Shown here: piece by piece, positions 1 to 64,000 of the stretch
How the letters are laid out: each line of letters opens with the position of its first letter
Position numbering within the stretch: position 1 is the first letter of the stretch
Source of the DNA: Corynebacterium suranareeae
GTDB lineage: Bacteria > Actinomycetota > Actinomycetes > Mycobacteriales > Mycobacteriaceae
Reading direction: 5' to 3'
NCBI RefSeq assembly: GCF_002355155.1
Contig: NZ_AP017369.1
Span: 1,178,001-1,242,000 of the forward strand
DNA: 64,000 bases
Notes under the pieces: model-generated
Database searches by the model: none
Seen by the model: only the letters and a program-made list of their open reading frames with translations
What the model was told of the DNA's origin: nothing
Position numbers and translations under genes: made by a program

Positions 1-1133
1 TACAAGTTGGTGGCCAACTGAACCATGGATACGTAGGTGGTTTCATTGAGGAAGAAAATGATGATGAACACCTGGATCACGATCGTGGAGATCAGCTGTG
101 CCATCCACGCAGCACCGCGGTTGTTGATGGCGCCGATTTTCTTTGGAATCAACCCATCCATTGCCATTAATGCCAACGGTTCCGCACACAGCATCTGCCA
201 GGACACATAAGCACCAAGAACTGACAGGCACAGCCCCAAGGAAATCAGTGCCGCACCCCATGGGCCGACCACCGCTTCAAGAACCGACGCCATGGAATTA
301 TCTGGCAAAGCAGCAAGTTCCTGTTGGGTGAGCACGCCGAAACTCAATGTAGAAATAGACATCAGCAGAAGGAGAACGGCTACAAAACCGATAACGGTAG
401 CGCGACTGACATCTCTCCTGGAACGCGCTTGACGTGAGTAAACTGATGCTCCTTCAATGCCAATAAACACCCAGACTGTGTACACCATGATTCCGCGTAC
501 TTGATCAAAGATGCTGCCCACATCACCGTCACGTCCCCACAGATCGACCGTGAACTTTTCCCAGCTAAAACCTAAGAATGCAACGAGGATGATAAAGCAC
601 AGTAGTGGCAGGATTTTAGCTACGGTTGTTACTGTCGTCAGGAAAGCCGCTTGGCTAATTCCGCGTGAGACCACACCAAAAACCAGCCACGTCAACCCAC
701 TAACCGCCAACGCTGACACAAAAGGGTGGTCTTGGGAAAACAGCGGAACATAGTGTCCCAACGTGGAGAAAAATAACGTGGCGTAGCCAACTTGCGCGAT
801 TACGGACCCCAGCCAGTATCCCCAGGCGGAGGAAAAGCCTACGTAATCACCCAATCCGACTCGGGCGTAGGCGTAAACACCGGAATCTAAGTGCGGTTTC
901 CTGCGCGCAAGAACGTGAAACACAAAGGCCACTGATAGCATGCCCACACCGGCGATTAGCCAGCCAATCAGCATCGCGCCGGGAGCTGCAACCGAGCCAA
1001 TGTTTTGGGGGATGGAGAAAATCCCGGCACCGACCGTTGATCCAATGATCAGTGCGATGAGGGTTCTAATAGATACAGTGCGGTTTGTGTCCGCTGATCC
1101 TGTTGAACCCGAAGAATCTGTTTGATTAAGCAC
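1..1133 (-). CDS. lysI: L-lysine permease LysI (partial, C-terminus outside window)
   Basis: Amino-acid permease of the APC superfamily that moves lysine across the cytoplasmic membrane. The reverse-strand reading frame stays open from a GTG at 1133 to the window edge, about 377 codons of a family usually near 500, so the last membrane segments are missing. After a short polar N-terminus the first membrane helix carries the APC signature GSTVGAGIFSIPQN, followed by regularly spaced hydrophobic helices. I recognise the sequence as very close to C. glutamicum LysI, but the first 15 or so residues differ from what I remember. No strong ribosome binding site is visible before the GTG. It has its own promoter region and is divergent from the next gene. 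Confidence 0.93.
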   Translation of the reverse strand, partial: MLNQTDSSGSTGSADTNRTVSIRTLIALIIGSTVGAGIFSIPQNIGSVAAPGAMLIGWLIAGVGMLSVAFVFHVLARRKPHLDSGVYAYARVGLGDYVGFSSAWGYWLGSVIAQVGYATLFFSTLGHYVPLFSQDHPFVSALAVSGLTWLVFGVVSRGISQAAFLTTVTTVAKILPLLCFIILVAFLGFSWEKFTVDLWGRDGDVGSIFDQVRGIMVYTVWVFIGIEGASVYSRQARSRRDVSRATVIGFVAVLLLLMSISTLSFGVLTQQELAALPDNSMASVLEAVVGPWGAALISLGLCLSVLGAYVSWQMLCAEPLALMAMDGLIPKKIGAINNRGAAWMAQLISTIVIQVFIIIFFLNETTYVSMVQLATNL

Positions 1134-1234
1134 TCATTTAACGTAGTTGACGCCCAACGCTGACGCTAAACTTCGCGTATTCTCGGGGGTTGTAAATCAA
1201 ATGCAGGTGAATTGTTAGGAAAGGTAGGAAACCC

Positions 1235-1450
1235 ATGGGCATTTTCGATGAGGCTAAGAAAAAGGCGACCGACTTCCTCGGATCCGATGCAGGCGAGCAG
1301 AAGTCAGACGAATTGCTTGATAAGGCTGCTGATGCCGCCAAGGGTCGTCTTGGTGAGGATAAGGCAGATCAGATCAACAAGGTCCGCGATGCGGTAGATG
1401 AGCGCATCGGTAACAACAATGGTGGCGAAGAAGAGGAGCCTGCCAACTAG
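1235..1450 (+). CDS. Small MT0933/Rv0909-type antitoxin-family protein
   Basis: A 71-residue, highly charged, helix-forming protein starting MGIFDEAKKKATDFLG and ending in an acidic tail (NNNGGEEEEPAN). This matches the actinobacterial MT0933-like family annotated as a putative antitoxin. A good ribosome binding site (AGGAAAGG) precedes the ATG. No SRPBCC-type toxin partner, as seen beside Rv0909, lies next to it; the next gene, mazG, begins 11 bases after the stop. Whether it acts as an antitoxin or as a general small stress protein cannot be told from the sequence. Confidence 0.75.
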   Translation: MGIFDEAKKKATDFLGSDAGEQKSDELLDKAADAAKGRLGEDKADQINKVRDAVDERIGNNNGGEEEEPAN

Positions 1451-1461
1451 AATGAGGCGTC

Positions 1462-2043
1462 ATGCGCGTCGTTGTTGTTGATCCACATCACCCCGTCCTT
1501 CCGGTTTCTTTTATAGAGGCTGCAATTGGGCGGGGTGAACCTGTTTTAGTTGATGATGATTTTCCGTTTGATGTTGGAAAATGGGGGATAAAGACGTCGA
1601 AAAGCGCTTCCTGGCTGCTTACTGCAAACCCCATGCTTATCGACGCACCCCTCGACCCATTGCGCGAGGCGGTCAGTGTGATGCGGGCGGCCGTGGGCCG
1701 CGGGGAATGGGAACGTGGGCAGACGCATGAAAGTTTGATTCCTTATTTAAAGGAGGAATCGCAGGAGTTCATCGAGGCTGTGCAGTCAGGCGATGACGAG
1801 GACATGAAAAAGGAGCTGGGGGATGTGTTACTCCAGGTACTTTTTCATGCAGAAATCGCCGCCCGTCAGTCTCGTTTCGATATTTTTGACGTGGCGGCGA
1901 GTTTCGTTGCCAAGATGCGATCACGGTCGCCGTACCTTTTCGACGGATCCACCGGAATCGTGCCTACCGAGGAACAGGAACTGCTTTGGGCGCAAGGTAA
2001 AGCCAGCGAAAAGGTTCAGGAACAATTACGCGGTCATAAATGA
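1462..2043 (+). CDS. mazG: MazG-type nucleoside triphosphate pyrophosphohydrolase
   Basis: House-cleaning enzyme that hydrolyses nucleoside triphosphates to monophosphate plus pyrophosphate, all-alpha NTP-PPase fold. The metal-binding signature is present: EESQEF near residue 97 and KKELGDVLLQVLFH near 115-130, the EExxE ... ExxD pattern of MazG. At 193 residues it is a single-domain form; from memory the mycobacterial MazG is longer, about 325 residues. In Mycobacterium the order mazG-lpqU-eno is conserved, and the same order occurs here with the porins inserted between. The 3' end overlaps the convergent porC by 18 bases. Confidence 0.9.
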   Translation: MRVVVVDPHHPVLPVSFIEAAIGRGEPVLVDDDFPFDVGKWGIKTSKSASWLLTANPMLIDAPLDPLREAVSVMRAAVGRGEWERGQTHESLIPYLKEESQEFIEAVQSGDDEDMKKELGDVLLQVLFHAEIAARQSRFDIFDVAASFVAKMRSRSPYLFDGSTGIVPTEEQELLWAQGKASEKVQEQLRGHK

Positions 2044-2397
2044 TGACGACAGGTTGGAGGAGAACTGCTGCAGCTGGGTGAGGAAGTCTTGGGGGTCTTC
2101 CTTAACGAGGCCACAGGTTAGAGCGCGGTTGGCGATGCGCTCTGAGTAGGAAACAGCGGCAACATTCAAAGGAAAGTCTAGCTGGCTAACTGCGGTGGAG
2201 TTTCGTAGATTTGCCGCGAGCTCAGCGCGAGTGGAGTTTTCGTGTGCAAGGCCAGTGTTGTAGATAGCTGCGCCTAGAAGACCACAATCAAAGGTGTCAA
2301 TGATTTGGTTGAAGTCTTGAGCGGAAGCAGAAGGGGTCAGGCCTGCGGTGAGCGCTACGGTAGCTGCTGCGATGGTGGCGAGGCGAAGTTTCTTCAT
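2026..2397 (-). CDS. porC: Outer-membrane porin PorC (PorB paralogue)
   Basis: Small exported protein of 123 residues, paralogous to PorB downstream of it in coordinate. A Sec signal peptide (MKKLRLATIAAATVALTAG, cleavage after ASA near residue 26) precedes a mature domain with two cysteines in contexts shared with PorB: FDCGLLGAA here and IPCGVLEAG in PorB, then LTCGLVKED and QKCGFVKED. PorB is known as an anion-selective channel of the corynebacterial mycolate outer membrane; PorC function is inferred from similarity. Ribosome binding site AAGGA lies 8 bases before the ATG. It is transcribed in the same direction as porB but a hairpin separates them. Confidence 0.88.
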   Translation of the reverse strand: MKKLRLATIAAATVALTAGLTPSASAQDFNQIIDTFDCGLLGAAIYNTGLAHENSTRAELAANLRNSTAVSQLDFPLNVAAVSYSERIANRALTCGLVKEDPQDFLTQLQQFSSNLSSSFMTA

Positions 2398-2441
2398 GAT
2401 TTTTCCTTAAAAGTTCTTTGGGGAATAGATATGGGTATGGC

Positions 2442-2501
2442 AAAAGCCACAACAGCCAAAATCCTACGTTAATGAAGTGACTTGTGTGACTGTTGTGGCT
2501 T
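2442..2501 (-). terminator. Inverted repeat between porB and porC
   Basis: AAGCCACAACAG at 2444-2455 pairs perfectly with CTGTTGTGGCTT at 2490-2501. Read on the minus strand it follows porB and ends in TTTT, so it may terminate or attenuate porB transcription before porC. The loop is long (34 bases), which weakens the call. Confidence 0.5.
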
Positions 2502-2530
2502 ATGTGATGAATGGGGTTACCCCCGCTCGT

Positions 2531-2911
2531 TTATGAAGAAAGGTTGGAGGAGAGCTCAGAAAGGTAGGTATCTTCCTTTACAAAGCCACACTTCTGAGCG
2601 CGGTCAGCAAGGGCTGCTGCTTGGCCTTCATTCCAGTCACCAATCTGTGGGAACTGCTCGGTCAGGCCGTTTTCACCCTTGGCTGCAATAGCTTCTGCGA
2701 GCTCACGGTTGTACTGGCCTTCTTCCAGGACACCTGCTGCGTTTAGACCTGCTTCAAGAACTCCACAAGGGATCAAGTCGTATGTGGTGGAGAGTTCCTT
2801 GTTGATGGAAGAGATGCTTGCAAAGTCTACGGCGGATGCAGGTGCTGCGAAAGCTACTGTTGCGATACCGGCGGTTGCTGCAAGTGCTGCGATGCGACGT
2901 GAAAGCTTCAT
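2531..2911 (-). CDS. porB: Anion-selective outer-membrane porin PorB
   Basis: Precursor of 126 residues with a signal peptide (MKLSRRIAALAATAGIATVAF) cleaved after APASA, leaving a mature protein of about 99 residues beginning VDFASISS. I recognise it as C. glutamicum PorB, a channel in the mycolic-acid outer membrane. The start at 2911 (ATG AAG) is preferred over a TTG three codons upstream because the GGAG motif is 11 bases before this ATG and only 2 before the TTG. The long upstream gap (2912-3192) probably holds its promoter; porC follows on the same strand. Confidence 0.92.
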   Translation of the reverse strand: MKLSRRIAALAATAGIATVAFAAPASAVDFASISSINKELSTTYDLIPCGVLEAGLNAAGVLEEGQYNRELAEAIAAKGENGLTEQFPQIGDWNEGQAAALADRAQKCGFVKEDTYLSELSSNLSS

Positions 2912-3192
2912 GGTTCTCAAAACTCCTTTTGGGAAATCTTTGGGGAAATCTGAATTGATATGTGGACGATATGAAGAACTCGCCCCTAATTATAATTTTG
3001 TGACGCAGGTCATCGAATTCTCTACTGGTGGGTTTGCTTGGTTTCGGGCTGAAAAAATTACGTTTTGGCTGTGACTATGTGAATGGCTTAATAATTGCAT
3101 GGGAGGCTGATTTTGGGGCTATTTTCATAAGATCTTGTTGGTTTAAATATAGATTTTTCCGACAAAAACCTTGGGAAGTTTTCTGGAATTAA

Positions 3193-4026
3193 TTGCCAAT
3201 GCGGGAGTTCCAAAATGAGCCGGTACTATCAAGCCCCATGAGTTCAGGGGTTAAAAAGGCGTTGGGATTTGGCTGCGGTTCGGTCTTGGCTGTGGTCATG
3301 GTGATCTCATTTGTTGGATGGGCGCTTAGTTTCATGGATGGAACAGCGCCTATTCGCCAACTCCAACAAGTCCCTGATGATGTTCCGCCAGCACGTGCTG
3401 AAGAAGTTCCACAGATTGATATAGAAGCTGCAGGGCGTACTTCTGATCATCTTCGCTTCTGGGCAGAGCCGATTGCGCAGGACACGGGAGTGTCAGTCCA
3501 GGCGATTGCGGCATATGGCAATGCTGAACTTATTGCACGTACAGCGTGGCCAAGCTGCAACCTGTCGTGGAATACCTTGGCTGGTATTGGGCAGGTGGAA
3601 ACACGGCATGGAACATACAACGGAAAAATGTTCGGTGGCAGCGCTTTGGATGAAAATGGTGTGGCCACTCCGCCGATTATTGGTGTGCCTCTTGATGGAT
3701 CACCAGGTTTTGCGGAAATTCCCGATACTGATGGCGGGGAATTAGATGGTGATACGGAATATGACCGTGCTGTTGGTCCCATGCAGTTTATTCCTGAAAC
3801 TTGGCGTCAAAAAGGTTTGGATGCCAATGGTGATGGCATAGCTGATCCAAACCAAATTGATGATGCAGCTCTTAGTGCTGCCAACCTGCTGTGTTCTAAT
3901 GAGCGCGATCTGTCAACTCCTGAAGGGTGGACTCAAGCGGTGCATTCTTACAATATGTCTAACCAGTACCTCATGGATGTTCGTGATGCCGCGGCGTCCT
4001 ATGCGTTACGTCAGCCGGCGATGTAA
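3193..4026 (+). CDS. LpqU-like lytic transglycosylase, membrane-anchored
   Basis: Putative peptidoglycan-cleaving enzyme outside the cytoplasmic membrane. One membrane segment at about residues 25-48 (FGCGSVLAVVMVISFVGWAL) is followed by an SLT/MltB-type domain: LAGIGQVETRHG around 128-140 supplies the catalytic Glu, and the YDRAVGPMQFIPETW block near 190-205 is the typical active-site motif. Position between mazG and eno matches lpqU (Rv1022) in M. tuberculosis, but no lipobox is visible here. The start is uncertain: M1 has a poor ribosome binding site and Met16 (3238) is also possible. Confidence 0.82.
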   Translation: MPMREFQNEPVLSSPMSSGVKKALGFGCGSVLAVVMVISFVGWALSFMDGTAPIRQLQQVPDDVPPARAEEVPQIDIEAAGRTSDHLRFWAEPIAQDTGVSVQAIAAYGNAELIARTAWPSCNLSWNTLAGIGQVETRHGTYNGKMFGGSALDENGVATPPIIGVPLDGSPGFAEIPDTDGGELDGDTEYDRAVGPMQFIPETWRQKGLDANGDGIADPNQIDDAALSAANLLCSNERDLSTPEGWTQAVHSYNMSNQYLMDVRDAAASYALRQPAM

Positions 4027-4244
4027 AAGATGTAAAAATAACGGCTAAAATTCCCTCAAAACACCCCCGAAAATGTGAGATTGTGTCTGACCAAACATGA
4101 ATGGGCTGGGAATTCGGGTAGTTTTACCAACTATTTTCAACTGATTGCTTCATCGAAACAAGATTCATGCAACAATTGGACGTAGACGTGATTGAAGACA
4201 TTTGATCGCGTGAATAATTCTGGTTAGCTCCCAAGTTGGCATAG

Positions 4245-5531
<1,287 letters not shown>

Positions 5532-5539
5532 ATAAAGAC

Positions 5540-5551
5540 GCTTTTCGACGC
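5540..5551 (+). repeat. 12-mer repeat GCTTTTCGACGC (copy downstream of eno)
   Basis: Exact copy of a motif found ten times in the window on both strands. Here it merges into the eno terminator stem, sharing CGACGC with its left arm. Confidence 0.7.
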
Positions 5552-5588
5552 CCGGTAGCCGCAAGGTTGCCGGGCGTCGCTGTCTTAT
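5546..5588 (+). terminator. Hairpin downstream of eno
   Basis: CGACGCCCGGTAGCC at 5546-5560 pairs with GGTTGCCGGGCGTCG at 5565-5579 around a GCAA loop, with one mismatch in the middle. The tail CTGTCTTATT is only weakly T-rich, so it may terminate partially and set the ratio of eno to downstream mRNA. Confidence 0.7.
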
Positions 5589-5620
5589 TACTGTTACTGG
5601 TGTGACTATGATCGAGGATT

Positions 5621-6163
5621 ATGGCAAAGCAGAAGAAAACTCATAAAGGCATCGTTCCTGTCTCTAGCAGGGAACGCGCTTCAGAGTCAGTTTCTGCCAC
5701 CCGAGCACCATTTAGATTGGGTGCAGTAGGAATCGGTGCAATAGCACTTGTGGTGCTTTTAATCTTGTTTGTTATCGCAATTCCGGTGCGCAACTACTTT
5801 CAACTGCGCTCTGATATTGCTCAAACGGAAGCGTCAATTGCCGCTAAAGAACAGCAAATTAAGCAATTAGAATCAGACCTCAATAGGTACCAATCAGAGG
5901 CGTATATCAGGGAACAAGCCCGGCTTCGTCTTGGAGTTATTGAACCTGGTGAAACCGCCTTTAGAATCGTCGATCCAGCACTCGATTCAGATACCTCTGT
6001 GACTTCTGACGGTAATGAAGTAGAACCACTAGGCCCTTGGTATGAAAATCTGTGGGATTCTGTCACCACACCAGAAGTGCTCGGCGGAGAAGAAATTGCT
6101 CCTCCACCAATTGAAGGTGAAGTGCCAACTATTGCGCCAACAGAAGAAGCACCTGTGCAATAG
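5621..6163 (+). CDS. FtsB/DivIC-family septum formation initiator
   Basis: Bitopic divisome protein of 180 residues. A basic cytoplasmic N-terminus (about 1-32) is followed by one membrane helix (about 33-55, ALVVLLILFVIAIP) and then an extracellular coiled coil (about 60-95, QTEASIAAKEQQIKQLESDL), the layout of FtsB/DivIC proteins that bind FtsL and FtsQ. The C-terminal third is acidic and proline-rich (VLGGEEIAPPPIEGE). The same position after eno is seen in M. tuberculosis (Rv1024). The assignment rests on architecture and synteny. Confidence 0.85.
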   Translation: MAKQKKTHKGIVPVSSRERASESVSATRAPFRLGAVGIGAIALVVLLILFVIAIPVRNYFQLRSDIAQTEASIAAKEQQIKQLESDLNRYQSEAYIREQARLRLGVIEPGETAFRIVDPALDSDTSVTSDGNEVEPLGPWYENLWDSVTTPEVLGGEEIAPPPIEGEVPTIAPTEEAPVQ

Positions 6164-6198
6164 CGCTTTAGGCACAGACTCATGACAGAATAGAGAGC

Positions 6199-6753
6199 AT
6201 GAGTGTTAACGATGCAGATTTGAAAGCTGTCGAAGAGCAATTAGGACGGACACCACGAGGCGTCCTCGATATCTCTTACCGCAGCCCTGATGGAGTACCC
6301 GGTGTGGTGATGACCGCACCAAAACTCGATGATGGCACCCCATTTCCAACACTGTATTACTTAACTGACCCACGCCTGACCACTGAAGCATCCCGCCTCG
6401 AGGTGGCCTTGGTGATGAAATGGATGACCGAGCGTCTATCCACTGACGAAGAACTTCGCGCTGACTACCAGCGTGCCCACGAGCACTTCCTGGCTAAGCG
6501 CAACGCCATTGAAGATCTCGGCACTGATTTCTCCGGCGGTGGCATGCCTGACCGCGTGAAGTGCCTTCACGTTCTCATTGCTTACGCACTGGCAGAAGGC
6601 CCAGATCATTTCCGACTTGGAACTGAAGCCGTAGCGATGGCCGCTGAACACGGAGATCTTCGTGGAACCGCCATCCCAGAAGACTGGCCAACAGTCCAAG
6701 ACCTGGGCATTAATATGGAGGACTTTGATTTCTCCCGAGCAGGTGGGGCTTAA
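6199..6753 (+). CDS. DUF501 family protein
   Basis: A 184-residue cytoplasmic protein of the actinobacterial DUF501 family, function unknown. Typical stretches are LGRTPRGVLDISYR near the N-terminus and CLHVLIAYALAEGP around 117-130. It is the orthologue by position of Rv1025. Its stop overlaps the start of ppx (TAATG at 6751-6755), so the two are translationally coupled. The constant pairing with an exopolyphosphatase suggests, but does not prove, a role near phosphate or (p)ppGpp metabolism. Confidence 0.85.
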   Translation: MSVNDADLKAVEEQLGRTPRGVLDISYRSPDGVPGVVMTAPKLDDGTPFPTLYYLTDPRLTTEASRLEVALVMKWMTERLSTDEELRADYQRAHEHFLAKRNAIEDLGTDFSGGGMPDRVKCLHVLIAYALAEGPDHFRLGTEAVAMAAEHGDLRGTAIPEDWPTVQDLGINMEDFDFSRAGGA

Positions 6754-7718
6754 TGACCCGCTACGCGGCCATCGATTGCGGAACAAACTCCATCCGTCTG
6801 CTGATCACTGAAGTTACCCCTGACGGTTTCAAGGAGATCACCCGGGAAAACACCATCGTGCGTTTAGGCAAAGGCGTAGACGCCACCGGGCAACTCGACC
6901 CAGAAGCCATCGAACGCACCCGCATCGCGTTGGAAAACTACGTTGAGCTCATGGAAACGCACGGCGTAGAAACAGTACGCATGGTGGCAACCTCAGCTAC
7001 TCGTGATGCATCCAATCGTGATGAGTTCTTCTCCATGACCCGTCAGTTGCTGTCAAGGATCCGTCCTGGATACCAAGCAGAAGTAATCTCTGGTGAAGAA
7101 GAAGCTCTGCTGTCCTTCCGAGGCGCAATCGTTGACCTTCCTGAAGAACAAGGCCCATTCTGTGTGATTGACCTTGGCGGTGGATCAACTGAATTTATCG
7201 TCGGCACCTATGACGGTGACATCCTTGGATCCCACTCCACCCAAATGGGATGCGTTCGCCTCACCGAGCGAATTATGCGCAGCGATCCTCCCACTGAAAC
7301 GGAGGTGGAAATCGCCCGCGACTACGTTGCCGAACGCATCGAAGAAGTAAAAACCATCGTCCCAATTTCAAAGGCAAAAACCTTTGTTGGATGCGCAGGT
7401 ACTTTCACCACCATTTCCGCGTGGGTACAAGGCTTGGAAACCTACGACCGCAATGCGATCCACCTGTCAGCCCTCAACTTCGATGCTCTGCGAGTCGTGA
7501 CCGATGAGATCATCTCAGAATCATCATCGCAGCGGGCAAGCAACCCAGTTGTTGATCCAGGCCGTGCCGACGTTATCGGTGGGGGATCAGTGGTAGTTCA
7601 AGCAGCAATCGAACTCGCTTCGCAAGAAACAGGTGTGGACTACATTATTATCTCCGAGAAAGACATCCTTGATGGTTTGATTCTTGGCCTGGTAGAAGCT
7701 GATTCTGCACAGAAATAG
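6753..7718 (+). CDS. ppx: Exopolyphosphatase / pppGpp phosphohydrolase (Ppx/GppA family)
   Basis: ASKHA-fold phosphatase of 321 residues releasing phosphate from the ends of polyphosphate. Phosphate-1 motif DCGTNSIRLLI is at residues 8-18, the catalytic Glu lies in SGEEEALLSFRG around 113-124, and the glycine-rich DLGGGSTEF motif around 138-146. It lacks the C-terminal HD-like half found in long Ppx proteins, as is usual in actinobacterial short forms. Translation is coupled to the DUF501 gene. C. glutamicum has two such enzymes; this corresponds to the copy beside eno. Confidence 0.9.
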   Translation: MTRYAAIDCGTNSIRLLITEVTPDGFKEITRENTIVRLGKGVDATGQLDPEAIERTRIALENYVELMETHGVETVRMVATSATRDASNRDEFFSMTRQLLSRIRPGYQAEVISGEEEALLSFRGAIVDLPEEQGPFCVIDLGGGSTEFIVGTYDGDILGSHSTQMGCVRLTERIMRSDPPTETEVEIARDYVAERIEEVKTIVPISKAKTFVGCAGTFTTISAWVQGLETYDRNAIHLSALNFDALRVVTDEIISESSSQRASNPVVDPGRADVIGGGSVVVQAAIELASQETGVDYIIISEKDILDGLILGLVEADSAQK

Positions 7719-7817
7719 GACCCCGGTTTTATATCTCTAAGACATCATGTTCTATGATGTTTAAGCACCAAGAAAATAGCATTGGAAGCATACTTATGTA
7801 TCCTTACAGTGCTGCTT

Positions 7818-7894
7818 GCCCCCATAGCCCAATCGGCAGAGGCGGTTGACTTAAAATCAATACAGTGTGGGTTCGAGTCCCACTGGGGGCACCA
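7818..7894 (+). tRNA. tRNA-Leu (anticodon UAA)
   Basis: All arms can be drawn. Acceptor GCCCCCA 7818-7824 pairs with TGGGGGC 7884-7890. The anticodon stem 7845-7849/7857-7861 encloses loop CTTAAAA with anticodon TAA at 7852-7854. The T arm is GTGGG-TTCGAGT-CCCAC at 7867-7883, and the encoded 3' end is ACCA. The variable region is only five bases (7862-7866), unlike the long variable arm of usual leucine tRNAs; the isotype is assigned from the anticodon. Confidence 0.93.
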
Positions 7895-7896
7895 AT

Positions 7897-7944
7897 GTTC
7901 CAACAGTTCTGATCGTCACAGATCAGGAGTGTTGGAACTTTTTT
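7897..7944 (+). terminator. Rho-independent terminator after tRNA-Leu
   Basis: GTTCCAACA (7897-7905) pairs with TGTTGGAAC (7930-7938) and an inner CTGATC pairs with GATCAG, followed by six T. The remaining gap to the next gene (7945-8168) shows no further convincing signal. Confidence 0.88.
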
Positions 7945-8168
7945 CGTTTAGGTCTAGTTTTCCGTTTCCCCAAAATTACTTGGACACTTTTAAGACACCG
8001 CCTCGATAATACTTTGATGGTTCAGGTTCATCAGCAAAGAAGTAGCGTCGTTATGTCCGCAAAGCATGTATGGTCACAGGTTAAGTAGACCAACGTGGTC
8101 GGATATTTGGTCAGCACTCTAACTGATGATGGGGGATTGTTATACAGTGGAATCGTAGATGGCAGTCT

Positions 8169-8576
8169 GTGGGGCGATTGTTTATCGGAGCTGTATTGTG
8201 CGTCGGGGCGTTGTCAGGATGTTCTTCTGAGGAAACTAGTGGAGAGGATCTCCAGCCAGAAGTTACCTACATCGACGATATTCAACGCAATGACCTTTCC
8301 AATGAACGAGCAGTTGATTGGCAACGCTATGAAGTCGTTGATGAAACCAATATTCGCGTGTTCTTTTCCGCTGGTTCTAAAAGCTGTTATGGAACGCGTG
8401 CGTTGGTCGAAGAAACTTTTGAAACCATTGAAATCGCGGTGTTGGAAGGATCATTCCCCGGCGCACCGGATGTTTGTACTCTTATTGCACGAGAGGCATC
8501 GATTTTGGCAGAGACTTCGCAGCCTGTCGCGGATCGAGAGGTTATTCAGCTAGCTGATCCAGAATTGAACCCCTAA
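8169..8576 (+). CDS. Small lipoprotein of unknown function
   Basis: A 135-residue protein with a lipoprotein signal peptide: MGRLFIGAVLCVGALSGC, lipobox LSGC with the acylated Cys at residue 18. The mature part is acidic with two further cysteines (about 73 and 102) that could form a disulfide. GTG at 8169 is chosen because an in-frame stop lies just upstream; no good ribosome binding site is seen. I do not recognise a family. It is followed closely (28 bases) by the HxlR-type regulator on the same strand. Confidence 0.65.
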   Translation: MGRLFIGAVLCVGALSGCSSEETSGEDLQPEVTYIDDIQRNDLSNERAVDWQRYEVVDETNIRVFFSAGSKSCYGTRALVEETFETIEIAVLEGSFPGAPDVCTLIAREASILAETSQPVADREVIQLADPELNP

Positions 8577-8604
8577 CGCAACGGAGTTCGGTAGGGTCAC
8601 CATA

Positions 8605-8964
8605 ATGCGAGATTTAACTGCCAGGGCTATAGTCGGGTGCCCGGTGGAAACAGCGATGACTGTTATTGGGGGTTGTTGGAAACTAACGTTGATCCAAGCA
8701 TTGATCGACAGCAACGTGCCATTGCGATACAGCGAGCTGAGGGATAAGGCAGGGGAGATCTCTGATCGGACACTGACACGTTCGCTGCGGGAGCTAGAGT
8801 CCGATGGGATCGTGGTGCGCACTGCCTATGCCGAGGTTCCACCGCGAGTGGAATATGAACTTACCGATATTGGTAGAAGTCTCGCTCCAATTATTTCGGC
8901 TATTCAAACTTGGGGCGATGAGTGGCTTCATAGCTATTCGAAGTTGAGTTCGCCTTTAATCTGA
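8605..8964 (+). CDS. HxlR-family winged-helix transcriptional regulator
   Basis: A 119-residue DNA-binding regulator. The family pattern is clear: GCPVETAMTVIGGCWKL (residues 11-27), then RYSELRDKAGEISDRTLTRSL as the recognition region and the wing VPPRVEYELTDIGRSL. The conserved Cys12 and a second Cys25 raise the possibility of thiol-based sensing, known for some HxlR proteins (HypR, QorR type). The gene converges on and overlaps the mycothiol-type DsbA gene by 31 bases, making that gene a plausible target. An inverted repeat upstream of the latter (9580-9601) could be its operator. Confidence 0.88.
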   Translation: MRDLTARAIVGCPVETAMTVIGGCWKLTLIQALIDSNVPLRYSELRDKAGEISDRTLTRSLRELESDGIVVRTAYAEVPPRVEYELTDIGRSLAPIISAIQTWGDEWLHSYSKLSSPLI

Positions 8965-9545
8965 CGTTTGATTTCGAAGAAGTTCGGCTCTGCAACGATG
9001 GTGATGTAGGCATCCCAGAATTTTAGTGCGGCATCTCCTTGCGGACGCTTGGTAAAAACTGGACCAAAGAAAGTAGAGCCGGCGACTCGAATAATAGGAA
9101 TACCCACACCAGTACCAGTTTCTGCGAGCGCCTTGTGTGTGGATTCAGCAACTGCTGAATCATAAGAGGTGTCATCGGCAGCAGCAGCTAATTCTGCGGG
9201 AAGTCCAGCATCTGCCAACGCTTGCGCAATAACCGTGCTGGTGGCATCGGTGGAAACATCTTGTGATCCGCCACCGGGGTGCAAAAGCGTGCCAATCGCT
9301 GTGTAATAGATACCGACATCGAGTCCCGCATCTTGGACAGCCTGAGCTACACGAACCATACGGTGACCTGCAATATGAGCTTGTTCATCATCTCCCTCGT
9401 CGAGCCCAACATTTAGAACCGACAGGGAAAATGGATGCCAGGTGATGTCATAGGAGCGAAGGTGCGCAACATCTTCGACCCAGCGAGACGTAATCCAGGT
9501 GAAGGGGCAAATAGGATCAAACCAAAAATCAACTTGAGTTGTCAT
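8934..9545 (-). CDS. DsbA-family mycothiol-dependent reductase (Rv2466c-like)
   Basis: A 203-residue cytoplasmic thioredoxin-fold protein with a helical insertion. The active-site region reads DFWFDPICPFTWITSRW, close to my memory of M. tuberculosis Rv2466c, a mycothiol-dependent nitroreductase. Here the motif is C-P-F-T, so the second cysteine is absent and a monothiol mechanism with mycothiol is expected. FFGPVFTKRPQGDAAL near 165-180 contains the family cis-Pro region. The ATG at 9545 is chosen over a TTG three codons upstream. It likely pairs functionally with the adjacent HxlR regulator in redox or electrophile stress. Confidence 0.82.
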   Translation of the reverse strand: MTTQVDFWFDPICPFTWITSRWVEDVAHLRSYDITWHPFSLSVLNVGLDEGDDEQAHIAGHRMVRVAQAVQDAGLDVGIYYTAIGTLLHPGGGSQDVSTDATSTVIAQALADAGLPAELAAAADDTSYDSAVAESTHKALAETGTGVGIPIIRVAGSTFFGPVFTKRPQGDAALKFWDAYITIVAEPNFFEIKRQIKGELNFE

Positions 9546-9579
9546 AGTGATCAATATTGCCGGAACTGATAAATGCCCT

Positions 9580-9601
9580 CTAGTACGGCGCTAAATACTA
9601 G
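9580..9601. promoter_or_regulatory. Inverted repeat CTAGTA-N10-TACTAG, candidate operator
   Basis: Perfect six-base arms located 35-56 bases upstream of the DsbA-like gene start. Position suits a repressor site, perhaps for the neighbouring HxlR protein; this is inference only. Confidence 0.4.
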
Positions 9602-9833
9602 CTACGCACACAGGTGTAAGCATTCAAGCTCAACACATGAAAAGCGCAAGTTACCGGGGGAGGGTGAGATTTTGGCTCCCGAGCTGAATCATATCTTTAG
9701 CTACTCCTGGTGCCAGCATGCTTGGTTAGGTTAGTGGACTTAAACCAACGAACCTTTACTCCTCGTGCGTGGTGGAGAATCAAAACCCGGTAAATTCCTT
9801 TGGTTTATAGGATCTCCCGGGATTTATCGTGTC

Positions 9834-9857
9834 GGAGGTTCGATTCCTCTCAAGGGC
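9834..9857 (+). other. tRNA 3'-end remnant (T arm plus acceptor strand)
   Basis: GGAGG-TTCGATT-CCTCT (9834-9850) forms a perfect tRNA T arm with the conserved TTCGA loop, followed by CAAGGGC as a seven-base acceptor strand and TTTT in place of CCA. No matching 5' acceptor (GCCCTTG) or anticodon arm is found upstream, so this is not an intact tRNA. It sits in the 379-base gap 9546-9924, which otherwise has only an imperfect palindrome TTGGTT...AACCAA near 9723-9748. Confidence 0.4.
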
Positions 9858-9924
9858 TTTTGGCTAAATCAGTAACGTTGGCAGAGCTACGTGTTAGGAA
9901 TTTTAAGCGGTGCCTATTCAACAG

Positions 9925-11097
9925 TTACTGCATAAAGTCTTTGCTTTGAGTAGTGGAGCTTTGCTTCGAAAGGCTCACGGCAATGCCGTAAACGATTAGT
10001 CCAAGAATGGTCATTGCAGCGGCAGCCAAGTTTATTGCCTGATAGCTAGAGGAAGCAGTAAGGACGATTCCGCCAAGTAATGAACCAATGGTGATTCCCG
10101 CGCCTAGCGCAGCGGTATTAGCGGTTCCGATAAGTGGAGACGCTGAACTAGCGAATCGCAGGACGAAAGTTTGAAGCGGGGTAAGCAGTCCGAATCCGCT
10201 TGCGCCGAGGATAAACAAAAGCGGAATGACGATGATGGGGTTTGATGCGCTAAATGCTAATGCGAAAAGTGCCAGGGTGAGAATGATTAAGAGCGTTACT
10301 GTGGTTGGCACTAATGCACGATCGGCCGCTTTTCCAGCTACAGAGTTGCCTACTACGAGGCCGGCTCCGTAAATTCCGAGCAGCCAAATTACATCTGTAT
10401 TGTCGAATCCTGATACTTCAGTGAGCAAAGGTTCAATATAAGTAAATGAGGCGAAGAGTCCACCGAAGCCGATTGCAGTGGCACTGAGCGCAATCCAAAG
10501 TCTGATGTTTTTGAATGGTTTGAGGCTTTCTCTATGTGAGAGTGTGATCACGTCTCGGTCTTGTGGAACCAATACCATAATTCCCACTAGGCTAATCACG
10601 CTGATCAAGGTGACAATCAGAAACGCTGAGCGCCAGCCCCATGCTTGACCAATCAGTGCGCCAAGTGGCATGCCAAGAAGCATTGCGACGGTAAGTCCGG
10701 TGAATACTAAAGCGATAGCGCTCGCTTGCTTCTTCTTTGTGACAAGCTTGGATGCTGCAACAGAGGCAACTCCAAAAAATGCGGTGTGAGACCACGCGGT
10801 TGCAAACCGACTGGCTAGTAGAAACTCAAATCCAGGACTTAATGCAGCCATGAGATTCCCGATGCTGAAAATAGCCATCAGAATAATTAACACTCGCTTC
10901 GTTGGAAGCTTTAGCAGAATAAAAGCCAGGATTGGCCCACACATTTGTCCGACTGCATAAGCTGTGGTGACTAGACCGGCTTGGGGAATCGTAACCCCAA
11001 GATCTGTTGAAAGTTGAGAAAGTAGACCATTGGTCAAGAACTCGGTGGTGCCGATAGCGAAAGCGCCAATAGCTAGCGCAAACAATGCAAGAGGCAT
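9925..11097 (-). CDS. MFS drug/arabinose-efflux type exporter (DHA1 family)
   Basis: Inner-membrane transporter of about 390 residues with twelve predicted helices. The first helix carries the DHA1/AraJ-type FALAIGAFAIGTTEF motif, and RFATAWSHTAFFGVA is the family helix-4 region. Substrate is unknown; relatives export drugs or sugars. The ATG at 11097 is preferred to a TTG 21 bases upstream. It is divergently transcribed from an XRE/MmyB-type regulator at 11265, which probably controls it. Confidence 0.85.
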   Translation of the reverse strand: MPLALFALAIGAFAIGTTEFLTNGLLSQLSTDLGVTIPQAGLVTTAYAVGQMCGPILAFILLKLPTKRVLIILMAIFSIGNLMAALSPGFEFLLASRFATAWSHTAFFGVASVAASKLVTKKKQASAIALVFTGLTVAMLLGMPLGALIGQAWGWRSAFLIVTLISVISLVGIMVLVPQDRDVITLSHRESLKPFKNIRLWIALSATAIGFGGLFASFTYIEPLLTEVSGFDNTDVIWLLGIYGAGLVVGNSVAGKAADRALVPTTVTLLIILTLALFALAFSASNPIIVIPLLFILGASGFGLLTPLQTFVLRFASSASPLIGTANTAALGAGITIGSLLGGIVLTASSSYQAINLAAAAMTILGLIVYGIAVSLSKQSSTTQSKDFMQ

Positions 11098-11264
11098 GTC
11101 AGGATAAAAACCTTTCAAGGTCTAGGTGCGACCTTTTAGATGTGTAATTACGCTGCCCAGTACACATCGACATTGGCAAAGCAACCAGACCTCTGTTCTT
11201 CCTACTACTGACAGGGTTACCTTCAGCGGATAATTTTCTTGTGTTTAGCCGTAGACTTAAGGCC

Positions 11265-12155
11265 ATGGCCGAAACATCTGAACTCGGTGCTTTTCTAAAA
11301 CATAGGCGTGCACATGTCTCTCCAGAGCACTACAACATTCCTGTTAATTCCAACAGGAGGGTTAAAGGTTTAAGGCGCGAAGAAGTTGCGCATTTAGCGG
11401 GTGTCAGCGTTGCCTATTACACCCGCCTCGAACAAGGCTCGAGTACTAACGCCTCAACGCAAGTGCTGGACGCGCTGGCACGGATTTTATTGCTCGACGA
11501 CGACGAACGTGTCCATCTACGAAATCTCAGTCACGTTTCACCGAGTCGGAGGCTTCGACGCCCGCAGGCGGAAGTCGCACCGGAATATATGGTTGAGCTT
11601 ATTAATTCAATGCCGGATGTTCCTGCACTTATTTTAGGGCGACGCAATGACATTTTGGCGTGGAATAAACTCGGGCATCGTCTTATAGCTGGGCATTTAG
11701 ATTTTGACGGCCCGCAAAACTCTAAACAGAAACCTTCAACAACCCGAATGCTATTTTTGGATTCTCAGACGAAGGCTCAAGAGGCTGAATGGGAGCATTA
11801 TGCAAAAACACATGTCGCTTATCTGCGAATGATTAGTGGACGGTATCCAGATGATGCTCTTTTAGCGGAACTCATTGGTGAATTAACCATTCATAGCCCA
11901 GAATTTGCGCGTTTTTGGTCGAGCGGTAACGTCCAGGAATGTACTGCCGGAACCCGAATGCTGGAGCACCCTGAGGTTGGTCAGATCACGTTGAATTATC
12001 AGGTGCTGTCACAATCTTCCATTCCTGATATCCGAATCGAGTTTTACACCTCAGTGCCGAATACGCCACATAGTGATGCTTTGGCACGTCTTTCTCGCAT
12101 GGCACAGGAAAAGGAGTTAGATCAGTCAAAGTTTAATTCTGAAACTCAAGCCTAA
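11265..12155 (+). CDS. XRE-type regulator with MmyB-like ligand-binding domain
   Basis: A 296-residue protein with an N-terminal helix-turn-helix (LGAFLKHRRA ... VKGLRREEVAHLAGVSVAYY ... LEQG) and a C-terminal PAS-like MmyB domain that in the family binds small hydrophobic ligands (MPDVPALILGRRNDILAWN). The RREEVA-LAGVS-YY-LEQG pattern is diagnostic of this actinobacterial group. The start at 11265 (ATG GCC) is taken because the upstream in-frame GTG adds only eight atypical residues. It is divergent from the MFS exporter and likely represses it. Confidence 0.85.
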   Translation: MAETSELGAFLKHRRAHVSPEHYNIPVNSNRRVKGLRREEVAHLAGVSVAYYTRLEQGSSTNASTQVLDALARILLLDDDERVHLRNLSHVSPSRRLRRPQAEVAPEYMVELINSMPDVPALILGRRNDILAWNKLGHRLIAGHLDFDGPQNSKQKPSTTRMLFLDSQTKAQEAEWEHYAKTHVAYLRMISGRYPDDALLAELIGELTIHSPEFARFWSSGNVQECTAGTRMLEHPEVGQITLNYQVLSQSSIPDIRIEFYTSVPNTPHSDALARLSRMAQEKELDQSKFNSETQA

Positions 12156-12223
12156 TTGAGCCGTAGTATCGGTGAGGCACTACTTACTGGGAATCCGTTT
12201 CTTTTGGCAAACGCCGGAAGGTG

Positions 12224-12235
12224 GCGTCGAAAAGC
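12224..12235 (-). repeat. 12-mer repeat GCTTTTCGACGC (copy before ripA)
   Basis: Exact reverse-strand copy in the gap between the MmyB-type regulator and ripA, about 80 bases upstream of the DtxR box. Confidence 0.7.
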
Positions 12236-12314
12236 AAAATGCTTTTAAAAACGCTTTGCTGAATGAGTCCCTTGCAATACTTCGCATGCGGAATGTAACA
12301 TCATTTCGAAGATA

Positions 12315-12333
12315 TGAGGTTAGCGTAACCTAC
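12315..12333 (+). promoter_or_regulatory. DtxR-type iron box upstream of ripA
   Basis: TGAGGTTAGCGTAACCTAC closely matches the DtxR consensus TTAGGTTAGGCTAACCTAA and is a near-palindrome (AGGTTA-GCG-TAACCT). It lies 34 bases before the ripA start. In C. glutamicum DtxR represses ripA when iron is sufficient, which fits this site. Confidence 0.88.
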
Positions 12334-12366
12334 ATTGACGAATTTGCTTGTAGTGAGGATGAGATT

Positions 12367-13362
12367 ATGAGTTCTGCCAGCTTGTTGTGGTGCCATTCCG
12401 GTGTGTCAACAGTTCGTTTTGGCGAGAGAATTTTTACTCTCGTCGCGGGTGATCTGCTATTCGCGCCAGAGGAAGTTCAGGTTACTGACGATTCTCAAGG
12501 GCTTGTTTTAGATATCCGCTTTGATGTGTTGAACATCGTTGGGCCTGCGCGTCGCATTCATCTTGGCCATATTTGGAATGATCGCCTGACTTTTGAGTAC
12601 AGCCGTTCACTTTTGGGCAAGGGGACACTGTCGCCCGACATTGCGAAACTGTTTACCGATCGAGTACCAACGCCTCCGCTACCTGCTCCTCGTAAGGCGC
12701 GCGCGGTTGCGCAGATTTTGGTATCAAACCCGGCAGATCAAACAAGCCTTGAAGAGTTTGCAGAAATGCAGGGAGTATCAGCGCGTACTTTGCAGCGCCA
12801 ATTCTTAAAGTCCACCGGATACTCCTTCAGTGAATGGCGTGCCGCGCAACGCGTGTGCGTTGCAGCGAGCCTGCTGGCTCATGATTTCAGCATTTCAGTG
12901 GTTGCGAGCCTTGTCGGGTTCGCCGCGACCAGTAGCTTGACCAGAGCTTTTCGACGCCACACCGGCTCCACTCCGTCCACTTTTTCTTCTGGGCAAATCG
13001 GTATGGGCGCAGCTGGCCAACCTCCTCGTATTCCTGCAACAACCACTTTTGCAGAAGCACATCAGGACCAGCAGCTGTGGATTTACAGCGGTACCGCAAC
13101 GGTGACTACCCCCGGTTACTGCCGCTTTATGGGGCAGGGCGATATGGTGACCATCCCAGCTGGAACCCAGACACGTATTGATGTTGCCGCTGGTTCCATT
13201 GCATTCCCAGTACCCGTTGGTCTTGATGAGTGGGGAATGGACCTTGCTCGCGTTGTAGCTGTTAATAACCAACAGCAAAAAGCTCTTACCGCGTTGGAAC
13301 AGTCTGAATGGTCGCAGCTTAGTGAGGAACTACTAAACACCCCGATCCCAGTGAAAATGTAA
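12367..13362 (+). CDS. ripA: RipA, AraC-type repressor of iron proteins
   Basis: A 331-residue AraC/XylS-family regulator that in C. glutamicum represses iron-containing enzymes such as aconitase under iron limitation. The N-terminal half is a cupin-like domain. Two helix-turn-helix motifs follow at about 125-220: [20 protein letters not shown] and [20 protein letters not shown] with [11 protein letters not shown]. The frame is open further upstream, but ATG 12367 gives exactly the length I remember for RipA and lies just after the DtxR box, whereas an upstream start would place the box inside the gene. Confidence 0.92.
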
Positions 13363-13469
13363 GGGTAGTAAAGGTTAGAAAAATAGTTTCTCACGTGGGG
13401 AACTTTCCTGATCCTTGATGCGTTGACTTCATTGAACGATGAAAATCAACTGAAAGGATCGGGGACTCC

Positions 13470-14288
13470 GTGCGAAGCAGCAATCCCGTTTTTAGTTCCC
13501 TTAAGGAAACCCAACGTCCACAAGGCCAGAACCCATACGGTGGTTACGACAACTTCGGTGGTGTCTACCAGCAAAACGCAGCTCCACAAAAAGCTGAACG
13601 CCCAATGACCGTTGATGACGTGATCACCAAAACTGGTATCACTCTCGCGGTTATTGTGGTCTTTGCTCTCATTAACTTTGGCATCTGGTTGGCTAGCCCA
13701 GGCCTCGGCATGATCTTGACTCTTGTGGGTGCCATCGGTGGATTCATCACCGTGCTGGTCAGTACCTTTGGCAAGAAGTATGGTTCTGCAGCGGTCACTT
13801 TGATCTACGCAGCATTCGAAGGCCTCTTCGTCGGCGGAATCTCCCTTCTGCTCTCTGACTTTACCGTGGGTAATTCTGATGCAGGTGCGCTCATTGGTCA
13901 GGCAGTCCTAGGCACCATCGGTGTGTTTATTGGCATGCTGTTTGTGTACAAGACCGGAGCTATCAAGGTCACCCCTAAGTTCAACCGCATCCTCACCGGA
14001 ATGATGGTCGGCGTCTTGGTGCTTGTTCTGGGCAACGTCGTCTGGGCGTTGTTCACCGGCAGCGCAAGCCCACTGCGTGATGGAGGAATCATTGCGATTA
14101 TCTTCTCCCTCGTCTGCATCGGCCTGGCAGCGTTTAGCTTCCTGTCTGATTTTGATGCAGCTGACCGCCTCGTCCGTGAAGGCGCTCCTGCCAAGATGGC
14201 GTGGGGCGTTGCTCTTGGACTTGCCGTGACTCTGGTCTGGCTCTACACCGAGATCCTTCGTCTGCTGAGCTACTTCCAAAACCGCTAG
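13470..14288 (+). CDS. Bax inhibitor-1 / YccA-family membrane protein
   Basis: A 272-residue integral membrane protein. A Gln/Tyr/Gly-rich cytoplasmic N-terminus (about 1-45, GQNPYGGYDNFGGVYQQN) precedes seven hydrophobic helices, and the family region GAIKVTPKFNRIL lies near the middle. BI-1/YccA proteins are proposed ion leak channels or protease regulators; the bacterial role is unknown. The GTG start at 13470 has GAAAGGA upstream. A terminator hairpin follows at 14453. Confidence 0.87.
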   Translation: MRSSNPVFSSLKETQRPQGQNPYGGYDNFGGVYQQNAAPQKAERPMTVDDVITKTGITLAVIVVFALINFGIWLASPGLGMILTLVGAIGGFITVLVSTFGKKYGSAAVTLIYAAFEGLFVGGISLLLSDFTVGNSDAGALIGQAVLGTIGVFIGMLFVYKTGAIKVTPKFNRILTGMMVGVLVLVLGNVVWALFTGSASPLRDGGIIAIIFSLVCIGLAAFSFLSDFDAADRLVREGAPAKMAWGVALGLAVTLVWLYTEILRLLSYFQNR

Positions 14289-14452
14289 TAATTAGTATTA
14301 GCGACAAGTCAAAAGGTCTTTTCTTCCTGTTCTTCTTCGGCAGGGAGGAGGGGCCTTCTTTGCTTTTGGGGTAAGGGGTTTGATCCAGGCCGAGGTCGCT
14401 GTCACGCGAGCCTCCAAACCTTTGGCACCACATGAGCCAAACTAGAGCGTTA

Positions 14453-14500
14453 AGCAAAACACCCCCTACTTCCTTAAACAGGAAGTGGGGGTGTTTTGCT
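14453..14500. terminator. Bidirectional terminator
   Basis: A long hairpin with arms AGCAAAACACCCCC and GGGGGTGTTTTGCT plus inner ACTTCC/GGAAGT, T-rich on both sides, between the convergent YccA-family and lipoprotein genes. A weaker hairpin lies upstream at about 14310-14355. Confidence 0.9.
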
Positions 14501-14516
14501 CTTTAACTATGGAAAC

Positions 14517-14972
14517 TTAAAGAAAAAGTACCTGTCCATCCACAGTGACCTGAGTAAACACAAGTCCCTGGGAAGATTCGGTGGGGAAGGAGAGCTCAAC
14601 CTCGACATCTTCAGTCTCGGTTTCTTGGCCATCAGCGGTGGTGACTACCCGAGTGCCGGTGCCAGTCGCGGATTCAGCATCCCATGAGCTCCAGGAAATC
14701 TCAGTGAGCTGGTCAATATCCATTGCACAATTCAAAGAAATCTCAGAAGGCTGCTGGGTTGGTGCAGCCACACAATCGATGTAACCGGGTGCGTCCTCGT
14801 CTACGTCAACGGTGGAGGTCGCGGATGCATTCTTCGAAGGTAAAGAAACACCAGTTGCAGTTGCCACCTTCAGACCAGAATCTTTTTCATGAGGGGGACT
14901 GCAAGCAACAAGTGCGACTGCCGCCAGGGCTGTGGTGGCAGAAACGAAGAATTTACGAGAAAGAGTGGTCAT
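14517..14972 (-). CDS. Secreted lipoprotein of unknown function
   Basis: A 151-residue protein with a lipoprotein signal peptide: MTTLSRKFFVSATTALAAVA then lipobox LVAC, acylated Cys near residue 24. The mature domain has two further cysteines (IDCVAA and LNCAMD) likely forming a disulfide. The upstream in-frame ORF overlaps greA, so the start is set at ATG 14972, 22 bases after the greA stop. It is transcribed in the same direction as greA and may be co-transcribed. No family recognised. Confidence 0.75.
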   Translation of the reverse strand: MTTLSRKFFVSATTALAAVALVACSPPHEKDSGLKVATATGVSLPSKNASATSTVDVDEDAPGYIDCVAAPTQQPSEISLNCAMDIDQLTEISWSSWDAESATGTGTRVVTTADGQETETEDVEVELSFPTESSQGLVFTQVTVDGQVLFL

Positions 14973-14994
14973 TTTGAAGACTTGGAATCCTTGA

Positions 14995-15519
14995 TTAGTT
15001 CTTGCTGCGCAGTGCAGCTGCCTTTGCGGAGTTGTAAGGTTCTGCAGAAACAACGGTCACAGAGATGACAGAACCATTAGGAGCGGTGTACTCGCGGGTA
15101 TCACCTTCCTGAGCGCCAAGGATGGCAGCACCCAGTGGGGACTGCTCAGAGTAGGTCTCAAGATCTGGGTTCTCAGAAGCTGCTGCACGGGTACCGATGA
15201 GGAAGGTTTCCTTATCGTTTTCATCGCCATCGTAGTAAACGTGAACAACGGAACCTACGTGTGCGACACCTTCGATGATGCCTTCGCGCTCGGTGGTGGA
15301 GTTTGCGAGCAGCTCGGAGATCTGCTTGATGCGGGCTTCTTCCTGGTCCTGCATTTCACGAGCCGCATCGTAGCCAGCGTTTTCTTTGAGGTCGCCTTCT
15401 TCGCGGCGCTCGTTGATTTCCGCAGCAACAGCAGGGCGGTGTGCGATGAGGGCGTTGAGCTCTTCCTCCAGCTTGGCCTTGGTTTCTGGGGTGATGTATT
15501 GCTTATCTGCACTTGCCAT
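14995..15519 (-). CDS. greA: Transcription elongation factor GreA
   Basis: A 174-residue factor that enters the secondary channel of RNA polymerase and stimulates cleavage of backtracked RNA. The N-terminal coiled coil carries the acidic tip motif (INERREEGDLKENAGYDAA, Asp/Glu near 43-46), and the C-terminal FKBP-like domain includes the SPLGAAILGAQEGD signature. The start at 15519 has AGGAGG about ten bases upstream; an extra 21 codons of open frame upstream are not used. The order greA-DUF4307-mca(divergent) is the same as Rv1080c-Rv1082. Confidence 0.97.
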   Translation of the reverse strand: MASADKQYITPETKAKLEEELNALIAHRPAVAAEINERREEGDLKENAGYDAAREMQDQEEARIKQISELLANSTTEREGIIEGVAHVGSVVHVYYDGDENDKETFLIGTRAAASENPDLETYSEQSPLGAAILGAQEGDTREYTAPNGSVISVTVVSAEPYNSAKAAALRSKN

Positions 15520-15697
15520 AATTACTTGCCCTCCTGGGGAACAGTAGAGGTGGATCATCGGACAGTTAGTGATTAAAGCCATAAGATTGGCCCCGGCTTT
15601 CCGGGGCCAAGATTTAAAACTTTCCTCAATACCTATTGACCGACGATGTCAACGTACGTTTCTGCTGCAGATTTTAGCACAGCAGAACTTTCTGTAT

Positions 15698-16183
15698 TTA
15701 AAGGTTCATATGTGATGGGATCACGGTGGAGCAGCCATAAACGCCACCGGAAACTGCTGGTTCACGGGTTGGAATCAATGTTGAGATACGAACTGTTGAA
15801 TGTTCGCTGGGCTCAACTAGTACTTCTCTGCGTCCGACCTCTGCGTGTGCGTAGTCTTTTGCGGTCACAATGCAGTAGGCGACTTGGCTGGGATCATCAC
15901 GGGTGACGTCAACTTCAAAACGGAAGGTGTCATCATCAATTCTTTCGAATGCTCCCATCTGACCTGTCACCGTGCGTGCATCGCGGTTTTTTAGGTAATT
16001 AGCTCCGACAATGACAATCGCGATAACCAGTAAAACACCGATAACAGCAATAATTTTACCGCTGATGTTTTTACTAGCTGCTGCTTCTGGCCGTCGGGCG
16101 TTGTAGCGACCTGCAGGGCGTTTGATGTCTGGAATGTTTGAAGAGCCTGAAGCGTTGGATGGAGAGTTGGAATTTGTGCTCAT
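15698..16183 (-). CDS. DUF4307 membrane protein
   Basis: A 161-residue protein with a polar N-terminus, one membrane helix at about residues 42-62 (KIIAVIGVLLVIAIVIVGAN) and an extracytoplasmic beta-rich domain with two cysteines. It belongs to the actinobacterial DUF4307 family, function unknown, and is always found between greA and mca (Rv1081c position). The overlapping short ORF on the other strand is a shadow. Confidence 0.85.
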   Translation of the reverse strand: MSTNSNSPSNASGSSNIPDIKRPAGRYNARRPEAAASKNISGKIIAVIGVLLVIAIVIVGANYLKNRDARTVTGQMGAFERIDDDTFRFEVDVTRDDPSQVAYCIVTAKDYAHAEVGRREVLVEPSEHSTVRISTLIPTREPAVSGGVYGCSTVIPSHMNL

Positions 16184-16381
16184 GATGACGTGTGTCTACA
16201 TCCTCTTCAAAGGCCGAATTGAGTTGGTCACCTATACATCTTAGTCACCGCGCGGAAAACTGTTAACCGAGGTGTATGAGGATGAAATAAGGAGATTGTG
16301 GGGAACCGACTATCATGAATGCAATACACAGCAACTAAACCCTGTGGAAGCACATTTTGCTTCAATGAAAGGATGAAACAC

Positions 16382-17257
16382 GTGAGTGGTTTACGCCTGC
16401 TGGCGATCCACGCCCACCCTGACGATGAGTCGAGCAAGGGGGCAGCAACTATGGCGCGTTATGCAGCCGAAGGCAACCGAGTAATGGTTGTGACCTGCAC
16501 CGGTGGTGAGCGTGGAGACATTCTCAACCCTGCAATGGATAAGCCAGGAATTTTGGACAATATCTCAGCTGTGCGCCAGGAAGAAATGGCCAAAGCCATG
16601 AAGATCCTTGGTACCGAGCACAAGTGGTTGGGATATGAAGACTCCGGCCTGCCACAAGGAGACCCGCTGCCTCCACTTCCAGAAGGCTGCTTTGCTTTGG
16701 AAGATTCGGATAAAGTCACTCGGGACTTGGTGCAGATCCTCCGCGAGTTTCGTCCGCACGTCATTATTACCTATGACGAAAATGGTGGATATCCGCACCC
16801 GGATCACTTAAAAGTTCATGAAGTATCCATGCTTGCATGGGAAAAATCCGGCGATGCTGCTTATGCCCCTGAGCTTGGTGCACCGTGGGAGCCGTTAAAG
16901 CTGTATTACACTCACGGATTTATCCGTCAGCGCATGAAGATGTTCCACGATTTACTGGCGGAGCAGGGTAAACCTAGTCCTTACACCCCAATGCTGGAAC
17001 GGTGGAAAGCTAATGATGCTGATGTCATGGCCAGGGTTACCACCCAAGTTCCTTGTGAACGCTTCTTTGACCAGCGCGATGATGCTCTGCGTGCTCATGC
17101 AACTCAGATTGACCCAGCGGGAGCTTTCTTTGGAACTCCGGTAGAAGTACAGCGTCGTCTATGGCCGACTGAAGAGTTTGAATTAGCTAAGACGAGGGTC
17201 AAGACTTCGATCCCAGAAGATGATCTGTTTGCCGGAATCGCACCCGATGCAGAATAA
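16382..17257 (+). CDS. mca: Mycothiol S-conjugate amidase
   Basis: Zinc-dependent LmbE/MshB-family amidase that cleaves mycothiol S-conjugates to release mercapturic acids for export. The zinc motif AHPDDES is at residues 11-17 and the third ligand region HPDH near 139-142; GERGD near 42 is also typical. The frame is open upstream, but GTG 16382 has GAAAGGA eight bases before it and gives the usual length of about 291. Together with the DsbA-like gene it marks a mycothiol-using actinobacterium. Confidence 0.93.
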   Translation: MSGLRLLAIHAHPDDESSKGAATMARYAAEGNRVMVVTCTGGERGDILNPAMDKPGILDNISAVRQEEMAKAMKILGTEHKWLGYEDSGLPQGDPLPPLPEGCFALEDSDKVTRDLVQILREFRPHVIITYDENGGYPHPDHLKVHEVSMLAWEKSGDAAYAPELGAPWEPLKLYYTHGFIRQRMKMFHDLLAEQGKPSPYTPMLERWKANDADVMARVTTQVPCERFFDQRDDALRAHATQIDPAGAFFGTPVEVQRRLWPTEEFELAKTRVKTSIPEDDLFAGIAPDAE

Positions 17258-17296
17258 TGCAGTTAGACCACATCCTTTAGGAAGGACCTTTTCGGC

Positions 17297-17617
17297 GTGA
17301 TTGACCTCAGCCCTGTATTTACTACAGCTGCCGGCGTGTACAACAACACCACCACGATCATCTTGGCTCAGCAGCAGCAAGGTGGTCCTTTGGGACCTGA
17401 GTTTGGAAAAGCATCACCGGTTGGTTTGTTGCTGATCGTCGCTATGCTGGCTGCCGTGCTTACGCTGGGGTGGATGTTTCATCGACGCTGGTCACGGATG
17501 AATCGTCGCCGCATTTTTGCAGAGCGAAATGGCCTTGATCCTTTTGATGTTGAAGGCGTACGTAAAGCCATGGCAGAAGCTGGCTTGAATGAAAAATCCA
17601 AAAAAGGCTTCCTCTAA
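17297..17617 (+). CDS. Small membrane protein (Rv1083-like)
   Basis: A 106-residue protein with one membrane helix around residues 40-62 (SPVGLLLIVAMLAAVLTLGW) followed by a basic stretch (HRRWSRMNRRR) and a cytoplasmic tail. The GTG start at 17297 follows AGGAAGGA. It lies directly after mca, as Rv1083 does in M. tuberculosis, so co-transcription with mca is likely. Function unknown. Confidence 0.78.
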   Translation: MIDLSPVFTTAAGVYNNTTTIILAQQQQGGPLGPEFGKASPVGLLLIVAMLAAVLTLGWMFHRRWSRMNRRRIFAERNGLDPFDVEGVRKAMAEAGLNEKSKKGFL

Positions 17618-17644
17618 AAAGAAAGTGTGTTAAGGTTCCAAACT

Positions 17645-17722
17645 ATGTTCGCAGCACGATTTTATTTTATGTCCGGCTCCGGGGCCTTCCCGCGTCAGCT
17701 GGCAGTTAGTCGTGCCACCTAG
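17645..17722 (+). CDS. aroR: Leader peptide of the DAHP synthase attenuator (AroR type)
   Basis: A 25-codon ORF, MFAARFYFMSGSGAFPRQLA and five more residues, ending at TAG 17720-17722. Codons 6-8 are Phe-Tyr-Phe, with additional Phe at codons 2 and 15, fitting ribosome stalling on phenylalanine or tyrosine shortage. AAGG lies about ten bases upstream of the ATG. A terminator hairpin follows 22 bases later, ahead of the DAHP synthase gene. From memory an attenuator of this kind (aroR-aroF) has been described in C. glutamicum. Confidence 0.85.
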   Translation: MFAARFYFMSGSGAFPRQLAVSRAT

Positions 17723-17743
17723 AACGCGAACAGATCCGGAGTC

Positions 17744-17783
17744 GAGCAGCACCTCCCCGCAAGGGTAGAGGGGCTGCTTTTTT
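17744..17783 (+). terminator. Attenuator terminator in the aroF leader
   Basis: AGCAGC...CCTC at 17745-17756 pairs with GAGG...GCTGCT ending at 17777, followed by T6. An alternative upstream pairing of GGCTCCGG (inside the leader peptide, about 17675) with CCGGAGTC (about 17737) would compete with it and act as antiterminator. Confidence 0.85.
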
Positions 17784-17832
17784 GTTTCCCAGATAAACCT
17801 CACCCCATGTATAGCCCTGAAAGGCCAGAAAA

Positions 17833-18933
17833 ATGAGTTCCCCAGTGTCACTTGAAAATGCGGCGTCAACGAGCAATAAGCGAGTCGTTGCTTTCCATGA
17901 GCTGCCCAGCCCGACAGAGCTCATCGAAGCTAACCCTTTGACACCAAAGCAAGCCACCAAGGTTGAACAGGATCGTCAAGATATCGCTGATATTTTCGCC
18001 GGTGATGATGATCGTCTGGTCGTTGTTGTGGGACCGTGCTCAGTTCACGATCCTGAAGCCGCCATCGATTACGCGAACCGTCTAGCCCCGCTTGCTAAGC
18101 GCCTGGATCAGGACCTAAAAATCGTGATGCGCGTGTACTTCGAGAAGCCACGCACCACCGTGGGCTGGAAGGGCTTGATCAACGACCCACACCTCAACGA
18201 AACCTACGACATTCCGGAGGGATTGCGCTTAGCGCGCAAAGTGCTTATCGACGTGGTGAATCTTGATTTACCAGTCGGCTGCGAATTCTTGGAGCCAAAT
18301 AGCCCTCAGTACTACGCAGACACCGTCGCGTGGGGAGCTATCGGCGCACGCACCACTGAGTCCCAGGTTCACCGCCAGCTAGCATCCGGCATGTCCATGC
18401 CAATTGGTTTCAAAAATGGCACTGACGGAAACATTCAGGTGGCAATCGATGCTGTGCAAGCAGCTCAAAACCCTCACTTCTTCTTCGGCACCTCTGATGA
18501 CGGCGCGCTCAGCGTCGTCGAGACCGCTGGTAACAGCAATTCTCATATTATTTTGCGCGGTGGAACCTCCGGCCCGAACCATGACCCGGCTTCGGTGGCG
18601 GCGGTCGTCGATAAGCTTGGTGACAATGCGCGCCTGATGATTGATGCCTCGCATGCAAACTCTGGAAAAGACCACATCCGTCAAGCGGAAGTTGTTCGTG
18701 AAATTGCACAGCAGATTTCTGGCGGTTCAGATGCTGTTGCGGGAATTATGATCGAGTCATTCCTCGTCGGAGGAGCACAGAACTTAGACCCTGCGAAATT
18801 GCGTATTAACGGCGGTGAAGGCTTAGTGTACGGGCAGTCTGTTACCGACAAGTGCATCGACATTGACACCACTATTGATCTGCTGGCTGAGCTGGCAGCA
18901 GCTGTAAGGGAGCGTCGTGGCGCAGCCAAATAA
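17833..18933 (+). CDS. aroF: 3-deoxy-7-phosphoheptulonate (DAHP) synthase, class I
   Basis: First enzyme of aromatic amino-acid synthesis, condensing phosphoenolpyruvate and erythrose 4-phosphate. A 366-residue AroF/G/H-type protein with GPCSVHD near 71-77, MRVYFEKPRTTVGWKG around 96-112, KNGTDG near 195 and IMIESFLVGG near 305. These are the metal and substrate motifs of the class I (E. coli-like) enzyme, which is typically inhibited by tyrosine or phenylalanine. The leader peptide with Phe-Tyr-Phe and the terminator upstream indicate transcription attenuation. It is followed by a cis-prenyl transferase gene 23 bases downstream. Confidence 0.95.
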   Translation: MSSPVSLENAASTSNKRVVAFHELPSPTELIEANPLTPKQATKVEQDRQDIADIFAGDDDRLVVVVGPCSVHDPEAAIDYANRLAPLAKRLDQDLKIVMRVYFEKPRTTVGWKGLINDPHLNETYDIPEGLRLARKVLIDVVNLDLPVGCEFLEPNSPQYYADTVAWGAIGARTTESQVHRQLASGMSMPIGFKNGTDGNIQVAIDAVQAAQNPHFFFGTSDDGALSVVETAGNSNSHIILRGGTSGPNHDPASVAAVVDKLGDNARLMIDASHANSGKDHIRQAEVVREIAQQISGGSDAVAGIMIESFLVGGAQNLDPAKLRINGGEGLVYGQSVTDKCIDIDTTIDLLAELAAAVRERRGAAK

Positions 18934-18956
18934 TCAAGGGCGCTAGACTGTTAAAT

Positions 18957-19727
18957 GTGTTAAACCTGCCCAGACTGCTGTACCCGGTTTATGAGCGCCG
19001 TCTTTTAAGAGAATTAGACGGCGCCAAACAGCCCGGTCACGTTGCCATTATGTGTGATGGCAACAGACGCTGGGCCCGGGAAGCTGGCTTTACCGATGTC
19101 AGCCATGGTCACCGCGTTGGTGCCAAAAAGATTGGCGAAATGGTTCGCTGGTGTGACGATGTTGATGTCAACCTCGTTACTGTTTATTTGCTGTCCATGG
19201 AAAATTTGGGGCGTTCTTCTGAAGAACTGCAACTACTTTTCGATATCATCGCTGATGTTGCTGATGAACTAGCACGCCCAGAAACCAACTGTCGTGTACG
19301 CCTCGTTGGGCACCTTGACCTACTTCCAGACGCAGTGGCGTGCCGAATGCGGAAAGCAGAAGAAGCTACCGTCAACCACACGGGAATCGCCGTAAACATG
19401 GCTGTTGGTTATGGCGGACGTCAAGAAATCGTCGATGCGGTTCAAAAACTTCTGGCGGTAGGTAAAGATAACGGTTTAAGCCCTGATGATCTTATCGAAT
19501 CTGTCACAGTCGAAGCGATCTCCACTCACTTGTACACCTCTGGCCAACCTGACCCTGACCTGGTGATCCGTACTTCCGGTGAACAGCGTCTTTCCGGATT
19601 CATGCTGTGGCAGTCGGCATATTCCGAAATTTGGTTCACAGACACCTACTGGCCAGCTTTCCGACGCATCGACTTCCTCCGCGCGCTTCGTGATTACTCC
19701 CAGCGCAGCAGAAGATTTGGCAAATAG
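18957..19727 (+). CDS. Short-chain cis-prenyl diphosphate synthase (Rv1086-like)
   Basis: UppS-family prenyltransferase of 256 residues. The catalytic motif HVAIMCDGNRRWA is at about 28-40, with Asp34 as key residue; SMENLGRSSEE and the C-terminal PDLVIRTSGEQRLSGFMLWQ, YSEIWF motifs are present. By position and sequence it resembles Rv1086, which makes Z,E-farnesyl diphosphate used for decaprenyl phosphate synthesis, rather than the long-chain enzyme Rv2361c. A NLGR stretch replaces the NWxRP of standard UppS. Start is GTG 18957. Confidence 0.87.
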   Translation: MLNLPRLLYPVYERRLLRELDGAKQPGHVAIMCDGNRRWAREAGFTDVSHGHRVGAKKIGEMVRWCDDVDVNLVTVYLLSMENLGRSSEELQLLFDIIADVADELARPETNCRVRLVGHLDLLPDAVACRMRKAEEATVNHTGIAVNMAVGYGGRQEIVDAVQKLLAVGKDNGLSPDDLIESVTVEAISTHLYTSGQPDPDLVIRTSGEQRLSGFMLWQSAYSEIWFTDTYWPAFRRIDFLRALRDYSQRSRRFGK

Positions 19728-19755
19728 CTTAAAACACCCACAACCAAGGAGTGAC

Positions 19756-20274
19756 ATGTCTGATTTCATCGTCGCATTTGAATCCGCTTATGGTTCCACA
19801 AAGCAGTACGCAGAAGCACTGGCAGAGCGCCTTGATGTAAAAGCTCTCAATTTTGATCAGGCTGCCGAGGACTTGGAGGTAAAACCAGACGCCACACTGA
19901 TCGCGCTGAGCTATGTGCACGGCCCTTCACATCCGGCTGCCAAATTTATTACCGACACAGATCTCTCAGGACATAGAGTCGCACTGTGCACTGTTGGTAT
20001 GACCTTGGATGATGTGGTGGAGAAGAAGGATGGCGCAGCAAAAGCGTTGGGAAGAAAAGCCCAGGATGTGACCCGTTTCTATCTTCCTGGACGCTTAAAC
20101 TACTCAGAACTGTCCACCGCACATCGCACCACGATGTGGACGATCGTGAACATGCTGAAAGCTAAGCCTTTGAAGAATGCGAACGACAAAATGATGATTG
20201 ATACTTTTGATACCGATGTTGATCGTGTGGATCTCTCCCGCCTGGCTGCAGTGGAGCAGTGGGCCCGAGGCTAA
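19756..20274 (+). CDS. Flavodoxin-domain protein
   Basis: A 172-residue protein starting MSDFIVAFESAYGSTKQYAEALAE-like, i.e. a flavodoxin FMN phosphate-binding loop (ESAYGSTKQYA). It resembles the flavodoxin_5 / protoporphyrinogen-oxidase HemG-like group, but the electron partner is unknown. The frame is open further upstream, yet AAGGAG five bases before ATG 19756 fixes the start. It lies 28 bases after the prenyltransferase gene, so it may belong to the same transcript. Confidence 0.8.
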   Translation: MSDFIVAFESAYGSTKQYAEALAERLDVKALNFDQAAEDLEVKPDATLIALSYVHGPSHPAAKFITDTDLSGHRVALCTVGMTLDDVVEKKDGAAKALGRKAQDVTRFYLPGRLNYSELSTAHRTTMWTIVNMLKAKPLKNANDKMMIDTFDTDVDRVDLSRLAAVEQWARG

Positions 20275-20359
20275 AACGTTTGGGCGTCTTTGAGCTCGAA
20301 TAAGCCGGAATCCCATAAATTAGCGGTTTGCTGGGATAGAAATGAGCAATTGTGTGCTG

Positions 20360-20580
20360 ATACGGGTGTAACACCTGTGCGATCTCGTGGGACAACCGTT
20401 GCACCAAACTGCTGCACCAAACCAGGAGACCCAGAAATCACGTTTTCGACGTTTGTGGGTCTCTGTGTTAGGTATATCGCGCTCAATACCAAACACAGAG
20501 ACCCAACATTTAAGTTTTTGAAGATTCTGGGTCTCCTGGTTTGGTCGCTCTCACATTTTGGTGCGACACCTGAAAAGTCA
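20360..20580. repeat. Nested palindromic element between convergent genes
   Basis: The 503-base gap 20275-20777 contains a perfect 21-base inverted repeat (20416-20436 with 20526-20546; arms begin ACCAAACCAGGAGACCC and end GGGTCTCCTGGTTTGGT). Nested inside is a perfect 14-base inverted repeat, TGGGTCTCTGTGTT (20456-20469) with AACACAGAGACCCA (20492-20505). Outside lies GTTGCACCAAA (20398-20408) opposite TTTTGGTGCGAC (20558-20569). The inner and outer arms also share GGGTCTC. An open frame of 156 codons covers the area but looks non-coding. The rest of the gap shows no signal. Confidence 0.8.
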
Positions 20581-20777
20581 TACCTCCCCAGAAGCGCTTT
20601 TAAGAGATTTTCAGGACCTTACCCATACAAATGCACAGTTAAAAATCTCGAGGCGTTAAACGGGCGAATAGCGCCTCAAGCACATTTTCCGGGCTCGATT
20701 GATTTAGTAGGTTCACACCCGGATCCTTGCGGGAGAATAATTCCCAGCTGTAATTCCTAGCAAAGCCACCAGAAACC

Positions 20778-21749
20778 CTAGATCTTGCGCATCCTAACTC
20801 GCTCCACCAGGTGATCACTACCTTTTTTCAAAACTAGTGATGCTCGAACCCGGGTGGGAAGGATATTTTCCACGAGGTTCGGCAGGTTGATTGATTGCCA
20901 TAATTCACGAGCTACTGCAGTGGATTGTTCGTCAGACATATCGGCGTAGTGGGAGAAGTGGGCTCCGGGGCGTCGGAAAGCGGTATGACGCAGTTGGAGG
21001 AAGCGGTCGATGTACCACTTTTCAATATCTTCGGTGCGGGCATCTACGTAGACGCTGAAATCGAAAAGGTCGCTAACCATCAACGTTGGTCCGGTTTGGA
21101 GCACGTTTAAGCCTTCGACGATCAAGATGTCGGGTTGGCGGACGGTAATAAATTCACCGGGTACGCGGTCATAGGCGGTGTGGGAATACACGGGTGCGTT
21201 GACTTCGCGTTTGCCTGATTTTACGTCGGTGACAAATCGAAGCAGTGCTCGTTGATCGTAGCTTTCGGGGAAGCCTTTCCTGGACATCAAACCGCGACGC
21301 GTTAGCTCAGCGCCGGGGTAGAGGAATCCATCGGTGGTAACAAGATCTACCCGAGGGTGTGTATTCCAACGCTGTAAAAGTACTTGCAGTAGGCGAGCGG
21401 TGGTGGATTTACCAACGGCGACGGAGCCGGCTACGCCGATGACAAAGGGCACAGAGGTGGACGGTGAGGTGCCAAGGAAGGTTTCGGTGGCCGCTGTAAG
21501 TTGTTGACGTGCTGCAACTTGGAGGTGAATCAGACGTGAAAGCGGAAGGTAGACTTCTGCGACTTCTTCCAGGTCAATGTTTTCGCCGATTCCTCGCAGC
21601 TCAATGACTTCTTTTTGGGTGAGCACCTGAGGCATTGAGTTTCTACGCTCACGCCATTGCACACGATCGAAATCAAGATAGGGGCTGAAATCTGATGTGC
21701 GCGGGGAATTTTTCACACCATTTGTCCTTGCAGCATTTTGCTCTGCCAT
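20778..21749 (-). CDS. coaA: Pantothenate kinase, type I
   Basis: First step of coenzyme A synthesis, phosphorylating pantothenate. A 323-residue P-loop kinase with Walker [13 protein letters not shown] near 104-115, the TDGFLYP substrate loop, [10 protein letters not shown], and [11 protein letters not shown] near 220. It is the bacterial CoaA type that is feedback-inhibited by CoA. The start at ATG 21749 ([10 protein letters not shown]) matches my memory of the C. glutamicum protein; a GTG five codons upstream is possible. It is divergent from glyA, as coaA/glyA are in M. tuberculosis (Rv1092c/Rv1093). Confidence 0.95.
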
Positions 21750-21977
21750 GAATCCATTGTGCACGTTGGCAACTTTGAAAGTGTGATCGGGGTTATTTTT
21801 TCATATGCTTTGGTGTCTAAAAGTCGTGGGCACAGATGAAAACTCATGCGGACGAAACGATGGGACCCGGCCCACACTTTTCTATATGGGTAGTGGCAGT
21901 CTATGCTGGTTTGCGTACCTGTCCCGCGAGTGAGGTCTTACGCGCGGGATTCGTCTTGTGAAAGGTTAGCTGACCTG

Positions 21978-23282
21978 ATGACCGATGCCCACCAAGCGGA
22001 CGATGTCCGTTACCAGCCACTGAGCGAGCTTGATCCGGAGGTGGCTGCTGCCATCGCTGGGGAACTTGCCCGCCAACGCGATACTCTTGAAATGATCGCG
22101 TCTGAGAACTTTGTTCCCCGTTCTGTTTTGCAGGCGCAGGGTTCTGTTCTAACTAATAAATATGCCGAGGGTTACCCTGGCCGCCGTTACTACGGTGGTT
22201 GTGAACAGGTTGACATCATTGAAGATCTTGCACGTGATCGTGCAAAGGCTCTTTTCGGTGCTGAGTTTGCCAATGTTCAGCCTCACTCTGGCGCGCAGGC
22301 TAATGCTGCGGTGCTGATGACTTTGGCTGAGCCAGGCGATAAGATCATGGGTCTTTCTTTGGCTCATGGTGGTCACCTGACCCACGGAATGAAGTTGAAC
22401 TTCTCCGGAAAGCTGTACGAGGTTGTTGCGTACGGCGTTGATCCTGAAACCATGCGTGTTGATATGGATCAGGTCCGTGAGATTGCTCTGAAGGAGCAGC
22501 CAAAGGTTATTATCGCTGGCTGGTCTGCTTATCCTCGCCACCTCGATTTTGAGGCTTTCCAGTCCATTGCGCAGGAAGTCGGCGCGAAGCTGTGGGTCGA
22601 TATGGCTCACTTCGCTGGTCTGGTTGCAGCTGGTTTGCACCCAAGCCCAGTTCCGTATTCTGATGTGGTTTCTTCCACTGTCCACAAGACTTTGGGCGGA
22701 CCTCGTTCCGGTATCATCCTGGCTAAGCAGGAGTACGCAAAGAAGCTGAACTCTTCTGTATTCCCAGGTCAGCAGGGTGGTCCGTTGATGCATGCGATTG
22801 CTGCGAAGGCTACTTCTTTGAAGATTGCTGGCACTGAGCAGTTCCGTGATCGTCAGGAGCGCACCTTGGAGGGTGCTCGCATTCTTGCTGAGCGTCTAAC
22901 TGCAGCTGATGCGAAGGCTGCTGGCGTGGATGTCTTGACTGGTGGCACTGATGTGCACTTGGTTTTGGCTGATCTGCGTAACTCCCAGATGGACGGCCAG
23001 CAGGCTGAAGATCTGCTGCATGAGGTTGGCATCACCGTGAACCGTAATGCGGTTCCTTTTGATCCTCGCCCACCAATGGTTACTTCTGGTTTGCGCATTG
23101 GTACTCCTGCGCTGGCTACCCGTGGCTTTGATGCAGCTGGCTTCACTGAAGTTGCTGATATCATCGGTACCGCTTTGGCTAATGGTAAGTCTGCAGATGT
23201 TGAAGCTCTGCGTGGCCGTGTAGCAAAGCTTGCTGCAGAATACCCACTTTATGATGGCCTGGAAAGCTGGACAATCGTCTAA
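21978..23282 (+). CDS. glyA: Serine hydroxymethyltransferase
   Basis: PLP enzyme converting serine and tetrahydrofolate into glycine and methylene-tetrahydrofolate, the main one-carbon source. A 434-residue protein with [10 protein letters not shown] near 35, [13 protein letters not shown] near 60, and the PLP lysine in [14 protein letters not shown] near 232-245. The frame is open 25 codons upstream, but ATG 21978 gives the normal N-terminus. The 230-base region before it holds the divergent promoters with coaA. Downstream lies a terminator hairpin at 23309-23344. Confidence 0.97.
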
Positions 23283-23308
23283 GTTTTTCTAGAGTTTTCA
23301 TAAATTGA

Positions 23309-23344
23309 AGGCATCGTCGGCTTCGGCCTGGCGGTGCTTTTTTA
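23309..23344 (+). terminator. Terminator after glyA
   Basis: GCATCGTCGGC-TTC-GGCCTGGCGGTGC forms an imperfect hairpin with a TTCG-type loop, followed by six T. It runs up to the pabAB leader. Confidence 0.75.
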
Positions 23345-23371
23345 ATGCTGGAGGTCAAGCTAGAGGATGGC

Positions 23372-25234
23372 ATGCGCGTTTTAATAATCGATAATTACGA
23401 TTCTTTCACGTTTAATCTCGCCACTTATGTGGAAGAAGTAACAGATCAGGCACCCACGGTGGTGCCTAATGATCAGCAGATCGATGAGACGCTTTTCGAC
23501 GCCGTCATCCTCTCACCAGGCCCGGGTAGCGCCGGAGTTCCGGCTGATTTTGGTATCTGTGCTGATGTGATCGATCGGGCACGCGTCCCGATTTTGGGTG
23601 TGTGTTTGGGGCATCAAGGTATTGCGTTGGCCCATGGTGGTGATGTCGAATTAGCGCCACGGCCAGTTCATGGTGAAGTATCGCAAATCACTCATGATGG
23701 TTCTGCTCTGTTTGCAGGAATCCCTGAGACTTTTCAGGCTGTGCGTTATCACTCAATGGTGGCAACGCGCCTGCCGGAGGTGTTGAAAACTACAGCAACC
23801 AGCGAAGATGGTTTGATCATGGCTTTGGCACATGAGACCTTGCCACAGTGGGGTGTGCAATTTCATCCAGAGTCGATCGGTGGGCAGTTCGGTCATCAGA
23901 TCATTAAGAATTTCCTTAATTTAGCGCGTCAATACAGGTGGCAGATCACCGAAAAAACAATTCCGCTAAGTGTCGATCCAGCAGCAGTATTTGAAACGTT
24001 TTTTGCTGATTCCTCACATGCTTTTTGGCTCGATGATGCCCAAGGAACCAGTTATCTTGGTGATGCCTCCGGCCCATTAGCACGTATTAAAACCCACAAC
24101 GTCGGCGACGGTGATTTCTTTAATTGGTTGAAGGAAGATTTGGCAGCCAATTCGGTCGCACCAGGTCAAGGTTTTCGTCTTGGTTGGGTGGGATACCTCG
24201 GTTATGAGCTGAAAGCCGAAGCTGGCGCAAGGCCTACGCACACATCGAATCTTCCAGATGCTCACCTAATTTTTGCTGATCGTGCCATTGCGGTGGAACC
24301 ACATCAGGTGCGTTTGATGGCGTTGGGGGAGCAGGATGCGTGGATCGCGGAAACCAGTGAAAAGCTCCACAATTTATCTGCCCCAAGACCACCTGCATCC
24401 GGTCACCTCAATCTGCACGTACGCATTTCTAAAGATGAGTATCTGGCCAAAATACACAAGGCCCAGGATCTGATTACCCGTGGTGAATCTTATGAAATCT
24501 GCCTTACAACAAAGCTTCACGGCATCACTGACACAGATCCTCTTGCTGCGTATTTAGCACTGCGTGCAGCTAATCCCACAGCGTATGGTGCATATCTCCA
24601 GCTTGGCGATACATCCATTTTAAGCTCTTCACCAGAGCGTTTCATCACCATTGATTCAGCAGGTCACGTGGAATCAAAGCCGATTAAGGGCACCAGACCC
24701 CGTGGACAGTCCGTGGAAGAAGACCAAGCAATTATCGCCGAGCTGCGCAGTAATCCTAAAGATCGTGCAGAAAACCTAATGATTGTGGATTTAGTCCGCA
24801 ATGATTTAGCACGCGGCGCCTTGCCCACGACGGTAAAAACTTCAAAGCTTTTCGACATAGAAACCTTCGCCACCGTACACCAACTCGTTAGCACCGTTTC
24901 TGCAAAGCTTGGACCACGCAACCCGATTGAGTGTGTCCGCGCAGCATTCCCTGGTGGCTCAATGACCGGTGCGCCGAAGCTGCGCACAATGGAGATCATT
25001 GATGAATTGGAGGAAGCACCCCGCGGTATCTACTCCGGTGGTTTGGGCTATTTTTCCCTTGACGGTGCAGTTGATCTTTCCATGGTGATCAGAACTTTAG
25101 TTATCCAAAATAACCACGTGGACTACGGTGTGGGCGGCGCGATTCTTGCTCTTTCTGATCCCGAAGCCGAGTGGGAGGAAATCCGGGTCAAATCACGGCC
25201 GTTGCTTAACTTATTTGGGGTGGAGTTTCCGTGA
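23372..25234 (+). CDS. pabAB: Aminodeoxychorismate synthase, fused PabA-PabB
   Basis: Makes 4-amino-4-deoxychorismate for folate synthesis. Residues about 1-195 are the glutamine amidotransferase (MRVLIIDNYDSFTFNL start, GVCLGHQ with the nucleophile Cys near 78, QFHPES near 168); residues about 205-620 are the chorismate-binding part. The PIKGTRPRG motif near 434 has the lysine typical of PabB rather than the alanine of TrpE, supporting ADC synthase. Total 620 residues with the start at 23372, preceded by AGAGGA. Its stop overlaps the pabC start by four bases. Confidence 0.94.
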   Translation: MRVLIIDNYDSFTFNLATYVEEVTDQAPTVVPNDQQIDETLFDAVILSPGPGSAGVPADFGICADVIDRARVPILGVCLGHQGIALAHGGDVELAPRPVHGEVSQITHDGSALFAGIPETFQAVRYHSMVATRLPEVLKTTATSEDGLIMALAHETLPQWGVQFHPESIGGQFGHQIIKNFLNLARQYRWQITEKTIPLSVDPAAVFETFFADSSHAFWLDDAQGTSYLGDASGPLARIKTHNVGDGDFFNWLKEDLAANSVAPGQGFRLGWVGYLGYELKAEAGARPTHTSNLPDAHLIFADRAIAVEPHQVRLMALGEQDAWIAETSEKLHNLSAPRPPASGHLNLHVRISKDEYLAKIHKAQDLITRGESYEICLTTKLHGITDTDPLAAYLALRAANPTAYGAYLQLGDTSILSSSPERFITIDSAGHVESKPIKGTRPRGQSVEEDQAIIAELRSNPKDRAENLMIVDLVRNDLARGALPTTVKTSKLFDIETFATVHQLVSTVSAKLGPRNPIECVRAAFPGGSMTGAPKLRTMEIIDELEEAPRGIYSGGLGYFSLDGAVDLSMVIRTLVIQNNHVDYGVGGAILALSDPEAEWEEIRVKSRPLLNLFGVEFP

Positions 25235-25956
25235 CCTATCTTGTGTGGGATGGCTTTAGCCTCGTGGAAGACGACCTGGAATCAACACCGAAGGTGGTCG
25301 ATTCCTATTTGGTTAAAGACCATCAGGTGGTGCGGTGGGATCTTCATGAACAACGTTTTGCCCGCAGCATAGACTCAGATCCCTGGAATTTTCTCCACGA
25401 AGTAAGAAAGGCCATCCCAAGCCACGGTTCATGGTTTCCCAAAATTGAATGGCATGGTGGCAACGATTTCGCAGTCCAAATTCGGCCAGCACCTGCCTTG
25501 CGTGAAACGACATCCCTGTGGCTTTCAGAAACACCGGATCCACGCACACAGCCAACAATTAAAGGTCCTGATTTAGATGTGTTGGCCTATCTGCGCAGCC
25601 GTGCTGTGAATAATGGTTGCGACGATGCACTTTTAATTAGCGCTGATGGGTTCATTCTTGAAGCAGCTAATGCCACTGTGGTGTTTTGGGCAGATCCACA
25701 GACCGTTATTGTGCCAAGTGGGGAGGTGTTGCCGTCAGTAACGTTGGCTGCAACTATTCCGCTGTGGCACAAAGCTGGCATTAAGGTGATCTACCAAAAT
25801 ATCCGCCACATTGATTTTCCAGCGTGGTGCGGTAGTTCTTTGCATGGCTGGACACCGGTGGTTAGTTGGGGGAGAGGCTCAGGAAAATTTACTGCGGCTA
25901 AACCACCGTCGGTAAAACCGTGGAATGCACAACTGCGCCCGACACTTCATTCATAG
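25231..25956 (+). CDS. pabC: Aminodeoxychorismate lyase (PabC, class IV PLP fold)
   Basis: Converts aminodeoxychorismate to p-aminobenzoate and pyruvate. A 241-residue divergent member of the class IV aminotransferase fold. The PLP lysine is most likely the Lys in TIKGPDLDVLAYLRSRA near 110, and the later block DDALLISADGFILEAANATV fits the DEALLLDxxGxVxEGxxSN pattern with weakened conservation. GTG 25231 overlaps the pabAB stop (GTGA), so the genes are translationally coupled, which supports the function. Confidence 0.87.
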   Translation: MTYLVWDGFSLVEDDLESTPKVVDSYLVKDHQVVRWDLHEQRFARSIDSDPWNFLHEVRKAIPSHGSWFPKIEWHGGNDFAVQIRPAPALRETTSLWLSETPDPRTQPTIKGPDLDVLAYLRSRAVNNGCDDALLISADGFILEAANATVVFWADPQTVIVPSGEVLPSVTLAATIPLWHKAGIKVIYQNIRHIDFPAWCGSSLHGWTPVVSWGRGSGKFTAAKPPSVKPWNAQLRPTLHS

Positions 25957-25970
25957 GAAGTGTTGGGCGC
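25935..25970. terminator. Hairpin between pabC and the convergent DUF5997 gene
   Basis: GCGCCCGACACTTC (25935-25948) pairs with GAAGTGTTGGGCGC (25957-25970), spanning the pabC stop codon. No T run follows on either side, so termination would be weak. Confidence 0.6.
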
Positions 25971-25986
25971 AGAGAAACGGGCGGTG

Positions 25987-26337
25987 CTAAGCCTTGTCGG
26001 TTTCTTCGGTTTCTTTCTTCGCGGTGTCGCGTCCTTCGGCAAGCTGGGTACGTGCGGCGCGTAACCAATCTGGCTGATTTTCCAAAAGTGCTTTGATATC
26101 AGCGGTGGTCAGGGGTTTGTCCATGTCGTTCTTTTTTAGAGCGGCGATGGTGATGCCCAATTTTTGGGCCACCACTGGACGGGGGTGTGGGCCTTCACGG
26201 CGTAGTGTTTGGAGCCACTCCGGTGGGTTTTCCTGCAGGTTCTTGAACTCTTGGTGAGTCAATGCACCTGATTGGAACTCCTCTGGCGTGGCGGGCAAAA
26301 ACAGTCCGAGCTTCTTGGCTGCGGTCTGTGGCTTCAT
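25987..26337 (-). CDS. DUF5997 family protein
   Basis: A 116-residue protein starting MKPQTAAKKLGLFLPATPEEFQ, characteristic of the actinobacterial DUF5997 family. It has two repeated units around NLQENPPEWLQTLRREGPHPRPVVAQKLG and ALLENQPDWLRAARTQ, each pairing an (E)NxPxWL helix with a basic stretch, suggesting nucleic-acid binding. Function unknown. It is divergent from a LysR-like gene, 63 bases away, an arrangement I associate with other actinobacteria. Confidence 0.8.
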   Translation of the reverse strand: MKPQTAAKKLGLFLPATPEEFQSGALTHQEFKNLQENPPEWLQTLRREGPHPRPVVAQKLGITIAALKKNDMDKPLTTADIKALLENQPDWLRAARTQLAEGRDTAKKETEETDKA

Positions 26338-26400
26338 TGCTCTGCCCGATGGCTGGCGTACAGATTCTTCGTTCACGCCCACAACGGTAGCATTGTTTTC

Positions 26401-27075
26401 ATGCTGACCTTAAGTTTCATCACTGGCACTGAGCCAGGAAAGTGGTTTACCCGATTCCGAGATCGGACTCATCACGGTGGACTTGAAACAAAAGATTCAG
26501 ATGACGCGCTCGGCGACATGCTGGCTGGCCAGGCACAACTCGCCTTAACTAGGCTTCCAGATGCGCGTATCGACGCCTCCCTCCACGTGGTTAATCTTTA
26601 TCAAGAACAACCCGGCATTGCTTTTCCCAAAGACTATTTCCTTAGTGCCGCAGAAGGCGCGGTGGATCCAGCGGAACTTGATGGTGAGATCATCAATTGG
26701 CAGATGCCCAGCAGTGGGGAAGTAGATGCTGCAGCCGTTCGGGAAGCATTGCAGATTGTTGCCGCGAATGTTGGTGTCGTCATCGCACCTCGCCCCCTGC
26801 TTAAAGTGCTGAGTAAAAAACTCGTGGAACATCGCGACCTTTTGGGGGGAGTAGAAACGACCATCGCGTTGGTGTGGAAAAAAGATGAAGATTCTGAAGA
26901 GATTCAAGACTTCGTTGGCATTGCCCGTGGGCGGACACGCAATTCCAGCAGGCAGCAGACGGTAAAGCGAAGTGCTCGTGAGAAAACCCTGGCAAAACAA
27001 GCCCGCAGACAGGGGGAGAAACCAAAAACATCTAAACGTTCCCCAGCTAAGAAACGTCCCGGAAAACGGCGATAG
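26401..27075 (+). CDS. LysR substrate-binding-domain-like protein without HTH
   Basis: A 224-residue protein. Residues about 1-165 resemble the periplasmic-binding-type effector domain of LysR regulators (LTLSFITGTEPGKWFTRF, then EQPGIAFPKDY, VGVVIAPRPLLKVLS), but the usual N-terminal helix-turn-helix is missing. Instead the C-terminus (about 178-224) is an extremely Lys/Arg-rich tail ending in SKRSPAKKRPGKRR. The start at ATG 26401 is the first Met matching the family. Divergence from the DUF5997 gene suggests the pair works together; this is inference. Confidence 0.8.
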   Translation: MLTLSFITGTEPGKWFTRFRDRTHHGGLETKDSDDALGDMLAGQAQLALTRLPDARIDASLHVVNLYQEQPGIAFPKDYFLSAAEGAVDPAELDGEIINWQMPSSGEVDAAAVREALQIVAANVGVVIAPRPLLKVLSKKLVEHRDLLGGVETTIALVWKKDEDSEEIQDFVGIARGRTRNSSRQQTVKRSAREKTLAKQARRQGEKPKTSKRSPAKKRPGKRR

Positions 27076-27132
27076 GGTTCACCCACATATTTCCGGTTGC
27101 CGAACGTTTTAAATACCTGGACAATTGCGTGC

Positions 27133-27672
27133 ATGGTTGAAAGAGACTTCACTATCCGACCAATCTGCGAGGGTGATTTCCCTCAGGTGAGGGACATCTA
27201 CGAATTGGGCCTGGAGACGGGACATGCGTCTTACGAGACTTCTGGTCCCACGTGGGATCAATTCACCCAATCAAAGATTATGGATACCGTCATGGTGGCG
27301 GTAGAAAACAATGACCCGGACTTTATTCTGGGATGGGTGTCCGCAGCCCCAATTTCTAGCCGCGAGGTTTTTCACGGGGTGGTAGAAGACTCCATCTATA
27401 TCCATCCACAAGGCCAAGGACGTGGGGTAGGTGGGGCGTTGCTCAGTGCGCTTATTGAGCACTGTGAGAGCAACGGCATCTGGTCCATCCATTCCTGGAT
27501 TTTCCCGGAGAACCTAGGTTCTGCGAAACTGCATCAGTCCAGGGGCTTTGTCAAAGTAGGCACCATGCACCAGATGGCTCGGATGCCTTACGGTGAGATG
27601 GAAGGACAATGGCGTGATTGCGACCTGTGGGAGTGCCTATTGTCCGTTCCAGAAAAAGCACCGAGTGCTTAA
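27133..27672 (+). CDS. GNAT acetyltransferase, phosphinothricin-acetyltransferase type
   Basis: A 179-residue N-acetyltransferase. The acetyl-CoA loop QGQGRGVGGALL is near 99-110, and the N-terminal ETGHASYETSGPTWDQF and C-terminal KLHQSRGFVKVGTM stretches match the PAT/MnaT subgroup, whose natural substrates include methionine sulfone or sulfoximine. ATG 27133 is selected over a TTG 36 bases upstream. The gene converges with pxpC, overlapping by four bases. Substrate cannot be set from the sequence. Confidence 0.85.
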   Translation: MVERDFTIRPICEGDFPQVRDIYELGLETGHASYETSGPTWDQFTQSKIMDTVMVAVENNDPDFILGWVSAAPISSREVFHGVVEDSIYIHPQGQGRGVGGALLSALIEHCESNGIWSIHSWIFPENLGSAKLHQSRGFVKVGTMHQMARMPYGEMEGQWRDCDLWECLLSVPEKAPSA

Positions 27673-28550
27673 GCCAATCTGAACCTCACCTTATCGCCTG
27701 GCAAAAGCTGGGCGGAGCGATCACATGACCTAGCGGTCAGTACTGCAATTACTGGGTAACCGCCGGTCACTGGATGATCAGGACCAAACACTACGGGGTT
27801 TCCACCAGGCGGAATCTGGATGGAGCCCCTGACCATTCCTTCACTTTTTAACTCACCTTGTTGGCGTCGTCGCAACGGTGTGGTTGCTTCCATGCGTAAA
27901 CCAATGCGATTTGAATCATTGCTCACGGTGAACACTTGTGAGAAGAAACTATTTAACGACTCTTGGGTAAACCAATCATCTCGTGGCCCTCGAATGACAG
28001 TGAGTGTTTCTGCAGGCATGCGCTTCCACAGCACGGGTAGTTGCCGAAGCTTTGGCCACCATCGGTGATCTGCGATATCAGTGCCAACAGCTAGTTCTTC
28101 GCCTTCTTGGATGGGGGCTGGACCCAAATGTGAAATCAGATCGGTGGACGCTGAGCCGAGGGTTTCCTCTACCAAAAAGCCACCTCGGACACCGAAGTAA
28201 GCACGCATGCCATACGTGGCAGGCTCAATGCGTATACGATCTCCTGCTGCGACATCGATGATGGTGTTGGTGGTTGCGTTTTTGGATTGGCCACCAGCAG
28301 TACGAACTTTCACTTCCGCTTCAGTGCCTGTGAACACAATTGAGGAGGGGGCTTGGGCCTCTACCTCAAACCCACCAAGCAAGATTTCTATAACCGTTGC
28401 GTTGGGATCATTACCTAGTGCATGGTTGGCACGGGCAGCAGATAACCGGTCAAAAGCACCGGAGGTTCCAACGCCGGAACTAGCGAATCCGAAACGGCCG
28501 CGATCTTGGAATAGAGCCTGGGGACCTGTTGAAATTACTTTGAAGCTCAT
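27669..28550 (-). CDS. pxpC: 5-oxoprolinase subunit PxpC (KipA-like)
   Basis: Subunit of the ATP-dependent 5-oxoprolinase PxpABC that opens pyroglutamate to glutamate. A 293-residue AHS2-domain protein with ALFQDRGRFGFASSGVGTSGAFD at the N-terminus and VVFGPDHPVTGGYPVIAVL near 250-270, both family hallmarks; older annotations call it biotin-dependent carboxyltransferase or allophanate hydrolase subunit 2. It directly abuts pxpB with no gap, so the three subunits form one operon. Confidence 0.92.
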   Translation of the reverse strand: MSFKVISTGPQALFQDRGRFGFASSGVGTSGAFDRLSAARANHALGNDPNATVIEILLGGFEVEAQAPSSIVFTGTEAEVKVRTAGGQSKNATTNTIIDVAAGDRIRIEPATYGMRAYFGVRGGFLVEETLGSASTDLISHLGPAPIQEGEELAVGTDIADHRWWPKLRQLPVLWKRMPAETLTVIRGPRDDWFTQESLNSFFSQVFTVSNDSNRIGLRMEATTPLRRRQQGELKSEGMVRGSIQIPPGGNPVVFGPDHPVTGGYPVIAVLTARSCDRSAQLLPGDKVRFRLA

Positions 28551-29201
28551 TTATTTTACCTGCACAAATCGGACCGAATCACCGGGTTTTAACAAAGAAG
28601 GCTGCCACCGATCAACATCCCACATGGGAATATCAGTGGTGCCAAGAAGCTGCCAACCACCAGGGGACTGCTGTGGGTACACCGCACTAAACTCGCCGGC
28701 AACTGCCACTGTGCCTGCTGGAATTTTGGTGCGAGGTGTTTCCAAACGGGGAATATCCCACAAGGGCTTATTGGGGATGAGGTAATAAAAACCTGGCGCA
28801 AACCCACCGAAGGCGGCAGTCCACACTGTGTTGGAATGAGTTTCGATCACCTGATTTACACTCAACCCGGTGTGTTGAGCCACAGCCTCTAGATCGGGGC
28901 CGTCATAGACCATGGGGATGTCAATGGTTTCTGCTGAGGAACCTGCGTCACGCAACGCTGGGGTGAGATTAATGGAGGAAATAATCTCAGTGAAGTTGCC
29001 AGGGGTCATAAGGCTCGTATCAAACGTCACCAACAACGTCTGGGCGGCAGGTACTGTATCGATGATTCCTGGAACCTGCATGCCCACCAAAGAACGGTTG
29101 AGTGCAAGTACTGCATCCAAAACGCTACCGCCAACAGCCGCACCGTCTTCTTCCAACAGATCAATAATGACTGCCCTGTCACCACATGGCTTAACGAGCA
29201 T
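28551..29201 (-). CDS. pxpB: 5-oxoprolinase subunit PxpB (KipI-like)
   Basis: A 216-residue AHS1-domain subunit of 5-oxoprolinase. Recognisable features are CGDRAVIIDL at the N-terminus, FGGFAPGFYYL around 125-135, and TPRTKIPAGTVAVAGEFSAVYP near 155-175, ending with the WQLLGTTDIPMWD block. The start at ATG 29201 is inside the pxpA 3' end (11-base overlap), supporting coupled translation. B. subtilis homologues KipI/KipA were first known as kinase inhibitors, but the oxoprolinase role is the better-supported general function. Confidence 0.92.
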   Translation of the reverse strand: MLVKPCGDRAVIIDLLEEDGAAVGGSVLDAVLALNRSLVGMQVPGIIDTVPAAQTLLVTFDTSLMTPGNFTEIISSINLTPALRDAGSSAETIDIPMVYDGPDLEAVAQHTGLSVNQVIETHSNTVWTAAFGGFAPGFYYLIPNKPLWDIPRLETPRTKIPAGTVAVAGEFSAVYPQQSPGGWQLLGTTDIPMWDVDRWQPSLLKPGDSVRFVQVK

Positions 29202-29949
29202 GGGACACCTGCACCTTATGTGCTGCAAGAGTAGTCACGATCTTTTCTACCAACACTAGAGCCTGCGGGTTGTCGCCATGCACACAGATGGAGTTGGCGT
29301 CGACAAGCACGCTTTCCCCGGTGATCGCGGTGATGGGGGCGCCTGTTGCAAACGCCAATGCCTGCTTGGCGGCGATTTCGGGGTCGTGGTGCACCGCGCC
29401 GGGAAGCTTGCGGGAAACCAGTTGGCCGTCGGCGGTATAAGCGCGGTCGGCGAATGTTTCTTGCTCAACAACTAGCCCGGCAGCGCGCGCCTGATCGACG
29501 ATCTGTGAACCAGCAAGCGCCATGAGCGTTAGGGTTGGGTCAACAAGCTTGATGCCCTCAATGACCGCAGCTGCCTGGGCCTCATTAACGGCAATGGTGT
29601 TGTAGAGCGCGCCGTGGGGTTTAACGTATTCCACCGTTGCACCACTGGCGGTTGCTGCCGCCTTGATTGCCCCAATTTGGTAAATGGTTTCCGCAACGAG
29701 GTCGTCGTGGGCGTAATCAATATTGCGACGACCGAAACTAGCGATGTCGTTGTAGCCGATGTGTGCGCCGATGCGTACATTTCGTGCATGTGCGGCCCGG
29801 ACGGTTTTTAGCAGCACTGATGCATCACCGGCATGGAAGCCACAGGCAATATTTGCGCTGGACACCAAATCGAGCACGGCTTCATCGTTGCCCATGGTCC
29901 AGTTGCCGTAGCTTTCGCCGAGGTCGCTGTTGAGATCAATGGTGATCAT
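29191..29949 (-). CDS. pxpA: 5-oxoprolinase subunit PxpA (LamB/YcsF family)
   Basis: A 252-residue subunit of 5-oxoprolinase. The diagnostic N-terminus IDLNSDLGESYGNW is at residues 3-16, followed by SANIACGFHAGDASVL near 32-47, RIGAHIGYND and YVKPHGALYN near 110. Start ATG 29949 with AAAGGTGAAG upstream; the longer open frame overlaps the transporter gene and is not used. It lies between the NRAMP-type transporter and pxpB, all in one direction. Confidence 0.94.
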   Translation of the reverse strand: MITIDLNSDLGESYGNWTMGNDEAVLDLVSSANIACGFHAGDASVLLKTVRAAHARNVRIGAHIGYNDIASFGRRNIDYAHDDLVAETIYQIGAIKAAATASGATVEYVKPHGALYNTIAVNEAQAAAVIEGIKLVDPTLTLMALAGSQIVDQARAAGLVVEQETFADRAYTADGQLVSRKLPGAVHHDPEIAAKQALAFATGAPITAITGESVLVDANSICVHGDNPQALVLVEKIVTTLAAHKVQVSHAR

Positions 29950-29980
29950 AGAAACTTCACCTTTCAGATACGTTTTAGGG

Positions 29981-31282
29981 TTAGCTGCTGAGGAGATCGA
30001 ATACTCCACCGAAGGATATATAGGCCAAGAACCATGCGATGATCAGGCCGATGACGCCAACTACAATGAGCCAAACAGGGTATTTGTAGCCTTTGAGCAG
30101 ATCTTTTTGGCGGAAAACTGCCACGTAGATCATCAGCGTGAATCCGACTGGGAGAACAAGTCCATTGAATGCGCCTGCGAAGACCAACAGAATTGCTGGG
30201 GCAGTACCCAAGACGATGAATACTGAGCAGGAAATCAGGATGAAGATGATGGTGACCCAGTTTTGTAGACGACGCTTTTCTGGTTTGTTTTCTACCAGGA
30301 AGGTGGCCGAGGTGTAGCTGGCACCAATGACAGAAGAAATGGATGCTGCCCATAATACGGCTCCGAAGATGCGTAGTCCCACATCTCCTGCTGCATGCTG
30401 GAAGGCTTCAGCGGCGGGGTTGCCGTCTGTAGACAAGGTAACGCCTCCTGCGACAACACCTAAGACCGCGAGGAAGAGTACGACGCGCATCAATCCGGTG
30501 ATAAGAATACCGGTGATGGAAGAGTTGGACACTGCCTTTACGTTTTCAGGTCCGGTTTGGCCAGAATCCAGCATGCGGTGTGCACCGGCGTAGGTGATGT
30601 AGCCGCCGACTGTGCCACCAACAAGGGTGGTGATGACAAGCCAGTTGATGGTGTCAGGCAGGACGGCGTTTTTCAATGCGGAGCCAACCGGAGGCTGGGA
30701 GACAAAAGCCACGTAGACAGTCAGGGCGATCATTACGACGCCTAGAACTACTAGGAATTTATCTAGGGCAGCGCCAAGGCGTTTGAACAAGAAGATCGCA
30801 ATGGCGATTGCTGCGGTGATAACACCACCAACCTTCACGTCCCATCCCAGTAGTGCATTGAGACCAAGACCGCCACCGGCGATATTGCCGATGTTGAAGA
30901 CTGCGCCACCGATGCAGACCAGTACTGCTAGAACCCATCCAAGTCCTGGAATGACGGTGTTGCCCAATTCCTGAGCACGCAAGCCAGAAATGCCGATGAC
31001 GCGCCACACGTTGAGCTGGACGGCGATGTCAATGAGGATCGACACCAAAATTGCGAAGGCAAAAGCTGCACCTAGTTGGTTGGTAAAGACCGCGGTTTGG
31101 GTCAAAAAGCCAGGGCCGATGGCAGAGGTTGCCATGAGGAAGATGGCGCCCATGAGAGCGCTTCGACCAGAGGCGACGACGGCTGCTTGTTTGAGGGATG
31201 GTGCATTGGCTTTGGCAATGTCACGTGCATCAGGTGTTCTTGAGGTCAGCTGACCATCTTGTGTGCTGTTTTGTTCGGTCAC
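29981..31282 (-). CDS. NRAMP-family transporter of the pxp operon
   Basis: Membrane transporter of 433 residues with about eleven helices. GPGFLTQTAVFTNQLGAAFAF and GNIAGGGLGLNALLG are NRAMP-like, but the canonical metal-binding DPGN is replaced by a GPGF-T sequence, so the substrate may not be a metal. B. subtilis YcsG is the positional analogue beside ycsF, and I suggest uptake of 5-oxoproline or a related organic acid. GTG 31282 with AAAGGAG upstream is chosen over an ATG 49 codons earlier. First gene of the pxp operon. Confidence 0.85.
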   Translation of the reverse strand: MTEQNSTQDGQLTSRTPDARDIAKANAPSLKQAAVVASGRSALMGAIFLMATSAIGPGFLTQTAVFTNQLGAAFAFAILVSILIDIAVQLNVWRVIGISGLRAQELGNTVIPGLGWVLAVLVCIGGAVFNIGNIAGGGLGLNALLGWDVKVGGVITAAIAIAIFLFKRLGAALDKFLVVLGVVMIALTVYVAFVSQPPVGSALKNAVLPDTINWLVITTLVGGTVGGYITYAGAHRMLDSGQTGPENVKAVSNSSITGILITGLMRVVLFLAVLGVVAGGVTLSTDGNPAAEAFQHAAGDVGLRIFGAVLWAASISSVIGASYTSATFLVENKPEKRRLQNWVTIIFILISCSVFIVLGTAPAILLVFAGAFNGLVLPVGFTLMIYVAVFRQKDLLKGYKYPVWLIVVGVIGLIIAWFLAYISFGGVFDLLSS

Positions 31283-31345
31283 TGTCGCACTCCTTTCATG
31301 AGGGTCTCGCAATGTGGGGCGTCTGATAGAAATCTCACAGAATGG

Positions 31346-31360
31346 GATTGTTGAACAATC
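31346..31360. promoter_or_regulatory. Palindrome GATTGTT-G-AACAATC, candidate GntR operator
   Basis: Perfect 7-1-7 palindrome in the 214-base divergent promoter region between the pxp operon and its GntR-type regulator. FadR-type GntR proteins bind sites of similar size, so this is the likely operator. Confidence 0.65.
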
Positions 31361-31496
31361 TTGGTGAGCTGAGAGTGAGTTTAGACCTAATGTGTCGCGT
31401 AACACAATCCCTGGTGGAAAATTGCTCATCTGGCAGAAAATGAATTACCCCCGCCGATGTCACGTAGGAGTTGCGTTGCTTATAGGATCAACGGGT

Positions 31497-32150
31497 ATGA
31501 CGCAGGCAATAGCAGCATCCCTGGATTTAGCTGCCCGGATCACTGCAAAAATTGATCAGGGAGAGTTCACCCCAGGTACCCGACTTTCAGAAGTTGCGTT
31601 GGCGGAAGAACTCGGTGTTTCTAGAAACACCTTGCGAGAAGCCTTTCGGGTATTGATGCGTGATGGATTGGTAGATCACATCCCCAATCGTGGTGTTTTT
31701 GTACACACGTTCACCAGGGCAGATGTGGAAGATCTATATGCCTACCGCATGTTTGTTGAGCTGTCGGCAATCCGTGCAGCACGCACAAATCCTGACAATC
31801 TAAAGAAGTCTTTGGAAGCCATGCGCGCGGCCTATCAGCGTGGTGCTGCCGCTAATGAAGTTGGTGATTGGCAGGCGGTGGGATCGGCGAACAGTGCATT
31901 TCACCTGGCCATTGTGGATTTGGCGGGCGTGAAACGATTGACGGAAGACGCTCGTAAAGTGTTGGCTTTAGCTCGCATTGGCTTCATGGCTACCTATAAT
32001 GTGGAAACCTTCCATAGTATCTATGTGGAAATGAACCATCAGATTTTGCAGTTTTTGGATGCTGGGGAATTCGAGGCGGCAGAAAAGTACCTTGAGCAGT
32101 ACTTTGAGCATTCACGTGAGGATCTGTCAGCTCATCTACCTGAAAATTAA
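31497..32150 (+). CDS. GntR-family (FadR subfamily, FCD domain) regulator
   Basis: A 217-residue regulator with an N-terminal winged helix (GTRLSEVALAEELGVSRNTLREAFRVL, residues about 24-50, then GLVDHIPNRGVFV) and an all-helical FCD effector domain with metal-ligand residues (DLYAYRMFVE, NSAFHLAIVDLAG, MNHQIL). ATG 31497 gives the standard FadR-family length; an open frame of 35 codons upstream runs into the promoter region. Divergent from the 5-oxoproline operon, it probably represses it and responds to 5-oxoproline or a related carboxylate. Confidence 0.88.
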   Translation: MTQAIAASLDLAARITAKIDQGEFTPGTRLSEVALAEELGVSRNTLREAFRVLMRDGLVDHIPNRGVFVHTFTRADVEDLYAYRMFVELSAIRAARTNPDNLKKSLEAMRAAYQRGAAANEVGDWQAVGSANSAFHLAIVDLAGVKRLTEDARKVLALARIGFMATYNVETFHSIYVEMNHQILQFLDAGEFEAAEKYLEQYFEHSREDLSAHLPEN

Positions 32151-32259
32151 AAATGCGCTAGGATAGGTGCCTTGACAGTGTTGCAACCAGCGGTTATCAC
32201 CTGGCCCTTTAGAATTTGGTCAAATGGTTGCAGCGACGCCAGGGAAGGAGGCGCACCCC

Positions 32260-33504
32260 ATGGCATTTGGATTTTTTGGTCGAAGGAAAAAGAAGAACCA
32301 AGAAGAAAACCCTAACGGCAACTCAGCAGTGCCCGCACATCCTGAAAATTCCTCTGAAGAGGCATTTGAAGGAAATGGTCGTCAGACAGGCGATCCAATT
32401 GAACAGCGGGTGGAACGGGACGCCAAAGGGCGACTGACTGCTGCAGATTTTTTGCCGGATGCGGATCTGCCACAACTTAATCGTTCGCGTGCAAATATGC
32501 TGCGCCGTGAGCTGGAGTATCGTTTTTCGCTACAAAATGCCCATATCAATATCGACGGCACCACGGCTGTCATCCAACGCGCTGATGGCGGGGCAGCCCA
32601 TGTGTCGTTGAGTACTTTGGCCATGAATGCAGCTGGTTTGGATGATTTTGATCAGCTTCCTGATCTGGTGGAAAGCTTCGTGCACGGAACTCTTGCTGAT
32701 GCCACATTGAATGATTTTTCCACCGCAGATTTGTATAAGTCTCTGCGGCTTCGTCTGCTGCCCACTCCCAGTGAAGGCGACGATCTGGTTGAGCACGGAT
32801 TGGGCAAGGAAAGCCAGATCCGCGATGAATCCGTGCTGCGAACCTTCACCTCAGATATGTCGATCGCGCTGGTGCTCGATACCGAGCATGCCATTCGCAT
32901 CCAGCCACTCAAAGAGCTCGAGGAGTTCGATGAGCTCAGCGCCCTAGAGCGGGCTGCGGACCGCAATACTTGGCAAGAGCTTATCGACGCCACCGTCGAC
33001 GCTTCCTTCGTTGACGCCGAATCAGACAATGAAGGGTCATCATTTTGGGCGTTTGAATCAAACTCCTACTATCTAGGCAGCGCACCACTTTTCTTAGGCG
33101 ATCTGCTTGCTAAGTGGGCTCCAGAATTAGATCAAAGTGATGGTGTCATCTTCGCAGTTCCAGACCGTGACCTACTGATCGCTCGTCCTGTGACCACCGG
33201 TGAAGACTTGATGAACGGTATTACGGCGATGGTGAGGATCGCGATGCGCTTTGGCCTCGGGAACCCGACGTCGATAAGCCCGCGCCTGCACCTGTTACGC
33301 GAAAACCAGGTGACTACGTTTACCGACTACCGCGTTATCTCTCCTGAAATGGAAGCCGAGTGGGAGGAGAGTGCTTTTGAAGCGCCCCCTGCCGGTGCCA
33401 TCGGGATTGAGGTCCGTCCCGATCCGTATTTGATGGAACGGCTGCAGCAAGGCGGCTTTGGAGATTTCGGAGATTTCGGCAAACCCCGCGATCTAGATAT
33501 GTAG
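32260..33504 (+). CDS. Conserved hypothetical protein, 414 residues
   Basis: Cytoplasmic protein with a basic N-terminus (MAFGFFGRRKKKNQEEN), a low-complexity acidic linker to about residue 60, and a globular alpha/beta remainder. It ends with Gly/Phe/Asp repeats (GGFGDFGDFGKPRDLDM). It has no signal peptide or membrane helix. I do not recognise a named domain with confidence; a DUF1444-like fold is possible. AAGGAGG eight bases before ATG 32260 sets the start. It is followed by a strong hairpin before the convergent fum. Confidence 0.78.
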   Translation: MAFGFFGRRKKKNQEENPNGNSAVPAHPENSSEEAFEGNGRQTGDPIEQRVERDAKGRLTAADFLPDADLPQLNRSRANMLRRELEYRFSLQNAHINIDGTTAVIQRADGGAAHVSLSTLAMNAAGLDDFDQLPDLVESFVHGTLADATLNDFSTADLYKSLRLRLLPTPSEGDDLVEHGLGKESQIRDESVLRTFTSDMSIALVLDTEHAIRIQPLKELEEFDELSALERAADRNTWQELIDATVDASFVDAESDNEGSSFWAFESNSYYLGSAPLFLGDLLAKWAPELDQSDGVIFAVPDRDLLIARPVTTGEDLMNGITAMVRIAMRFGLGNPTSISPRLHLLRENQVTTFTDYRVISPEMEAEWEESAFEAPPAGAIGIEVRPDPYLMERLQQGGFGDFGDFGKPRDLDM

Positions 33505-33514
33505 CACAACAAAT

Positions 33515-33546
33515 AAGGACCTTCACGTGAACGTGAAGGTCCTTTT
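33515..33546. terminator. Terminator between hypothetical gene and fum
   Basis: AAGGACCTTCACGT (33515-33528) pairs perfectly with ACGTGAAGGTCCTT (33531-33544) and ends in TTTT on the plus strand. Confidence 0.88.
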
Positions 33547-33558
33547 AGGTTCTAGAAT

Positions 33559-34968
33559 TTAGAACTTGTTCTCGCGCTCGGTGTGAGCCATAGCAAGAAC
33601 GTCGAGGCGCTTATCCAGCTCTTCCTCGGTGAGCTTCTCGCCATCAACAAAGCCCAAATCGATGACAGTCTGGCGGATGGTCTTGCCCTCAGCCAAAGCA
33701 GTCTTAGCCACCTTTGCCGCAGCCTCGTAGCCGATTGCGGAGTTCAGTGGGGTAACGATGGAAGGTGAAGACTCAGCAAGCTGCTTCATGTGCTCCTCGT
33801 TTGGCTCGATGCCATCAACAAGGCGGGTAGCAAACACGCGGGAGGTGTTAGCCAGCAGGCGAGCGGACTCAAGCACGTTACGAGCCATCACTGGGATGAA
33901 CACGTTGAGCTCGAACTGACCCTGAGTGCCAGAGAACGCAACAGCAGCGTCATTGCCGATAACCTGAGCGGATACCTGGGTTGCGGTCTCACACAGAACT
34001 GGGTTGACCTTACCTGGCATGATAGAAGAACCTGGCTGCAGGTCAGGCAGGCGGATCTCGCCAAGACCGGTCAGTGGGCCGGAGCCCATCAGGCGGATAT
34101 CGTTAGCGATCTTGTACAAGGAGACAGCGATAACGCGCATTGCGCCGGAGAACTCGACAAGAGCGTCACGCGCAGCCTGAGCCTCGAAGTGGTTCTCAGC
34201 TTCCTTGAGTTCCTTGACGTCGGTCAGGTTGATCAGCTCAGCGACAACCTTGCCGCCGAAATCAGCGGAGGTGTTGATGCCGGTACCAGCAGCGGTGCCA
34301 CCAATAGCCAGCTCACCAAGGCGAGGAAGAGTTGCCTCAACGCGCTCGATACCCAGCTGGATCTGGCGAGCGTAGCCACCAAACTCCTGTCCCAGGGTTA
34401 CTGGAACAGCATCCATCAGGTGGGTGCGGCCGGACTTAACAACCTCAGCCCACTCGTTAGCCTTCTTAGCCAAAGACTCGTGCAGAACCTTCAGGCCTGG
34501 GATGAGGTCATTGACAGCAGCTTCGGTTGCAGCAACGTGGGTTGCGGTAGGGAAGGTGTCATTGGAGGACTGACCCATGTTGACGTGGTCATTAGGGTGA
34601 ACCTCAACGCCGTTAGCCTTCGCGATGGAAGCAATAACCTCATTGGTGTTCATGTTGGAGGAAGTACCGGAACCGGTCTGGAACACATCGATGGGGAACT
34701 CGGCGTCATGCTTACCAGACGCAATCTCCTTACCAGCTGCAATGATGGCATCTGCCTTCTCTGCATCCAGCGCACCGGAGTCCTTATTTACCTGCGCACA
34801 AGCTGCCTTCAGCAGACCCATTGCGCGGATCTGTGCGGATTCCAGACCACGACCTGAAATAGGGAAGTTCTCAACGGCGCGTTGGGTCTGTGCCTGCCAC
34901 AGAGCCTTTGCTGGAACCTTCACTTCACCCATGGTGTCGTGCTCAATACGGAATTCCTGCTCGGTCAT
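33559..34968 (-). CDS. fum: Fumarate hydratase, class II
   Basis: TCA-cycle enzyme interconverting fumarate and malate. A 469-residue class II (iron-independent) fumarase of the aspartase/fumarase fold. [15 protein letters not shown] near 103, [13 protein letters not shown] near 136, and the family signature [11 protein letters not shown] near 318-328 with the catalytic Ser loop are all present. Met at 34968 is preferred because it gives the usual N-terminus [17 protein letters not shown] 34980 four codons upstream is equally possible, and neither has a strong ribosome binding site. Confidence 0.96.
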
Positions 34969-35208
34969 GAAATCACTCATTTCTTACTGAGAATTAAATA
35001 CGGCTGTCACAAGCTTACTCATTGTGTTGTTGTGAAACACCGGTGTCCACCCCTAAGTGAGGTGGGTAATAGAAAGTGTGAGAAATCAGGCACAAACTAC
35101 GCCTAAAGGTGGGGGGTGTAGGCTGCCTGAAACTAAATGTCTGGGTAGCAGTCGTACCTAAAAACAGGGGTAGGAAATACTTAGGAAAGTGAGGGAGTCG
35201 ATTAGATA

Positions 35209-35224
35209 TAGACCGAATTGTCTA
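35209..35224. promoter_or_regulatory. McbR-type operator 1 upstream of ssuI
   Basis: TAGAC-CGAATT-GTCTA, an exact match to the TAGAC-N6-GTCTA pattern known for the sulfur repressor McbR of C. glutamicum. Lies 65 bases before the ssuI start in the 320-base gap 34969-35288, which also has A/G-rich promoter-like sequence. Confidence 0.85.
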
Positions 35225-35263
35225 GATAAATATCCAAAATGGAAGAAAAGGTAGACAGGTAAA

Positions 35264-35279
35264 TAGACTAAATGGTCTA
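35264..35279. promoter_or_regulatory. McbR-type operator 2 upstream of ssuI
   Basis: TAGAC-TAAATG-GTCTA, a second exact match 9 bases before the ATG of ssuI. Two sites 55 bases apart (about five helical turns) would allow cooperative or looped repression. Confidence 0.88.
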
Positions 35280-35288
35280 CTAGGTGGC

Positions 35289-35780
35289 ATGACTTCAGCA
35301 ATCACGACCGCAACTGACCTTCGCTCCGTACTGCGAAACGTCCCGACCCCAATAAGCTTCATTGCAACCCACACTGATCAGCCTCTGGGCATGATCGTTG
35401 GTTCATTCGTCAGCATTAGCGCCGAACCGCCATTGGTGGGCATCTTTTTACAGAAGAGTTCTTCTTCATGGCCAGCTATTGAGCAGGCTTTAATTACTGG
35501 CCAAGAGCTAGGTATTTCCATCCTCGGCGGAGCACACGCCGACCACGTTCGTAAGTTATCTGGCCCATCCGACCAGCGCTTTGAAAACCTTGAGTGGGCA
35601 TCCACTGAAAACGGTGCCATCCACCTTGAAGGTGCTGACGCACGGCTCACCACGAAGCTTTATGATCTCCAAGGAATTGGCGATCACTTCTTTGCCGTTC
35701 TAGAAGTTATTGATGCGTCTGCCGACCAGGACTTCAGTTCAGCACTGGTGTATCACCGCTCACAGGTGTCATCGCTGTAG
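35289..35780 (+). CDS. ssuI: NAD(P)H:flavin reductase SsuI
   Basis: A 163-residue flavin-reductase-domain protein providing reduced FMN to sulfonate monooxygenases. Family features: NVPTPISFIATHTDQPLGM near 18-36, VGSFVSISAEPPLVGIFL and SILGGAHADHVRKLSG, typical of HpaC/DszD-like reductases. Two McbR-type operators immediately upstream place it in the sulfur-starvation regulon, together with seuABC and the SsuD-like monooxygenase. The ATG is only ten bases from the second operator, implying a very short or absent 5' leader. Confidence 0.9.
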   Translation: MTSAITTATDLRSVLRNVPTPISFIATHTDQPLGMIVGSFVSISAEPPLVGIFLQKSSSSWPAIEQALITGQELGISILGGAHADHVRKLSGPSDQRFENLEWASTENGAIHLEGADARLTTKLYDLQGIGDHFFAVLEVIDASADQDFSSALVYHRSQVSSL

Positions 35781-35793
35781 GGCACTAAATTCC

Positions 35794-35828
35794 AAGAGGG
35801 TGCGTCGAATCTTCGACGTACCCTCTTT
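35794..35828. terminator. Terminator between ssuI and the convergent hypothetical gene
   Basis: AAGAGGGT-GCGTCGAA-T-CTTCGACG-TACCCTCTTT, a strong near-perfect hairpin ending in T on the plus strand, overlapping the stop codon of the minus-strand gene. Confidence 0.85.
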
Positions 35829-36366
35829 AGAATTCATGGAACGCTTTGTGGTGGGTGAGCAGGCTTTCTTCTTCCTTAGTGCCAAATGGTTCGCGTCCTT
35901 CTTTATCGCGCATGATTCTCACGTAATTGATAAAGGCATCTGAGTCAGGGTTTTCGATTGTGAGCTTTAAAGCCAATCCGTGTGGCTTCAGCTCTCCTTC
36001 TGTGGAGTTATCACCACTTCCTAGGCTGAAGCGCATTCCCATGAGTTCCAGTAGTGCATCGTCGGATAAGAAGCTATTAAAAGCCCAACTCATGGATTCA
36101 TCTGTCCATGGTTTGTGAGGATCCAGGGTGCCCCACTGTTTCTTTCTTTCCTCTGAAACTTGCCAGATACCATTTTCAAACCAGGTCACGGACGATGGTG
36201 CGCCGCCTATGGAGGTGCTGCGGTATGTATAAAAATCATCAACGGAAGTGAGTTCAGTCCATTCTGGAGCAGATGGAGAGATGTGAAGATGCCCCTTTTC
36301 TTTGCTTTGGAATGGGCTGAAATCCTCCCAGTCGGAACCGATGATGAGCCAGCGTTCGCTAGTCAT
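35827..36366 (-). CDS. Hypothetical protein
   Basis: About 179 residues if started at ATG 36366 (MTSERWLIIGSDWEDFSPF); the frame continues upstream to a GTG at 36447, adding 27 residues. Rich in Trp, Ser, Glu and aromatic residues, with no signal peptide, membrane helix or recognised domain. It sits between two flavin-reductase genes of the sulfur cluster, in the same direction as the second, but a terminator separates them. No McbR-type site is visible upstream. Start and function are both uncertain. Confidence 0.6.
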   Translation of the reverse strand: MTSERWLIIGSDWEDFSPFQSKEKGHLHISPSAPEWTELTSVDDFYTYRSTSIGGAPSSVTWFENGIWQVSEERKKQWGTLDPHKPWTDESMSWAFNSFLSDDALLELMGMRFSLGSGDNSTEGELKPHGLALKLTIENPDSDAFINYVRIMRDKEGREPFGTKEEESLLTHHKAFHEF

Positions 36367-36600
36367 GGTGCTTGGAAATTTTCGGATAATAACGCCTGAA
36401 AATGCTTCATCGTGTAAGTGAATAAGCCCGGTGTTGAACGTCTCCACGGAATGTCTGGGGGAGAGTTATGGGCGTGTGCGGCGAAGAGCTGGATGCGCAA
36501 CCGGGGTGAGGATTTGGTGGAATTCTTCCAAAGGGGTGTGTACAGAAAGCTCCAAGAGGTGGTAGTCAAGGTCTCCTGGGTGATCTTAGTGAGAATGTGA

Positions 36601-36636
36601 AAAGTGGCGAGTTCCCCCGTAGGAGCTCGCCACTTT
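36601..36636 (-). terminator. Terminator after the FMN reductase gene
   Basis: AAAGTGGCGAG (36601-36611) pairs with CTCGCCACTTT (36626-36636), placed directly after the minus-strand reductase gene. The 235-base gap up to 36366 holds no convincing gene. Confidence 0.75.
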
Positions 36637-36651
36637 AGGGGTTTTGAAGTT

Positions 36652-37218
36652 TTAGAGGTTTGCAGTCTCACGAATGGTGGCCATTGCCTTAGTCCAGACA
36701 ACAAGCTGCTCAAACATAGCGTCAACGGAAGAAATGCCTTGCTCAGAAGGTTGGAAGTTAGGGTATTCAAAATCGGTGAAGATGCTCAGCAGACCGGTCT
36801 TTTGAACGTGTGCGATCTGAAGTTCGGAAAGGATGCCGCGGAGGTGCTCAGCTGCGCGAATGCCCATTGCGGAACCGTAGGACACGATGCCTGCAGCCTT
36901 GTTGTTCCACTCTGCAGAGAGGTAAGACAGTGCGTTGGTTAGAGCTGCTGGGACGGAGTGGTTGTATTCGCCGGTGATAAAAATGAAGCCATCAAATTCT
37001 GCGATCTTTGCTGCCCATGCCTTGGTGTGCTCGCCTGCATACTGGCCGTAGCCTGCTGGCATTGCTTCGTCAAGGAGCGGGAGGTTGAAATCAGCAATAT
37101 CAACGAGCTCGTACTGTGCATCATTGCGCTCTTGTGCGCGCTCGAGAACCCAGTTGGCTACGTCGATGTTGACACGGCCTGGACGGGTGGAACCGGTGAT
37201 GATGGCGATCTTATTCAT
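36652..37218 (-). CDS. NADPH-dependent FMN reductase
   Basis: A 188-residue flavodoxin-like reductase (SsuE/chromate-reductase family). Starts MNKIAIITGSTRPGRVN, the FMN phosphate loop, with FITGEYNHSVPAALTNAL near 80-97, the classic PxYNxSxPxxLKNAID motif. ATG 37218 has GGAGGAGAA upstream. Divergent from seuA and beside a McbR-type site, it likely supplies FMNH2 for the seu and ssu monooxygenases. A MarR-like palindrome lies over its own leader (37245-37258), so it may have an additional regulator. Confidence 0.88.
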   Translation of the reverse strand: MNKIAIITGSTRPGRVNIDVANWVLERAQERNDAQYELVDIADFNLPLLDEAMPAGYGQYAGEHTKAWAAKIAEFDGFIFITGEYNHSVPAALTNALSYLSAEWNNKAAGIVSYGSAMGIRAAEHLRGILSELQIAHVQKTGLLSIFTDFEYPNFQPSEQGISSVDAMFEQLVVWTKAMATIRETANL

Positions 37219-37244
37219 GATGTTCTCCTCCAAAAGTTAATTAA

Positions 37245-37258
37245 GTTGATGTATCAAC
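37245..37258. promoter_or_regulatory. Palindrome GTTGATGTATCAAC upstream of FMN reductase gene
   Basis: Perfect 14-base palindrome 27 bases before the reductase start codon, resembling MarR-family operators (TTGATnnATCAA). No MarR gene lies nearby, so the regulator would act in trans. Confidence 0.5.
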
Positions 37259-37424
37259 AACTTGACGTGTCTAGCCTAGGTTAACTTTCTGTGTCATGCA
37301 AGCGCTTTGGGTTTTTAATCCATTTCGCAAGGTCAACAGTGTAGGGAAGTCGACGAGGTTTTTATTCAAGGTGAATGCTCTCCTTGTCTCAGGTGTTCAA
37401 TGCTCCATAAAGTAGACCGCAATC

Positions 37425-37440
37425 TAGACAAAGATGTCTA
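37425..37440. promoter_or_regulatory. McbR-type operator upstream of seuA
   Basis: TAGAC-AAAGAT-GTCTA, exact match to the McbR pattern, 20 bases before the seuA start. A further TAGAC half-site lies just upstream at 37413-37417. Confidence 0.88.
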
Positions 37441-37460
37441 TTTTGATAAAGGAGTAGATC

Positions 37461-38918
37461 ATGGCCGCGGCCGAAAACACAACACAAGAGAGCAGAAAAA
37501 TCCTGTTCAACGCATTTGATATGAACTGCGTTGTGCATCAGTCCCCAGGACTGTGGACACACCCGAAAGACAAGGCCCGGGATTACAACACCCTTGATTA
37601 CTGGGTGCACCTTGCTAAGACATTAGAGAAGGGTCTTTTCGACGGCCTTTTCATCGCAGACGTTCTTGGAACTTACGATGTCTATGGTTCCAGTAATGAA
37701 GCAGCGTTGACCAGTGGTGCTCAGGTACCGGTCAATGATCCGATCCTTCTTGTTTCTGCGATGGCTTATGCCACCAAGAACCTTGGGTTTGGCATCACCG
37801 CAGGTACAGCCTATGAACACCCGTATCCTTTTGCTCGGCGTCTGGCCACACTCGATCATCTAACTAATGGGCGAGTGGGATGGAACGTAGTTACTGGCTA
37901 TCTTCCCTCTGCTGCTCAAAACATGGGTGATACGGATCAGTTGCCACATGATGAGCGCTACGACAAAGCCGATGAATATCTAGAAGTCATCTACAAACTT
38001 CTCGAGGGATCCTGGGAAGACGACGCTGTCCAAAATAATGTGGAGACAAGTGTCTTTACGGATTCCTCCAAAGTGCACGCGATCAATCATCATGGGAAGT
38101 ACTTTGATGTACCGGGTATCGCCATCACGGAACCTAGTGTGCAGCGCACGCCGGTGATCTACCAGGCGGGTGCATCGCCTCGCGGATTGAAATTCGCTGG
38201 TGAGAATGCAGAAGCGGTGTTTATCAATTCCAGCACCGTGGAGGCAATCACCAAGACTGTCGCAAAGATTCGCGCTGCTGCGGTCGCTGCGGGTCGTGAT
38301 CCACATGCGGTGAAGATCTTTGCGATGCAAACAATCATCACGGGTGAAACAGAAGCAGATGCGCAGGCAAAGCTAGAGGAATACAGCCGTTATATCGATC
38401 CTGTCGGCGGCCTGACCTTGATGTCTGGATGGACTGGAGCGGATCTGTCGCAGTATGACCTGGATGAACCGATCACCAATATTGAGTCCAACGCTATTCA
38501 GTCCACCGCAGCTACCATTAGCAACGGCACTAGTGAAGGGGCATGGACGGTACGCAAACTGGGTGAGGCAACTGGCATCGGCGGTTTCGGGCCAGTGCTT
38601 GTGGGATCGGGCGCTAATGTTGCTGCGGAACTTGCACGCATCCAGGATCTCAGCGATGTTGATGGATTCAACCTCGCATATGCCATCACCCCAGGAACTT
38701 TTGAAGATGTTGTGGAGTATGTCGTTCCTGAGCTGCAAAAACTTGGGCGTTACAAAACGGAATACGCTCCGGGTTCCTTGCGCAATAAATTGTTCGGGAA
38801 TGGTGATCGCCTCGACGACACCCACCGTGGCGCCAGCTACCGCCTGGGAGCTAAGAACTCCACCGCCACCACTGACCTTAGTTCCATCTCTGCTCAACTA
38901 GTTACTCAGGAAGCTTAA
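37461..38918 (+). CDS. seuA: SeuA, FMNH2-dependent monooxygenase (NtaA/SnaA/DszA family)
   Basis: A 485-residue bacterial-luciferase-fold monooxygenase of the nitrilotriacetate/dibenzothiophene-sulfone type. Typical features: FNAFDMNCVVHQSPGLWTHP near 15-35, GLFIADVLGTYDVYG near 62-76, and NGRVGWNVVTGY near 137-148. In C. glutamicum seuABC allow use of sulfonate esters as sulfur source; SeuA is proposed to be one of the monooxygenases. AAAGGAG before the ATG and an upstream McbR-type operator indicate induction on sulfur limitation. First gene of a seuA-seuB-seuC operon. Confidence 0.92.
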   Translation: MAAAENTTQESRKILFNAFDMNCVVHQSPGLWTHPKDKARDYNTLDYWVHLAKTLEKGLFDGLFIADVLGTYDVYGSSNEAALTSGAQVPVNDPILLVSAMAYATKNLGFGITAGTAYEHPYPFARRLATLDHLTNGRVGWNVVTGYLPSAAQNMGDTDQLPHDERYDKADEYLEVIYKLLEGSWEDDAVQNNVETSVFTDSSKVHAINHHGKYFDVPGIAITEPSVQRTPVIYQAGASPRGLKFAGENAEAVFINSSTVEAITKTVAKIRAAAVAAGRDPHAVKIFAMQTIITGETEADAQAKLEEYSRYIDPVGGLTLMSGWTGADLSQYDLDEPITNIESNAIQSTAATISNGTSEGAWTVRKLGEATGIGGFGPVLVGSGANVAAELARIQDLSDVDGFNLAYAITPGTFEDVVEYVVPELQKLGRYKTEYAPGSLRNKLFGNGDRLDDTHRGASYRLGAKNSTATTDLSSISAQLVTQEA

Positions 38919-38920
38919 TT

Positions 38921-40108
38921 ATGACCTCACCTCAAACCATCATTGACAATCTCGCTCCAGTCCTTACGGAGATCGCAGCAACGGCATCGCAGCGTGAACA
39001 GGACCGAGAATTCAGCCGTGACTTGGCTAAGCAGCTCAGTGCCGGTGGGTTCACCAAACTCCGCATTCCTGTTGAATTCGGCGGGTTGGGTTTTAGCCTT
39101 CCCGAGGCCTTTGAAGTGCTGGTGGCTGTGGCTGCTGCAGATTCAAATATCGCGCAGGGATTGCGGCCTCACTTCTTGGCAGTAGAGAGCCTGTTGATCG
39201 CTCCCGATTCAGAGCACCGAGACAAGTGGCTGCGAAAAATCGCTGAAGAAGGCGTGGTGATTGGTAATGCGTTGACCGAAGTGGGAAATAAGCCGGGTGA
39301 GCTGAAAACTAAGATCCGAAAAGAAGACGAGGTCTTTGTTCTCACCGGAACCAAGTTCTATTCCACGGGCAGTCTTTACGCCGATTGGATTCAAGTACAT
39401 GCGAAAGATGAGGCAGATCAAGATGTTTTCGCCTTTGTTGATCGCGACGCAGCAGGCGTTGCTTTGGTGGATGACTGGGACGGATTTGGGCAACAACTAT
39501 CTGCCTCCGGAACCAGCTTCTTCGACAAAGTGGCGGTAGATCCATTAGATATTGCCACTCGTGATTACACCGCACCCAGCGCTTTCCAGGCGCTGGCGCA
39601 GTCCCATCACTTGTCTACCTTGACTGGTATTTCGCAGGCGATCACCCGTGACATCGTTACCTATGTACAAAACCGCACCCGAATTTTCAGTCACGGAAGT
39701 GGTGACCTTCCACGCTTTGATCCGCAGGTACAGCAGGTGGTGGGCGAGGTGAAAGCCAAGTCATATGCAGTCGAGAAAATCTTTCAGGGGTTCGCACAAG
39801 AACTGGATCTTGTCGTCAATAAGGCAAAAGCCGGCACTGCTACGGAGGCCGAGTTGGCTGCCGTTGACCTAAGCGCATACCAAGCCCAATTGGCGGTGGC
39901 ACCTTTGGTGCTGAGCCAAGCCACCCAGGCCTTTGAAGTCGGAGGAGCGTCGGCCGTGTCGAAGAAGTTGTCGCTGGATCGGCATTGGCGCAACGCGCGT
40001 GTGTTGGCAAACCACAACCCCATTATTTATCGAGCGCGCCTACTTGGCGCAGATGCCCTAAACGGCGGCCATGTGGCTGCCCAATACACGATCGGATCCT
40101 TGTCATGA
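38921..40108 (+). CDS. seuB: SeuB, acyl-CoA-dehydrogenase-fold flavin monooxygenase (DszC/SfnB type)
   Basis: A 395-residue protein of the acyl-CoA dehydrogenase fold used by sulfur-acquisition monooxygenases. IPVEFGGLGFSLPEAFEVL near 47-65 and VAAADSNIAQGL near 69-80 are family features, followed by FVLTGTKFYSTGS and a C-terminal SLDRHWRNARVLANHNP motif typical of the DszC group. It begins three bases after seuA and overlaps seuC by four bases (ATGA). SeuB and SeuC are clearly paralogous. Confidence 0.92.
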   Translation: MTSPQTIIDNLAPVLTEIAATASQREQDREFSRDLAKQLSAGGFTKLRIPVEFGGLGFSLPEAFEVLVAVAAADSNIAQGLRPHFLAVESLLIAPDSEHRDKWLRKIAEEGVVIGNALTEVGNKPGELKTKIRKEDEVFVLTGTKFYSTGSLYADWIQVHAKDEADQDVFAFVDRDAAGVALVDDWDGFGQQLSASGTSFFDKVAVDPLDIATRDYTAPSAFQALAQSHHLSTLTGISQAITRDIVTYVQNRTRIFSHGSGDLPRFDPQVQQVVGEVKAKSYAVEKIFQGFAQELDLVVNKAKAGTATEAELAAVDLSAYQAQLAVAPLVLSQATQAFEVGGASAVSKKLSLDRHWRNARVLANHNPIIYRARLLGADALNGGHVAAQYTIGSLS

Positions 40109-41304
40109 GCCAAGAAATTTTGAACCATTTTGCGCCCGCATTAAAACGCATTCGAAGCGGTGCAGTCGAGCGCGAACAGCAGCGAACCCTACCAGTAGAA
40201 GAGATTAAAGAGCTGGTAGAGCTAGGTTTCACTGGACTGCGGGTACCCGAAGAACTAGGCGGAGCGGGCGCTTCTTTGGAAAGCGTGGTTGAGTTACTCA
40301 TCGAGATCGCGACCGCTGATTCCAATATCGCCCAAGCTTTGCGCGGGCACTTTGCCTTCGTGGAGCTACTCCTGGAAGCCCCAGACAGTGAATTCCGCAC
40401 CCACTGGTTGCGCGAAGTCGCTACCGGAAAATTGGTGGGCAATGCTGAAAGTGAAAAACGTGGCGTCTACGGCGATCCGCAGACTTTCATCGATGAGGTG
40501 GATACTGAAAACGGTCCGATTTTCGTGCTCAACGGCACCAAGTTCTACACCACCGGCACCTATTTTGCGGACTACACCTGGACCACCGCGCTGCTGCGCA
40601 ACCTCAATGGCCAAGAAACTTTGGTCAGTTTGCCGGTTAATCTGCGCGCGCCGGGTGTGGATGTTGTTGATGACTGGAATGGGTTTGGGCAAAAGCTCAC
40701 CGCGTCTGGAACGACCACGTTTAAGGACGTGGAGGTGGATCCGCGATGGATCATTCCACGCACCGATACGCCCACGCTGGTGTGGACGTACCTGCAGCTC
40801 AACCTGCTCACCGTACTGGTCGGCAGCGCCGCAGCAGCTGTCGATGAAGTAGTAGTCCGCGCCCAATCCTCCACCAGAAATGCGTGGAATCCTGGCGTCG
40901 AACGCCGCAGCGATCCGGCCGCAACCTTAGCGATCGGCGACGCACGCAGCCGGGTCACCGTTATTCGCGGAGCGCTTCTCGACGCCACCCGCCACGTTTC
41001 CAACGCCGCCACGATCGCAACCCCCGACGCCTTCAACGAGGCGGATGCTATTGTTGCAGCACTCTGGCCCATCGTCTCCGAACAAGCTTTAGTGGTGACA
41101 TCTAACGTATTCGATGCGGTGGGTGCATCTGCAGTGCTTGGTGAGCATTCCATTGATCGACACTGGCGCAATGTACGCACCGTGTCTTCAAACAACCCGG
41201 TGTTTCTAGCCAAGAATGCAGTGGGGGAGTATGCCCTTAACGGCACTCCTGTGGGCACCAACATCGGTAAAGCACTGAGCCGACCTGTCAGCCTAAGTAG
41301 TTAA
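40105..41304 (+). CDS. seuC: SeuC, acyl-CoA-dehydrogenase-fold flavin monooxygenase, SeuB paralogue
   Basis: A 399-residue paralogue of SeuB with matching landmarks: RVPEELGGAGASLESVVELL, IATADSNIAQALRGHFAF, FVLNGTKFYTTGTYFADY and SIDRHWRNVRTVSSNNP. The ATG at 40105 overlaps the SeuB stop; the much longer open frame upstream is inside seuB and is rejected. Two paralogues in one operon suggest a hetero-oligomer or consecutive oxidations. An inverted repeat after the stop (41308-41356) ends the operon. Confidence 0.92.
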   Translation: MSQEILNHFAPALKRIRSGAVEREQQRTLPVEEIKELVELGFTGLRVPEELGGAGASLESVVELLIEIATADSNIAQALRGHFAFVELLLEAPDSEFRTHWLREVATGKLVGNAESEKRGVYGDPQTFIDEVDTENGPIFVLNGTKFYTTGTYFADYTWTTALLRNLNGQETLVSLPVNLRAPGVDVVDDWNGFGQKLTASGTTTFKDVEVDPRWIIPRTDTPTLVWTYLQLNLLTVLVGSAAAAVDEVVVRAQSSTRNAWNPGVERRSDPAATLAIGDARSRVTVIRGALLDATRHVSNAATIATPDAFNEADAIVAALWPIVSEQALVVTSNVFDAVGASAVLGEHSIDRHWRNVRTVSSNNPVFLAKNAVGEYALNGTPVGTNIGKALSRPVSLSS

Positions 41305-41307
41305 AGG

Positions 41308-41356
41308 TGTGGTCTTGCTGGTTTTAGATGGTTTTCAAGCCAGCGGGACCACATTA
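41308..41356 (+). terminator. Inverted repeat after seuC
   Basis: TGTGGTC-TTGCTGG at about 41310-41323 pairs with CCAGC-GGGACCACA at about 41341-41354, followed by a short T-containing tail (TTAGTTTC). Probable end of the seuABC transcript. Confidence 0.65.
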
Positions 41357-41389
41357 GTTTCACGCTGGTTGAAACCTTTGAGATCAATA

Positions 41390-41405
41390 TAGACCGTGTG
41401 GTCTA
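41390..41405. promoter_or_regulatory. McbR-type operator upstream of ssuD-like gene
   Basis: TAGAC-CGTGTG-GTCTA, exact McbR pattern, ending 8 bases before the ATG at 41414. A possible -10 (TATAGA, 41388-41393) overlaps it, so repressor and polymerase would compete directly and the mRNA leader would be very short. Confidence 0.88.
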
Positions 41406-41413
41406 CTCGAGGA

Positions 41414-42592
41414 ATGAGCGAAAACAATCCCATTACCTTGCACTGGTTCCTTCCCACCTATGGCGACTCCCGCGGTATCACAGCCGGCGGGCATGGCTCA
41501 GGCTTCCACTCCGGAAGCCGACCAGCAGACCTTGATTACCTCTCCCAAATCGCATTGGCCGCCGAGCGAAACGGTTTTGAATCTGTTCTGACCCCCACCG
41601 GATTATGGTGTGAAGATGCGTGGATCACTACCGCAGCACTGCTTTCAAGGACATCTAAACTGAAATTCCTTGTAGCTATTCGACCAGGCCAAGTCAGCCC
41701 CACGATCATCGCGCAGCAGGGTGCTGCCTTCCAGAAATTCTCCAACAACCGCCTGCTCATCAACGTTGTGGTGGGTGGTGAAGACCATGAGCAGCGTGCC
41801 TTCGCTGACTACTCCTCCAAAGAGGAGCGCTATCACAAGGCTGACGAAACCTTGGAGATCATCGATCACCTGTGGAACAGCGCGGAACCTCTCAATTTCC
41901 AGGGCGAATTCCTCAGCGTAGAAAACGCGGTACTGAAGGAACAACCTGAGGTGTCTCCTCCGATTTACTTTGGTGGGTCTTCACAACTCGGCATCGAAAT
42001 CGCAGCTCAACACTCTGATGTTTATCTCACCTGGGGTGAACCTGCAGAAAAAGTGGAGGAGAAGCTTAACCGCGTGCGAGTCGAAGCAAATAAGCGAAAC
42101 CGCGAACTAGACTTTGGCATCCGCCTGCATGTCATTGCTCGACCAACTGAGGAAGAGGCCTGGTCAGTGGCTCAAAACCTTCTTGACCAACTTGATCAGG
42201 AAGAAGTTGCCCGCATTCAGGAAGGGCTTGCGCGTTCCCAATCTGAAGGGCAGCGCCGCATGACGGAACTTCATGGCCAGGGATCAGCATTCACAGCAGG
42301 AGCAGATGCACGCTCCCTTGAAATCGCTCCGAATCTTTGGGCTGGTGTCGGCCTAGTCCGCGGTGGCGCAGGCACAGCATTGGTGGGTTCCTACGAGCAA
42401 GTTGCGCAGGCAATTTTGCGATACCGCGATATTGGTCTGAACCACTTCATTTTCTCTGGCTATCCACATTTGGAGGAAACCTATCACGTGGGCGAAGGAG
42501 TGGTACCTGAGCTCCTCAAGCTAGGTGTTCCGGTGAACAACCATGAAGAACAACGCAACGACGTGATAGCGACTCCATTTATTTCCAGGTAG
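41414..42592 (+). CDS. ssuD2: FMNH2-dependent alkanesulfonate monooxygenase (SsuD type)
   Basis: A 392-residue luciferase-fold monooxygenase that cleaves alkanesulfonates to aldehyde and sulfite. Landmarks of SsuD: LHWFLPTYGDSRGI near the N-terminus, FLVAIRPGQVSPTIIAQQ near 79-96, NNRLLINVVVGGED near 108-121, and PPIYFGGSS near 180. Reduced FMN would come from SsuI or the FMN reductase at 36652. C. glutamicum has two SsuD enzymes; I assign this as SsuD2 by position after seuC. Start chosen at ATG 41414 since the upstream GTG lies inside the operator. Confidence 0.9.
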   Translation: MSENNPITLHWFLPTYGDSRGITAGGHGSGFHSGSRPADLDYLSQIALAAERNGFESVLTPTGLWCEDAWITTAALLSRTSKLKFLVAIRPGQVSPTIIAQQGAAFQKFSNNRLLINVVVGGEDHEQRAFADYSSKEERYHKADETLEIIDHLWNSAEPLNFQGEFLSVENAVLKEQPEVSPPIYFGGSSQLGIEIAAQHSDVYLTWGEPAEKVEEKLNRVRVEANKRNRELDFGIRLHVIARPTEEEAWSVAQNLLDQLDQEEVARIQEGLARSQSEGQRRMTELHGQGSAFTAGADARSLEIAPNLWAGVGLVRGGAGTALVGSYEQVAQAILRYRDIGLNHFIFSGYPHLEETYHVGEGVVPELLKLGVPVNNHEEQRNDVIATPFISR

Positions 42593-42598
42593 GTCACG

Positions 42599-42641
42599 AT
42601 TGGCCCTTTTGGCTCTTCGGAAGTGACCAAAAGGGGCCAAT
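42599..42641 (+). terminator. Hairpin after ssuD-like gene
   Basis: ATTGGCCCTTTTGG (42599-42612) pairs with CCAAAAGGGGCCAAT (42627-42641). The tail TTTGGGG is short, but the stem is strong and starts six bases after the stop codon. Confidence 0.75.
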
Positions 42642-42681
42642 TTGGGGATTTGGTTGGTACGACTTCCAGAAGTTGTCACAA

Positions 42682-42812
42682 ACCGTCCCAAATGACCGAC
42701 GGCAAGTAGATGTGAGGTTTGTCGGTCACCTGGTTTGGTTTTTAGGCTTTGCGACCGTCCTATATGACCGATGGGAACTTAGCCTAAGGCTTTTCGGTCA
42801 TATGGTTTGGTC
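42682..42812. repeat. Tandem palindromic element, two hairpin units
   Basis: The 430-base gap 42593-43022 between convergent genes contains two related units. Unit A (42682-42739) runs from ACCGTCCCAAATGACCGAC to GTCGGTCACCTGGTTTGGT. Unit B (42753-42812) runs from GACCGTCCTATATGACCGAT to TTCGGTCATATGGTTTGGTC. Both have a GACCGA/TCGGTC stem core, and the outer ends pair partly (ACC..CC with GG..GGT). The ...GGTTTGGT end is also found in the element at 20416-20546. Confidence 0.75.
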
Positions 42813-42973
42813 CGTGCTGGGATTCCAGAAAAACTGGCCCCGGCTCCACCAAAAGTGACCCCCCAAATTCGCCTCTAATCGCCCAAAAGCCCTGAGGCAT
42901 AAAAATACTCAATCTCGATCTTCGATCCCTCAAATCGCATTTGGACTGGCATCCCTCTTAGAAATCCCCACAC

Positions 42974-43004
42974 AAAAACCGCCGACCTTAAAAAGGCCGG
43001 CGGC
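42974..43004 (-). terminator. Terminator of glpX
   Basis: On the minus strand GCCGCCGGCC, a short T/A loop, then GGTCGGCGG followed by TTTTTG, just after the glpX stop. Confidence 0.88.
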
Positions 43005-43022
43005 AAAGCGTAAGTATCGCTT

Positions 43023-44030
43023 TTATGGGGTGGTGGTGTAGTCAACCACGGAGTATTCCTGCAGCTTGGCCAGCTGGTGGACAGACTCAATGTGGCGGAT
43101 GGTGCCTGACTTGGAACGCATGACCAGAGAGCGAGTAGTAGCGCCATTTGCACGGTAGGAAACACCGCGGAGCATGTCACCGTTGGTCACACCGGTTGCC
43201 ACGAAGTAGCAGTTATCGGAGCGAACGAGATCGTTGGTGTGGAGAACCTGATCCAAAACCAGACCGGCATCGCGAGCTTTTTGACGCTCGAAATCATTCA
43301 TTGGAGCCAAAACGCCCTGGATTTCGCCGCCCATGCACTTCATAGCGCACGCGGTGATGATACCTTCAGGGGTTCCACCGGTGCCCATCATGATATCGAC
43401 AGAATTGGAGTCCTGAGCTGCAGCAACGGCACCTGCAACGTCGCCGTCAGAAATCAGACGAACCTTTGCGCCGGCACGACGAATATCTGCGATCAGCTCG
43501 GTGTGGCGAGGGCGGTCAAGAACAACAACGGTGACATCGGAAGGGTTAATGCCCTTGGACTTAGCCACTGCGTTGATGTTGTGAGCAACTGGTGCTTCGA
43601 TGTCGATCTTGCCGGCAGCCTCTGGTCCTACGGCGATCTTCTTCATGTAGAACACAGCGGATGGGTCATACATCGTGCCGCGTTCTGCAGCAGCAAGGAT
43701 AGAAATAGCATTTGGGCGACCCTCAGCCATCAAAGTGGTGCCATCGACTGGGTCTACTGCGATATCAACTTCAGGTCCGAAGCCGGTTCCAACTTCTTCG
43801 CCGTTGTAGAGCATTGGTGCTTCGTCTTTTTCGCCTTCACCAATAACAACGACACCCTTCATAGTTACCGAGTTGATCAGCTGACGCATGGCATCAACAG
43901 CAGCCCCGTCGCCCTCGTTCTTCATGCCACGTCCAACCCATCGTCCAGAAGCCAATGCTGCAGCTTCTGTAACTCGCACCAGCTCCATAGCAAGGTTACG
44001 GTCTGGCGTCTCGGGGTGCTTAAGGTTCAT
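43023..44030 (-). CDS. glpX: Fructose-1,6-bisphosphatase, class II (GlpX type)
   Basis: Gluconeogenic enzyme removing the 1-phosphate from fructose 1,6-bisphosphate; the only such enzyme known in C. glutamicum (also called fbp). A 335-residue protein with [11 protein letters not shown] near 68, the metal motif [12 protein letters not shown] near 91-102, and [17 protein letters not shown] near 200-216. ATG 44030 has AGGAGG nine bases upstream; 50 codons of open frame upstream are not used. Order fum, glpX, DUF4245 parallels Rv1098c-Rv1100. Confidence 0.95.
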
Positions 44031-44222
44031 ATGAAGGGCCTCCTGGGGCACTTGATCCGACCAAGTCATATGGTTTACATCTGCCTTGGCGCATTGTGAA
44101 AGTATCGGTGCGTGGGCTGATTCAACCCGCACGTCATCCATTGTTGCACTTTTGTGTCCGTAATTTTGGATTCTTGCCACCCAAAAGGGGGTTTAACGGC
44201 AAAGTCATGCCATACTAAGCGG

Positions 44223-44795
44223 GTGGCTGAGAAACGACCGAAAATTTTTGATGGCAGTCGAGACATGATTATCTCGTTGGTAGTCTCCGCAATCATCATG
44301 TTGCTGGCGGTGGGATTCACAGGAATGTGCTCCTTCAACACAGGCACTCCAGAAAATGGGCAAGTACCTGAAGTTGATGCTTCCACCTTTATGTCAATGG
44401 AAGCTCGCGCAATGACAGATCACGCAACGAGGCTGCCTGAAACACCCGAAGGCTGGACCACAAATTCAGCTCGACGCACCATGATTGATGACACCCCTGC
44501 ATCAGTCGTTGGGTACGTTACCGCAGATGAGGGCTATATTCAGCTCACTCAAACTGGTGAAACAGTAGAAGATGCTGTGGTCGGATACGACTCCCGTTGG
44601 CGTGATCTTGAGCAGTCTTATGACCTCGAAGGCCATGAGGTTGGAATCTATACTTCGCAGGAATCTGACGTGCGTGATCTACGCGTGATGGATCTAGGCG
44701 ATGCCCGCGTATTGGTGTCCGGTGCCGCTACTGATGAAGAATTCAACGACTTGCTTCTAGCAGTTGCAGAAGCAGAGCCATTGCCAACCAACTAG
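44223..44795 (+). CDS. DUF4245 membrane-anchored protein
   Basis: A 190-residue protein with a cytoplasmic N-terminus, one membrane helix at about 17-36 (IISLVVSAIIMLLAVGFTGM) and an extracytoplasmic domain containing the DUF4245 features (LPETPEGWTTNSARR, WVGY-like VVGYVTADEGYIQL). Divergent from glpX, as Rv1100 is from Rv1099c. GTG 44223 (VAEKRPKIFDGSRDM) is taken as start from the family N-terminus. Function unknown. Confidence 0.85.
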   Translation: MAEKRPKIFDGSRDMIISLVVSAIIMLLAVGFTGMCSFNTGTPENGQVPEVDASTFMSMEARAMTDHATRLPETPEGWTTNSARRTMIDDTPASVVGYVTADEGYIQLTQTGETVEDAVVGYDSRWRDLEQSYDLEGHEVGIYTSQESDVRDLRVMDLGDARVLVSGAATDEEFNDLLLAVAEAEPLPTN

Positions 44796-44815
44796 CAATG
44801 GTGAAAAGTACATAG

Positions 44816-44856
44816 AAAAATTCCGGCGAAGAACAAACATTCGCCGGAATTTTTTT
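44816..44856. terminator. Bidirectional terminator
   Basis: AAAAATTCCGGCGAA ... TTCGCCGGAATTTTTTT, a strong hairpin with T runs on both strands, between the convergent DUF4245 and VWA genes. Confidence 0.93.
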
Positions 44857-44862
44857 ATGCCG

Positions 44863-46764
44863 TTAGTTTTTCTTTCTTAGTACAAAGGCAAGCCCGATGA
44901 TTATTCCGAGCGCCACAACTCCAAGGGCAATCCACATGATTGATAAGCCATTGGATTCTTCCGAGGACGCGGTCGTTGTAGCGTCTTCGGAGTCGCTGGC
45001 AGAGGTCGGCGCTGAATCTTGCGCGCTGGAGTTTTTAAGTTCTGCAAAAACTGGCGGATCAATTGGTGTGCCATGGGCTTCTGCCACCAGTTCATAGTCA
45101 AGCGTGAGCAGTTGGTCTTGGGCAGAAATATCTTCGTCTTCTCCAAAAGGAAGGTAGGTTACCGCTAGATATTGGGTGCCACCTTGCCACGTGCCAGAAT
45201 GGTTTTTGTTGCGTGCGCCATCGGCAAACATATTTGCGTAGCTCACCGGGGCGACATAGCCAAAGGTTTCTAAAGTTTCTAATTCTTTGGAAGTTGGTGA
45301 ACTGTTAGTTAGGTCTACTTCTGCGCGGCTTGGGTTAAATGCTTGAAGGTATAGGCGATCGCCAAGTTGGGATCCTACAACTTGGCTGAATGTTGTTCGG
45401 ATCCCTCCACGAAGTTGCTGCCCGTAGTCCACGGGGAGTGCATAAAAGTGGGTTTCTCCAGGAACAATGGTGGCGGTTACTTTTTCACCGGCAGCATCAA
45501 GTTCAGTTGGGGAGTCAAACCACTGGCCAGGAGTGGCCTCGGTTGCTTCGGATGTGGAAGCTGCAGGAAGCTCAACATCAGTGGTTTCAGTGACCTCTCC
45601 GATTGTTGTGTCGTCGACTTTGCCGAATCTTTCGATGGTGATTTCAGTAGGGATAGTTTCCCCATCGAAGTAGTCTCCAGACCGTGAAATTTCTAGATAT
45701 ATGGCATCGGTATCGCAATCATCGGAGCCGATTTCCTTAGATACCACGGTTGCGCTTTGGATGCCTCGCACAGCTAGGCCTGGAGTGAAATTATCGTCTG
45801 ATACATGGGTGCATCGGCCTTGAAGGCCATGTCGTGGTGGCTCTGCAGTGTGCAGTTGGGCATCTAAGTAGATTTGCCCTTGATTCATGGTCAGCACCGT
45901 TGGGTCAGTAACCGTGTTGGCAGACACAGAAATCGTCTCACCAGCTTCTACTGGAATCTTCCAGAAGTAGGATTCCTGTCCCAGATCGGTGGCAAAAAGT
46001 GCAGTGTCGGTGTCTAATGCCACTGCGTCTTCTTGAGCTAGTGCACCATCTATTTTTTCTGCATTAGTTTCATATTTAGCGTATTGCCTGGTGGTCACAC
46101 GGGTTAGCGCATCACTGAGAGTTTGTGCATCGGAGGCATCGGTGTAAATACCACCACCGGTTTTTGCGATGCATTCCAGTTCTTCACGTGCTGCTGGATC
46201 AACATTAAGACCAATGGTGTTGATAGTGAGGTTGATGCCCTTCGCGGTAAGTTCTTCGGCTACCTCGCAGACATCAGGTGGTGTGCAATTCGCGATTCCA
46301 TCTGACACCAGCACGATATTGCCGCCCTCTGGCAGCTCAGCTGCACTGTCAGTGAGCGCTTTACCGATCGGTGTAAAACCTCGAGGGCTTAGTTGTGAAA
46401 TGGTATCGATAAGGGTGTCGGCGTTGCCTTTAGCTGGCCCATCGATGATGGTGACGTCTTGGCAGCCTTGTTCCATATCAGCTGCTGTTTCACCGGTGTT
46501 GCCACCGTAGTAGGCAAAACCAATATCGGTGTGATCTGAAATATCTTCGATCAAGTCGGTAGCAGCTTGTTTTGCTGCATCGATGCGGGTTTGGTTTCCG
46601 GCATCTTGAGCGGTCATGGAACCGGAGTTATCCAACACGATCATTGTTGGAGTGGCTTGTGCATCCGGTGGTTCTTGAGCAAACGAGGTGGGGGAGAGCG
46701 TTGCTGCCAGGACACATGTGAAAATCCCGGCGAACAATTTCTTAGCACGAATATGTTGAGACAC
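44863..46764 (-). CDS. Secreted, membrane-anchored VWA-domain protein
   Basis: A 633-residue surface protein. A signal peptide (about 1-30, LFAGIFTCVLAATLSPTSFA) is followed by a von Willebrand A domain at about 38-225 with a complete MIDAS: DNSGSM near 44-49, a Thr in SPRGFTPIGKAL, and Asp in LVSDGIANC. A long beta-rich region follows, then a Ser/Thr/Glu-rich stalk, a C-terminal membrane helix (SIMWIALGVVALGIIIGLAFVL) and RKKN. The GTG at 46764 has AAAGGAG five bases upstream. Probably binds a ligand or cell-wall partner through Mg/Ca; the partner is unknown. Confidence 0.87.
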   Translation of the reverse strand: MSQHIRAKKLFAGIFTCVLAATLSPTSFAQEPPDAQATPTMIVLDNSGSMTAQDAGNQTRIDAAKQAATDLIEDISDHTDIGFAYYGGNTGETAADMEQGCQDVTIIDGPAKGNADTLIDTISQLSPRGFTPIGKALTDSAAELPEGGNIVLVSDGIANCTPPDVCEVAEELTAKGINLTINTIGLNVDPAAREELECIAKTGGGIYTDASDAQTLSDALTRVTTRQYAKYETNAEKIDGALAQEDAVALDTDTALFATDLGQESYFWKIPVEAGETISVSANTVTDPTVLTMNQGQIYLDAQLHTAEPPRHGLQGRCTHVSDDNFTPGLAVRGIQSATVVSKEIGSDDCDTDAIYLEISRSGDYFDGETIPTEITIERFGKVDDTTIGEVTETTDVELPAASTSEATEATPGQWFDSPTELDAAGEKVTATIVPGETHFYALPVDYGQQLRGGIRTTFSQVVGSQLGDRLYLQAFNPSRAEVDLTNSSPTSKELETLETFGYVAPVSYANMFADGARNKNHSGTWQGGTQYLAVTYLPFGEDEDISAQDQLLTLDYELVAEAHGTPIDPPVFAELKNSSAQDSAPTSASDSEDATTTASSEESNGLSIMWIALGVVALGIIIGLAFVLRKKN

Positions 46765-46882
46765 TGCGACTCCTTTTAAGGGGATCTTTAGGTGTTTCAA
46801 AATAAAGTACTAGATATATTGACGCTCGCAATCTGAAAGCACTATTTTCATCTCCGGCCCTAAAGGGAGACGCCGAAGGTGG

Positions 46883-46894
46883 GCGTCGAAAAGC
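46883..46894 (-). repeat. 12-mer repeat GCTTTTCGACGC (between VWA gene and xseB)
   Basis: Exact reverse-strand copy. Its CGACGCCC continues into a small hairpin with GGCGTC (46868-46889), downstream of xseB on the minus strand, where it could serve as a terminator. Confidence 0.7.
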
Positions 46895-46895
46895 T

Positions 46896-47141
46896 TTATT
46901 CTGCCTTGTTTAATGCTTGCTCAACCCGCGCTGAGGCGCCGGCTAAGTGCTCTTCGCAGCGCTTTGCTAGAGCTTCGCCACGTTCCCAGTATTTTAAGGA
47001 TTCGTCGAGGCCCATTTGACCGAGCTCCAAAATTTTCACAATCTCCACGAGTTCATCGCGGGCGCGCTCGTAGGATAATTGGGCGACGGGTTCGAAGGAA
47101 TCGTTGCCTTGGCCGGAACCGACGATATCTGGATTAGTCAT
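46896..47141 (-). CDS. xseB: Exodeoxyribonuclease VII small subunit
   Basis: An 81-residue helical protein that binds the C-terminal part of XseA; the complex degrades single-stranded DNA in both directions. Family features: [18 protein letters not shown] and [26 protein letters not shown]. Starts 22 bases after the xseA stop on the same strand, forming the usual xseAB unit. Confidence 0.94.
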
Positions 47142-47163
47142 TTCTTCATTCTCCTTTTAAGTA

Positions 47164-48417
47164 TTAGTTTGCTTGCTGGGTGCCCATGGCAGCTGCGGTG
47201 ATGGAGCCGTCGGCTACGCGAATGCGCAATTGACTGCCGGGAGGGGATTGTTCGATGGTGGTGACTACTTCAGGCTCGCTGCCATCGCGGGGGATGACCT
47301 GAACTACCGAATAGCCTCGCGCCAAGGTGGCTGAAGGGCCGAGTGCTGAAACCTGTGCCCGCAAGGATGCCACTAGAGCCTGCTCGGTGCGCACAAGATG
47401 GGTGACATCTCGCCTAATCAAGCCCACAGCCTGGGTGATCTCATCGCGTCGACGATTAATCGGGGTCATCGGATCTGCCAGCACAGGCCTGGAACGAATC
47501 GCGGCCAATGCCTGATGTTCGCGCTGCACCCAACCGCGCAACGCTGCGGCACTGCGCTCACGCAGCTGATTGATTAACAGGCGTTCTTCTGCCACATCGG
47601 GCACCACGCGTTTTGCTGCATCAGTAGGTGTTGCTGCGCGAAGGTCTGCAACATTGTCCAACACCGGGGTATCGGGCTCGTGGCCAATGGCAGAAACCAC
47701 AGGTGTTTTAGCTGCTGCCACGGCGCGCTGCAAGGCTTCCTCAGAGAAGGGGAGAAGATCTTCCACGGAGCCGCCACCGCGGGCAATGATGATCACATCC
47801 ACGCGAGGATCCTGATCCAAAACGCGCAACGCCTCGATGATCTCTGGAACCGCCGAGGCACCCTGAACCGCGGTATTGATCACTTCAAATTGCACTTCCG
47901 GCCACCGGTCTTTAGCCACGCTGAGCACATCGCGCTCAGCAGCTGATCCTCGTCCCGTGATCAAACCAACACGGTTGGGCAGGAATGGAAGACGCTTTTT
48001 CCGGGAAGGGTCAAAAAGCCCCTCCGCAGCAAGTCTTTTGCGCAGCTCCTCAATTCGCGCAAGCAACTCACCAATACCCACCGGGCGAATATCAGTGACC
48101 CACAGCGAGAATGTGCCACGGCCGGCATAAAACGCTGGCTTGCCGTAGACAATCACACGATCGCCATCTTTCAACGGCGTGGGACGGTTGCGGATGATAT
48201 CCGTCGGGCACGTCAACTGCACCGAGACTTCTTGCTCCACATCACGCAGCGTTAAATAGGACAACTTCCAATTAGGTTTCACATTGATTTGTGCAAGTTG
48301 TCCCTCCACCCACAAATGGCCAAGCCGCTCGATCCACTGCTTAACTTGAGTGTTTACTTCCCGGACAGGCCACGGGGTTTCAGGGGTTGATTTTGACTTT
48401 GATTGCTCGGGCGACAC
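47164..48417 (-). CDS. xseA: Exodeoxyribonuclease VII large subunit
   Basis: Catalytic subunit of ExoVII, 417 residues. The N-terminal OB-fold (about 15-110; [22 protein letters not shown] at the start) precedes the catalytic domain with [14 protein letters not shown] near 150 and [18 protein letters not shown] near 208-225, then coiled-coil segments. The GTG start at 48417 lacks a clear ribosome binding site. Divergent from ispH with about 110 bases between them, as in M. tuberculosis Rv1108c/Rv1110. Confidence 0.95.
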
Positions 48418-48530
48418 AGGTGTGTGATTCTCCTTCTTCCATCAGCCAAAAGTGAATTACCCCGCCTTCGATGGGGTGGTTGCTGTTCCAGTCTAGGTGT
48501 TTGCCCTCAAGGTTGGATACGCTGGGAGGC

Positions 48531-49508
48531 ATGAGCTCACCTGTTATCAGCCCCGAAACCAAAACCGGAAAGAAGATCCTGCTTGCAGCCCCTCGCGGAT
48601 ATTGCGCCGGCGTGGACCGCGCAGTGGAAACCGTCGAGCGCGCGCTTGAAGAATACGGTGCCCCAATTTATGTCCGTAAAGAGATCGTGCACAACCGTTA
48701 TGTTGTAGACACCTTGGCGGAAAAGGGTGCGATTTTTGTTAATGAAGCATCCGAAGCACCAGAAGGTGCCAACATGGTGTTTTCTGCGCACGGCGTAAGC
48801 CCGATGGTTCATGAAGAGGCCGCAGCGAAAAACATCAAGACTATCGACGCCGCCTGCCCGCTGGTAACCAAGGTGCACAAGGAAGTCCAGCGCTTTGATA
48901 AGCAAGGTTTCCACATCCTTTTCATCGGCCACGAAGGCCACGAAGAGGTAGAAGGCACCATGGGGCACTCTGTGGAAAAGACCCATTTGGTTGATGGCAT
49001 TGCAGGTATTGATACTCTGCCTGAATTCTTGGCTGATGAGCCAAATCTGATCTGGCTATCCCAGACCACCCTTTCCGTCGATGAGACCATGGAGATCGTC
49101 CGTGAACTCAAGGCGAAATACCCGCAGCTGCAGGATCCACCATCAGACGATATTTGCTACGCAACCCAAAACCGTCAGGTAGCAGTGAAAGCTATCGCTG
49201 AGCGTTGTGAACTGATGATCGTGGTTGGTTCCCGCAACTCCTCCAACTCGGTTCGTTTGGTGGAGGTAGCTAAGCAAAACGGCGCCGATAACGCCTACCT
49301 GGTGGATTACGCCCGTGAAATCGACCCAGCATGGCTAGAAGGCGTAGAAACCATCGGTATTTCTTCCGGTGCGTCCGTGCCTGAGATCCTCGTCCAGGGC
49401 GTCATTGAGCGCCTCTCGGAGTTCGGCTTCGACGACGTGGAAGAAGTCACCTCCGCAGCTGAGAAGATTGTGTTCGCACTACCTCGCGTGCTGCGCCACA
49501 AGAACTAA
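48531..49508 (+). CDS. ispH: 4-hydroxy-3-methylbut-2-enyl diphosphate reductase
   Basis: Last enzyme of the MEP pathway, an iron-sulfur reductase giving IPP and DMAPP. A 325-residue protein (also called lytB). The three cluster cysteines are in GYCAGVDRA near 23, DAACPLVTK near 108, and [11 protein letters not shown] near 207; [11 protein letters not shown] near 135 carries the catalytic His/Glu region. The start is ATG 48531; the open frame extends 20 codons upstream but the known N-terminus is [15 protein letters not shown] lies almost against the ATG, an unusually short spacing. Confidence 0.96.
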
Positions 49509-49541
49509 AAAAATCCCCGCTTGTCTAAGCGGGGATTTTTT
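49507..49541. terminator. Bidirectional terminator after ispH
   Basis: AAAAAAATCCCCGC-loop-GCGGGGATTTTTT, a strong symmetric terminator shared by ispH and the convergent DUF6542-type gene. Confidence 0.94.
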
Positions 49542-50364
49542 AGCTATAAAGGTCATCGTCTAAGGATCCGCGGCGTCTTGGCGCTTGTCGACGCTCACCT
49601 GCATCCGTACGCGCCGGCGCCTCAGGGGCGCTCGGGCGAGGTGCTGGTTTTGGTGGTTCTACGACGGGGCCAGGAGTGGGAGTAAACGGAACACCTCGCT
49701 CTGATTGGCGCTTAGCGATCTGCTGACGACGCTCCTGACTACGACGAATCAACTCGTCCACAGTCACCTGCGAACCCGTATCACCTGTGCTTGGTTGTGC
49801 ACGTCGGCTCCGCACCTTAGTAGTTTGTGCACGAGCACGGCGGGCTGCATTTTGATTAGCTTCTTCCGCCTCACGCTGAGCGCGCCGGGTTTTTTCACCA
49901 GAAACCTGTCGAGATTCTTGGTTTCTGCGCAACAATATAATCCTCACCACGGCAATCAGTGCCGCCACCAGCGTGACCATTAATAATGTTGGGAAGAGCT
50001 GCGCTAACGGATATACAGCAGTCAAGATTTCGGTTGCTGAAACGCCCGGAGAAGAACTAGAAGCAACACCTTGTTGGGAAACAAACCACGATGTCAGTGG
50101 CGTAAAAATACCAAACAAGATCGGGATTGAAGCAACAGTAAGAAATAAGCCTCGGGCCTCAACCAACAAAGTCACACCGAGAGTCGCGATGATGAAAATC
50201 AACTGGTAGGGCAGACCAACTACGCCCAGAAGTAAGCTAACAAGCAATCCTGTAATGAGGGATGCCAAAACTACTGAAGGGCCCGACCACGTTGGCAAAC
50301 CTACAAAAGCAGTCTGCTGAGATGACCTGGAACTTCTCTTCGACGACGCTGATCCATGAGACAC
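49540..50364 (-). CDS. Membrane protein with DUF6542-like N-terminus (Rv1111c position)
   Basis: A 274-residue protein with about four membrane helices within residues 25-145 (VVLASLITGLLVSLLLGVVG, LIFIIATLGVTLLV, FLTVASIPILFGIF, LLMVTLVAALIAVVRIILL). The cytoplasmic tail is long, Arg/Gln-rich and later proline-rich (PTPGPVVEPPKPAPRP, then RRQAPRRRGSLDDDLYS). Between ispH and ychF, it corresponds to Rv1111c. The tail looks disordered and could be a scaffold; function unknown. Confidence 0.8.
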   Translation of the reverse strand: MSHGSASSKRSSRSSQQTAFVGLPTWSGPSVVLASLITGLLVSLLLGVVGLPYQLIFIIATLGVTLLVEARGLFLTVASIPILFGIFTPLTSWFVSQQGVASSSSPGVSATEILTAVYPLAQLFPTLLMVTLVAALIAVVRIILLRRNQESRQVSGEKTRRAQREAEEANQNAARRARAQTTKVRSRRAQPSTGDTGSQVTVDELIRRSQERRQQIAKRQSERGVPFTPTPGPVVEPPKPAPRPSAPEAPARTDAGERRQAPRRRGSLDDDLYS

Positions 50365-50432
50365 GAGTGATTACTTTACCGATCTGAATGCTATTTACTA
50401 ATTACATGAACTGACTTTATCCGTTTAAAAAC

Positions 50433-51911
50433 CTAGTTCTTTTTGCGCATCCTATCTATAGCTTGCGAGGTTACGGTCTTAGCGCTCGTAAATCTGCGCT
50501 TTAATTCTTTACGACGAATCTCATTAGGATCCACCGATTCCTGGTCCGCTTCCAAGAACTCTGGAATCTTTAAATCATTGGATTCTGGATCCCCACCAAG
50601 TAAGTTTTGGTAATAGCGCTTCCGGAAAATCTCTCCATCCGCTTCCATCGCGCGTCCCGCCAGCTCACCATAAGGACTGGAGAATTTCAGGTCAGCAGCA
50701 ACACGTTCACCTGCACGTAAAGATGTCATGTCTTGGAAATAGCGGAAGAACACCGCGATCATCGCTGCAACCGGCACCGCCAAAAAAGCACCAATGATGC
50801 CAAAGAGCGTGCCACCAACCGTCACTGACAACAACACGATTACTGGGTGCAGATTCATAGCCCGTGATTGCAACAGCGGGGACAAAATATTGCCTTCAAT
50901 CTGCTGGACTGCAACCACAATGATCAACACGATGACAGCCTCAGTAAAGCCCAAAGATACTAGGGCAACCAGCACGGCTAAAGCACCAGCTGTAAACGCA
51001 CCAATGATCGGAATAAAACCCGCAACAAACGTGATAACAGACAGTGCCAACGCCATGGGCACTCCCACGATGACCAAACCAATGCCGATAAACACAGCAT
51101 CAACAGCAGACACCAACGCTTGAGCCCGCACAAAACCAGCCAAGGTGGTCCACGCACGAGTTAAAAGCTCAGTGATATGCCACCCAGAGGTTTCTCCACC
51201 GATCTTTCTTGCCCATGGTAGAAAACGGTGACCATCTTTAAGGAAGAAAAACGTGAGCACCAAAACCACACCGAGGGTAACTATCACACTGGTAGCTGCA
51301 CCAAGGCCTGAGAAAATTTCCCCAGCAATGGTGCCTGCTTGGTTCTGCAACCAGGTAGCTGCCTCATTGAAGTAACTACTGAGATCATCTGAATCCAGAT
51401 TCAACGGTGGACCCTGCAACCACAGCTGAATACTCAAGATGCCTTCAAAAGCCTGGAAATATAGAACCTGTGATTGCTTTGCAATGCTTGGTGCAATGGC
51501 CCACAAAATGAATCCGACTATGGCAAAGAACGTGCCGATGGTGATAAAAGCCGATAACACACTGGGTACACCGTGCTTACGCAACCACGAGTTAGGTGAT
51601 GAGAGCACCGTACAAATAATGATCGCCAACGTGACAGGCAAAACACCTTGCCAGAATCGGCTTGTTACCCACCACAGCACAAAAGCGGCAGCCGCGACGA
51701 ACACCAAGCGCAAGCTCCACATGGAAACATTTTTGAAGTAGTCGGCTATGACCACAGAACGGTCCACTCGATCAGGTAATTCTCGATGCATAGTGGGAGC
51801 CGATTCCGACGCTGGCTCTGCTGTGGAGTCGGATGCTGAATGCGCAAAGTTATCGGCGTTGTCGCCGGGATCGCCATCAGGGTCCTTTGTAAAATCATCC
51901 ATTGTTGCCAC
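50433..51911 (-). CDS. AI-2E family transporter
   Basis: A 492-residue permease of the AI-2 exporter/PerM superfamily. An acidic N-terminus (1-45) is followed by about eight helices, with the family motifs LVLTFFFLKDGHRFLPW near 210-228 and LLQSRAMNLHPVIVLLSVTVGG near 345-368. Substrates are unknown in actinobacteria; ion or small-metabolite transport is plausible. GTG 51911 and ATG 51902 are both possible starts. A homologue (Rv1101c) is in the same neighbourhood in M. tuberculosis. Confidence 0.88.
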   Translation of the reverse strand: MATMDDFTKDPDGDPGDNADNFAHSASDSTAEPASESAPTMHRELPDRVDRSVVIADYFKNVSMWSLRLVFVAAAAFVLWWVTSRFWQGVLPVTLAIIICTVLSSPNSWLRKHGVPSVLSAFITIGTFFAIVGFILWAIAPSIAKQSQVLYFQAFEGILSIQLWLQGPPLNLDSDDLSSYFNEAATWLQNQAGTIAGEIFSGLGAATSVIVTLGVVLVLTFFFLKDGHRFLPWARKIGGETSGWHITELLTRAWTTLAGFVRAQALVSAVDAVFIGIGLVIVGVPMALALSVITFVAGFIPIIGAFTAGALAVLVALVSLGFTEAVIVLIIVVAVQQIEGNILSPLLQSRAMNLHPVIVLLSVTVGGTLFGIIGAFLAVPVAAMIAVFFRYFQDMTSLRAGERVAADLKFSSPYGELAGRAMEADGEIFRKRYYQNLLGGDPESNDLKIPEFLEADQESVDPNEIRRKELKRRFTSAKTVTSQAIDRMRKKN

Positions 51912-51950
51912 GATTATCTATTCTGCATGGTTATTGGTTTTAAAGCACGA

Positions 51951-51980
51951 AACACTCCCAGCAAAGTTTCTGGGAGTGTC
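51951..51980 (-). terminator. Terminator after metS
   Basis: ACACTCCCAG (51952-51961) pairs with CTGGGAGTGT (51970-51979); read on the minus strand it follows metS and ends in TTTCG. Confidence 0.8.
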
Positions 51981-51992
51981 TCAGTTCAAGTT

Positions 51993-52175
51993 TTAGGCCT
52001 TCGATGGCCTTTCATACTCTTGCTCGATGAGAACAGTGTCGGTGGCATAAGGAGATGTACCAAAGTCGCCGACCTTCTCATCTGGTTCACGTCGAAGCGC
52101 AATGGTGGCATATACAAGGCCACCCCAAATGATGAGCATGAACAACACCATCATGATGATTGCTGTAGTTCCCAT
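51993..52175 (-). CDS. metS: MetS, small subunit of methionine/alanine importer
   Basis: A 60-residue single-helix membrane protein (AIIMMVLFMLIIWGGLVYATI at about 5-25) with a polar cytoplasmic tail. In C. glutamicum MetS is needed with MetP for sodium-coupled methionine and alanine uptake. It starts four bases after the metP stop, so the pair is translationally linked. Too small for many gene finders, but sequence and position are clear. Confidence 0.92.
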   Translation of the reverse strand: MGTTAIIMMVLFMLIIWGGLVYATIALRREPDEKVGDFGTSPYATDTVLIEQEYERPSKA

Positions 52176-52178
52176 GAC

Positions 52179-53870
52179 TTAGGACTCCTTAGCTTCAGGG
52201 TTGGTCACTGCGACAGTAGGGTAGCGCGATGCATCCTCGCTGGCATCGAAAGGGATGAAGGGGTCATTAGAAGCCCACCGCCGTGGGCGGTGCAGTCGGC
52301 GCTTGAATTCCGGCAGGACGCCGAAGTCTGAACCGGGTGGGCCGTCGACAAGCGTGCCCTTTGGCCATGCAACCAGCGGCATTAGGAATGCGACCACCAA
52401 GATGACTGCCAAAACACCCCAGCCGAAGAGGCCGTTTTGTAGCAAGGTGTATCCGCCGTATGGCTCGTTGATCAGGGAGATGAGTTCCAAGACAAGGGTG
52501 GACCCTAGAACCAAAGTAGTGATGTTGACTACCGAAATGCGCCAAATGGTGTTGACTTTGAAAGCAGAGATTGCGTTGAGGTGGGTGGAGAATTCATCAA
52601 TGCGGCGCAGCACCCAGTCGATTGTCACCACAGCAATCAACGCGATGGCGACGATACCGATGTTGTTGGTGAACTTGTCCATGATGTCCAGCGTTGCAAG
52701 GCCGGACGTGGTGGAGAACAAAACGAGAGAAATCAATGCCATGACAACACCCACGCCGATCGCGGTGGCTTTGCGCTGCAGGCCAAATTTATCTTTGACT
52801 GCCGATACGACCACTTCCAGTAGCGAGAACAGCGAGGTAAAACCAGCGATGGTCAAAGAGCTAAAGAAAAGGAAACCGAACAGCCCGCCAAGAGGCATTT
52901 CATTGATAATCGTTGGGAAAGCGACGAAGGCAAGGCCAATTCCTGAGGTTGCGACCTCATCAACACCAACTCCGGCATTAGCAGCCATGAAGCCGAGTGC
53001 TGCGAACACGCCGATACCTGCAAGAACCTCGAAAGAAGAGTTGGCAAAACCAGTGACCAAACCGGTGCTGGTCAAGTTGGTACGAGGCTTTAGGTAAGAG
53101 GAGTAGGTCAGCATGATGCCGAATCCCACCGACAGTGAGAAGAAGATCTGGCCATATGCAGCAATCCACACAGTTGGGTTCTTCAGAGCTTCCCAGTTCG
53201 GAGTAAACAGCGCATCCAAACCAACTTCAGCACCAGGCAACAAAATTGCCTGCACAACCACGATGATGAAGATAATCACCAACAGTGGCATAAACACCAT
53301 GTTGACTCGCCCGATGCCTTTATCCACGCCAATAGCAAGGACAGCAACAGCTGCAACCCACACGATAAACAGTGCAATGGCGATCTGCGGAACAATGTCG
53401 AGGGAAACTACTGCTTCAGAATCGAAGTTCAAAAAGTCAGAGAAGAAATAAGTATCCGGATCAGATCCCCACGCCTTATTTAAAGACTTGAAGGCATAAA
53501 GACCAGCCCAACCAATGATGGCCGCGTAATAGATAGTGATGAAGAACGCGATACCAACCTGGATCCAACCAATGGATTCGGTTTGTTTCTTGAAGCGTCG
53601 AAAAGCTAGGGGAGCGGAACCCCTGTACCGGTGGCCAAGCGCGAAGTCGAGGAACAACAGCGGAATACCTGCAGTAAGCAAGGCAACAGCGTAAGGGATA
53701 AGGAATGCGCCGCCGCCGTTGTCGTATGCGACATAAGGAAAGCGCCAAATATTACCTAGGCCCACCGCAGAACCGATAGCAGCAAGAATAAATATAGAAC
53801 GGGAAGAAAATACTTCGCGGCGTTCGCCTTTTTGAGGGGGCGTGGAAGCCGTGTCTTGTGGAGTTGACAT
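52179..53870 (-). CDS. metP: MetP, sodium-dependent methionine/alanine importer (NSS family)
   Basis: A 563-residue neurotransmitter:sodium-symporter-family transporter with about twelve helices. Helix 1 has the NSS signature AAIGSAVGLGNIWRFPYVAY near 31-50, followed by NGGGAFLIPY. ATG 53870 has GGAG eight bases upstream and is preferred to ATG 53888 and the longer frame. Forms an operon with metS. The gap to ychF (53871-54181, 311 bases) holds the divergent promoters but no McbR-type site or riboswitch that I can see. Confidence 0.92.
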   Translation of the reverse strand: MSTPQDTASTPPQKGERREVFSSRSIFILAAIGSAVGLGNIWRFPYVAYDNGGGAFLIPYAVALLTAGIPLLFLDFALGHRYRGSAPLAFRRFKKQTESIGWIQVGIAFFITIYYAAIIGWAGLYAFKSLNKAWGSDPDTYFFSDFLNFDSEAVVSLDIVPQIAIALFIVWVAAVAVLAIGVDKGIGRVNMVFMPLLVIIFIIVVVQAILLPGAEVGLDALFTPNWEALKNPTVWIAAYGQIFFSLSVGFGIMLTYSSYLKPRTNLTSTGLVTGFANSSFEVLAGIGVFAALGFMAANAGVGVDEVATSGIGLAFVAFPTIINEMPLGGLFGFLFFSSLTIAGFTSLFSLLEVVVSAVKDKFGLQRKATAIGVGVVMALISLVLFSTTSGLATLDIMDKFTNNIGIVAIALIAVVTIDWVLRRIDEFSTHLNAISAFKVNTIWRISVVNITTLVLGSTLVLELISLINEPYGGYTLLQNGLFGWGVLAVILVVAFLMPLVAWPKGTLVDGPPGSDFGVLPEFKRRLHRPRRWASNDPFIPFDASEDASRYPTVAVTNPEAKES

Positions 53871-54181
53871 CTTAGTGTCTCCAGTCATGCACAAAGGACC
53901 AATGAAAAATTCCCCGAGCATTGGAACAGTCCTGTGTGTGGTCCGTACCTATTGCTCTCCTCGTTCTGCACCTGGTGTGGCCGCTGTCTGGAAAATGGGG
54001 TGACTAATGGGGCGATTAAAAAATCAGCTGAAATGATCTTAACAGTGAAATAGGCAAAAATTGGCAATGAAAGGGATACAAGTTACATAGTTGTTAAATG
54101 AACGAGTCTTTCGAGTCATTTCACGCCTATTGATTAGGCACCGATTAGGTTATGGAACAAGGATTGCTAGGATATGTGCCT

Positions 54182-55267
54182 GTGACCCTTACTCTTGGAA
54201 TCGTCGGCCTGCCCAACGTTGGCAAGTCCACTCTGTTCAACGCCCTGACCCGCAACGATGTGCTCGCAGCAAACTACCCCTTTGCCACCATCGAGCCAAA
54301 CGTGGGCCTCGTCGAGCTTCCAGATGCTCGCCTAGAGCGCCTCGCTGAAATCTTTGGCTCCGAGCGCATCCTGCCAGCCACCGTGTCCTTCGTGGATATC
54401 GCCGGCATTGTTAAGGGAGCTTCCGAAGGCGAAGGAATGGGTAACGCCTTCCTTGCCAACATCCGCGAAGCAGACGCAATCTGCCAAGTTGTGCGCGCAT
54501 TCGCTGACGAAAACGTCATCCACGTTGATGGTGAAGTTAACCCAGCAACCGATATCTCCGTGATCAACACCGAGCTGATCCTCGCCGACCTGCAGACCGT
54601 GGAAAAAGCACTCCCACGCCTCGAAAAGGATGCACGCAAAGACAAGGGACTTGGCGAAGTTGTAGACGAGACCAAAAAAGCCCTTGCGATCTTGAGTGAT
54701 GACCGCACCTTGTTCTCTGCAGCAAAAGCTGGCGAAATTGATCTGGCCCTCCTGCGCGATCTCCACTTGATGACCGCGAAGCCTTTCCTCTACGTCTTCA
54801 ACTCCGACGAAGAAGTGCTTACCGACGACGCCAAGAAGGACGAACTCCGCGCACTCGTCGCGCCAGCAGACTGCGTATTCCTCGATGCACAAACTGAAAC
54901 TGAGCTTCTTGAACTCGAAGAAGACGAAGCAGCAGAGCTTCTAGAAGCAGTAGGCCAAACCGAACCAGGCCTCCACTCCCTGGCACGTGCTGGCTTTGAA
55001 ACCCTCGGACTGCAGACCTACCTCACCGCAGGACCAAAAGAATCACGCGCCTGGACGATCCACAAGGGTGATACCGCACCACAAGCAGCAGGTGTTATCC
55101 ACTCCGATTTCGAGCGTGGCTTCATCAAGGCTGAAATCGTGTCCTTCGACGACCTTGACGCTGCAGGCTCCATGGCAGAAGCCAAAGCACAAGGAAAAGT
55201 CCGCCAAGAAGGCAAGGACTACGTGATGGTTGATGGGGACATCGTAGACTTCAAATTCAACGTATAA
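54182..55267 (+). CDS. ychF: Ribosome-binding ATPase YchF
   Basis: Obg-family P-loop protein that prefers ATP to GTP, binds ribosomes and is linked to oxidative-stress control. A 361-residue protein with GIVGLPNVGKSTLFNAL at 6-22, the switch region YPFATIEPNVG near 33-43, VDIAGIVKGASEGEGMGN near 67-84, the altered G4 motif FLYVFNSDEE in place of NKxD, and the C-terminal TGS domain (FERGFIKAEIVSFDDL). GTG 54182 follows AGGA. It is the last gene of the conserved block; the region beyond has a different character. Confidence 0.96.
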   Translation: MTLTLGIVGLPNVGKSTLFNALTRNDVLAANYPFATIEPNVGLVELPDARLERLAEIFGSERILPATVSFVDIAGIVKGASEGEGMGNAFLANIREADAICQVVRAFADENVIHVDGEVNPATDISVINTELILADLQTVEKALPRLEKDARKDKGLGEVVDETKKALAILSDDRTLFSAAKAGEIDLALLRDLHLMTAKPFLYVFNSDEEVLTDDAKKDELRALVAPADCVFLDAQTETELLELEEDEAAELLEAVGQTEPGLHSLARAGFETLGLQTYLTAGPKESRAWTIHKGDTAPQAAGVIHSDFERGFIKAEIVSFDDLDAAGSMAEAKAQGKVRQEGKDYVMVDGDIVDFKFNV

Positions 55268-55299
55268 AGGTATTTTCCTCAAGAAAAAGACGTGATGGC

Positions 55300-56118
55300 G
55301 TGAGGCATCTCGTGTCGCTGGAAGGGTGGACCAGGGACGGTCTAGGCGAACTGTTCGATCGGGTCGACCATTTCGAAGCAAAGAAGCAACCGAGTGTTGA
55401 AGGTGCGGCGGCGCTGTTCTTTCCTCCGTCGAGTTTGAGAACGCGCGTTTCGTTCGAGCGCGGTGTCTTCGAGATGGGGCTCCAACCAATCACGTTCCCG
55501 CCTGAGACTCTGGACAAGAGCGAAAACTTGGCGGACGTGGCTGGTTACCTGTCTGCCTGGGTGCGACTCATGGTCGTGCGTCATTCAGACATTTCGGTAC
55601 TGCAGCGCCTTGCTGATGCTGACGTCCTACCGGTAATCAACGCGATGACGGACGTGAACCACCCCTGTGAAGTGCTCTCAGACCTCTACGCGCTGTCACA
55701 AGAGGCTGATATTTTCAGTCTGCGGTTCCTGTTCGTGGGAGCCGATGGCAATATTGCTCGTGCATGGCAGGAAGCAGCGAAAGCCTTTGGTCTCAGCATA
55801 GTTCAGAGCTGCCCGGCTGAACTGCGAGTTCCTGGAATGCCGTGGCAGGGAAACCTTATGACGGCGATCGCGGATGCAGATGTTGTGATCACCGACGGCC
55901 CAGGCCCGCATGCGGAAGCGCTCACTTCGTACCGGGTGACAGCAGCAGTTCTTGAGGCTGCTCCGTCTGGGATCCGTTTTGCCCCGTGCCCGCCCTTCAT
56001 CCGCGGCCGCGAGGTCTCAACGGATGCGATCGAGCACCCTGCCTTCGTCGGCTACAGCTTCAAGCAGTACCTCAAACCGGTGCAGCAGGCTGTCATGTCG
56101 TGGGCATTGGGCGAATAG
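55300..56118 (+). CDS. Aspartate/ornithine carbamoyltransferase-like protein, substrate unknown
   Basis: A 272-residue protein of the transcarbamylase fold, shorter than the usual 300-330. The carbamoyl-phosphate loop is recognisable as SSLRTRVSFERG (STRTR changed to SLRTR) near 44-55, and the second site as HPCEVLSDL near 121-129 (HPxQ changed to HPCE). The HCLP (OTC) or HPLPR (ATC) element is replaced by APCPPFIRGREV near 229. These changes make ordinary OTC or ATC activity doubtful. It stands alone, with no arginine or pyrimidine gene nearby, and GC-rich codon use differs from ychF, suggesting transfer. Confidence 0.75.
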   Translation: MRHLVSLEGWTRDGLGELFDRVDHFEAKKQPSVEGAAALFFPPSSLRTRVSFERGVFEMGLQPITFPPETLDKSENLADVAGYLSAWVRLMVVRHSDISVLQRLADADVLPVINAMTDVNHPCEVLSDLYALSQEADIFSLRFLFVGADGNIARAWQEAAKAFGLSIVQSCPAELRVPGMPWQGNLMTAIADADVVITDGPGPHAEALTSYRVTAAVLEAAPSGIRFAPCPPFIRGREVSTDAIEHPAFVGYSFKQYLKPVQQAVMSWALGE

Positions 56119-56261
56119 GAACGAGATTCAGGTGAACTACAGTTACTCTAGCTGTCATAGAGCATGTGCCTGAATGCGTTTCTAAACTAAAAGTCCCTGA
56201 ATTAATTGGGTGAATATGCGACGTCGACGATGAACATTTCTGACAGAACGGGGAGTAGCAG

Positions 56262-56672
56262 ATGTCAAAGTCAACTGAAATTCCTTCCTTCCGGCCGAGT
56301 AGTGAATGGTACGAGAACTGGCCCTTCGGTGTAGACACCTTGGTCCAAGTCGAGGCTCGCATTACTGGTGCCGCAGCGGATCGTGCAGTGAATGCGTTCC
56401 TAGAATCGCTCACACATGACACGGACTCCGACTGCGTGGACGGGGTTCGCCTCCATTATTGGGGCGGGTTTACCGTCGAGTCCTCGCCCCTCGCAGATAA
56501 GGGCGGATGGCGACTTGTCCTAGCCTCGGCGGGGGAGGACGGCTTTGATTCTGTAGAGAGCGCAGCGAATGATCTCGTCGATAAGCTCCGCGCGACGCCA
56601 GGTGAGGTCCGACTGAGTTGGCATGAACTATCTGCGACTCGAGCGCCGGGCGCCGAACCACAGGACGGCTAA
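56262..56672 (+). CDS. Hypothetical protein
   Basis: A 136-residue cytoplasmic protein, acidic, with no recognised domain. GGGGAG lies seven bases before the ATG. It shares the GC-rich composition of the carbamoyltransferase-like gene 143 bases upstream, so the two may have arrived together. Local features are WYENWPFGVDTLVQVEARI at the N-terminus and ADKGGWRLVLASAGED in the middle; a compact ferredoxin-like fold is possible but not shown. Confidence 0.6.
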   Translation: MSKSTEIPSFRPSSEWYENWPFGVDTLVQVEARITGAAADRAVNAFLESLTHDTDSDCVDGVRLHYWGGFTVESSPLADKGGWRLVLASAGEDGFDSVESAANDLVDKLRATPGEVRLSWHELSATRAPGAEPQDG

Positions 56673-56729
56673 CTCTGTGTGGATGCCCTGGGCATATCTC
56701 GCTCTATGGCCTCCGTGAAGTACCTATGA

Positions 56730-57134
56730 TTAGGTACCCTGGCGGAATTTTGCCTGCTTTTTCTTTAGGAGTTGACCCACGCGACCATAGGTGATGTCGA
56801 GCAAGTATGCGATATCTCGATAATTATATCCACTGTCGGATAATTGATGGGCTAATTCAACCACCTTTTGCAGCTGTTCTTTTTCTGCCTTTCGTAGGCG
56901 TTGAAGCTCTGCACGCGTGGCCTGAGCTTCCTCTTCGGCATCTCCCACAACGTTTAGGTGAACAACGGCTTCCTCGGGAGCGTTGGTTAGCTCTGGGAAA
57001 AGTATTAGTGCATCTCTTATAGCGTCAGCGATTTGGTCTAGCCGACGGGTCTGGGTCATGACCCCTGGGTCTTCTTCGAGCTGGGCAATCCACCAGTTCT
57101 CGTCACGTTCTACTTTGGCGGTAAAGGTATTCAT
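56730..57134 (-). CDS. HicB-like antitoxin with C-terminal HTH (orphan)
   Basis: A 134-residue protein. Residues 1-65 resemble the HicB partial RNase H fold (TAKVERDENWWIAQLEEDPGVMTQTRRLDQIADAIRDAL); residues about 70-134 contain a helical segment and a helix-turn-helix (GYNYRDIAYLLDITYGRVGQLLKKKQ). HicB normally neutralises the mRNA-cleaving HicA, but no HicA-like small ORF is adjacent on either side. It may be an orphan antitoxin or a transcription factor derived from one. Confidence 0.7.
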   Translation of the reverse strand: MNTFTAKVERDENWWIAQLEEDPGVMTQTRRLDQIADAIRDALILFPELTNAPEEAVVHLNVVGDAEEEAQATRAELQRLRKAEKEQLQKVVELAHQLSDSGYNYRDIAYLLDITYGRVGQLLKKKQAKFRQGT

Positions 57135-57248
57135 TCTTTCATCCCTATCTGTTTATATATTCTTATCGTCTACCCGAATATGGCTATGCGCGTCATCCTC
57201 CACGAACCGTCGACACGGGGCTCCCGCCAGGAACTCAGTTGACAGGGT

Positions 57249-57529
57249 TTGAAGTCTACTGCGCTAGGAGAGTACCCGGACGGCATCGATCCACTGGTAA
57301 GTTTGGCTAATGAACCAATGTCAATCCAGGGGATCCGAGCTTTACAGATGCAGTGCTGGCTGATGGGTATGAGTTCCTCTTTCAAGCCGATGAAGAAGGA
57401 TGGCCCGATGAGGGTGAGTTGGCCGACATTATCGATGATTACCTCTGGGGATTTGGGTCAGTGTGCTTTTATAGAGCAGTAGCAGACGGCGTGGTGCAAG
57501 AGATCGTGGCAGGTTTCATTGATTTCTGA
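57249..57529 (+). pseudogene. Probable frameshifted remnant of a small gene
   Basis: Two coding-like segments lie in different frames. The first (from about 57249) reads KSTALGEYPDGIDPLVSLAN. The second, in another frame (about 57318-57529), reads PGDPSFTDAVLADGYEFLF, QADEEGWPDEGELADIIDDY, then LWGFGSVCFYRAVADGVV and ends at TGA 57527-57529. The second part has strongly protein-like composition but an in-frame stop just upstream and no credible start other than GTG 57353. I infer a frameshift around 57320. The rest of the 57135-57644 gap shows no gene. Confidence 0.45.
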
Positions 57530-57644
57530 TATCGCAGCAATCTGTTATTTTCGAGGCAGAACTTGATGTCGGAGGATGGGCAGGCGAATGGTAGCCTTAT
57601 TTTGTTTGAGTGTCGGGAACTTCCAATATTAGTATTCTGACGCC

Positions 57645-57878
57645 ATGGCTATAAATATCTCAATCAGCCTTGATAATCATTTCGCAGCGTTCCTTGCTGA
57701 ACAGGTCGCCTTAGGTCGATATCGAACTGAAAGTAACGTTGTTCGCGCCAGTTTACAGTTGTTAGAGCGACGAGAGACCCACATTGCTGCCTTGCGTGAC
57801 GCGTTGGTCGATGGTGAGGCTAGTGGGGAAGCAGAAGAATTTGATTTTGATTCCTTCATTGCTTCAAAGACCTCGTGA
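57645..57878 (+). CDS. parD: ParD-type antitoxin (orphan)
   Basis: A 77-residue ribbon-helix-helix protein: INISISLDNHFAAFLAEQV then GRYRTESNVVRASLQLLE, the ParD DNA-binding fold, and an acidic C-terminal tail (GEASGEAEEFDFDSFI) of the kind that wraps the toxin. A ParE gene normally follows with overlap. Here the following frame (ATG 57877) encodes only 27 residues with no ParE resemblance, so the toxin is missing or decayed. Confidence 0.82.
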   Translation: MAINISISLDNHFAAFLAEQVALGRYRTESNVVRASLQLLERRETHIAALRDALVDGEASGEAEEFDFDSFIASKTS

Positions 57879-57957
57879 TGAATACCTTCTTGCTGCAACA
57901 GTGCGGTGAGATCATTCGCCGATCTGCGATTCCACCGAGTTTCGTGGGAAGTAAAAT

Positions 57958-57974
57958 TTAACGTCTAGCGTTAA
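57958..57974. promoter_or_regulatory. Palindrome TTAACG-TCTAG-CGTTAA, candidate HigA operator
   Basis: Perfect six-base arms ending 28 bases before the higB start, upstream of a possible -10 (TTATAG near 57986). Antitoxin-bound operators of higBA loci have this layout. Confidence 0.65.
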
Positions 57975-58001
57975 TAATGAAAACTGTTATAGGCTGGGCA
58001 T

Positions 58002-58283
58002 GTGATCAGAACCTTCGGCGATAAGAATACTGAGCGGATCTGGCACGAGTATTACGTCAAAGGTATTGATCGCAAAGTTCAACGGGCAACATTGCGAAAG
58101 CTTGAGCAGATTCATGCGGCGCAAAATGTCGAAGACCTCAGAATTCCACCTGGGAATCGATTGGAGCGATTAGTCGGTGATCGCCGTGGTCAACATAGTG
58201 TTCGTGTGAATGCGCAATGGCGGATTTGTTTTGTTTGGAAAGATGGAGGTGCGGACAATGTCGAACTCGTCGACTATCACTGA
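58002..58283 (+). CDS. higB: HigB-type toxin (RelE/ParE superfamily mRNA interferase)
   Basis: A 93-residue toxin. MIRTFGDKNTERIW at the start, LRKLEQIHAAQNVEDLRIPPGNRLERL in the middle and the RRGQHSVRVNAQWRICFVW segment with C-terminal VELVDYH are typical of HigB (plasmid maintenance killer) proteins; Arg and His/Tyr near the end are the usual catalytic residues. GTG start at 58002. As in other hig systems the toxin gene comes first and overlaps the antitoxin gene (26 bases). It appears intact. Confidence 0.92.
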   Translation: MIRTFGDKNTERIWHEYYVKGIDRKVQRATLRKLEQIHAAQNVEDLRIPPGNRLERLVGDRRGQHSVRVNAQWRICFVWKDGGADNVELVDYH

Positions 58284-58578
58284 GTCGGATCTGATTGAGC
58301 CGATCCATCCGGGAGAGGTCCTGTTGGAGGACTTTATCAATGGCTTCGAAATAACCCAGCACAAGCTTGCAGTGTCGATTGGTGTGCCACCACGCCGGAT
58401 AAATGAAATAGTGCACGGGAAGCGAGGGATTACCGCTGACACCGCGATCCGCCTGGCACGGTATTTTGGAACGTCCGAAGAGTTCTGGATGAACCTGCAA
58501 TCAAACTATGAGCTGCGTCTCCAGCGACGTACACTCCAAGGTTCTATTACAGCGATTACTCCCTTAGAAGTTGCATGA
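58258..58578 (+). CDS. higA: HigA-type antitoxin
   Basis: A 106-residue XRE-type DNA-binding antitoxin: IHPGEVLLEDFINGFEITQ, then the helix-turn-helix KLAVSIGVPPRRINEIVHGKRGIT, and TAIRLARYFGTSEEFWMNLQ, the standard HigA pattern. ATG 58258 has GGAGG eight bases upstream, inside higB, so translation is coupled. It should neutralise HigB and repress its own promoter at the palindrome 57958-57974. Confidence 0.93.
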   Translation: MSNSSTITESDLIEPIHPGEVLLEDFINGFEITQHKLAVSIGVPPRRINEIVHGKRGITADTAIRLARYFGTSEEFWMNLQSNYELRLQRRTLQGSITAITPLEVA

Positions 58579-58687
58579 GCATAGTTGATTTGATCGGTCG
58601 TTTCCTTCCGCAATTGATCTGGTAGGAAGGCAAGTCCTGGTTTTGACTCACTGATCTACACTGATGAGATAGTTTCTTCCCTGCGAA

Positions 58688-58706
58688 ATAGGTTAGGGTA
58701 AGCTAA
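58688..58706 (+). promoter_or_regulatory. DtxR-type iron box upstream of siderophore-interacting protein
   Basis: ATAGGTTAGGGTAAGCTAA differs from the DtxR consensus TTAGGTTAGGCTAACCTAA at three of nineteen positions. It ends five bases before the ATG at 58712, so DtxR binding would block initiation directly. Confidence 0.8.
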
Positions 58707-58711
58707 TAAAT

Positions 58712-59530
58712 ATGGGTCGGAAGAAGAATACTCCAACAGACCGCCAATTCATGATGGCAGAGGTCGTCAAGTCTGAGCGCATCAGTCCTAATTTTGTGCG
58801 TCTAACATTGACGGGACTCGAAGGGCTTAAGGATTGGGGAGCTGATCATTGGTGTCGTTTGTTTTTCACTAGGCAAGGGCAGGATGTGCTGGCACTTCCG
58901 ACCCGAACCTCAGAAATTGGTTGGTACCTGCAGTATCTCGCCACGCCCAAATCACGCAGGCCGTGGGTGCGTGCATATACGGTGCGCGAGGCGCGACCCG
59001 ATGTCGGCGAGGTAGATATTGACTTCGTTATCCACGGCGACCACGACTCAATGGGGCCAGCGGCGAAGTTCGCGCTCGAAGCGAAACCAGGAGACCGGTT
59101 AGGATTCCTTGATCAGGGAAGTGCTTTTACACCAGACCACCCACACGATTGGACGCTTCTTGTTGGTGATGAAACAGCTCTTCCAGCAATCGCTGGTATA
59201 TGTCGCTCGCTTCCGGAAACTGCCGAGGGCATAGCAATTATTGAAATTCCGAGCATCGCAGACCAACAACAATTTGAAGCTCCTGCAGGGATGGAGATTA
59301 AGTGGATTGTGCGGGATGAATCTTCACAGGCACACGAAAAGCCGGGCGAATTAGCGCTTCAAGCTCTAATAGAAGCAACACTTCCTGACGGGGAAGTCCA
59401 TGCTCACACGATTGGTGAGCAATCGCTTGCGACTGGTGCTCGTCGTCATCTCGTTCAAGAGCGTGGCGTTGCAAAGCGCAATGTCGACTTCGTTGGCTAT
59501 TGGCGTTACGGCCGTGCCCAAACTAGCTAG
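58712..59530 (+). CDS. Siderophore-interacting protein (FAD-dependent ferric-siderophore reductase)
   Basis: Cytoplasmic NADPH/FAD reductase that releases iron from imported ferric siderophores. A 272-residue SIP-family protein: the FAD-binding part has RPWVRAYTVREARPDVGEVD near 88-107 and HGDHDSMGPAAKFA near 111-124; the NAD-binding part has LLVGDETALPAIAGI near 149-163 and a C-terminal GYWRYGRA. There is no ribosome binding site before ATG 58712, suggesting a leaderless mRNA. The DtxR box at its start implies expression under iron starvation. No siderophore ABC genes lie next to it. Confidence 0.9.
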   Translation: MGRKKNTPTDRQFMMAEVVKSERISPNFVRLTLTGLEGLKDWGADHWCRLFFTRQGQDVLALPTRTSEIGWYLQYLATPKSRRPWVRAYTVREARPDVGEVDIDFVIHGDHDSMGPAAKFALEAKPGDRLGFLDQGSAFTPDHPHDWTLLVGDETALPAIAGICRSLPETAEGIAIIEIPSIADQQQFEAPAGMEIKWIVRDESSQAHEKPGELALQALIEATLPDGEVHAHTIGEQSLATGARRHLVQERGVAKRNVDFVGYWRYGRAQTS

Positions 59531-59613
59531 AAGAGCATTTGTAGTCCTTGTTTACCACTAGATCAGGGAATATTATTGTAACCGACCTGCAGTCAAAGTG
59601 GGGGGTGAGTGCC

Positions 59614-59742
59614 ATGCAGCAGATAAGTACACGCAACGTCGACCGGAGCGGTGAGTCGTTGATCGATTGGCTAAGTGTAGAGGATGAGTTCGAAGTAGAC
59701 TTTGAACCGTCGCACATCGAATTACAGGTACCGGACCTGTGA
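59614..59742 (+). CDS. Possible small protein, 42 residues
   Basis: ATG 59614 follows a G-rich ribosome binding site (GGGGGGTGAGTGCC). The product starts MQQISTRNVDRSGESLIDWL and is acidic (VEDEFEVDFEPSHIELQV). The same frame is open further upstream. It could be a short real gene or the end of a decayed one. The next open frame starts within its stop codon but probably is not translated from there. Confidence 0.3.
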   Translation: MQQISTRNVDRSGESLIDWLSVEDEFEVDFEPSHIELQVPDL

Positions 59743-59807
59743 TCCCTTTCGTCGAAGGTTACTTTGTTGCAACGTCTGCACTCTTGATTCATGGTTTGAG
59801 GTTAACC

Positions 59808-60191
59808 ATGGACTGCAAAGAGTTACAGAAAACACCAGTATCCCGCGTGAATGAGCTTCCTGGAACAGAATTAACTTACCCGTTCGGGCTGGACTCGGAC
59901 GCGAGGAAGATTCACGGCAAGATGTTCATGTTCCTAGCCGAATTAAGTGGCGAAGAAATCGTGAAACTCAAAGCCGATCCCCTGGATTCAGAAATACTCC
60001 GCAAGACTCATGCCAGTATCACTCCGAGTTGGCACATGAACAAGAAACATTGGATCACCATCCGGGCGGGCGGCAAGGTAGACGCAAAGCTTGTCGATGA
60101 ACTCGTGACCGATTCCTACCTGCTCGTTGTGGAAAGCCTACCGAAATACAAGCAGCCAATAAACCCTCAAACATTCGCTGCCGGTAGTTGA
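59808..60191 (+). CDS. MmcQ/YjbR family protein
   Basis: A 127-residue protein of the YjbR (double wing) fold, proposed DNA-binding. Diagnostic features: the start MDCKELQKTPVSRVNELPGT, TYPFGLDSDARKIHGKMFMF near 25-44 and the final HMNKKHWITIRAGG ... LVVESLPK. ATG 59808 is chosen from the family N-terminus; 23 extra codons upstream lack similarity. It is a single gene with no obvious functional neighbour. Confidence 0.82.
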   Translation: MDCKELQKTPVSRVNELPGTELTYPFGLDSDARKIHGKMFMFLAELSGEEIVKLKADPLDSEILRKTHASITPSWHMNKKHWITIRAGGKVDAKLVDELVTDSYLLVVESLPKYKQPINPQTFAAGS

Positions 60192-60281
60192 CTTGGTAGC
60201 CAATTGCTAAAAATCCCCTGGTAAGAAGTAAATGGATAGACTGGGCACACGTATCAAATTGCAAGGCAATGGAGGCTTGTG

Positions 60282-61100
60282 ATGTCTGACTCGGTTCCAC
60301 GAGTATTACTTCTTGGTTTTGGCGCGATCGGGCGTCAATTAGTGACACTTTTTGATGCATCGGAGTTCGAAGTCAGTGCATTTGTTCGTGATGTGACCCC
60401 TCACCGCGAACGTGGCACGCTGGGGGTATCACTTTATGATGCCAACCTTGAAGAGCTCATCGAGTCCCACGATATCGTGGTTGAATGCGCTGGCGTTTCG
60501 GCTGTGAAAGAACATGGACCGGCAGTAATTGCGAGTGGCAAAGATCTGGTGTTGACGTCGGTGGGTGCTCTGGCGGATCCTGATGCGCGCCGGTCACTGT
60601 TGGCCGGTCCTGGGAAAGTGCATGTCACCTCCGGTGCTATCGGTGGTTTCGATTTGTGGGCAGCTCTTTCAGAGTCGAAAGCGGTAGACACCGTGAAGAT
60701 TCGAACCACCAAGAATGCTGAAGCTCTCATTCAAGACTGGATGAATGACAATGAGCGCGCTGAATTGGAAAACGCAACGGAACCTTTTCTTCTCTTCGGT
60801 GGACGGCCTAGTGATGCAATCGCAAAATTCCCGGGTAACGTAAATGTTTCTATCGCGCTGGCGTGGGCTACCCGCGGTAGAGGCGCCAGTGACGATGAGC
60901 TGCTGAGGCGATCGCTTGAGCGTGTATCGGTGGAACTTGTTGCCTCTCCGAATCTGGCTGATACGCGTCATGACATCGAGGTATCAGGCTCTGCCGGTAC
61001 TTTCTCTTTGGTTAGCGAATCTGGACCAAATCCCGTGAATCCCAAAACCTCTGCGATTACGGCACTGTCAGTTGCGCACACTTTAAGGCACGCGATTTAA
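60282..61100 (+). CDS. Aspartate dehydrogenase-like oxidoreductase (NadX family)
   Basis: A 272-residue NAD(P)-dependent enzyme with a Rossmann motif LLLGFGAIGRQLVTLF at the N-terminus, DIVVECAGVSAVKEHGPAVI near 64-83, and the catalytic-domain blocks SGAIGGFDLWAAL and FPGNVNVSIALAWATRG. These match L-aspartate dehydrogenase, which gives iminoaspartate for NAD synthesis or catabolism. No nadA/nadC gene lies nearby, so the pathway is open. GGAGG precedes ATG 60282. Confidence 0.8.
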   Translation: MSDSVPRVLLLGFGAIGRQLVTLFDASEFEVSAFVRDVTPHRERGTLGVSLYDANLEELIESHDIVVECAGVSAVKEHGPAVIASGKDLVLTSVGALADPDARRSLLAGPGKVHVTSGAIGGFDLWAALSESKAVDTVKIRTTKNAEALIQDWMNDNERAELENATEPFLLFGGRPSDAIAKFPGNVNVSIALAWATRGRGASDDELLRRSLERVSVELVASPNLADTRHDIEVSGSAGTFSLVSESGPNPVNPKTSAITALSVAHTLRHAI

Positions 61101-61159
61101 GCGTCGCAGTACCAAGTGCGATAAAAACTTTAGTGAATCTTATTTAAAGGAGTCTGGCT

Positions 61160-61600
61160 ATGAGTTTCAATGTTTATCTTTCTGGGGAAATCCACACCAA
61201 TTGGCGCGAAGAGATCCAGCGCGGGGTAGAAGCCGCTGGGCTGGATGTCATCTTTACAGCGCCTGTTACCGATCATCCAGCAAGCGATGCCGCTGGCGAC
61301 CATTTAGGAGAAAATACTGATTCTTTTTGGCGCGATCACCAGTCGGCGAAGATTAATGCCATCCGCACCCGGACGTCGATTGAAAAGGCAGACTTCGTGG
61401 TGGTGCGCTTCGGTGATAAATATAAGCAGTGGAACGCAGCTTTCGACGCCGGTTATTGCGCCGCGTTGGGAAAGCCTTATGTGACGCTTCATGATGAAGA
61501 CTTAGTGCATCCGCTGAAGGAAGTTGATGCTGAAGCGCAAGGTTGGTGCAAGACTACCGATCAGGTCGTCGAGACGCTGAAGTACGTGCTCAAAGCCTAA
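61160..61600 (+). CDS. YtoQ family protein
   Basis: A 146-residue protein beginning MSFNVYLSGEIHTNWREEI, the hallmark of YtoQ, a nucleoside-deoxyribosyltransferase-like fold of unknown activity. Further conserved parts are FTAPVTDHPASDAAGDHLG near 34-52 and ADFVVVRFGDKYKQWNAAFDAGYCAA near 77-103. AAAGGAG precedes the ATG. Convergent with the VOC-family gene ten bases away. Confidence 0.9.
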   Translation: MSFNVYLSGEIHTNWREEIQRGVEAAGLDVIFTAPVTDHPASDAAGDHLGENTDSFWRDHQSAKINAIRTRTSIEKADFVVVRFGDKYKQWNAAFDAGYCAALGKPYVTLHDEDLVHPLKEVDAEAQGWCKTTDQVVETLKYVLKA

Positions 61601-61610
61601 ACGGGGAAGT

Positions 61611-62018
61611 TTAGGGCAGCACGTAGTCACCCGTGGGACCGGGGTTCATGGCAATTTCCCACCGAAAACCGTCAGGATCGGAGAAATATCCGGAATATCC
61701 GCCCCATTCGCGGTGAACGGCTGGAGAGACATCAGCACCGATTGACGCAGCAAGTACTAGAACACCATCGACTTCTTTCTCGGTGGCGCAGTTATGCGCG
61801 AGGGTAATCGGTGCGATTCCACGAGCCGGAGGACGGCCAATTTCGGCGGTAAATCCTTCGATGCTCCAAAGCGAAAGCATGAGGTGTTCGCCAGCTGGAA
61901 GCATGATGACCTCATCATTTTCGAACATTGGTTTCCACCCAAGCCCATCGACGTAGAATTCCCTGCTTCGTGCAACATCCTCAACGGCAAGGGTGATAAA
62001 ACTAATGCGTTGTTCCAT
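61611..62018 (-). CDS. VOC-superfamily (glyoxalase/bleomycin-resistance fold) protein
   Basis: A 135-residue protein with MEQRISFITLAVEDVARSREFYVDGLGW at the start, the paired beta-alpha-beta units of the VOC fold, and FSDPDGFRWEIAMNP near 110-125 where the metal-ligand Glu lies. Could be a dioxygenase, isomerase or binding protein. It is divergent from the NUDIX gene; the shared promoter region contains a 24-base palindrome of the 12-mer repeat. Confidence 0.85.
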   Translation of the reverse strand: MEQRISFITLAVEDVARSREFYVDGLGWKPMFENDEVIMLPAGEHLMLSLWSIEGFTAEIGRPPARGIAPITLAHNCATEKEVDGVLVLAASIGADVSPAVHREWGGYSGYFSDPDGFRWEIAMNPGPTGDYVLP

Positions 62019-62047
62019 ATTTTTACTTTAAGGCAGCCTGAAGGGAA

Positions 62048-62071
62048 GCGTCGAAAAGCGCTTTTCGACGC
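62048..62071. repeat. Perfect 24-base palindrome made of two 12-mer repeats
   Basis: GCGTCGAAAAGC (62048-62059) directly followed by its reverse complement GCTTTTCGACGC (62060-62071). It lies between the divergent VOC and NUDIX genes, so it is not a terminator for either. Confidence 0.8.
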
Positions 62072-62166
62072 CCAACCCCGCCATCTTCGCTCAGCGCCCA
62101 GCACGCTCGGGCGGCAGACAGGTTAGTCTCGGCGCAGCAATGTGCTCTCGACTTAAAATGATTCAC

Positions 62167-62622
62167 ATGGATCGAACATTGCGCGGACCTGAGCGCCGGG
62201 TTGTTGAAAAAGCACTCGGCTATGTCATACAAAACCACCAACTGCTAGTGTTCACGCATGATGACACCCCAATTACGGTTACAGGCGTTCAGGTTCCAGG
62301 AGGAACAATAGAGCCAACTGAATCACCTGAAGATGCTGTTGTCCGTGAAGTTTTTGAAGAAACTGGTGTCGCGGTTCGAATCGTAAACTCTTTGGGCACT
62401 GCGTTTTATGATGCTTGGCCGACAAAACCTGAACTTCATAAACGGCACTTCTTTCAATTGGCACCACTGCAACAGGTAGAGATGGACTCTTGGAGTGCAG
62501 GCGAAATGGATTGCTCAGATGGAGGCGCTCCGCAACGTTGGACTTGCTATTGGATGCCGATTGAGCACGCACATGTATTATGCGCAGGAATGGGTGCGAA
62601 ACTGGGAGAACTCGAGCTTTAA
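62167..62622 (+). CDS. NUDIX hydrolase
   Basis: A 151-residue hydrolase of nucleoside-diphosphate-linked compounds. The complete NUDIX box is present: GTIEPTESPEDAVV followed by REVFEETGV (pattern Gx5Ex7REUxEExGU) near 46-68. ATG 62167 is a guess; 62140 and 62158 are in-frame alternatives without better ribosome binding sites. The substrate cannot be deduced. Downstream (62623-62821) there is one copy of the 12-mer repeat at 62701 and no other gene. Confidence 0.85.
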   Translation: MDRTLRGPERRVVEKALGYVIQNHQLLVFTHDDTPITVTGVQVPGGTIEPTESPEDAVVREVFEETGVAVRIVNSLGTAFYDAWPTKPELHKRHFFQLAPLQQVEMDSWSAGEMDCSDGGAPQRWTCYWMPIEHAHVLCAGMGAKLGELEL

Positions 62623-62700
62623 ACTAGAGACCCCATGCAGAAATAGTGACAAAGAATCACTAGGTAGCCTGTACTCGTTTAGTGAAAGGTGAGGAGGGAG

Positions 62701-62712
62701 GCGTCGAAAAGC
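62701..62712 (-). repeat. 12-mer repeat GCTTTTCGACGC (downstream of NUDIX gene)
   Basis: Exact reverse-strand copy in the gap between the NUDIX gene and the SMI1/KNR4 gene. Confidence 0.7.
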
Positions 62713-62821
62713 AATTAATTACCGCATGCCCAAGCCTGCCGACTAAGCCATACCCCTGCGAGGCAAGCTTTTCTTTTACGAGATGGAGGCTAGTTTGTAT
62801 TGCGTGACTGGCAAAGTGGAT

Positions 62822-63190
62822 TTACGCATCCTCGAGCTCAGTTTTGATGAAGGGTTCGTCTTCGTGCGACCAAATGTAGAAGGCATCATCATCGGGAAGC
62901 AGAATTATTAAGTCGCCCGTTCCGTCATTTGCAATTGCGATCGCATTTTCGGGGAAATTGTCCCATTCACGTGCAGGTTCGGTCTCGCGGATGATGTCGT
63001 TGGCGGTTCGGACAAGCCTTTTTCGATCGCTGTCATCACGAACTGGATGGAGAATCCAGTCGTTGTTTTCATTGTCGATGACTTCGCCACCATTGTTTTG
63101 AAGTAGTCGTTCGCGCAAAGTGTCGGGGAGACGCCTGCCAAAGGTTTCCTCAGCTGCCAGGATTTTGTCTTCTGTCACGGGGAAAGCCAT
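62822..63190 (-). CDS. SMI1/KNR4 family protein
   Basis: A 122-residue acidic protein of the SMI1/KNR4 (SUKH) fold: VTEDKILAAEETFGRRLPDTLRERLLQNNGG at the N-terminus and NAIAIANDGTGDLIILLPDD near 82-101. Many SUKH proteins are immunity proteins to contact-dependent or polymorphic toxins, but no toxin gene is visible beside it, so it may be an orphan or have another role. Divergent from the 2H phosphoesterase gene. Confidence 0.85.
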   Translation of the reverse strand: MAFPVTEDKILAAEETFGRRLPDTLRERLLQNNGGEVIDNENNDWILHPVRDDSDRKRLVRTANDIIRETEPAREWDNFPENAIAIANDGTGDLIILLPDDDAFYIWSHEDEPFIKTELEDA

Positions 63191-63228
63191 GCCATCATAA
63201 TACGCGCCAAAAGCGTTAAAAGATGTTT

Positions 63229-63240
63229 GCTTTTCGACGC
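63229..63240 (+). repeat. 12-mer repeat GCTTTTCGACGC (between divergent genes)
   Basis: Exact copy in the promoter region between the SMI1/KNR4 gene and the 2H phosphoesterase gene. Confidence 0.7.
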
Positions 63241-63310
63241 CACAACCCTTCGGTTCCTTACAATACGAAGGGGGTTAGCAAAATTTTAAGGACAAGGAAG
63301 TGATTTAAAG

Positions 63311-63811
63311 GTGGCGTCGCCGGAGAATATTCTCTTGTACCTTCCCGAAAAGGAAGAACAACAGGTCAGGGAAGTTTTTGCTGCATTGGAAGAACGAGGA
63401 TTTCCTGTCCAGAATCAAAAGCCACACATCACGATTACTTTTTCTCCGTCGATGCCTAGCGATGTTGTGGAGCGGGCGTCGGAGTTGCTTCCACCTGTGA
63501 TGCCAGCAAGATTTACTCGTGTTGGAACAGTGGTGTTTGGTACAAAGCGGAAACAAACCGTGGCGTGGCTGCTGGAAACTTCTGAAGAATTAGAGGAAGC
63601 AGCAAGAAAAATTAGTGCGCTTAACCCTGATGGTCGTGGGCAGCGGTGGGTTCCGCACCTGACAATGGGGTTGCGGCTACCGCGAGAAATTGTCCCTGAT
63701 TACATCAGAGCATTAGATGAGGTAACCTCGCCGCACTTCAAAGAGATCACAGCAACGACGGCTGCGTATTGGCGACCTAAGATTCAACACCTCACCGTTT
63801 TTAAGGCTTAG
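63311..63811 (+). CDS. 2H phosphoesterase / 2'-5' RNA ligase-like protein
   Basis: A 166-residue protein with the two catalytic HxT motifs of the 2H superfamily: PHITITFS near 39-46 and PHLTMGL near 117-123. Members include RNA 2',3'-cyclic phosphodiesterases (ThpR/LigT) and related enzymes acting on cyclic phosphates. The GTG at 63311 is the likely start, with AGGAAG upstream. Substrate unknown. Confidence 0.85.
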   Translation: MASPENILLYLPEKEEQQVREVFAALEERGFPVQNQKPHITITFSPSMPSDVVERASELLPPVMPARFTRVGTVVFGTKRKQTVAWLLETSEELEEAARKISALNPDGRGQRWVPHLTMGLRLPREIVPDYIRALDEVTSPHFKEITATTAAYWRPKIQHLTVFKA

Positions 63812-63898
63812 AAAAATAGCAGTGTTGGGATGTGAATATCCATTTATGCTGCTGTAGTCGGCTCTGTGGACGCATGGTGGCAACCTCAAGGAGCAATC

Positions 63899-64000
63899 AT
63901 GAACGCAGAAAATCACCACAATATTGACGCGGGTAAGGTTTCGCTGGCGCAAGCTTTCACCGTTGAACATCATGAAATTGATGCGGGTATTGAACAATTT
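63899..64000 (+). CDS. Start of a hemerythrin-like (HHE) protein, partial
   Basis: An open frame running off the window edge: 34 codons from ATG 63899 with AAGGAG six bases upstream. The visible residues include SLAQAFTVEHHEIDAGIEQF, in which the HHEID helix resembles the first helix of hemerythrin HHE domains that bind a di-iron centre. Too short for a firm assignment. Confidence 0.65.
   Translation, partial: MNAENHHNIDAGKVSLAQAFTVEHHEIDAGIEQF

What the first reader, a model, noticed from the sequence alone, without database searches (positions are those of the whole stretch)
5540..63240. Over-represented 12-mer GCTTTTCGACGC on both strands, partly as palindromes and hairpins
Exact copies by reading: 5540, 12946, 23491, 62060, 63229 on the plus strand; 12224, 46883, 53595, 62048, 62701 on the minus strand. 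Random expectation in 64 kb on both strands is below 0.01. Eight of ten extend to GCTTTTCGACGCC. Seven are intergenic (a small fraction of the window) and three lie in genes (ripA, pabAB, metP), two of those encoding Ala-Phe-Arg-Arg. Two copies run into hairpin stems (5540, 46883) and one pair forms a 24-base palindrome between divergent genes. The pattern resembles DNA uptake signals, or a site for a nucleoid, repair or chromosome-organising protein; it matches no regulator I know.
Basis: partly seen in the sequence, partly recalled or inferred. Interest (0 to 1): 0.72.

Follow-up and report, generated by a model that had tools for sequence, protein, structure and literature searches.

The report
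Genus-wide DNA uptake-signal candidate in Corynebacterium
A short DNA word found ten times in this window is scattered hundreds to thousands of times through most Corynebacterium genomes, in lineage-specific spellings, much like the tags that some bacteria use to recognise and take up DNA of their own kind, which would be new for Gram-positive bacteria.

Summary
The 12-mer has 254 copies in the 3.54 Mb genome (reversed control 1). Its skeleton, GCTTNNCGAYG, has 1369 (control 63). Of 242 Corynebacterium genomes, 169 carry it at 6.5 times the control or more (median 1165 copies), 19 are intermediate and 54 low; 113 genomes of 30 other genera of the family are near background. Copies lie on both strands without replichore bias. 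In genes they exceed a synonymous-codon control about tenfold, so the DNA itself is favoured. Flanks are unrelated apart from a T-rich 5' and C-rich 3' shoulder. Two phages have background counts. There are dialects: 17 genomes hold 136-578 copies of GCTTNNCGATGCC and 0-5 of the window's 12-mer. Best explanation: a DNA uptake sequence read by a Flp/Tad-pilus and ComEA/ComEC transformation machine, whose genes occur across the genus. Uptake, reader and natural transformation remain unshown, and motif-poor genomes keep the same machine, so its genes do not explain where the motif occurs. Chi/KOPS, parS/Noc, transposon, terminator-only and regulon readings fit worse.

The parts
5540..5551 (+). 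exact copy, 8 nt after the eno stop codon; its 3' half forms the 5' arm of a strong hairpin before the ftsB-like gene
12224..12235 (-). exact copy, intergenic
12946..12957 (+). exact copy inside the AraC-type regulator gene (ripA-like), Ala-Phe-Arg-Arg
23491..23502 (+). exact copy inside the pabAB fusion gene, Leu-Phe-Asp-Ala
46883..46894 (-). exact copy, intergenic, 3' half in a hairpin stem
53595..53606 (-). exact copy inside the sodium:neurotransmitter-symporter-family gene (metP-like), Ala-Phe-Arg-Arg
62048..62059 (-). exact copy, left half of a 24-base palindrome
62060..62071 (+). exact copy, right half of the 24-base palindrome between divergent genes
62701..62712 (-). exact copy, intergenic
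63229..63240 (+). exact copy, intergenic
1594..1605 (-). skeleton match GCTTTTCGACGT
1635..1646 (+). skeleton match GCTTATCGACGC
19656..19667 (+). skeleton match GCTTTCCGACGC
20970..20981 (-). skeleton match GCTTTCCGACGC
29297..29308 (-). skeleton match GCTTGTCGACGC
32979..32990 (+). skeleton match GCTTATCGACGC
40974..40985 (+). skeleton match GCTTCTCGACGC
49583..49594 (+). skeleton match GCTTGTCGACGC (27 skeleton matches in the window in all; 18 are listed here)

Best explanation
The motif is a DNA uptake sequence: a self-recognition tag on chromosomal DNA. A surface reader, most likely a minor pilin or pilus-tip protein of the Flp/Tad pilus, binds double-stranded DNA carrying GCTTNNCGAYGCC with its T-rich 5' and C-rich 3' shoulders. 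The pilus (TadA/TadB/TadC, DUF4244 pilin, TadE, TadF) brings the DNA through the envelope, ComEA holds it, ComEC passes one strand inside, and homologous recombination fixes it. Fragments that carry the tag are taken up more often, so tags accumulate wherever genes tolerate them. Shown here: abundance, extent in the genus, dialects, DNA-level enrichment, lack of polarity, presence of the machine's genes.
For: 254 exact copies against 1 in the reversed control; skeleton 1369 against 63. 169 of 242 genus genomes at 6.5 times the control or more, 19 intermediate, 54 low; 113 genomes of 30 other genera median 1.1, maximum 2.7 times. Strand-neutral: 100,897 of 201,896 forward in the 169; 125 of 254 along the leading strand (dnaA at contig base 1). 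Coding copies 147 against 14.4 +/- 4.3 in synonymous shuffles, five of six frames up. Dialects: 17 genomes with 136-578 GCTTNNCGATGCC and 0-5 of the C 12-mer, also codon-corrected (G107: CGAT 50 vs 5.5, CGAC 0 vs 2.8; G000: CGAC 111 vs 4.2, CGAT 8 vs 6.1); the 8 T-dialect genomes sampled lie in one part of the eno tree. Two phages (BFK20, CL31): 4 copies in 88 kb against about 2 expected. ComEC 241 of 242, DUF4244 pilin 238 of 242, T2SSF 233 of 242, prepilin peptidase 239 of 242, whole Tad operon 30 of 30 loci, ComEA with ComEC 23 of 23 loci. Tad pili are needed for transformation in Micrococcus luteus and Liberibacter crescens (PMC8513845, PMC6370729 and PMC6668835, passages).
Against: Motif-poor genomes keep the same machine: Tad operon in 18 of 18 and ComEA/ComEC in 11 of 11 checked, so machine genes do not predict the motif. 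An early association with T2SSF turned out to mark a clade with TadB and TadC fused in one ORF (12 of 18 motif-poor loci, 0 of 12 motif-carrying ones). No report of natural transformation or of an uptake sequence in Corynebacterium was seen (listings; the lists of 18, 25 and 26 were capped). No reader was identified; TadE/TadF alignments show no dialect signature by eye. G043 is motif-poor although it sits next to a T-dialect genome in the eno tree. Only 4 of 28 intergenic copies form hairpins (shuffle mean 0.6). Sixteen genomes hold 40-66 T-form and 11-32 C 12-mer copies, so the dialect split is not complete; the T pattern is looser than the C 12-mer, so the two counts are not on one scale.
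Confidence: 0.6

Rival explanations
1. Binding site of an unknown intracellular DNA-organising, repair or recombination protein of Corynebacterium that changed specificity between lineages. The sites are kept because the protein needs many anchors along the chromosome.
For: Sites are spread around the chromosome, genus-specific within the family, enriched at DNA level, at background in two phages. Dialects would follow any coevolving reader.
Against: No replichore polarity (125 of 254), unlike Chi or KOPS; the core is not palindromic and not clustered near origin or terminus, unlike parS, matS or Noc sites (recalled). About a thousand sites, 147 of 175 of them in genes in the 464 kb sample, is much for known organisers.
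Confidence: 0.25
2. Transcription terminator or RNA 3'-end element: the motif is one arm of stem-loops after genes.
For: The site 8 nt after eno forms a stem in G000, G065, G034 and G038, kept through a compensatory change in G038 (read from the sequences); 4 of 28 intergenic copies form a stem of 6 bp or more against 0.6 in shuffles; 24-base palindrome at 62048-62071.
Against: Most copies lie inside genes (147 of 175), in both orientations; 24 of 28 intergenic copies make no such stem. Terminator use looks secondary, as for Haemophilus uptake sequences (PMC5217627, PMC1590033, passages).
Confidence: 0.05
3. Operator of a transcription factor with a very large regulon.
For: Intergenic copies show a longer consensus (T-rich 5', CC.CCCTCC 3'); 17 of 36 exact copies in the sample are intergenic although 87% of it is coding.
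Against: Intergenic sites lie at both ends of genes in both orientations, most skeleton sites are in genes, and the number differs between species from background to about 2000.
Confidence: 0.05
4. Dispersed mobile repeat (MITE, REP or transposon remnant).
For: Dispersed and numerous.
Against: No conserved sequence beyond about 25 bp; mean pairwise flank identity of the motif words in G097 and G107 0.33-0.44, overlapping motif bases included; copies inside genes sit in open reading frames.
Confidence: 0.02

Closest known systems
DNA uptake sequences (DUS) of Neisseriaceae
   Same: Short non-palindromic word, hundreds to thousands of copies per genome, lineage dialects differing at one or two positions, relatives in the family without it (PMC3630211, abstract and section on dialects). 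Copies on both strands and in terminators are recalled.
   Different: Another sequence with no visible relation, an actinobacterial genus, lower density (about 390 skeleton copies per Mb here), Tad/Flp pilus instead of type IVa pilus, no ComP-like reader known; uptake not shown.
Uptake signal sequences (USS) of Pasteurellaceae
   Same: Core with degenerate shoulders, no orientation bias along the chromosome, one orientation commoner in reading frames (PMC2346458, passages); here 91 same-strand against 56 opposite copies in genes.
   Different: Different core and a C-rich rather than AT-rich 3' shoulder (USS shoulders recalled).
Tad/Flp-pilus-dependent transformation of Micrococcus luteus
   Same: Actinobacterium with ComEA/ComEC and a tad-type cluster needed for transformation (PMC6370729, passages).
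   Different: No uptake sequence was described in the passages seen; Corynebacterium transformation is not shown.
HIP1 of cyanobacteria
   Same: Abundant word of debated role in many related genomes (recalled).
   Different: HIP1 is palindromic (recalled); this core is not.

Membership tests
DNA uptake sequence (DUS/USS) | Over-represented word with hundreds to thousands of dispersed copies | tested here: met
   254 exact, 1369 skeleton copies against 1 and 63 in controls
DNA uptake sequence (DUS/USS) | Both strands, no replichore polarity | tested here: met
   125 of 254 along the leading strand; 100,897 of 201,896 forward in 169 genomes
DNA uptake sequence (DUS/USS) | Present in genes and between them, favoured at DNA level | tested here: met
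   0.36 per kb coding, 0.48 per kb intergenic; coding 147 against 14.4 in synonymous shuffles
DNA uptake sequence (DUS/USS) | Dialects that follow the phylogeny | tested here: met
   17 T genomes with 0-5 C 12-mers, 16 mixed genomes, codon-corrected in 5 carrying genomes of the C and T kind; third form GCTTNCCGACG, often with a following T, in 60 kb of G173; the tree is one gene, 31 genomes
DNA uptake sequence (DUS/USS) | Genome encodes a DNA uptake machine | tested here: met
   ComEA, ComEC, Tad operon, prepilin peptidase; but equally in motif-poor genomes
DNA uptake sequence (DUS/USS) | Some copies pair up as terminator stems | tested here: inconclusive
   3 opposite pairs within 100 bp among the 199 listed of 254 sites; 4 of 28 intergenic hairpins
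DNA uptake sequence (DUS/USS) | Tagged DNA is taken up or transforms better | not testable with these tools
   needs experiment
DNA uptake sequence (DUS/USS) | Specific receptor | not testable with these tools
   no candidate singled out; TadE/TadF alignment uninformative by eye
Chi / KOPS-type polar sites | Orientation follows the replichore | tested here: not met
   125 of 254
parS / matS / Noc-type sites | Palindromic site restricted to a chromosome region | tested here: not met
   core not palindromic; the 199 listed sites spread over the chromosome with a thin stretch at 1.8-2.3 Mb
MITE / REP / transposon remnant | Shared longer sequence around copies | tested here: not met
   flanks diverge beyond about 25 bp
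Intrinsic terminator | Copies lie after genes as stem-loops | tested here: not met
   147 of 175 in genes, 24 of 28 intergenic without such a stem

The most novel reading that the evidence does not exclude
Most Corynebacterium species carry a self-DNA code, to my knowledge the first in Gram-positive bacteria: about a thousand uptake tags per genome, read by a pilus-borne receptor of a Flp/Tad transformation machine. Dialects (CGAC, CGAT, NCCGACG) would act as barriers to gene exchange between lineages, and the genus, C. glutamicum included, would be naturally transformable under conditions not yet found. The unrelated word GATGACGYCGCG in G012 could be a second, independently evolved code.
Probability: 0.5. 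Interest if true: 0.93.

Novelty: new variant of a known kind. Interest (0 to 1): 0.86.

Why it matters
Uptake sequences are known to me only from Neisseriaceae and Pasteurellaceae (recalled; the review passages name only Neisseria for a pilin DNA receptor). A genus-wide system with dialects in Actinobacteria would imply hidden natural transformation in an industrial workhorse genus and help explain gene flow and its barriers there. It would also give the Tad/Flp pilus field a sequence-specific assay: tagged against untagged DNA. If it is not uptake, it is an abundant, unexplained, genus-specific site with a coevolving reader, with 1261 skeleton copies in the genome that I take to be C. glutamicum.

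Tried and rejected
Gene presence as the explanation: T2SSF hits were weak (E above 1e-7) or missing in 43 of 242 genomes, and 35 of those 43 had fewer than 3 C-dialect 12-mers against 31 of 199 others. This looked decisive but fell: in the motif-poor loci looked at, 12 of 18 have TadB and TadC fused in one ORF and 0 of 12 motif-carrying ones do, and the Tad operon is complete in all 30. Three of the weak- or no-hit genomes have the T dialect (G129, G157, and G028 at low level). The fuller split is 33 of 54 low, 1 of 19 intermediate and 9 of 169 high genomes with weak or no T2SSF hit, which I read as phylogeny.

Decay footprint: one-mismatch versions of the skeleton against the reversed string gave ratios of 0.87-2.27 in 12 motif-poor and 1.01-2.03 in 4 motif-carrying genomes. 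Inconclusive.

Reader by dialect: alignments of DUF4244, TadE and TadF from 30 loci, read by eye, showed no column that splits C from T genomes; only 3 T genomes were in them. Motif discovery in motif-poor genomes found no substitute of comparable strength in G007, G011, G029, G043, G072, G114, G121, G124, G132, G207 and G232 (55-97 kb sampled each). There were weaker words, for example GGACGCCACC in G072 (10 against 0.9) and CGACGCCCTCG in G232 (11 against 1.4), and a CRISPR-like array in G121. G012 has a strong unrelated word.

G065 is taken as C. glutamicum ATCC 13032 from its contig length, which is recalled.

Rfam at gathering scores gave only a tRNA in the window.
Full report
CHECK. In the whole genome (one contig of 3,537,507 bases, the window being bases 1178001-1242000) there are 121 forward and 133 reverse copies; the same letters read backwards give 1. 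In 464 kb (twenty 20-kb stretches plus the window) the 12-mer was counted 36 times against 0.3 expected from an order-5 Markov model.

WHAT THE MOTIF IS. The fifth base is free and the sixth mostly T in the window genome: GCTTNTCGACG. Intergenic copies (n=28) show a longer element, an A/T-rich 5' shoulder ending in T, the core, then CC.CCCTcC..C; coding copies (n=147) keep a weaker C-rich 3' shoulder. Beyond about 25 bp nothing is shared, so it is not a transposed unit.

GENES. Density of the skeleton is 0.36 per kb in called genes and 0.48 per kb between them. Genes hold 147 skeleton copies against 14.4 +/- 4.3 (20 shuffles, maximum 25) when synonymous codons are permuted; five of six frame and strand classes are enriched. 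Protein sequence and codon usage therefore do not explain it. Of the 36 exact 12-mers, 17 are intergenic in DNA that is 87% coding. Gene calls are from my own simple caller. Spacing of skeleton copies is close to random (154 spacings, CV 0.97).

STRAND AND PLACE. 125 of 254 exact copies point along the leading strand, taking dnaA at contig base 1 as origin and the opposite point as terminus. The listings give places for 199 of the 254: these thin out between 1.8 and 2.3 Mb, with a gap of 209 kb after 1,914,155. The one stretch held inside the gap (L042, 1.98-2.00 Mb) has 1 skeleton copy in 20 kb and encodes a D5-type helicase/primase-like protein, an SNF2 helicase and a LysM protein, so it looks like a prophage or island. 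Phages BFK20 and CL31 of C. glutamicum/Brevibacterium flavum carry 1 copy in 43 kb and 3 in 45 kb, against about 1 each expected from a first-order Markov model and about 380 per Mb in G065 (1261 copies).

GENUS. Exact 12-mer: 208 of 242 genus genomes have at least one, up to 368; other genera of the family have 0-12 (140 genomes). Skeleton GCTTNNCGAYG: ratio to the reversed control at least 6.5 in 169 genomes (242-2032 copies, median 1165), 3.2-6.5 in 19, below 3.2 in 54 (thresholds are mine). In 113 genomes of 30 other genera the median ratio is 1.1 and the largest 2.7. Within the family the element is a feature of the genus Corynebacterium.

DIALECTS. Sampling genomes without the 12-mer revealed GCTTGCCGATGCC in G097 and GCTTNNCGATGCC in G107. 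Genus-wide, 17 genomes carry 136-578 copies of GCTTNNCGATGCC and each has 0-5 of the C 12-mer. Codon-corrected counts agree: G107 50 CGAT (5.5 expected) and 0 CGAC (2.8); G097 13 (1.5) and 2 (0.8); G000 111 CGAC (4.2) and 8 CGAT (6.1); G065 39 (2.0) and 1 (1.0); G060 41 (1.9) and 1 (1.6). G173 uses GCTTNCCGACG, often followed by T. Sixteen genomes have 40-66 T-form and 11-32 C copies and may be mixed; G028 has 40 and 1. In an enolase tree of 31 genomes the eight T genomes group together with one motif-poor genome (G043) among them; several motif-poor genomes are basal and others are scattered. G157 is low by ratio yet has 136 T copies.

POSITIONS TURN OVER. After eno the motif sits 2-8 nt past the stop in G000, G065, G034, G038, G023 and G046, with the stem kept in G000, G065, G034 and G038, and at +31 in G036; in the other 24 of 31 genomes nothing lies within 60 nt. 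This one site is kept among close relatives and is absent beyond; other sites were not compared.

MACHINE. comEA (SLBB + helix-hairpin-helix), comEC and holA lie together in G000, and all three are found in 23 of 23 loci looked at, one of them (G124) with comEC in pieces. ComEC domain in 241 of 242 genomes, DUF4244 pilin 238, T2SSF 233, prepilin peptidase 239. The Tad operon ssd-tadA-tadB-tadC-DUF4244-tadE-tadF is complete in 30 of 30 loci, 12 from motif-carrying and 18 from motif-poor genomes, with TadB and TadC in one ORF in 12 of the 18.

READING. A dispersed, strand-neutral, codon-independent word with dialects, background counts in two phages and a pilus/ComEC machine in the genome is what uptake sequences look like. 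Eight dialects of the Neisseriaceae sequence are distributed in line with phylogeny, and members of the family without it exist (PMC3630211, abstract and section 6 read). In Pasteurellaceae and Neisseria no general orientation bias has been seen and one orientation is commoner in reading frames (PMC2346458, passages); here 91 copies are on the gene strand and 56 opposite. Tad pili serve transformation in Micrococcus luteus and Liberibacter crescens (PMC8513845, PMC6370729, PMC6668835, passages). I commit to an uptake sequence at 0.6; the main rival is a chromosome-binding protein of another kind at 0.25.

LITERATURE. A search for the letters of the motif listed 8 papers, none opened: two on single C. 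glutamicum proteins and six on other organisms; whole-word searches for shorter cores listed none. Searches pairing Corynebacterium with uptake-sequence, competence, comEC or comEA terms listed no paper on an uptake sequence in the genus (listings, three of them capped; plus passages of PMC5217627, PMC2267715, PMC1590033 and of PMC8002715 for an accession number). The library lacks most subscription journals.

Noticed in passing
G012 (L063-L066, L181): A genome without the skeleton has another strongly over-represented word, GATGACGYCGCG (21 in ORFs against 0.7 in synonymous shuffles), possibly an independent uptake code.
   Followed up: partly
L231-L242 (motif-poor genomes G018, G049, G066, G081, G121, G143, G216, G227, G230, G241, G007, G072): TadB and TadC are fused in one ORF, and TadE in several of these starts near MNTVEG without the usual leader stretch; a deep split of the Corynebacterium Tad pilus.
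   Followed up: partly
window genome, 464 kb sample: A second repeated word, GGGTCTCCTGGTTTGG, whose 12-mers were counted 15-17 times against about 0.1 expected; nature not examined.
   Followed up: no
G109 (L083-L086): TCCCCAGCTTA with 17 copies in 80 kb, 0.05 expected, beside the skeleton motif including GCTTTACGACG.
   Followed up: no
G232 (L071-L074): Palindrome ATGCACGTGCAT with a both-strand count of 8 (4 sites) in 80 kb against 0.0 expected.
   Followed up: no
G000 1,914,155-2,122,841: 209-kb stretch without a listed exact 12-mer; the part held (L042) looks like a prophage or island.
   Followed up: partly
G121 (L059-L062): A repeat unit counted about 75 times in 80 kb with a CRISPR-like sequence.
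   Followed up: no
window 7818-7891 (+): tRNA, the only Rfam match in the window at gathering scores.
   Followed up: no
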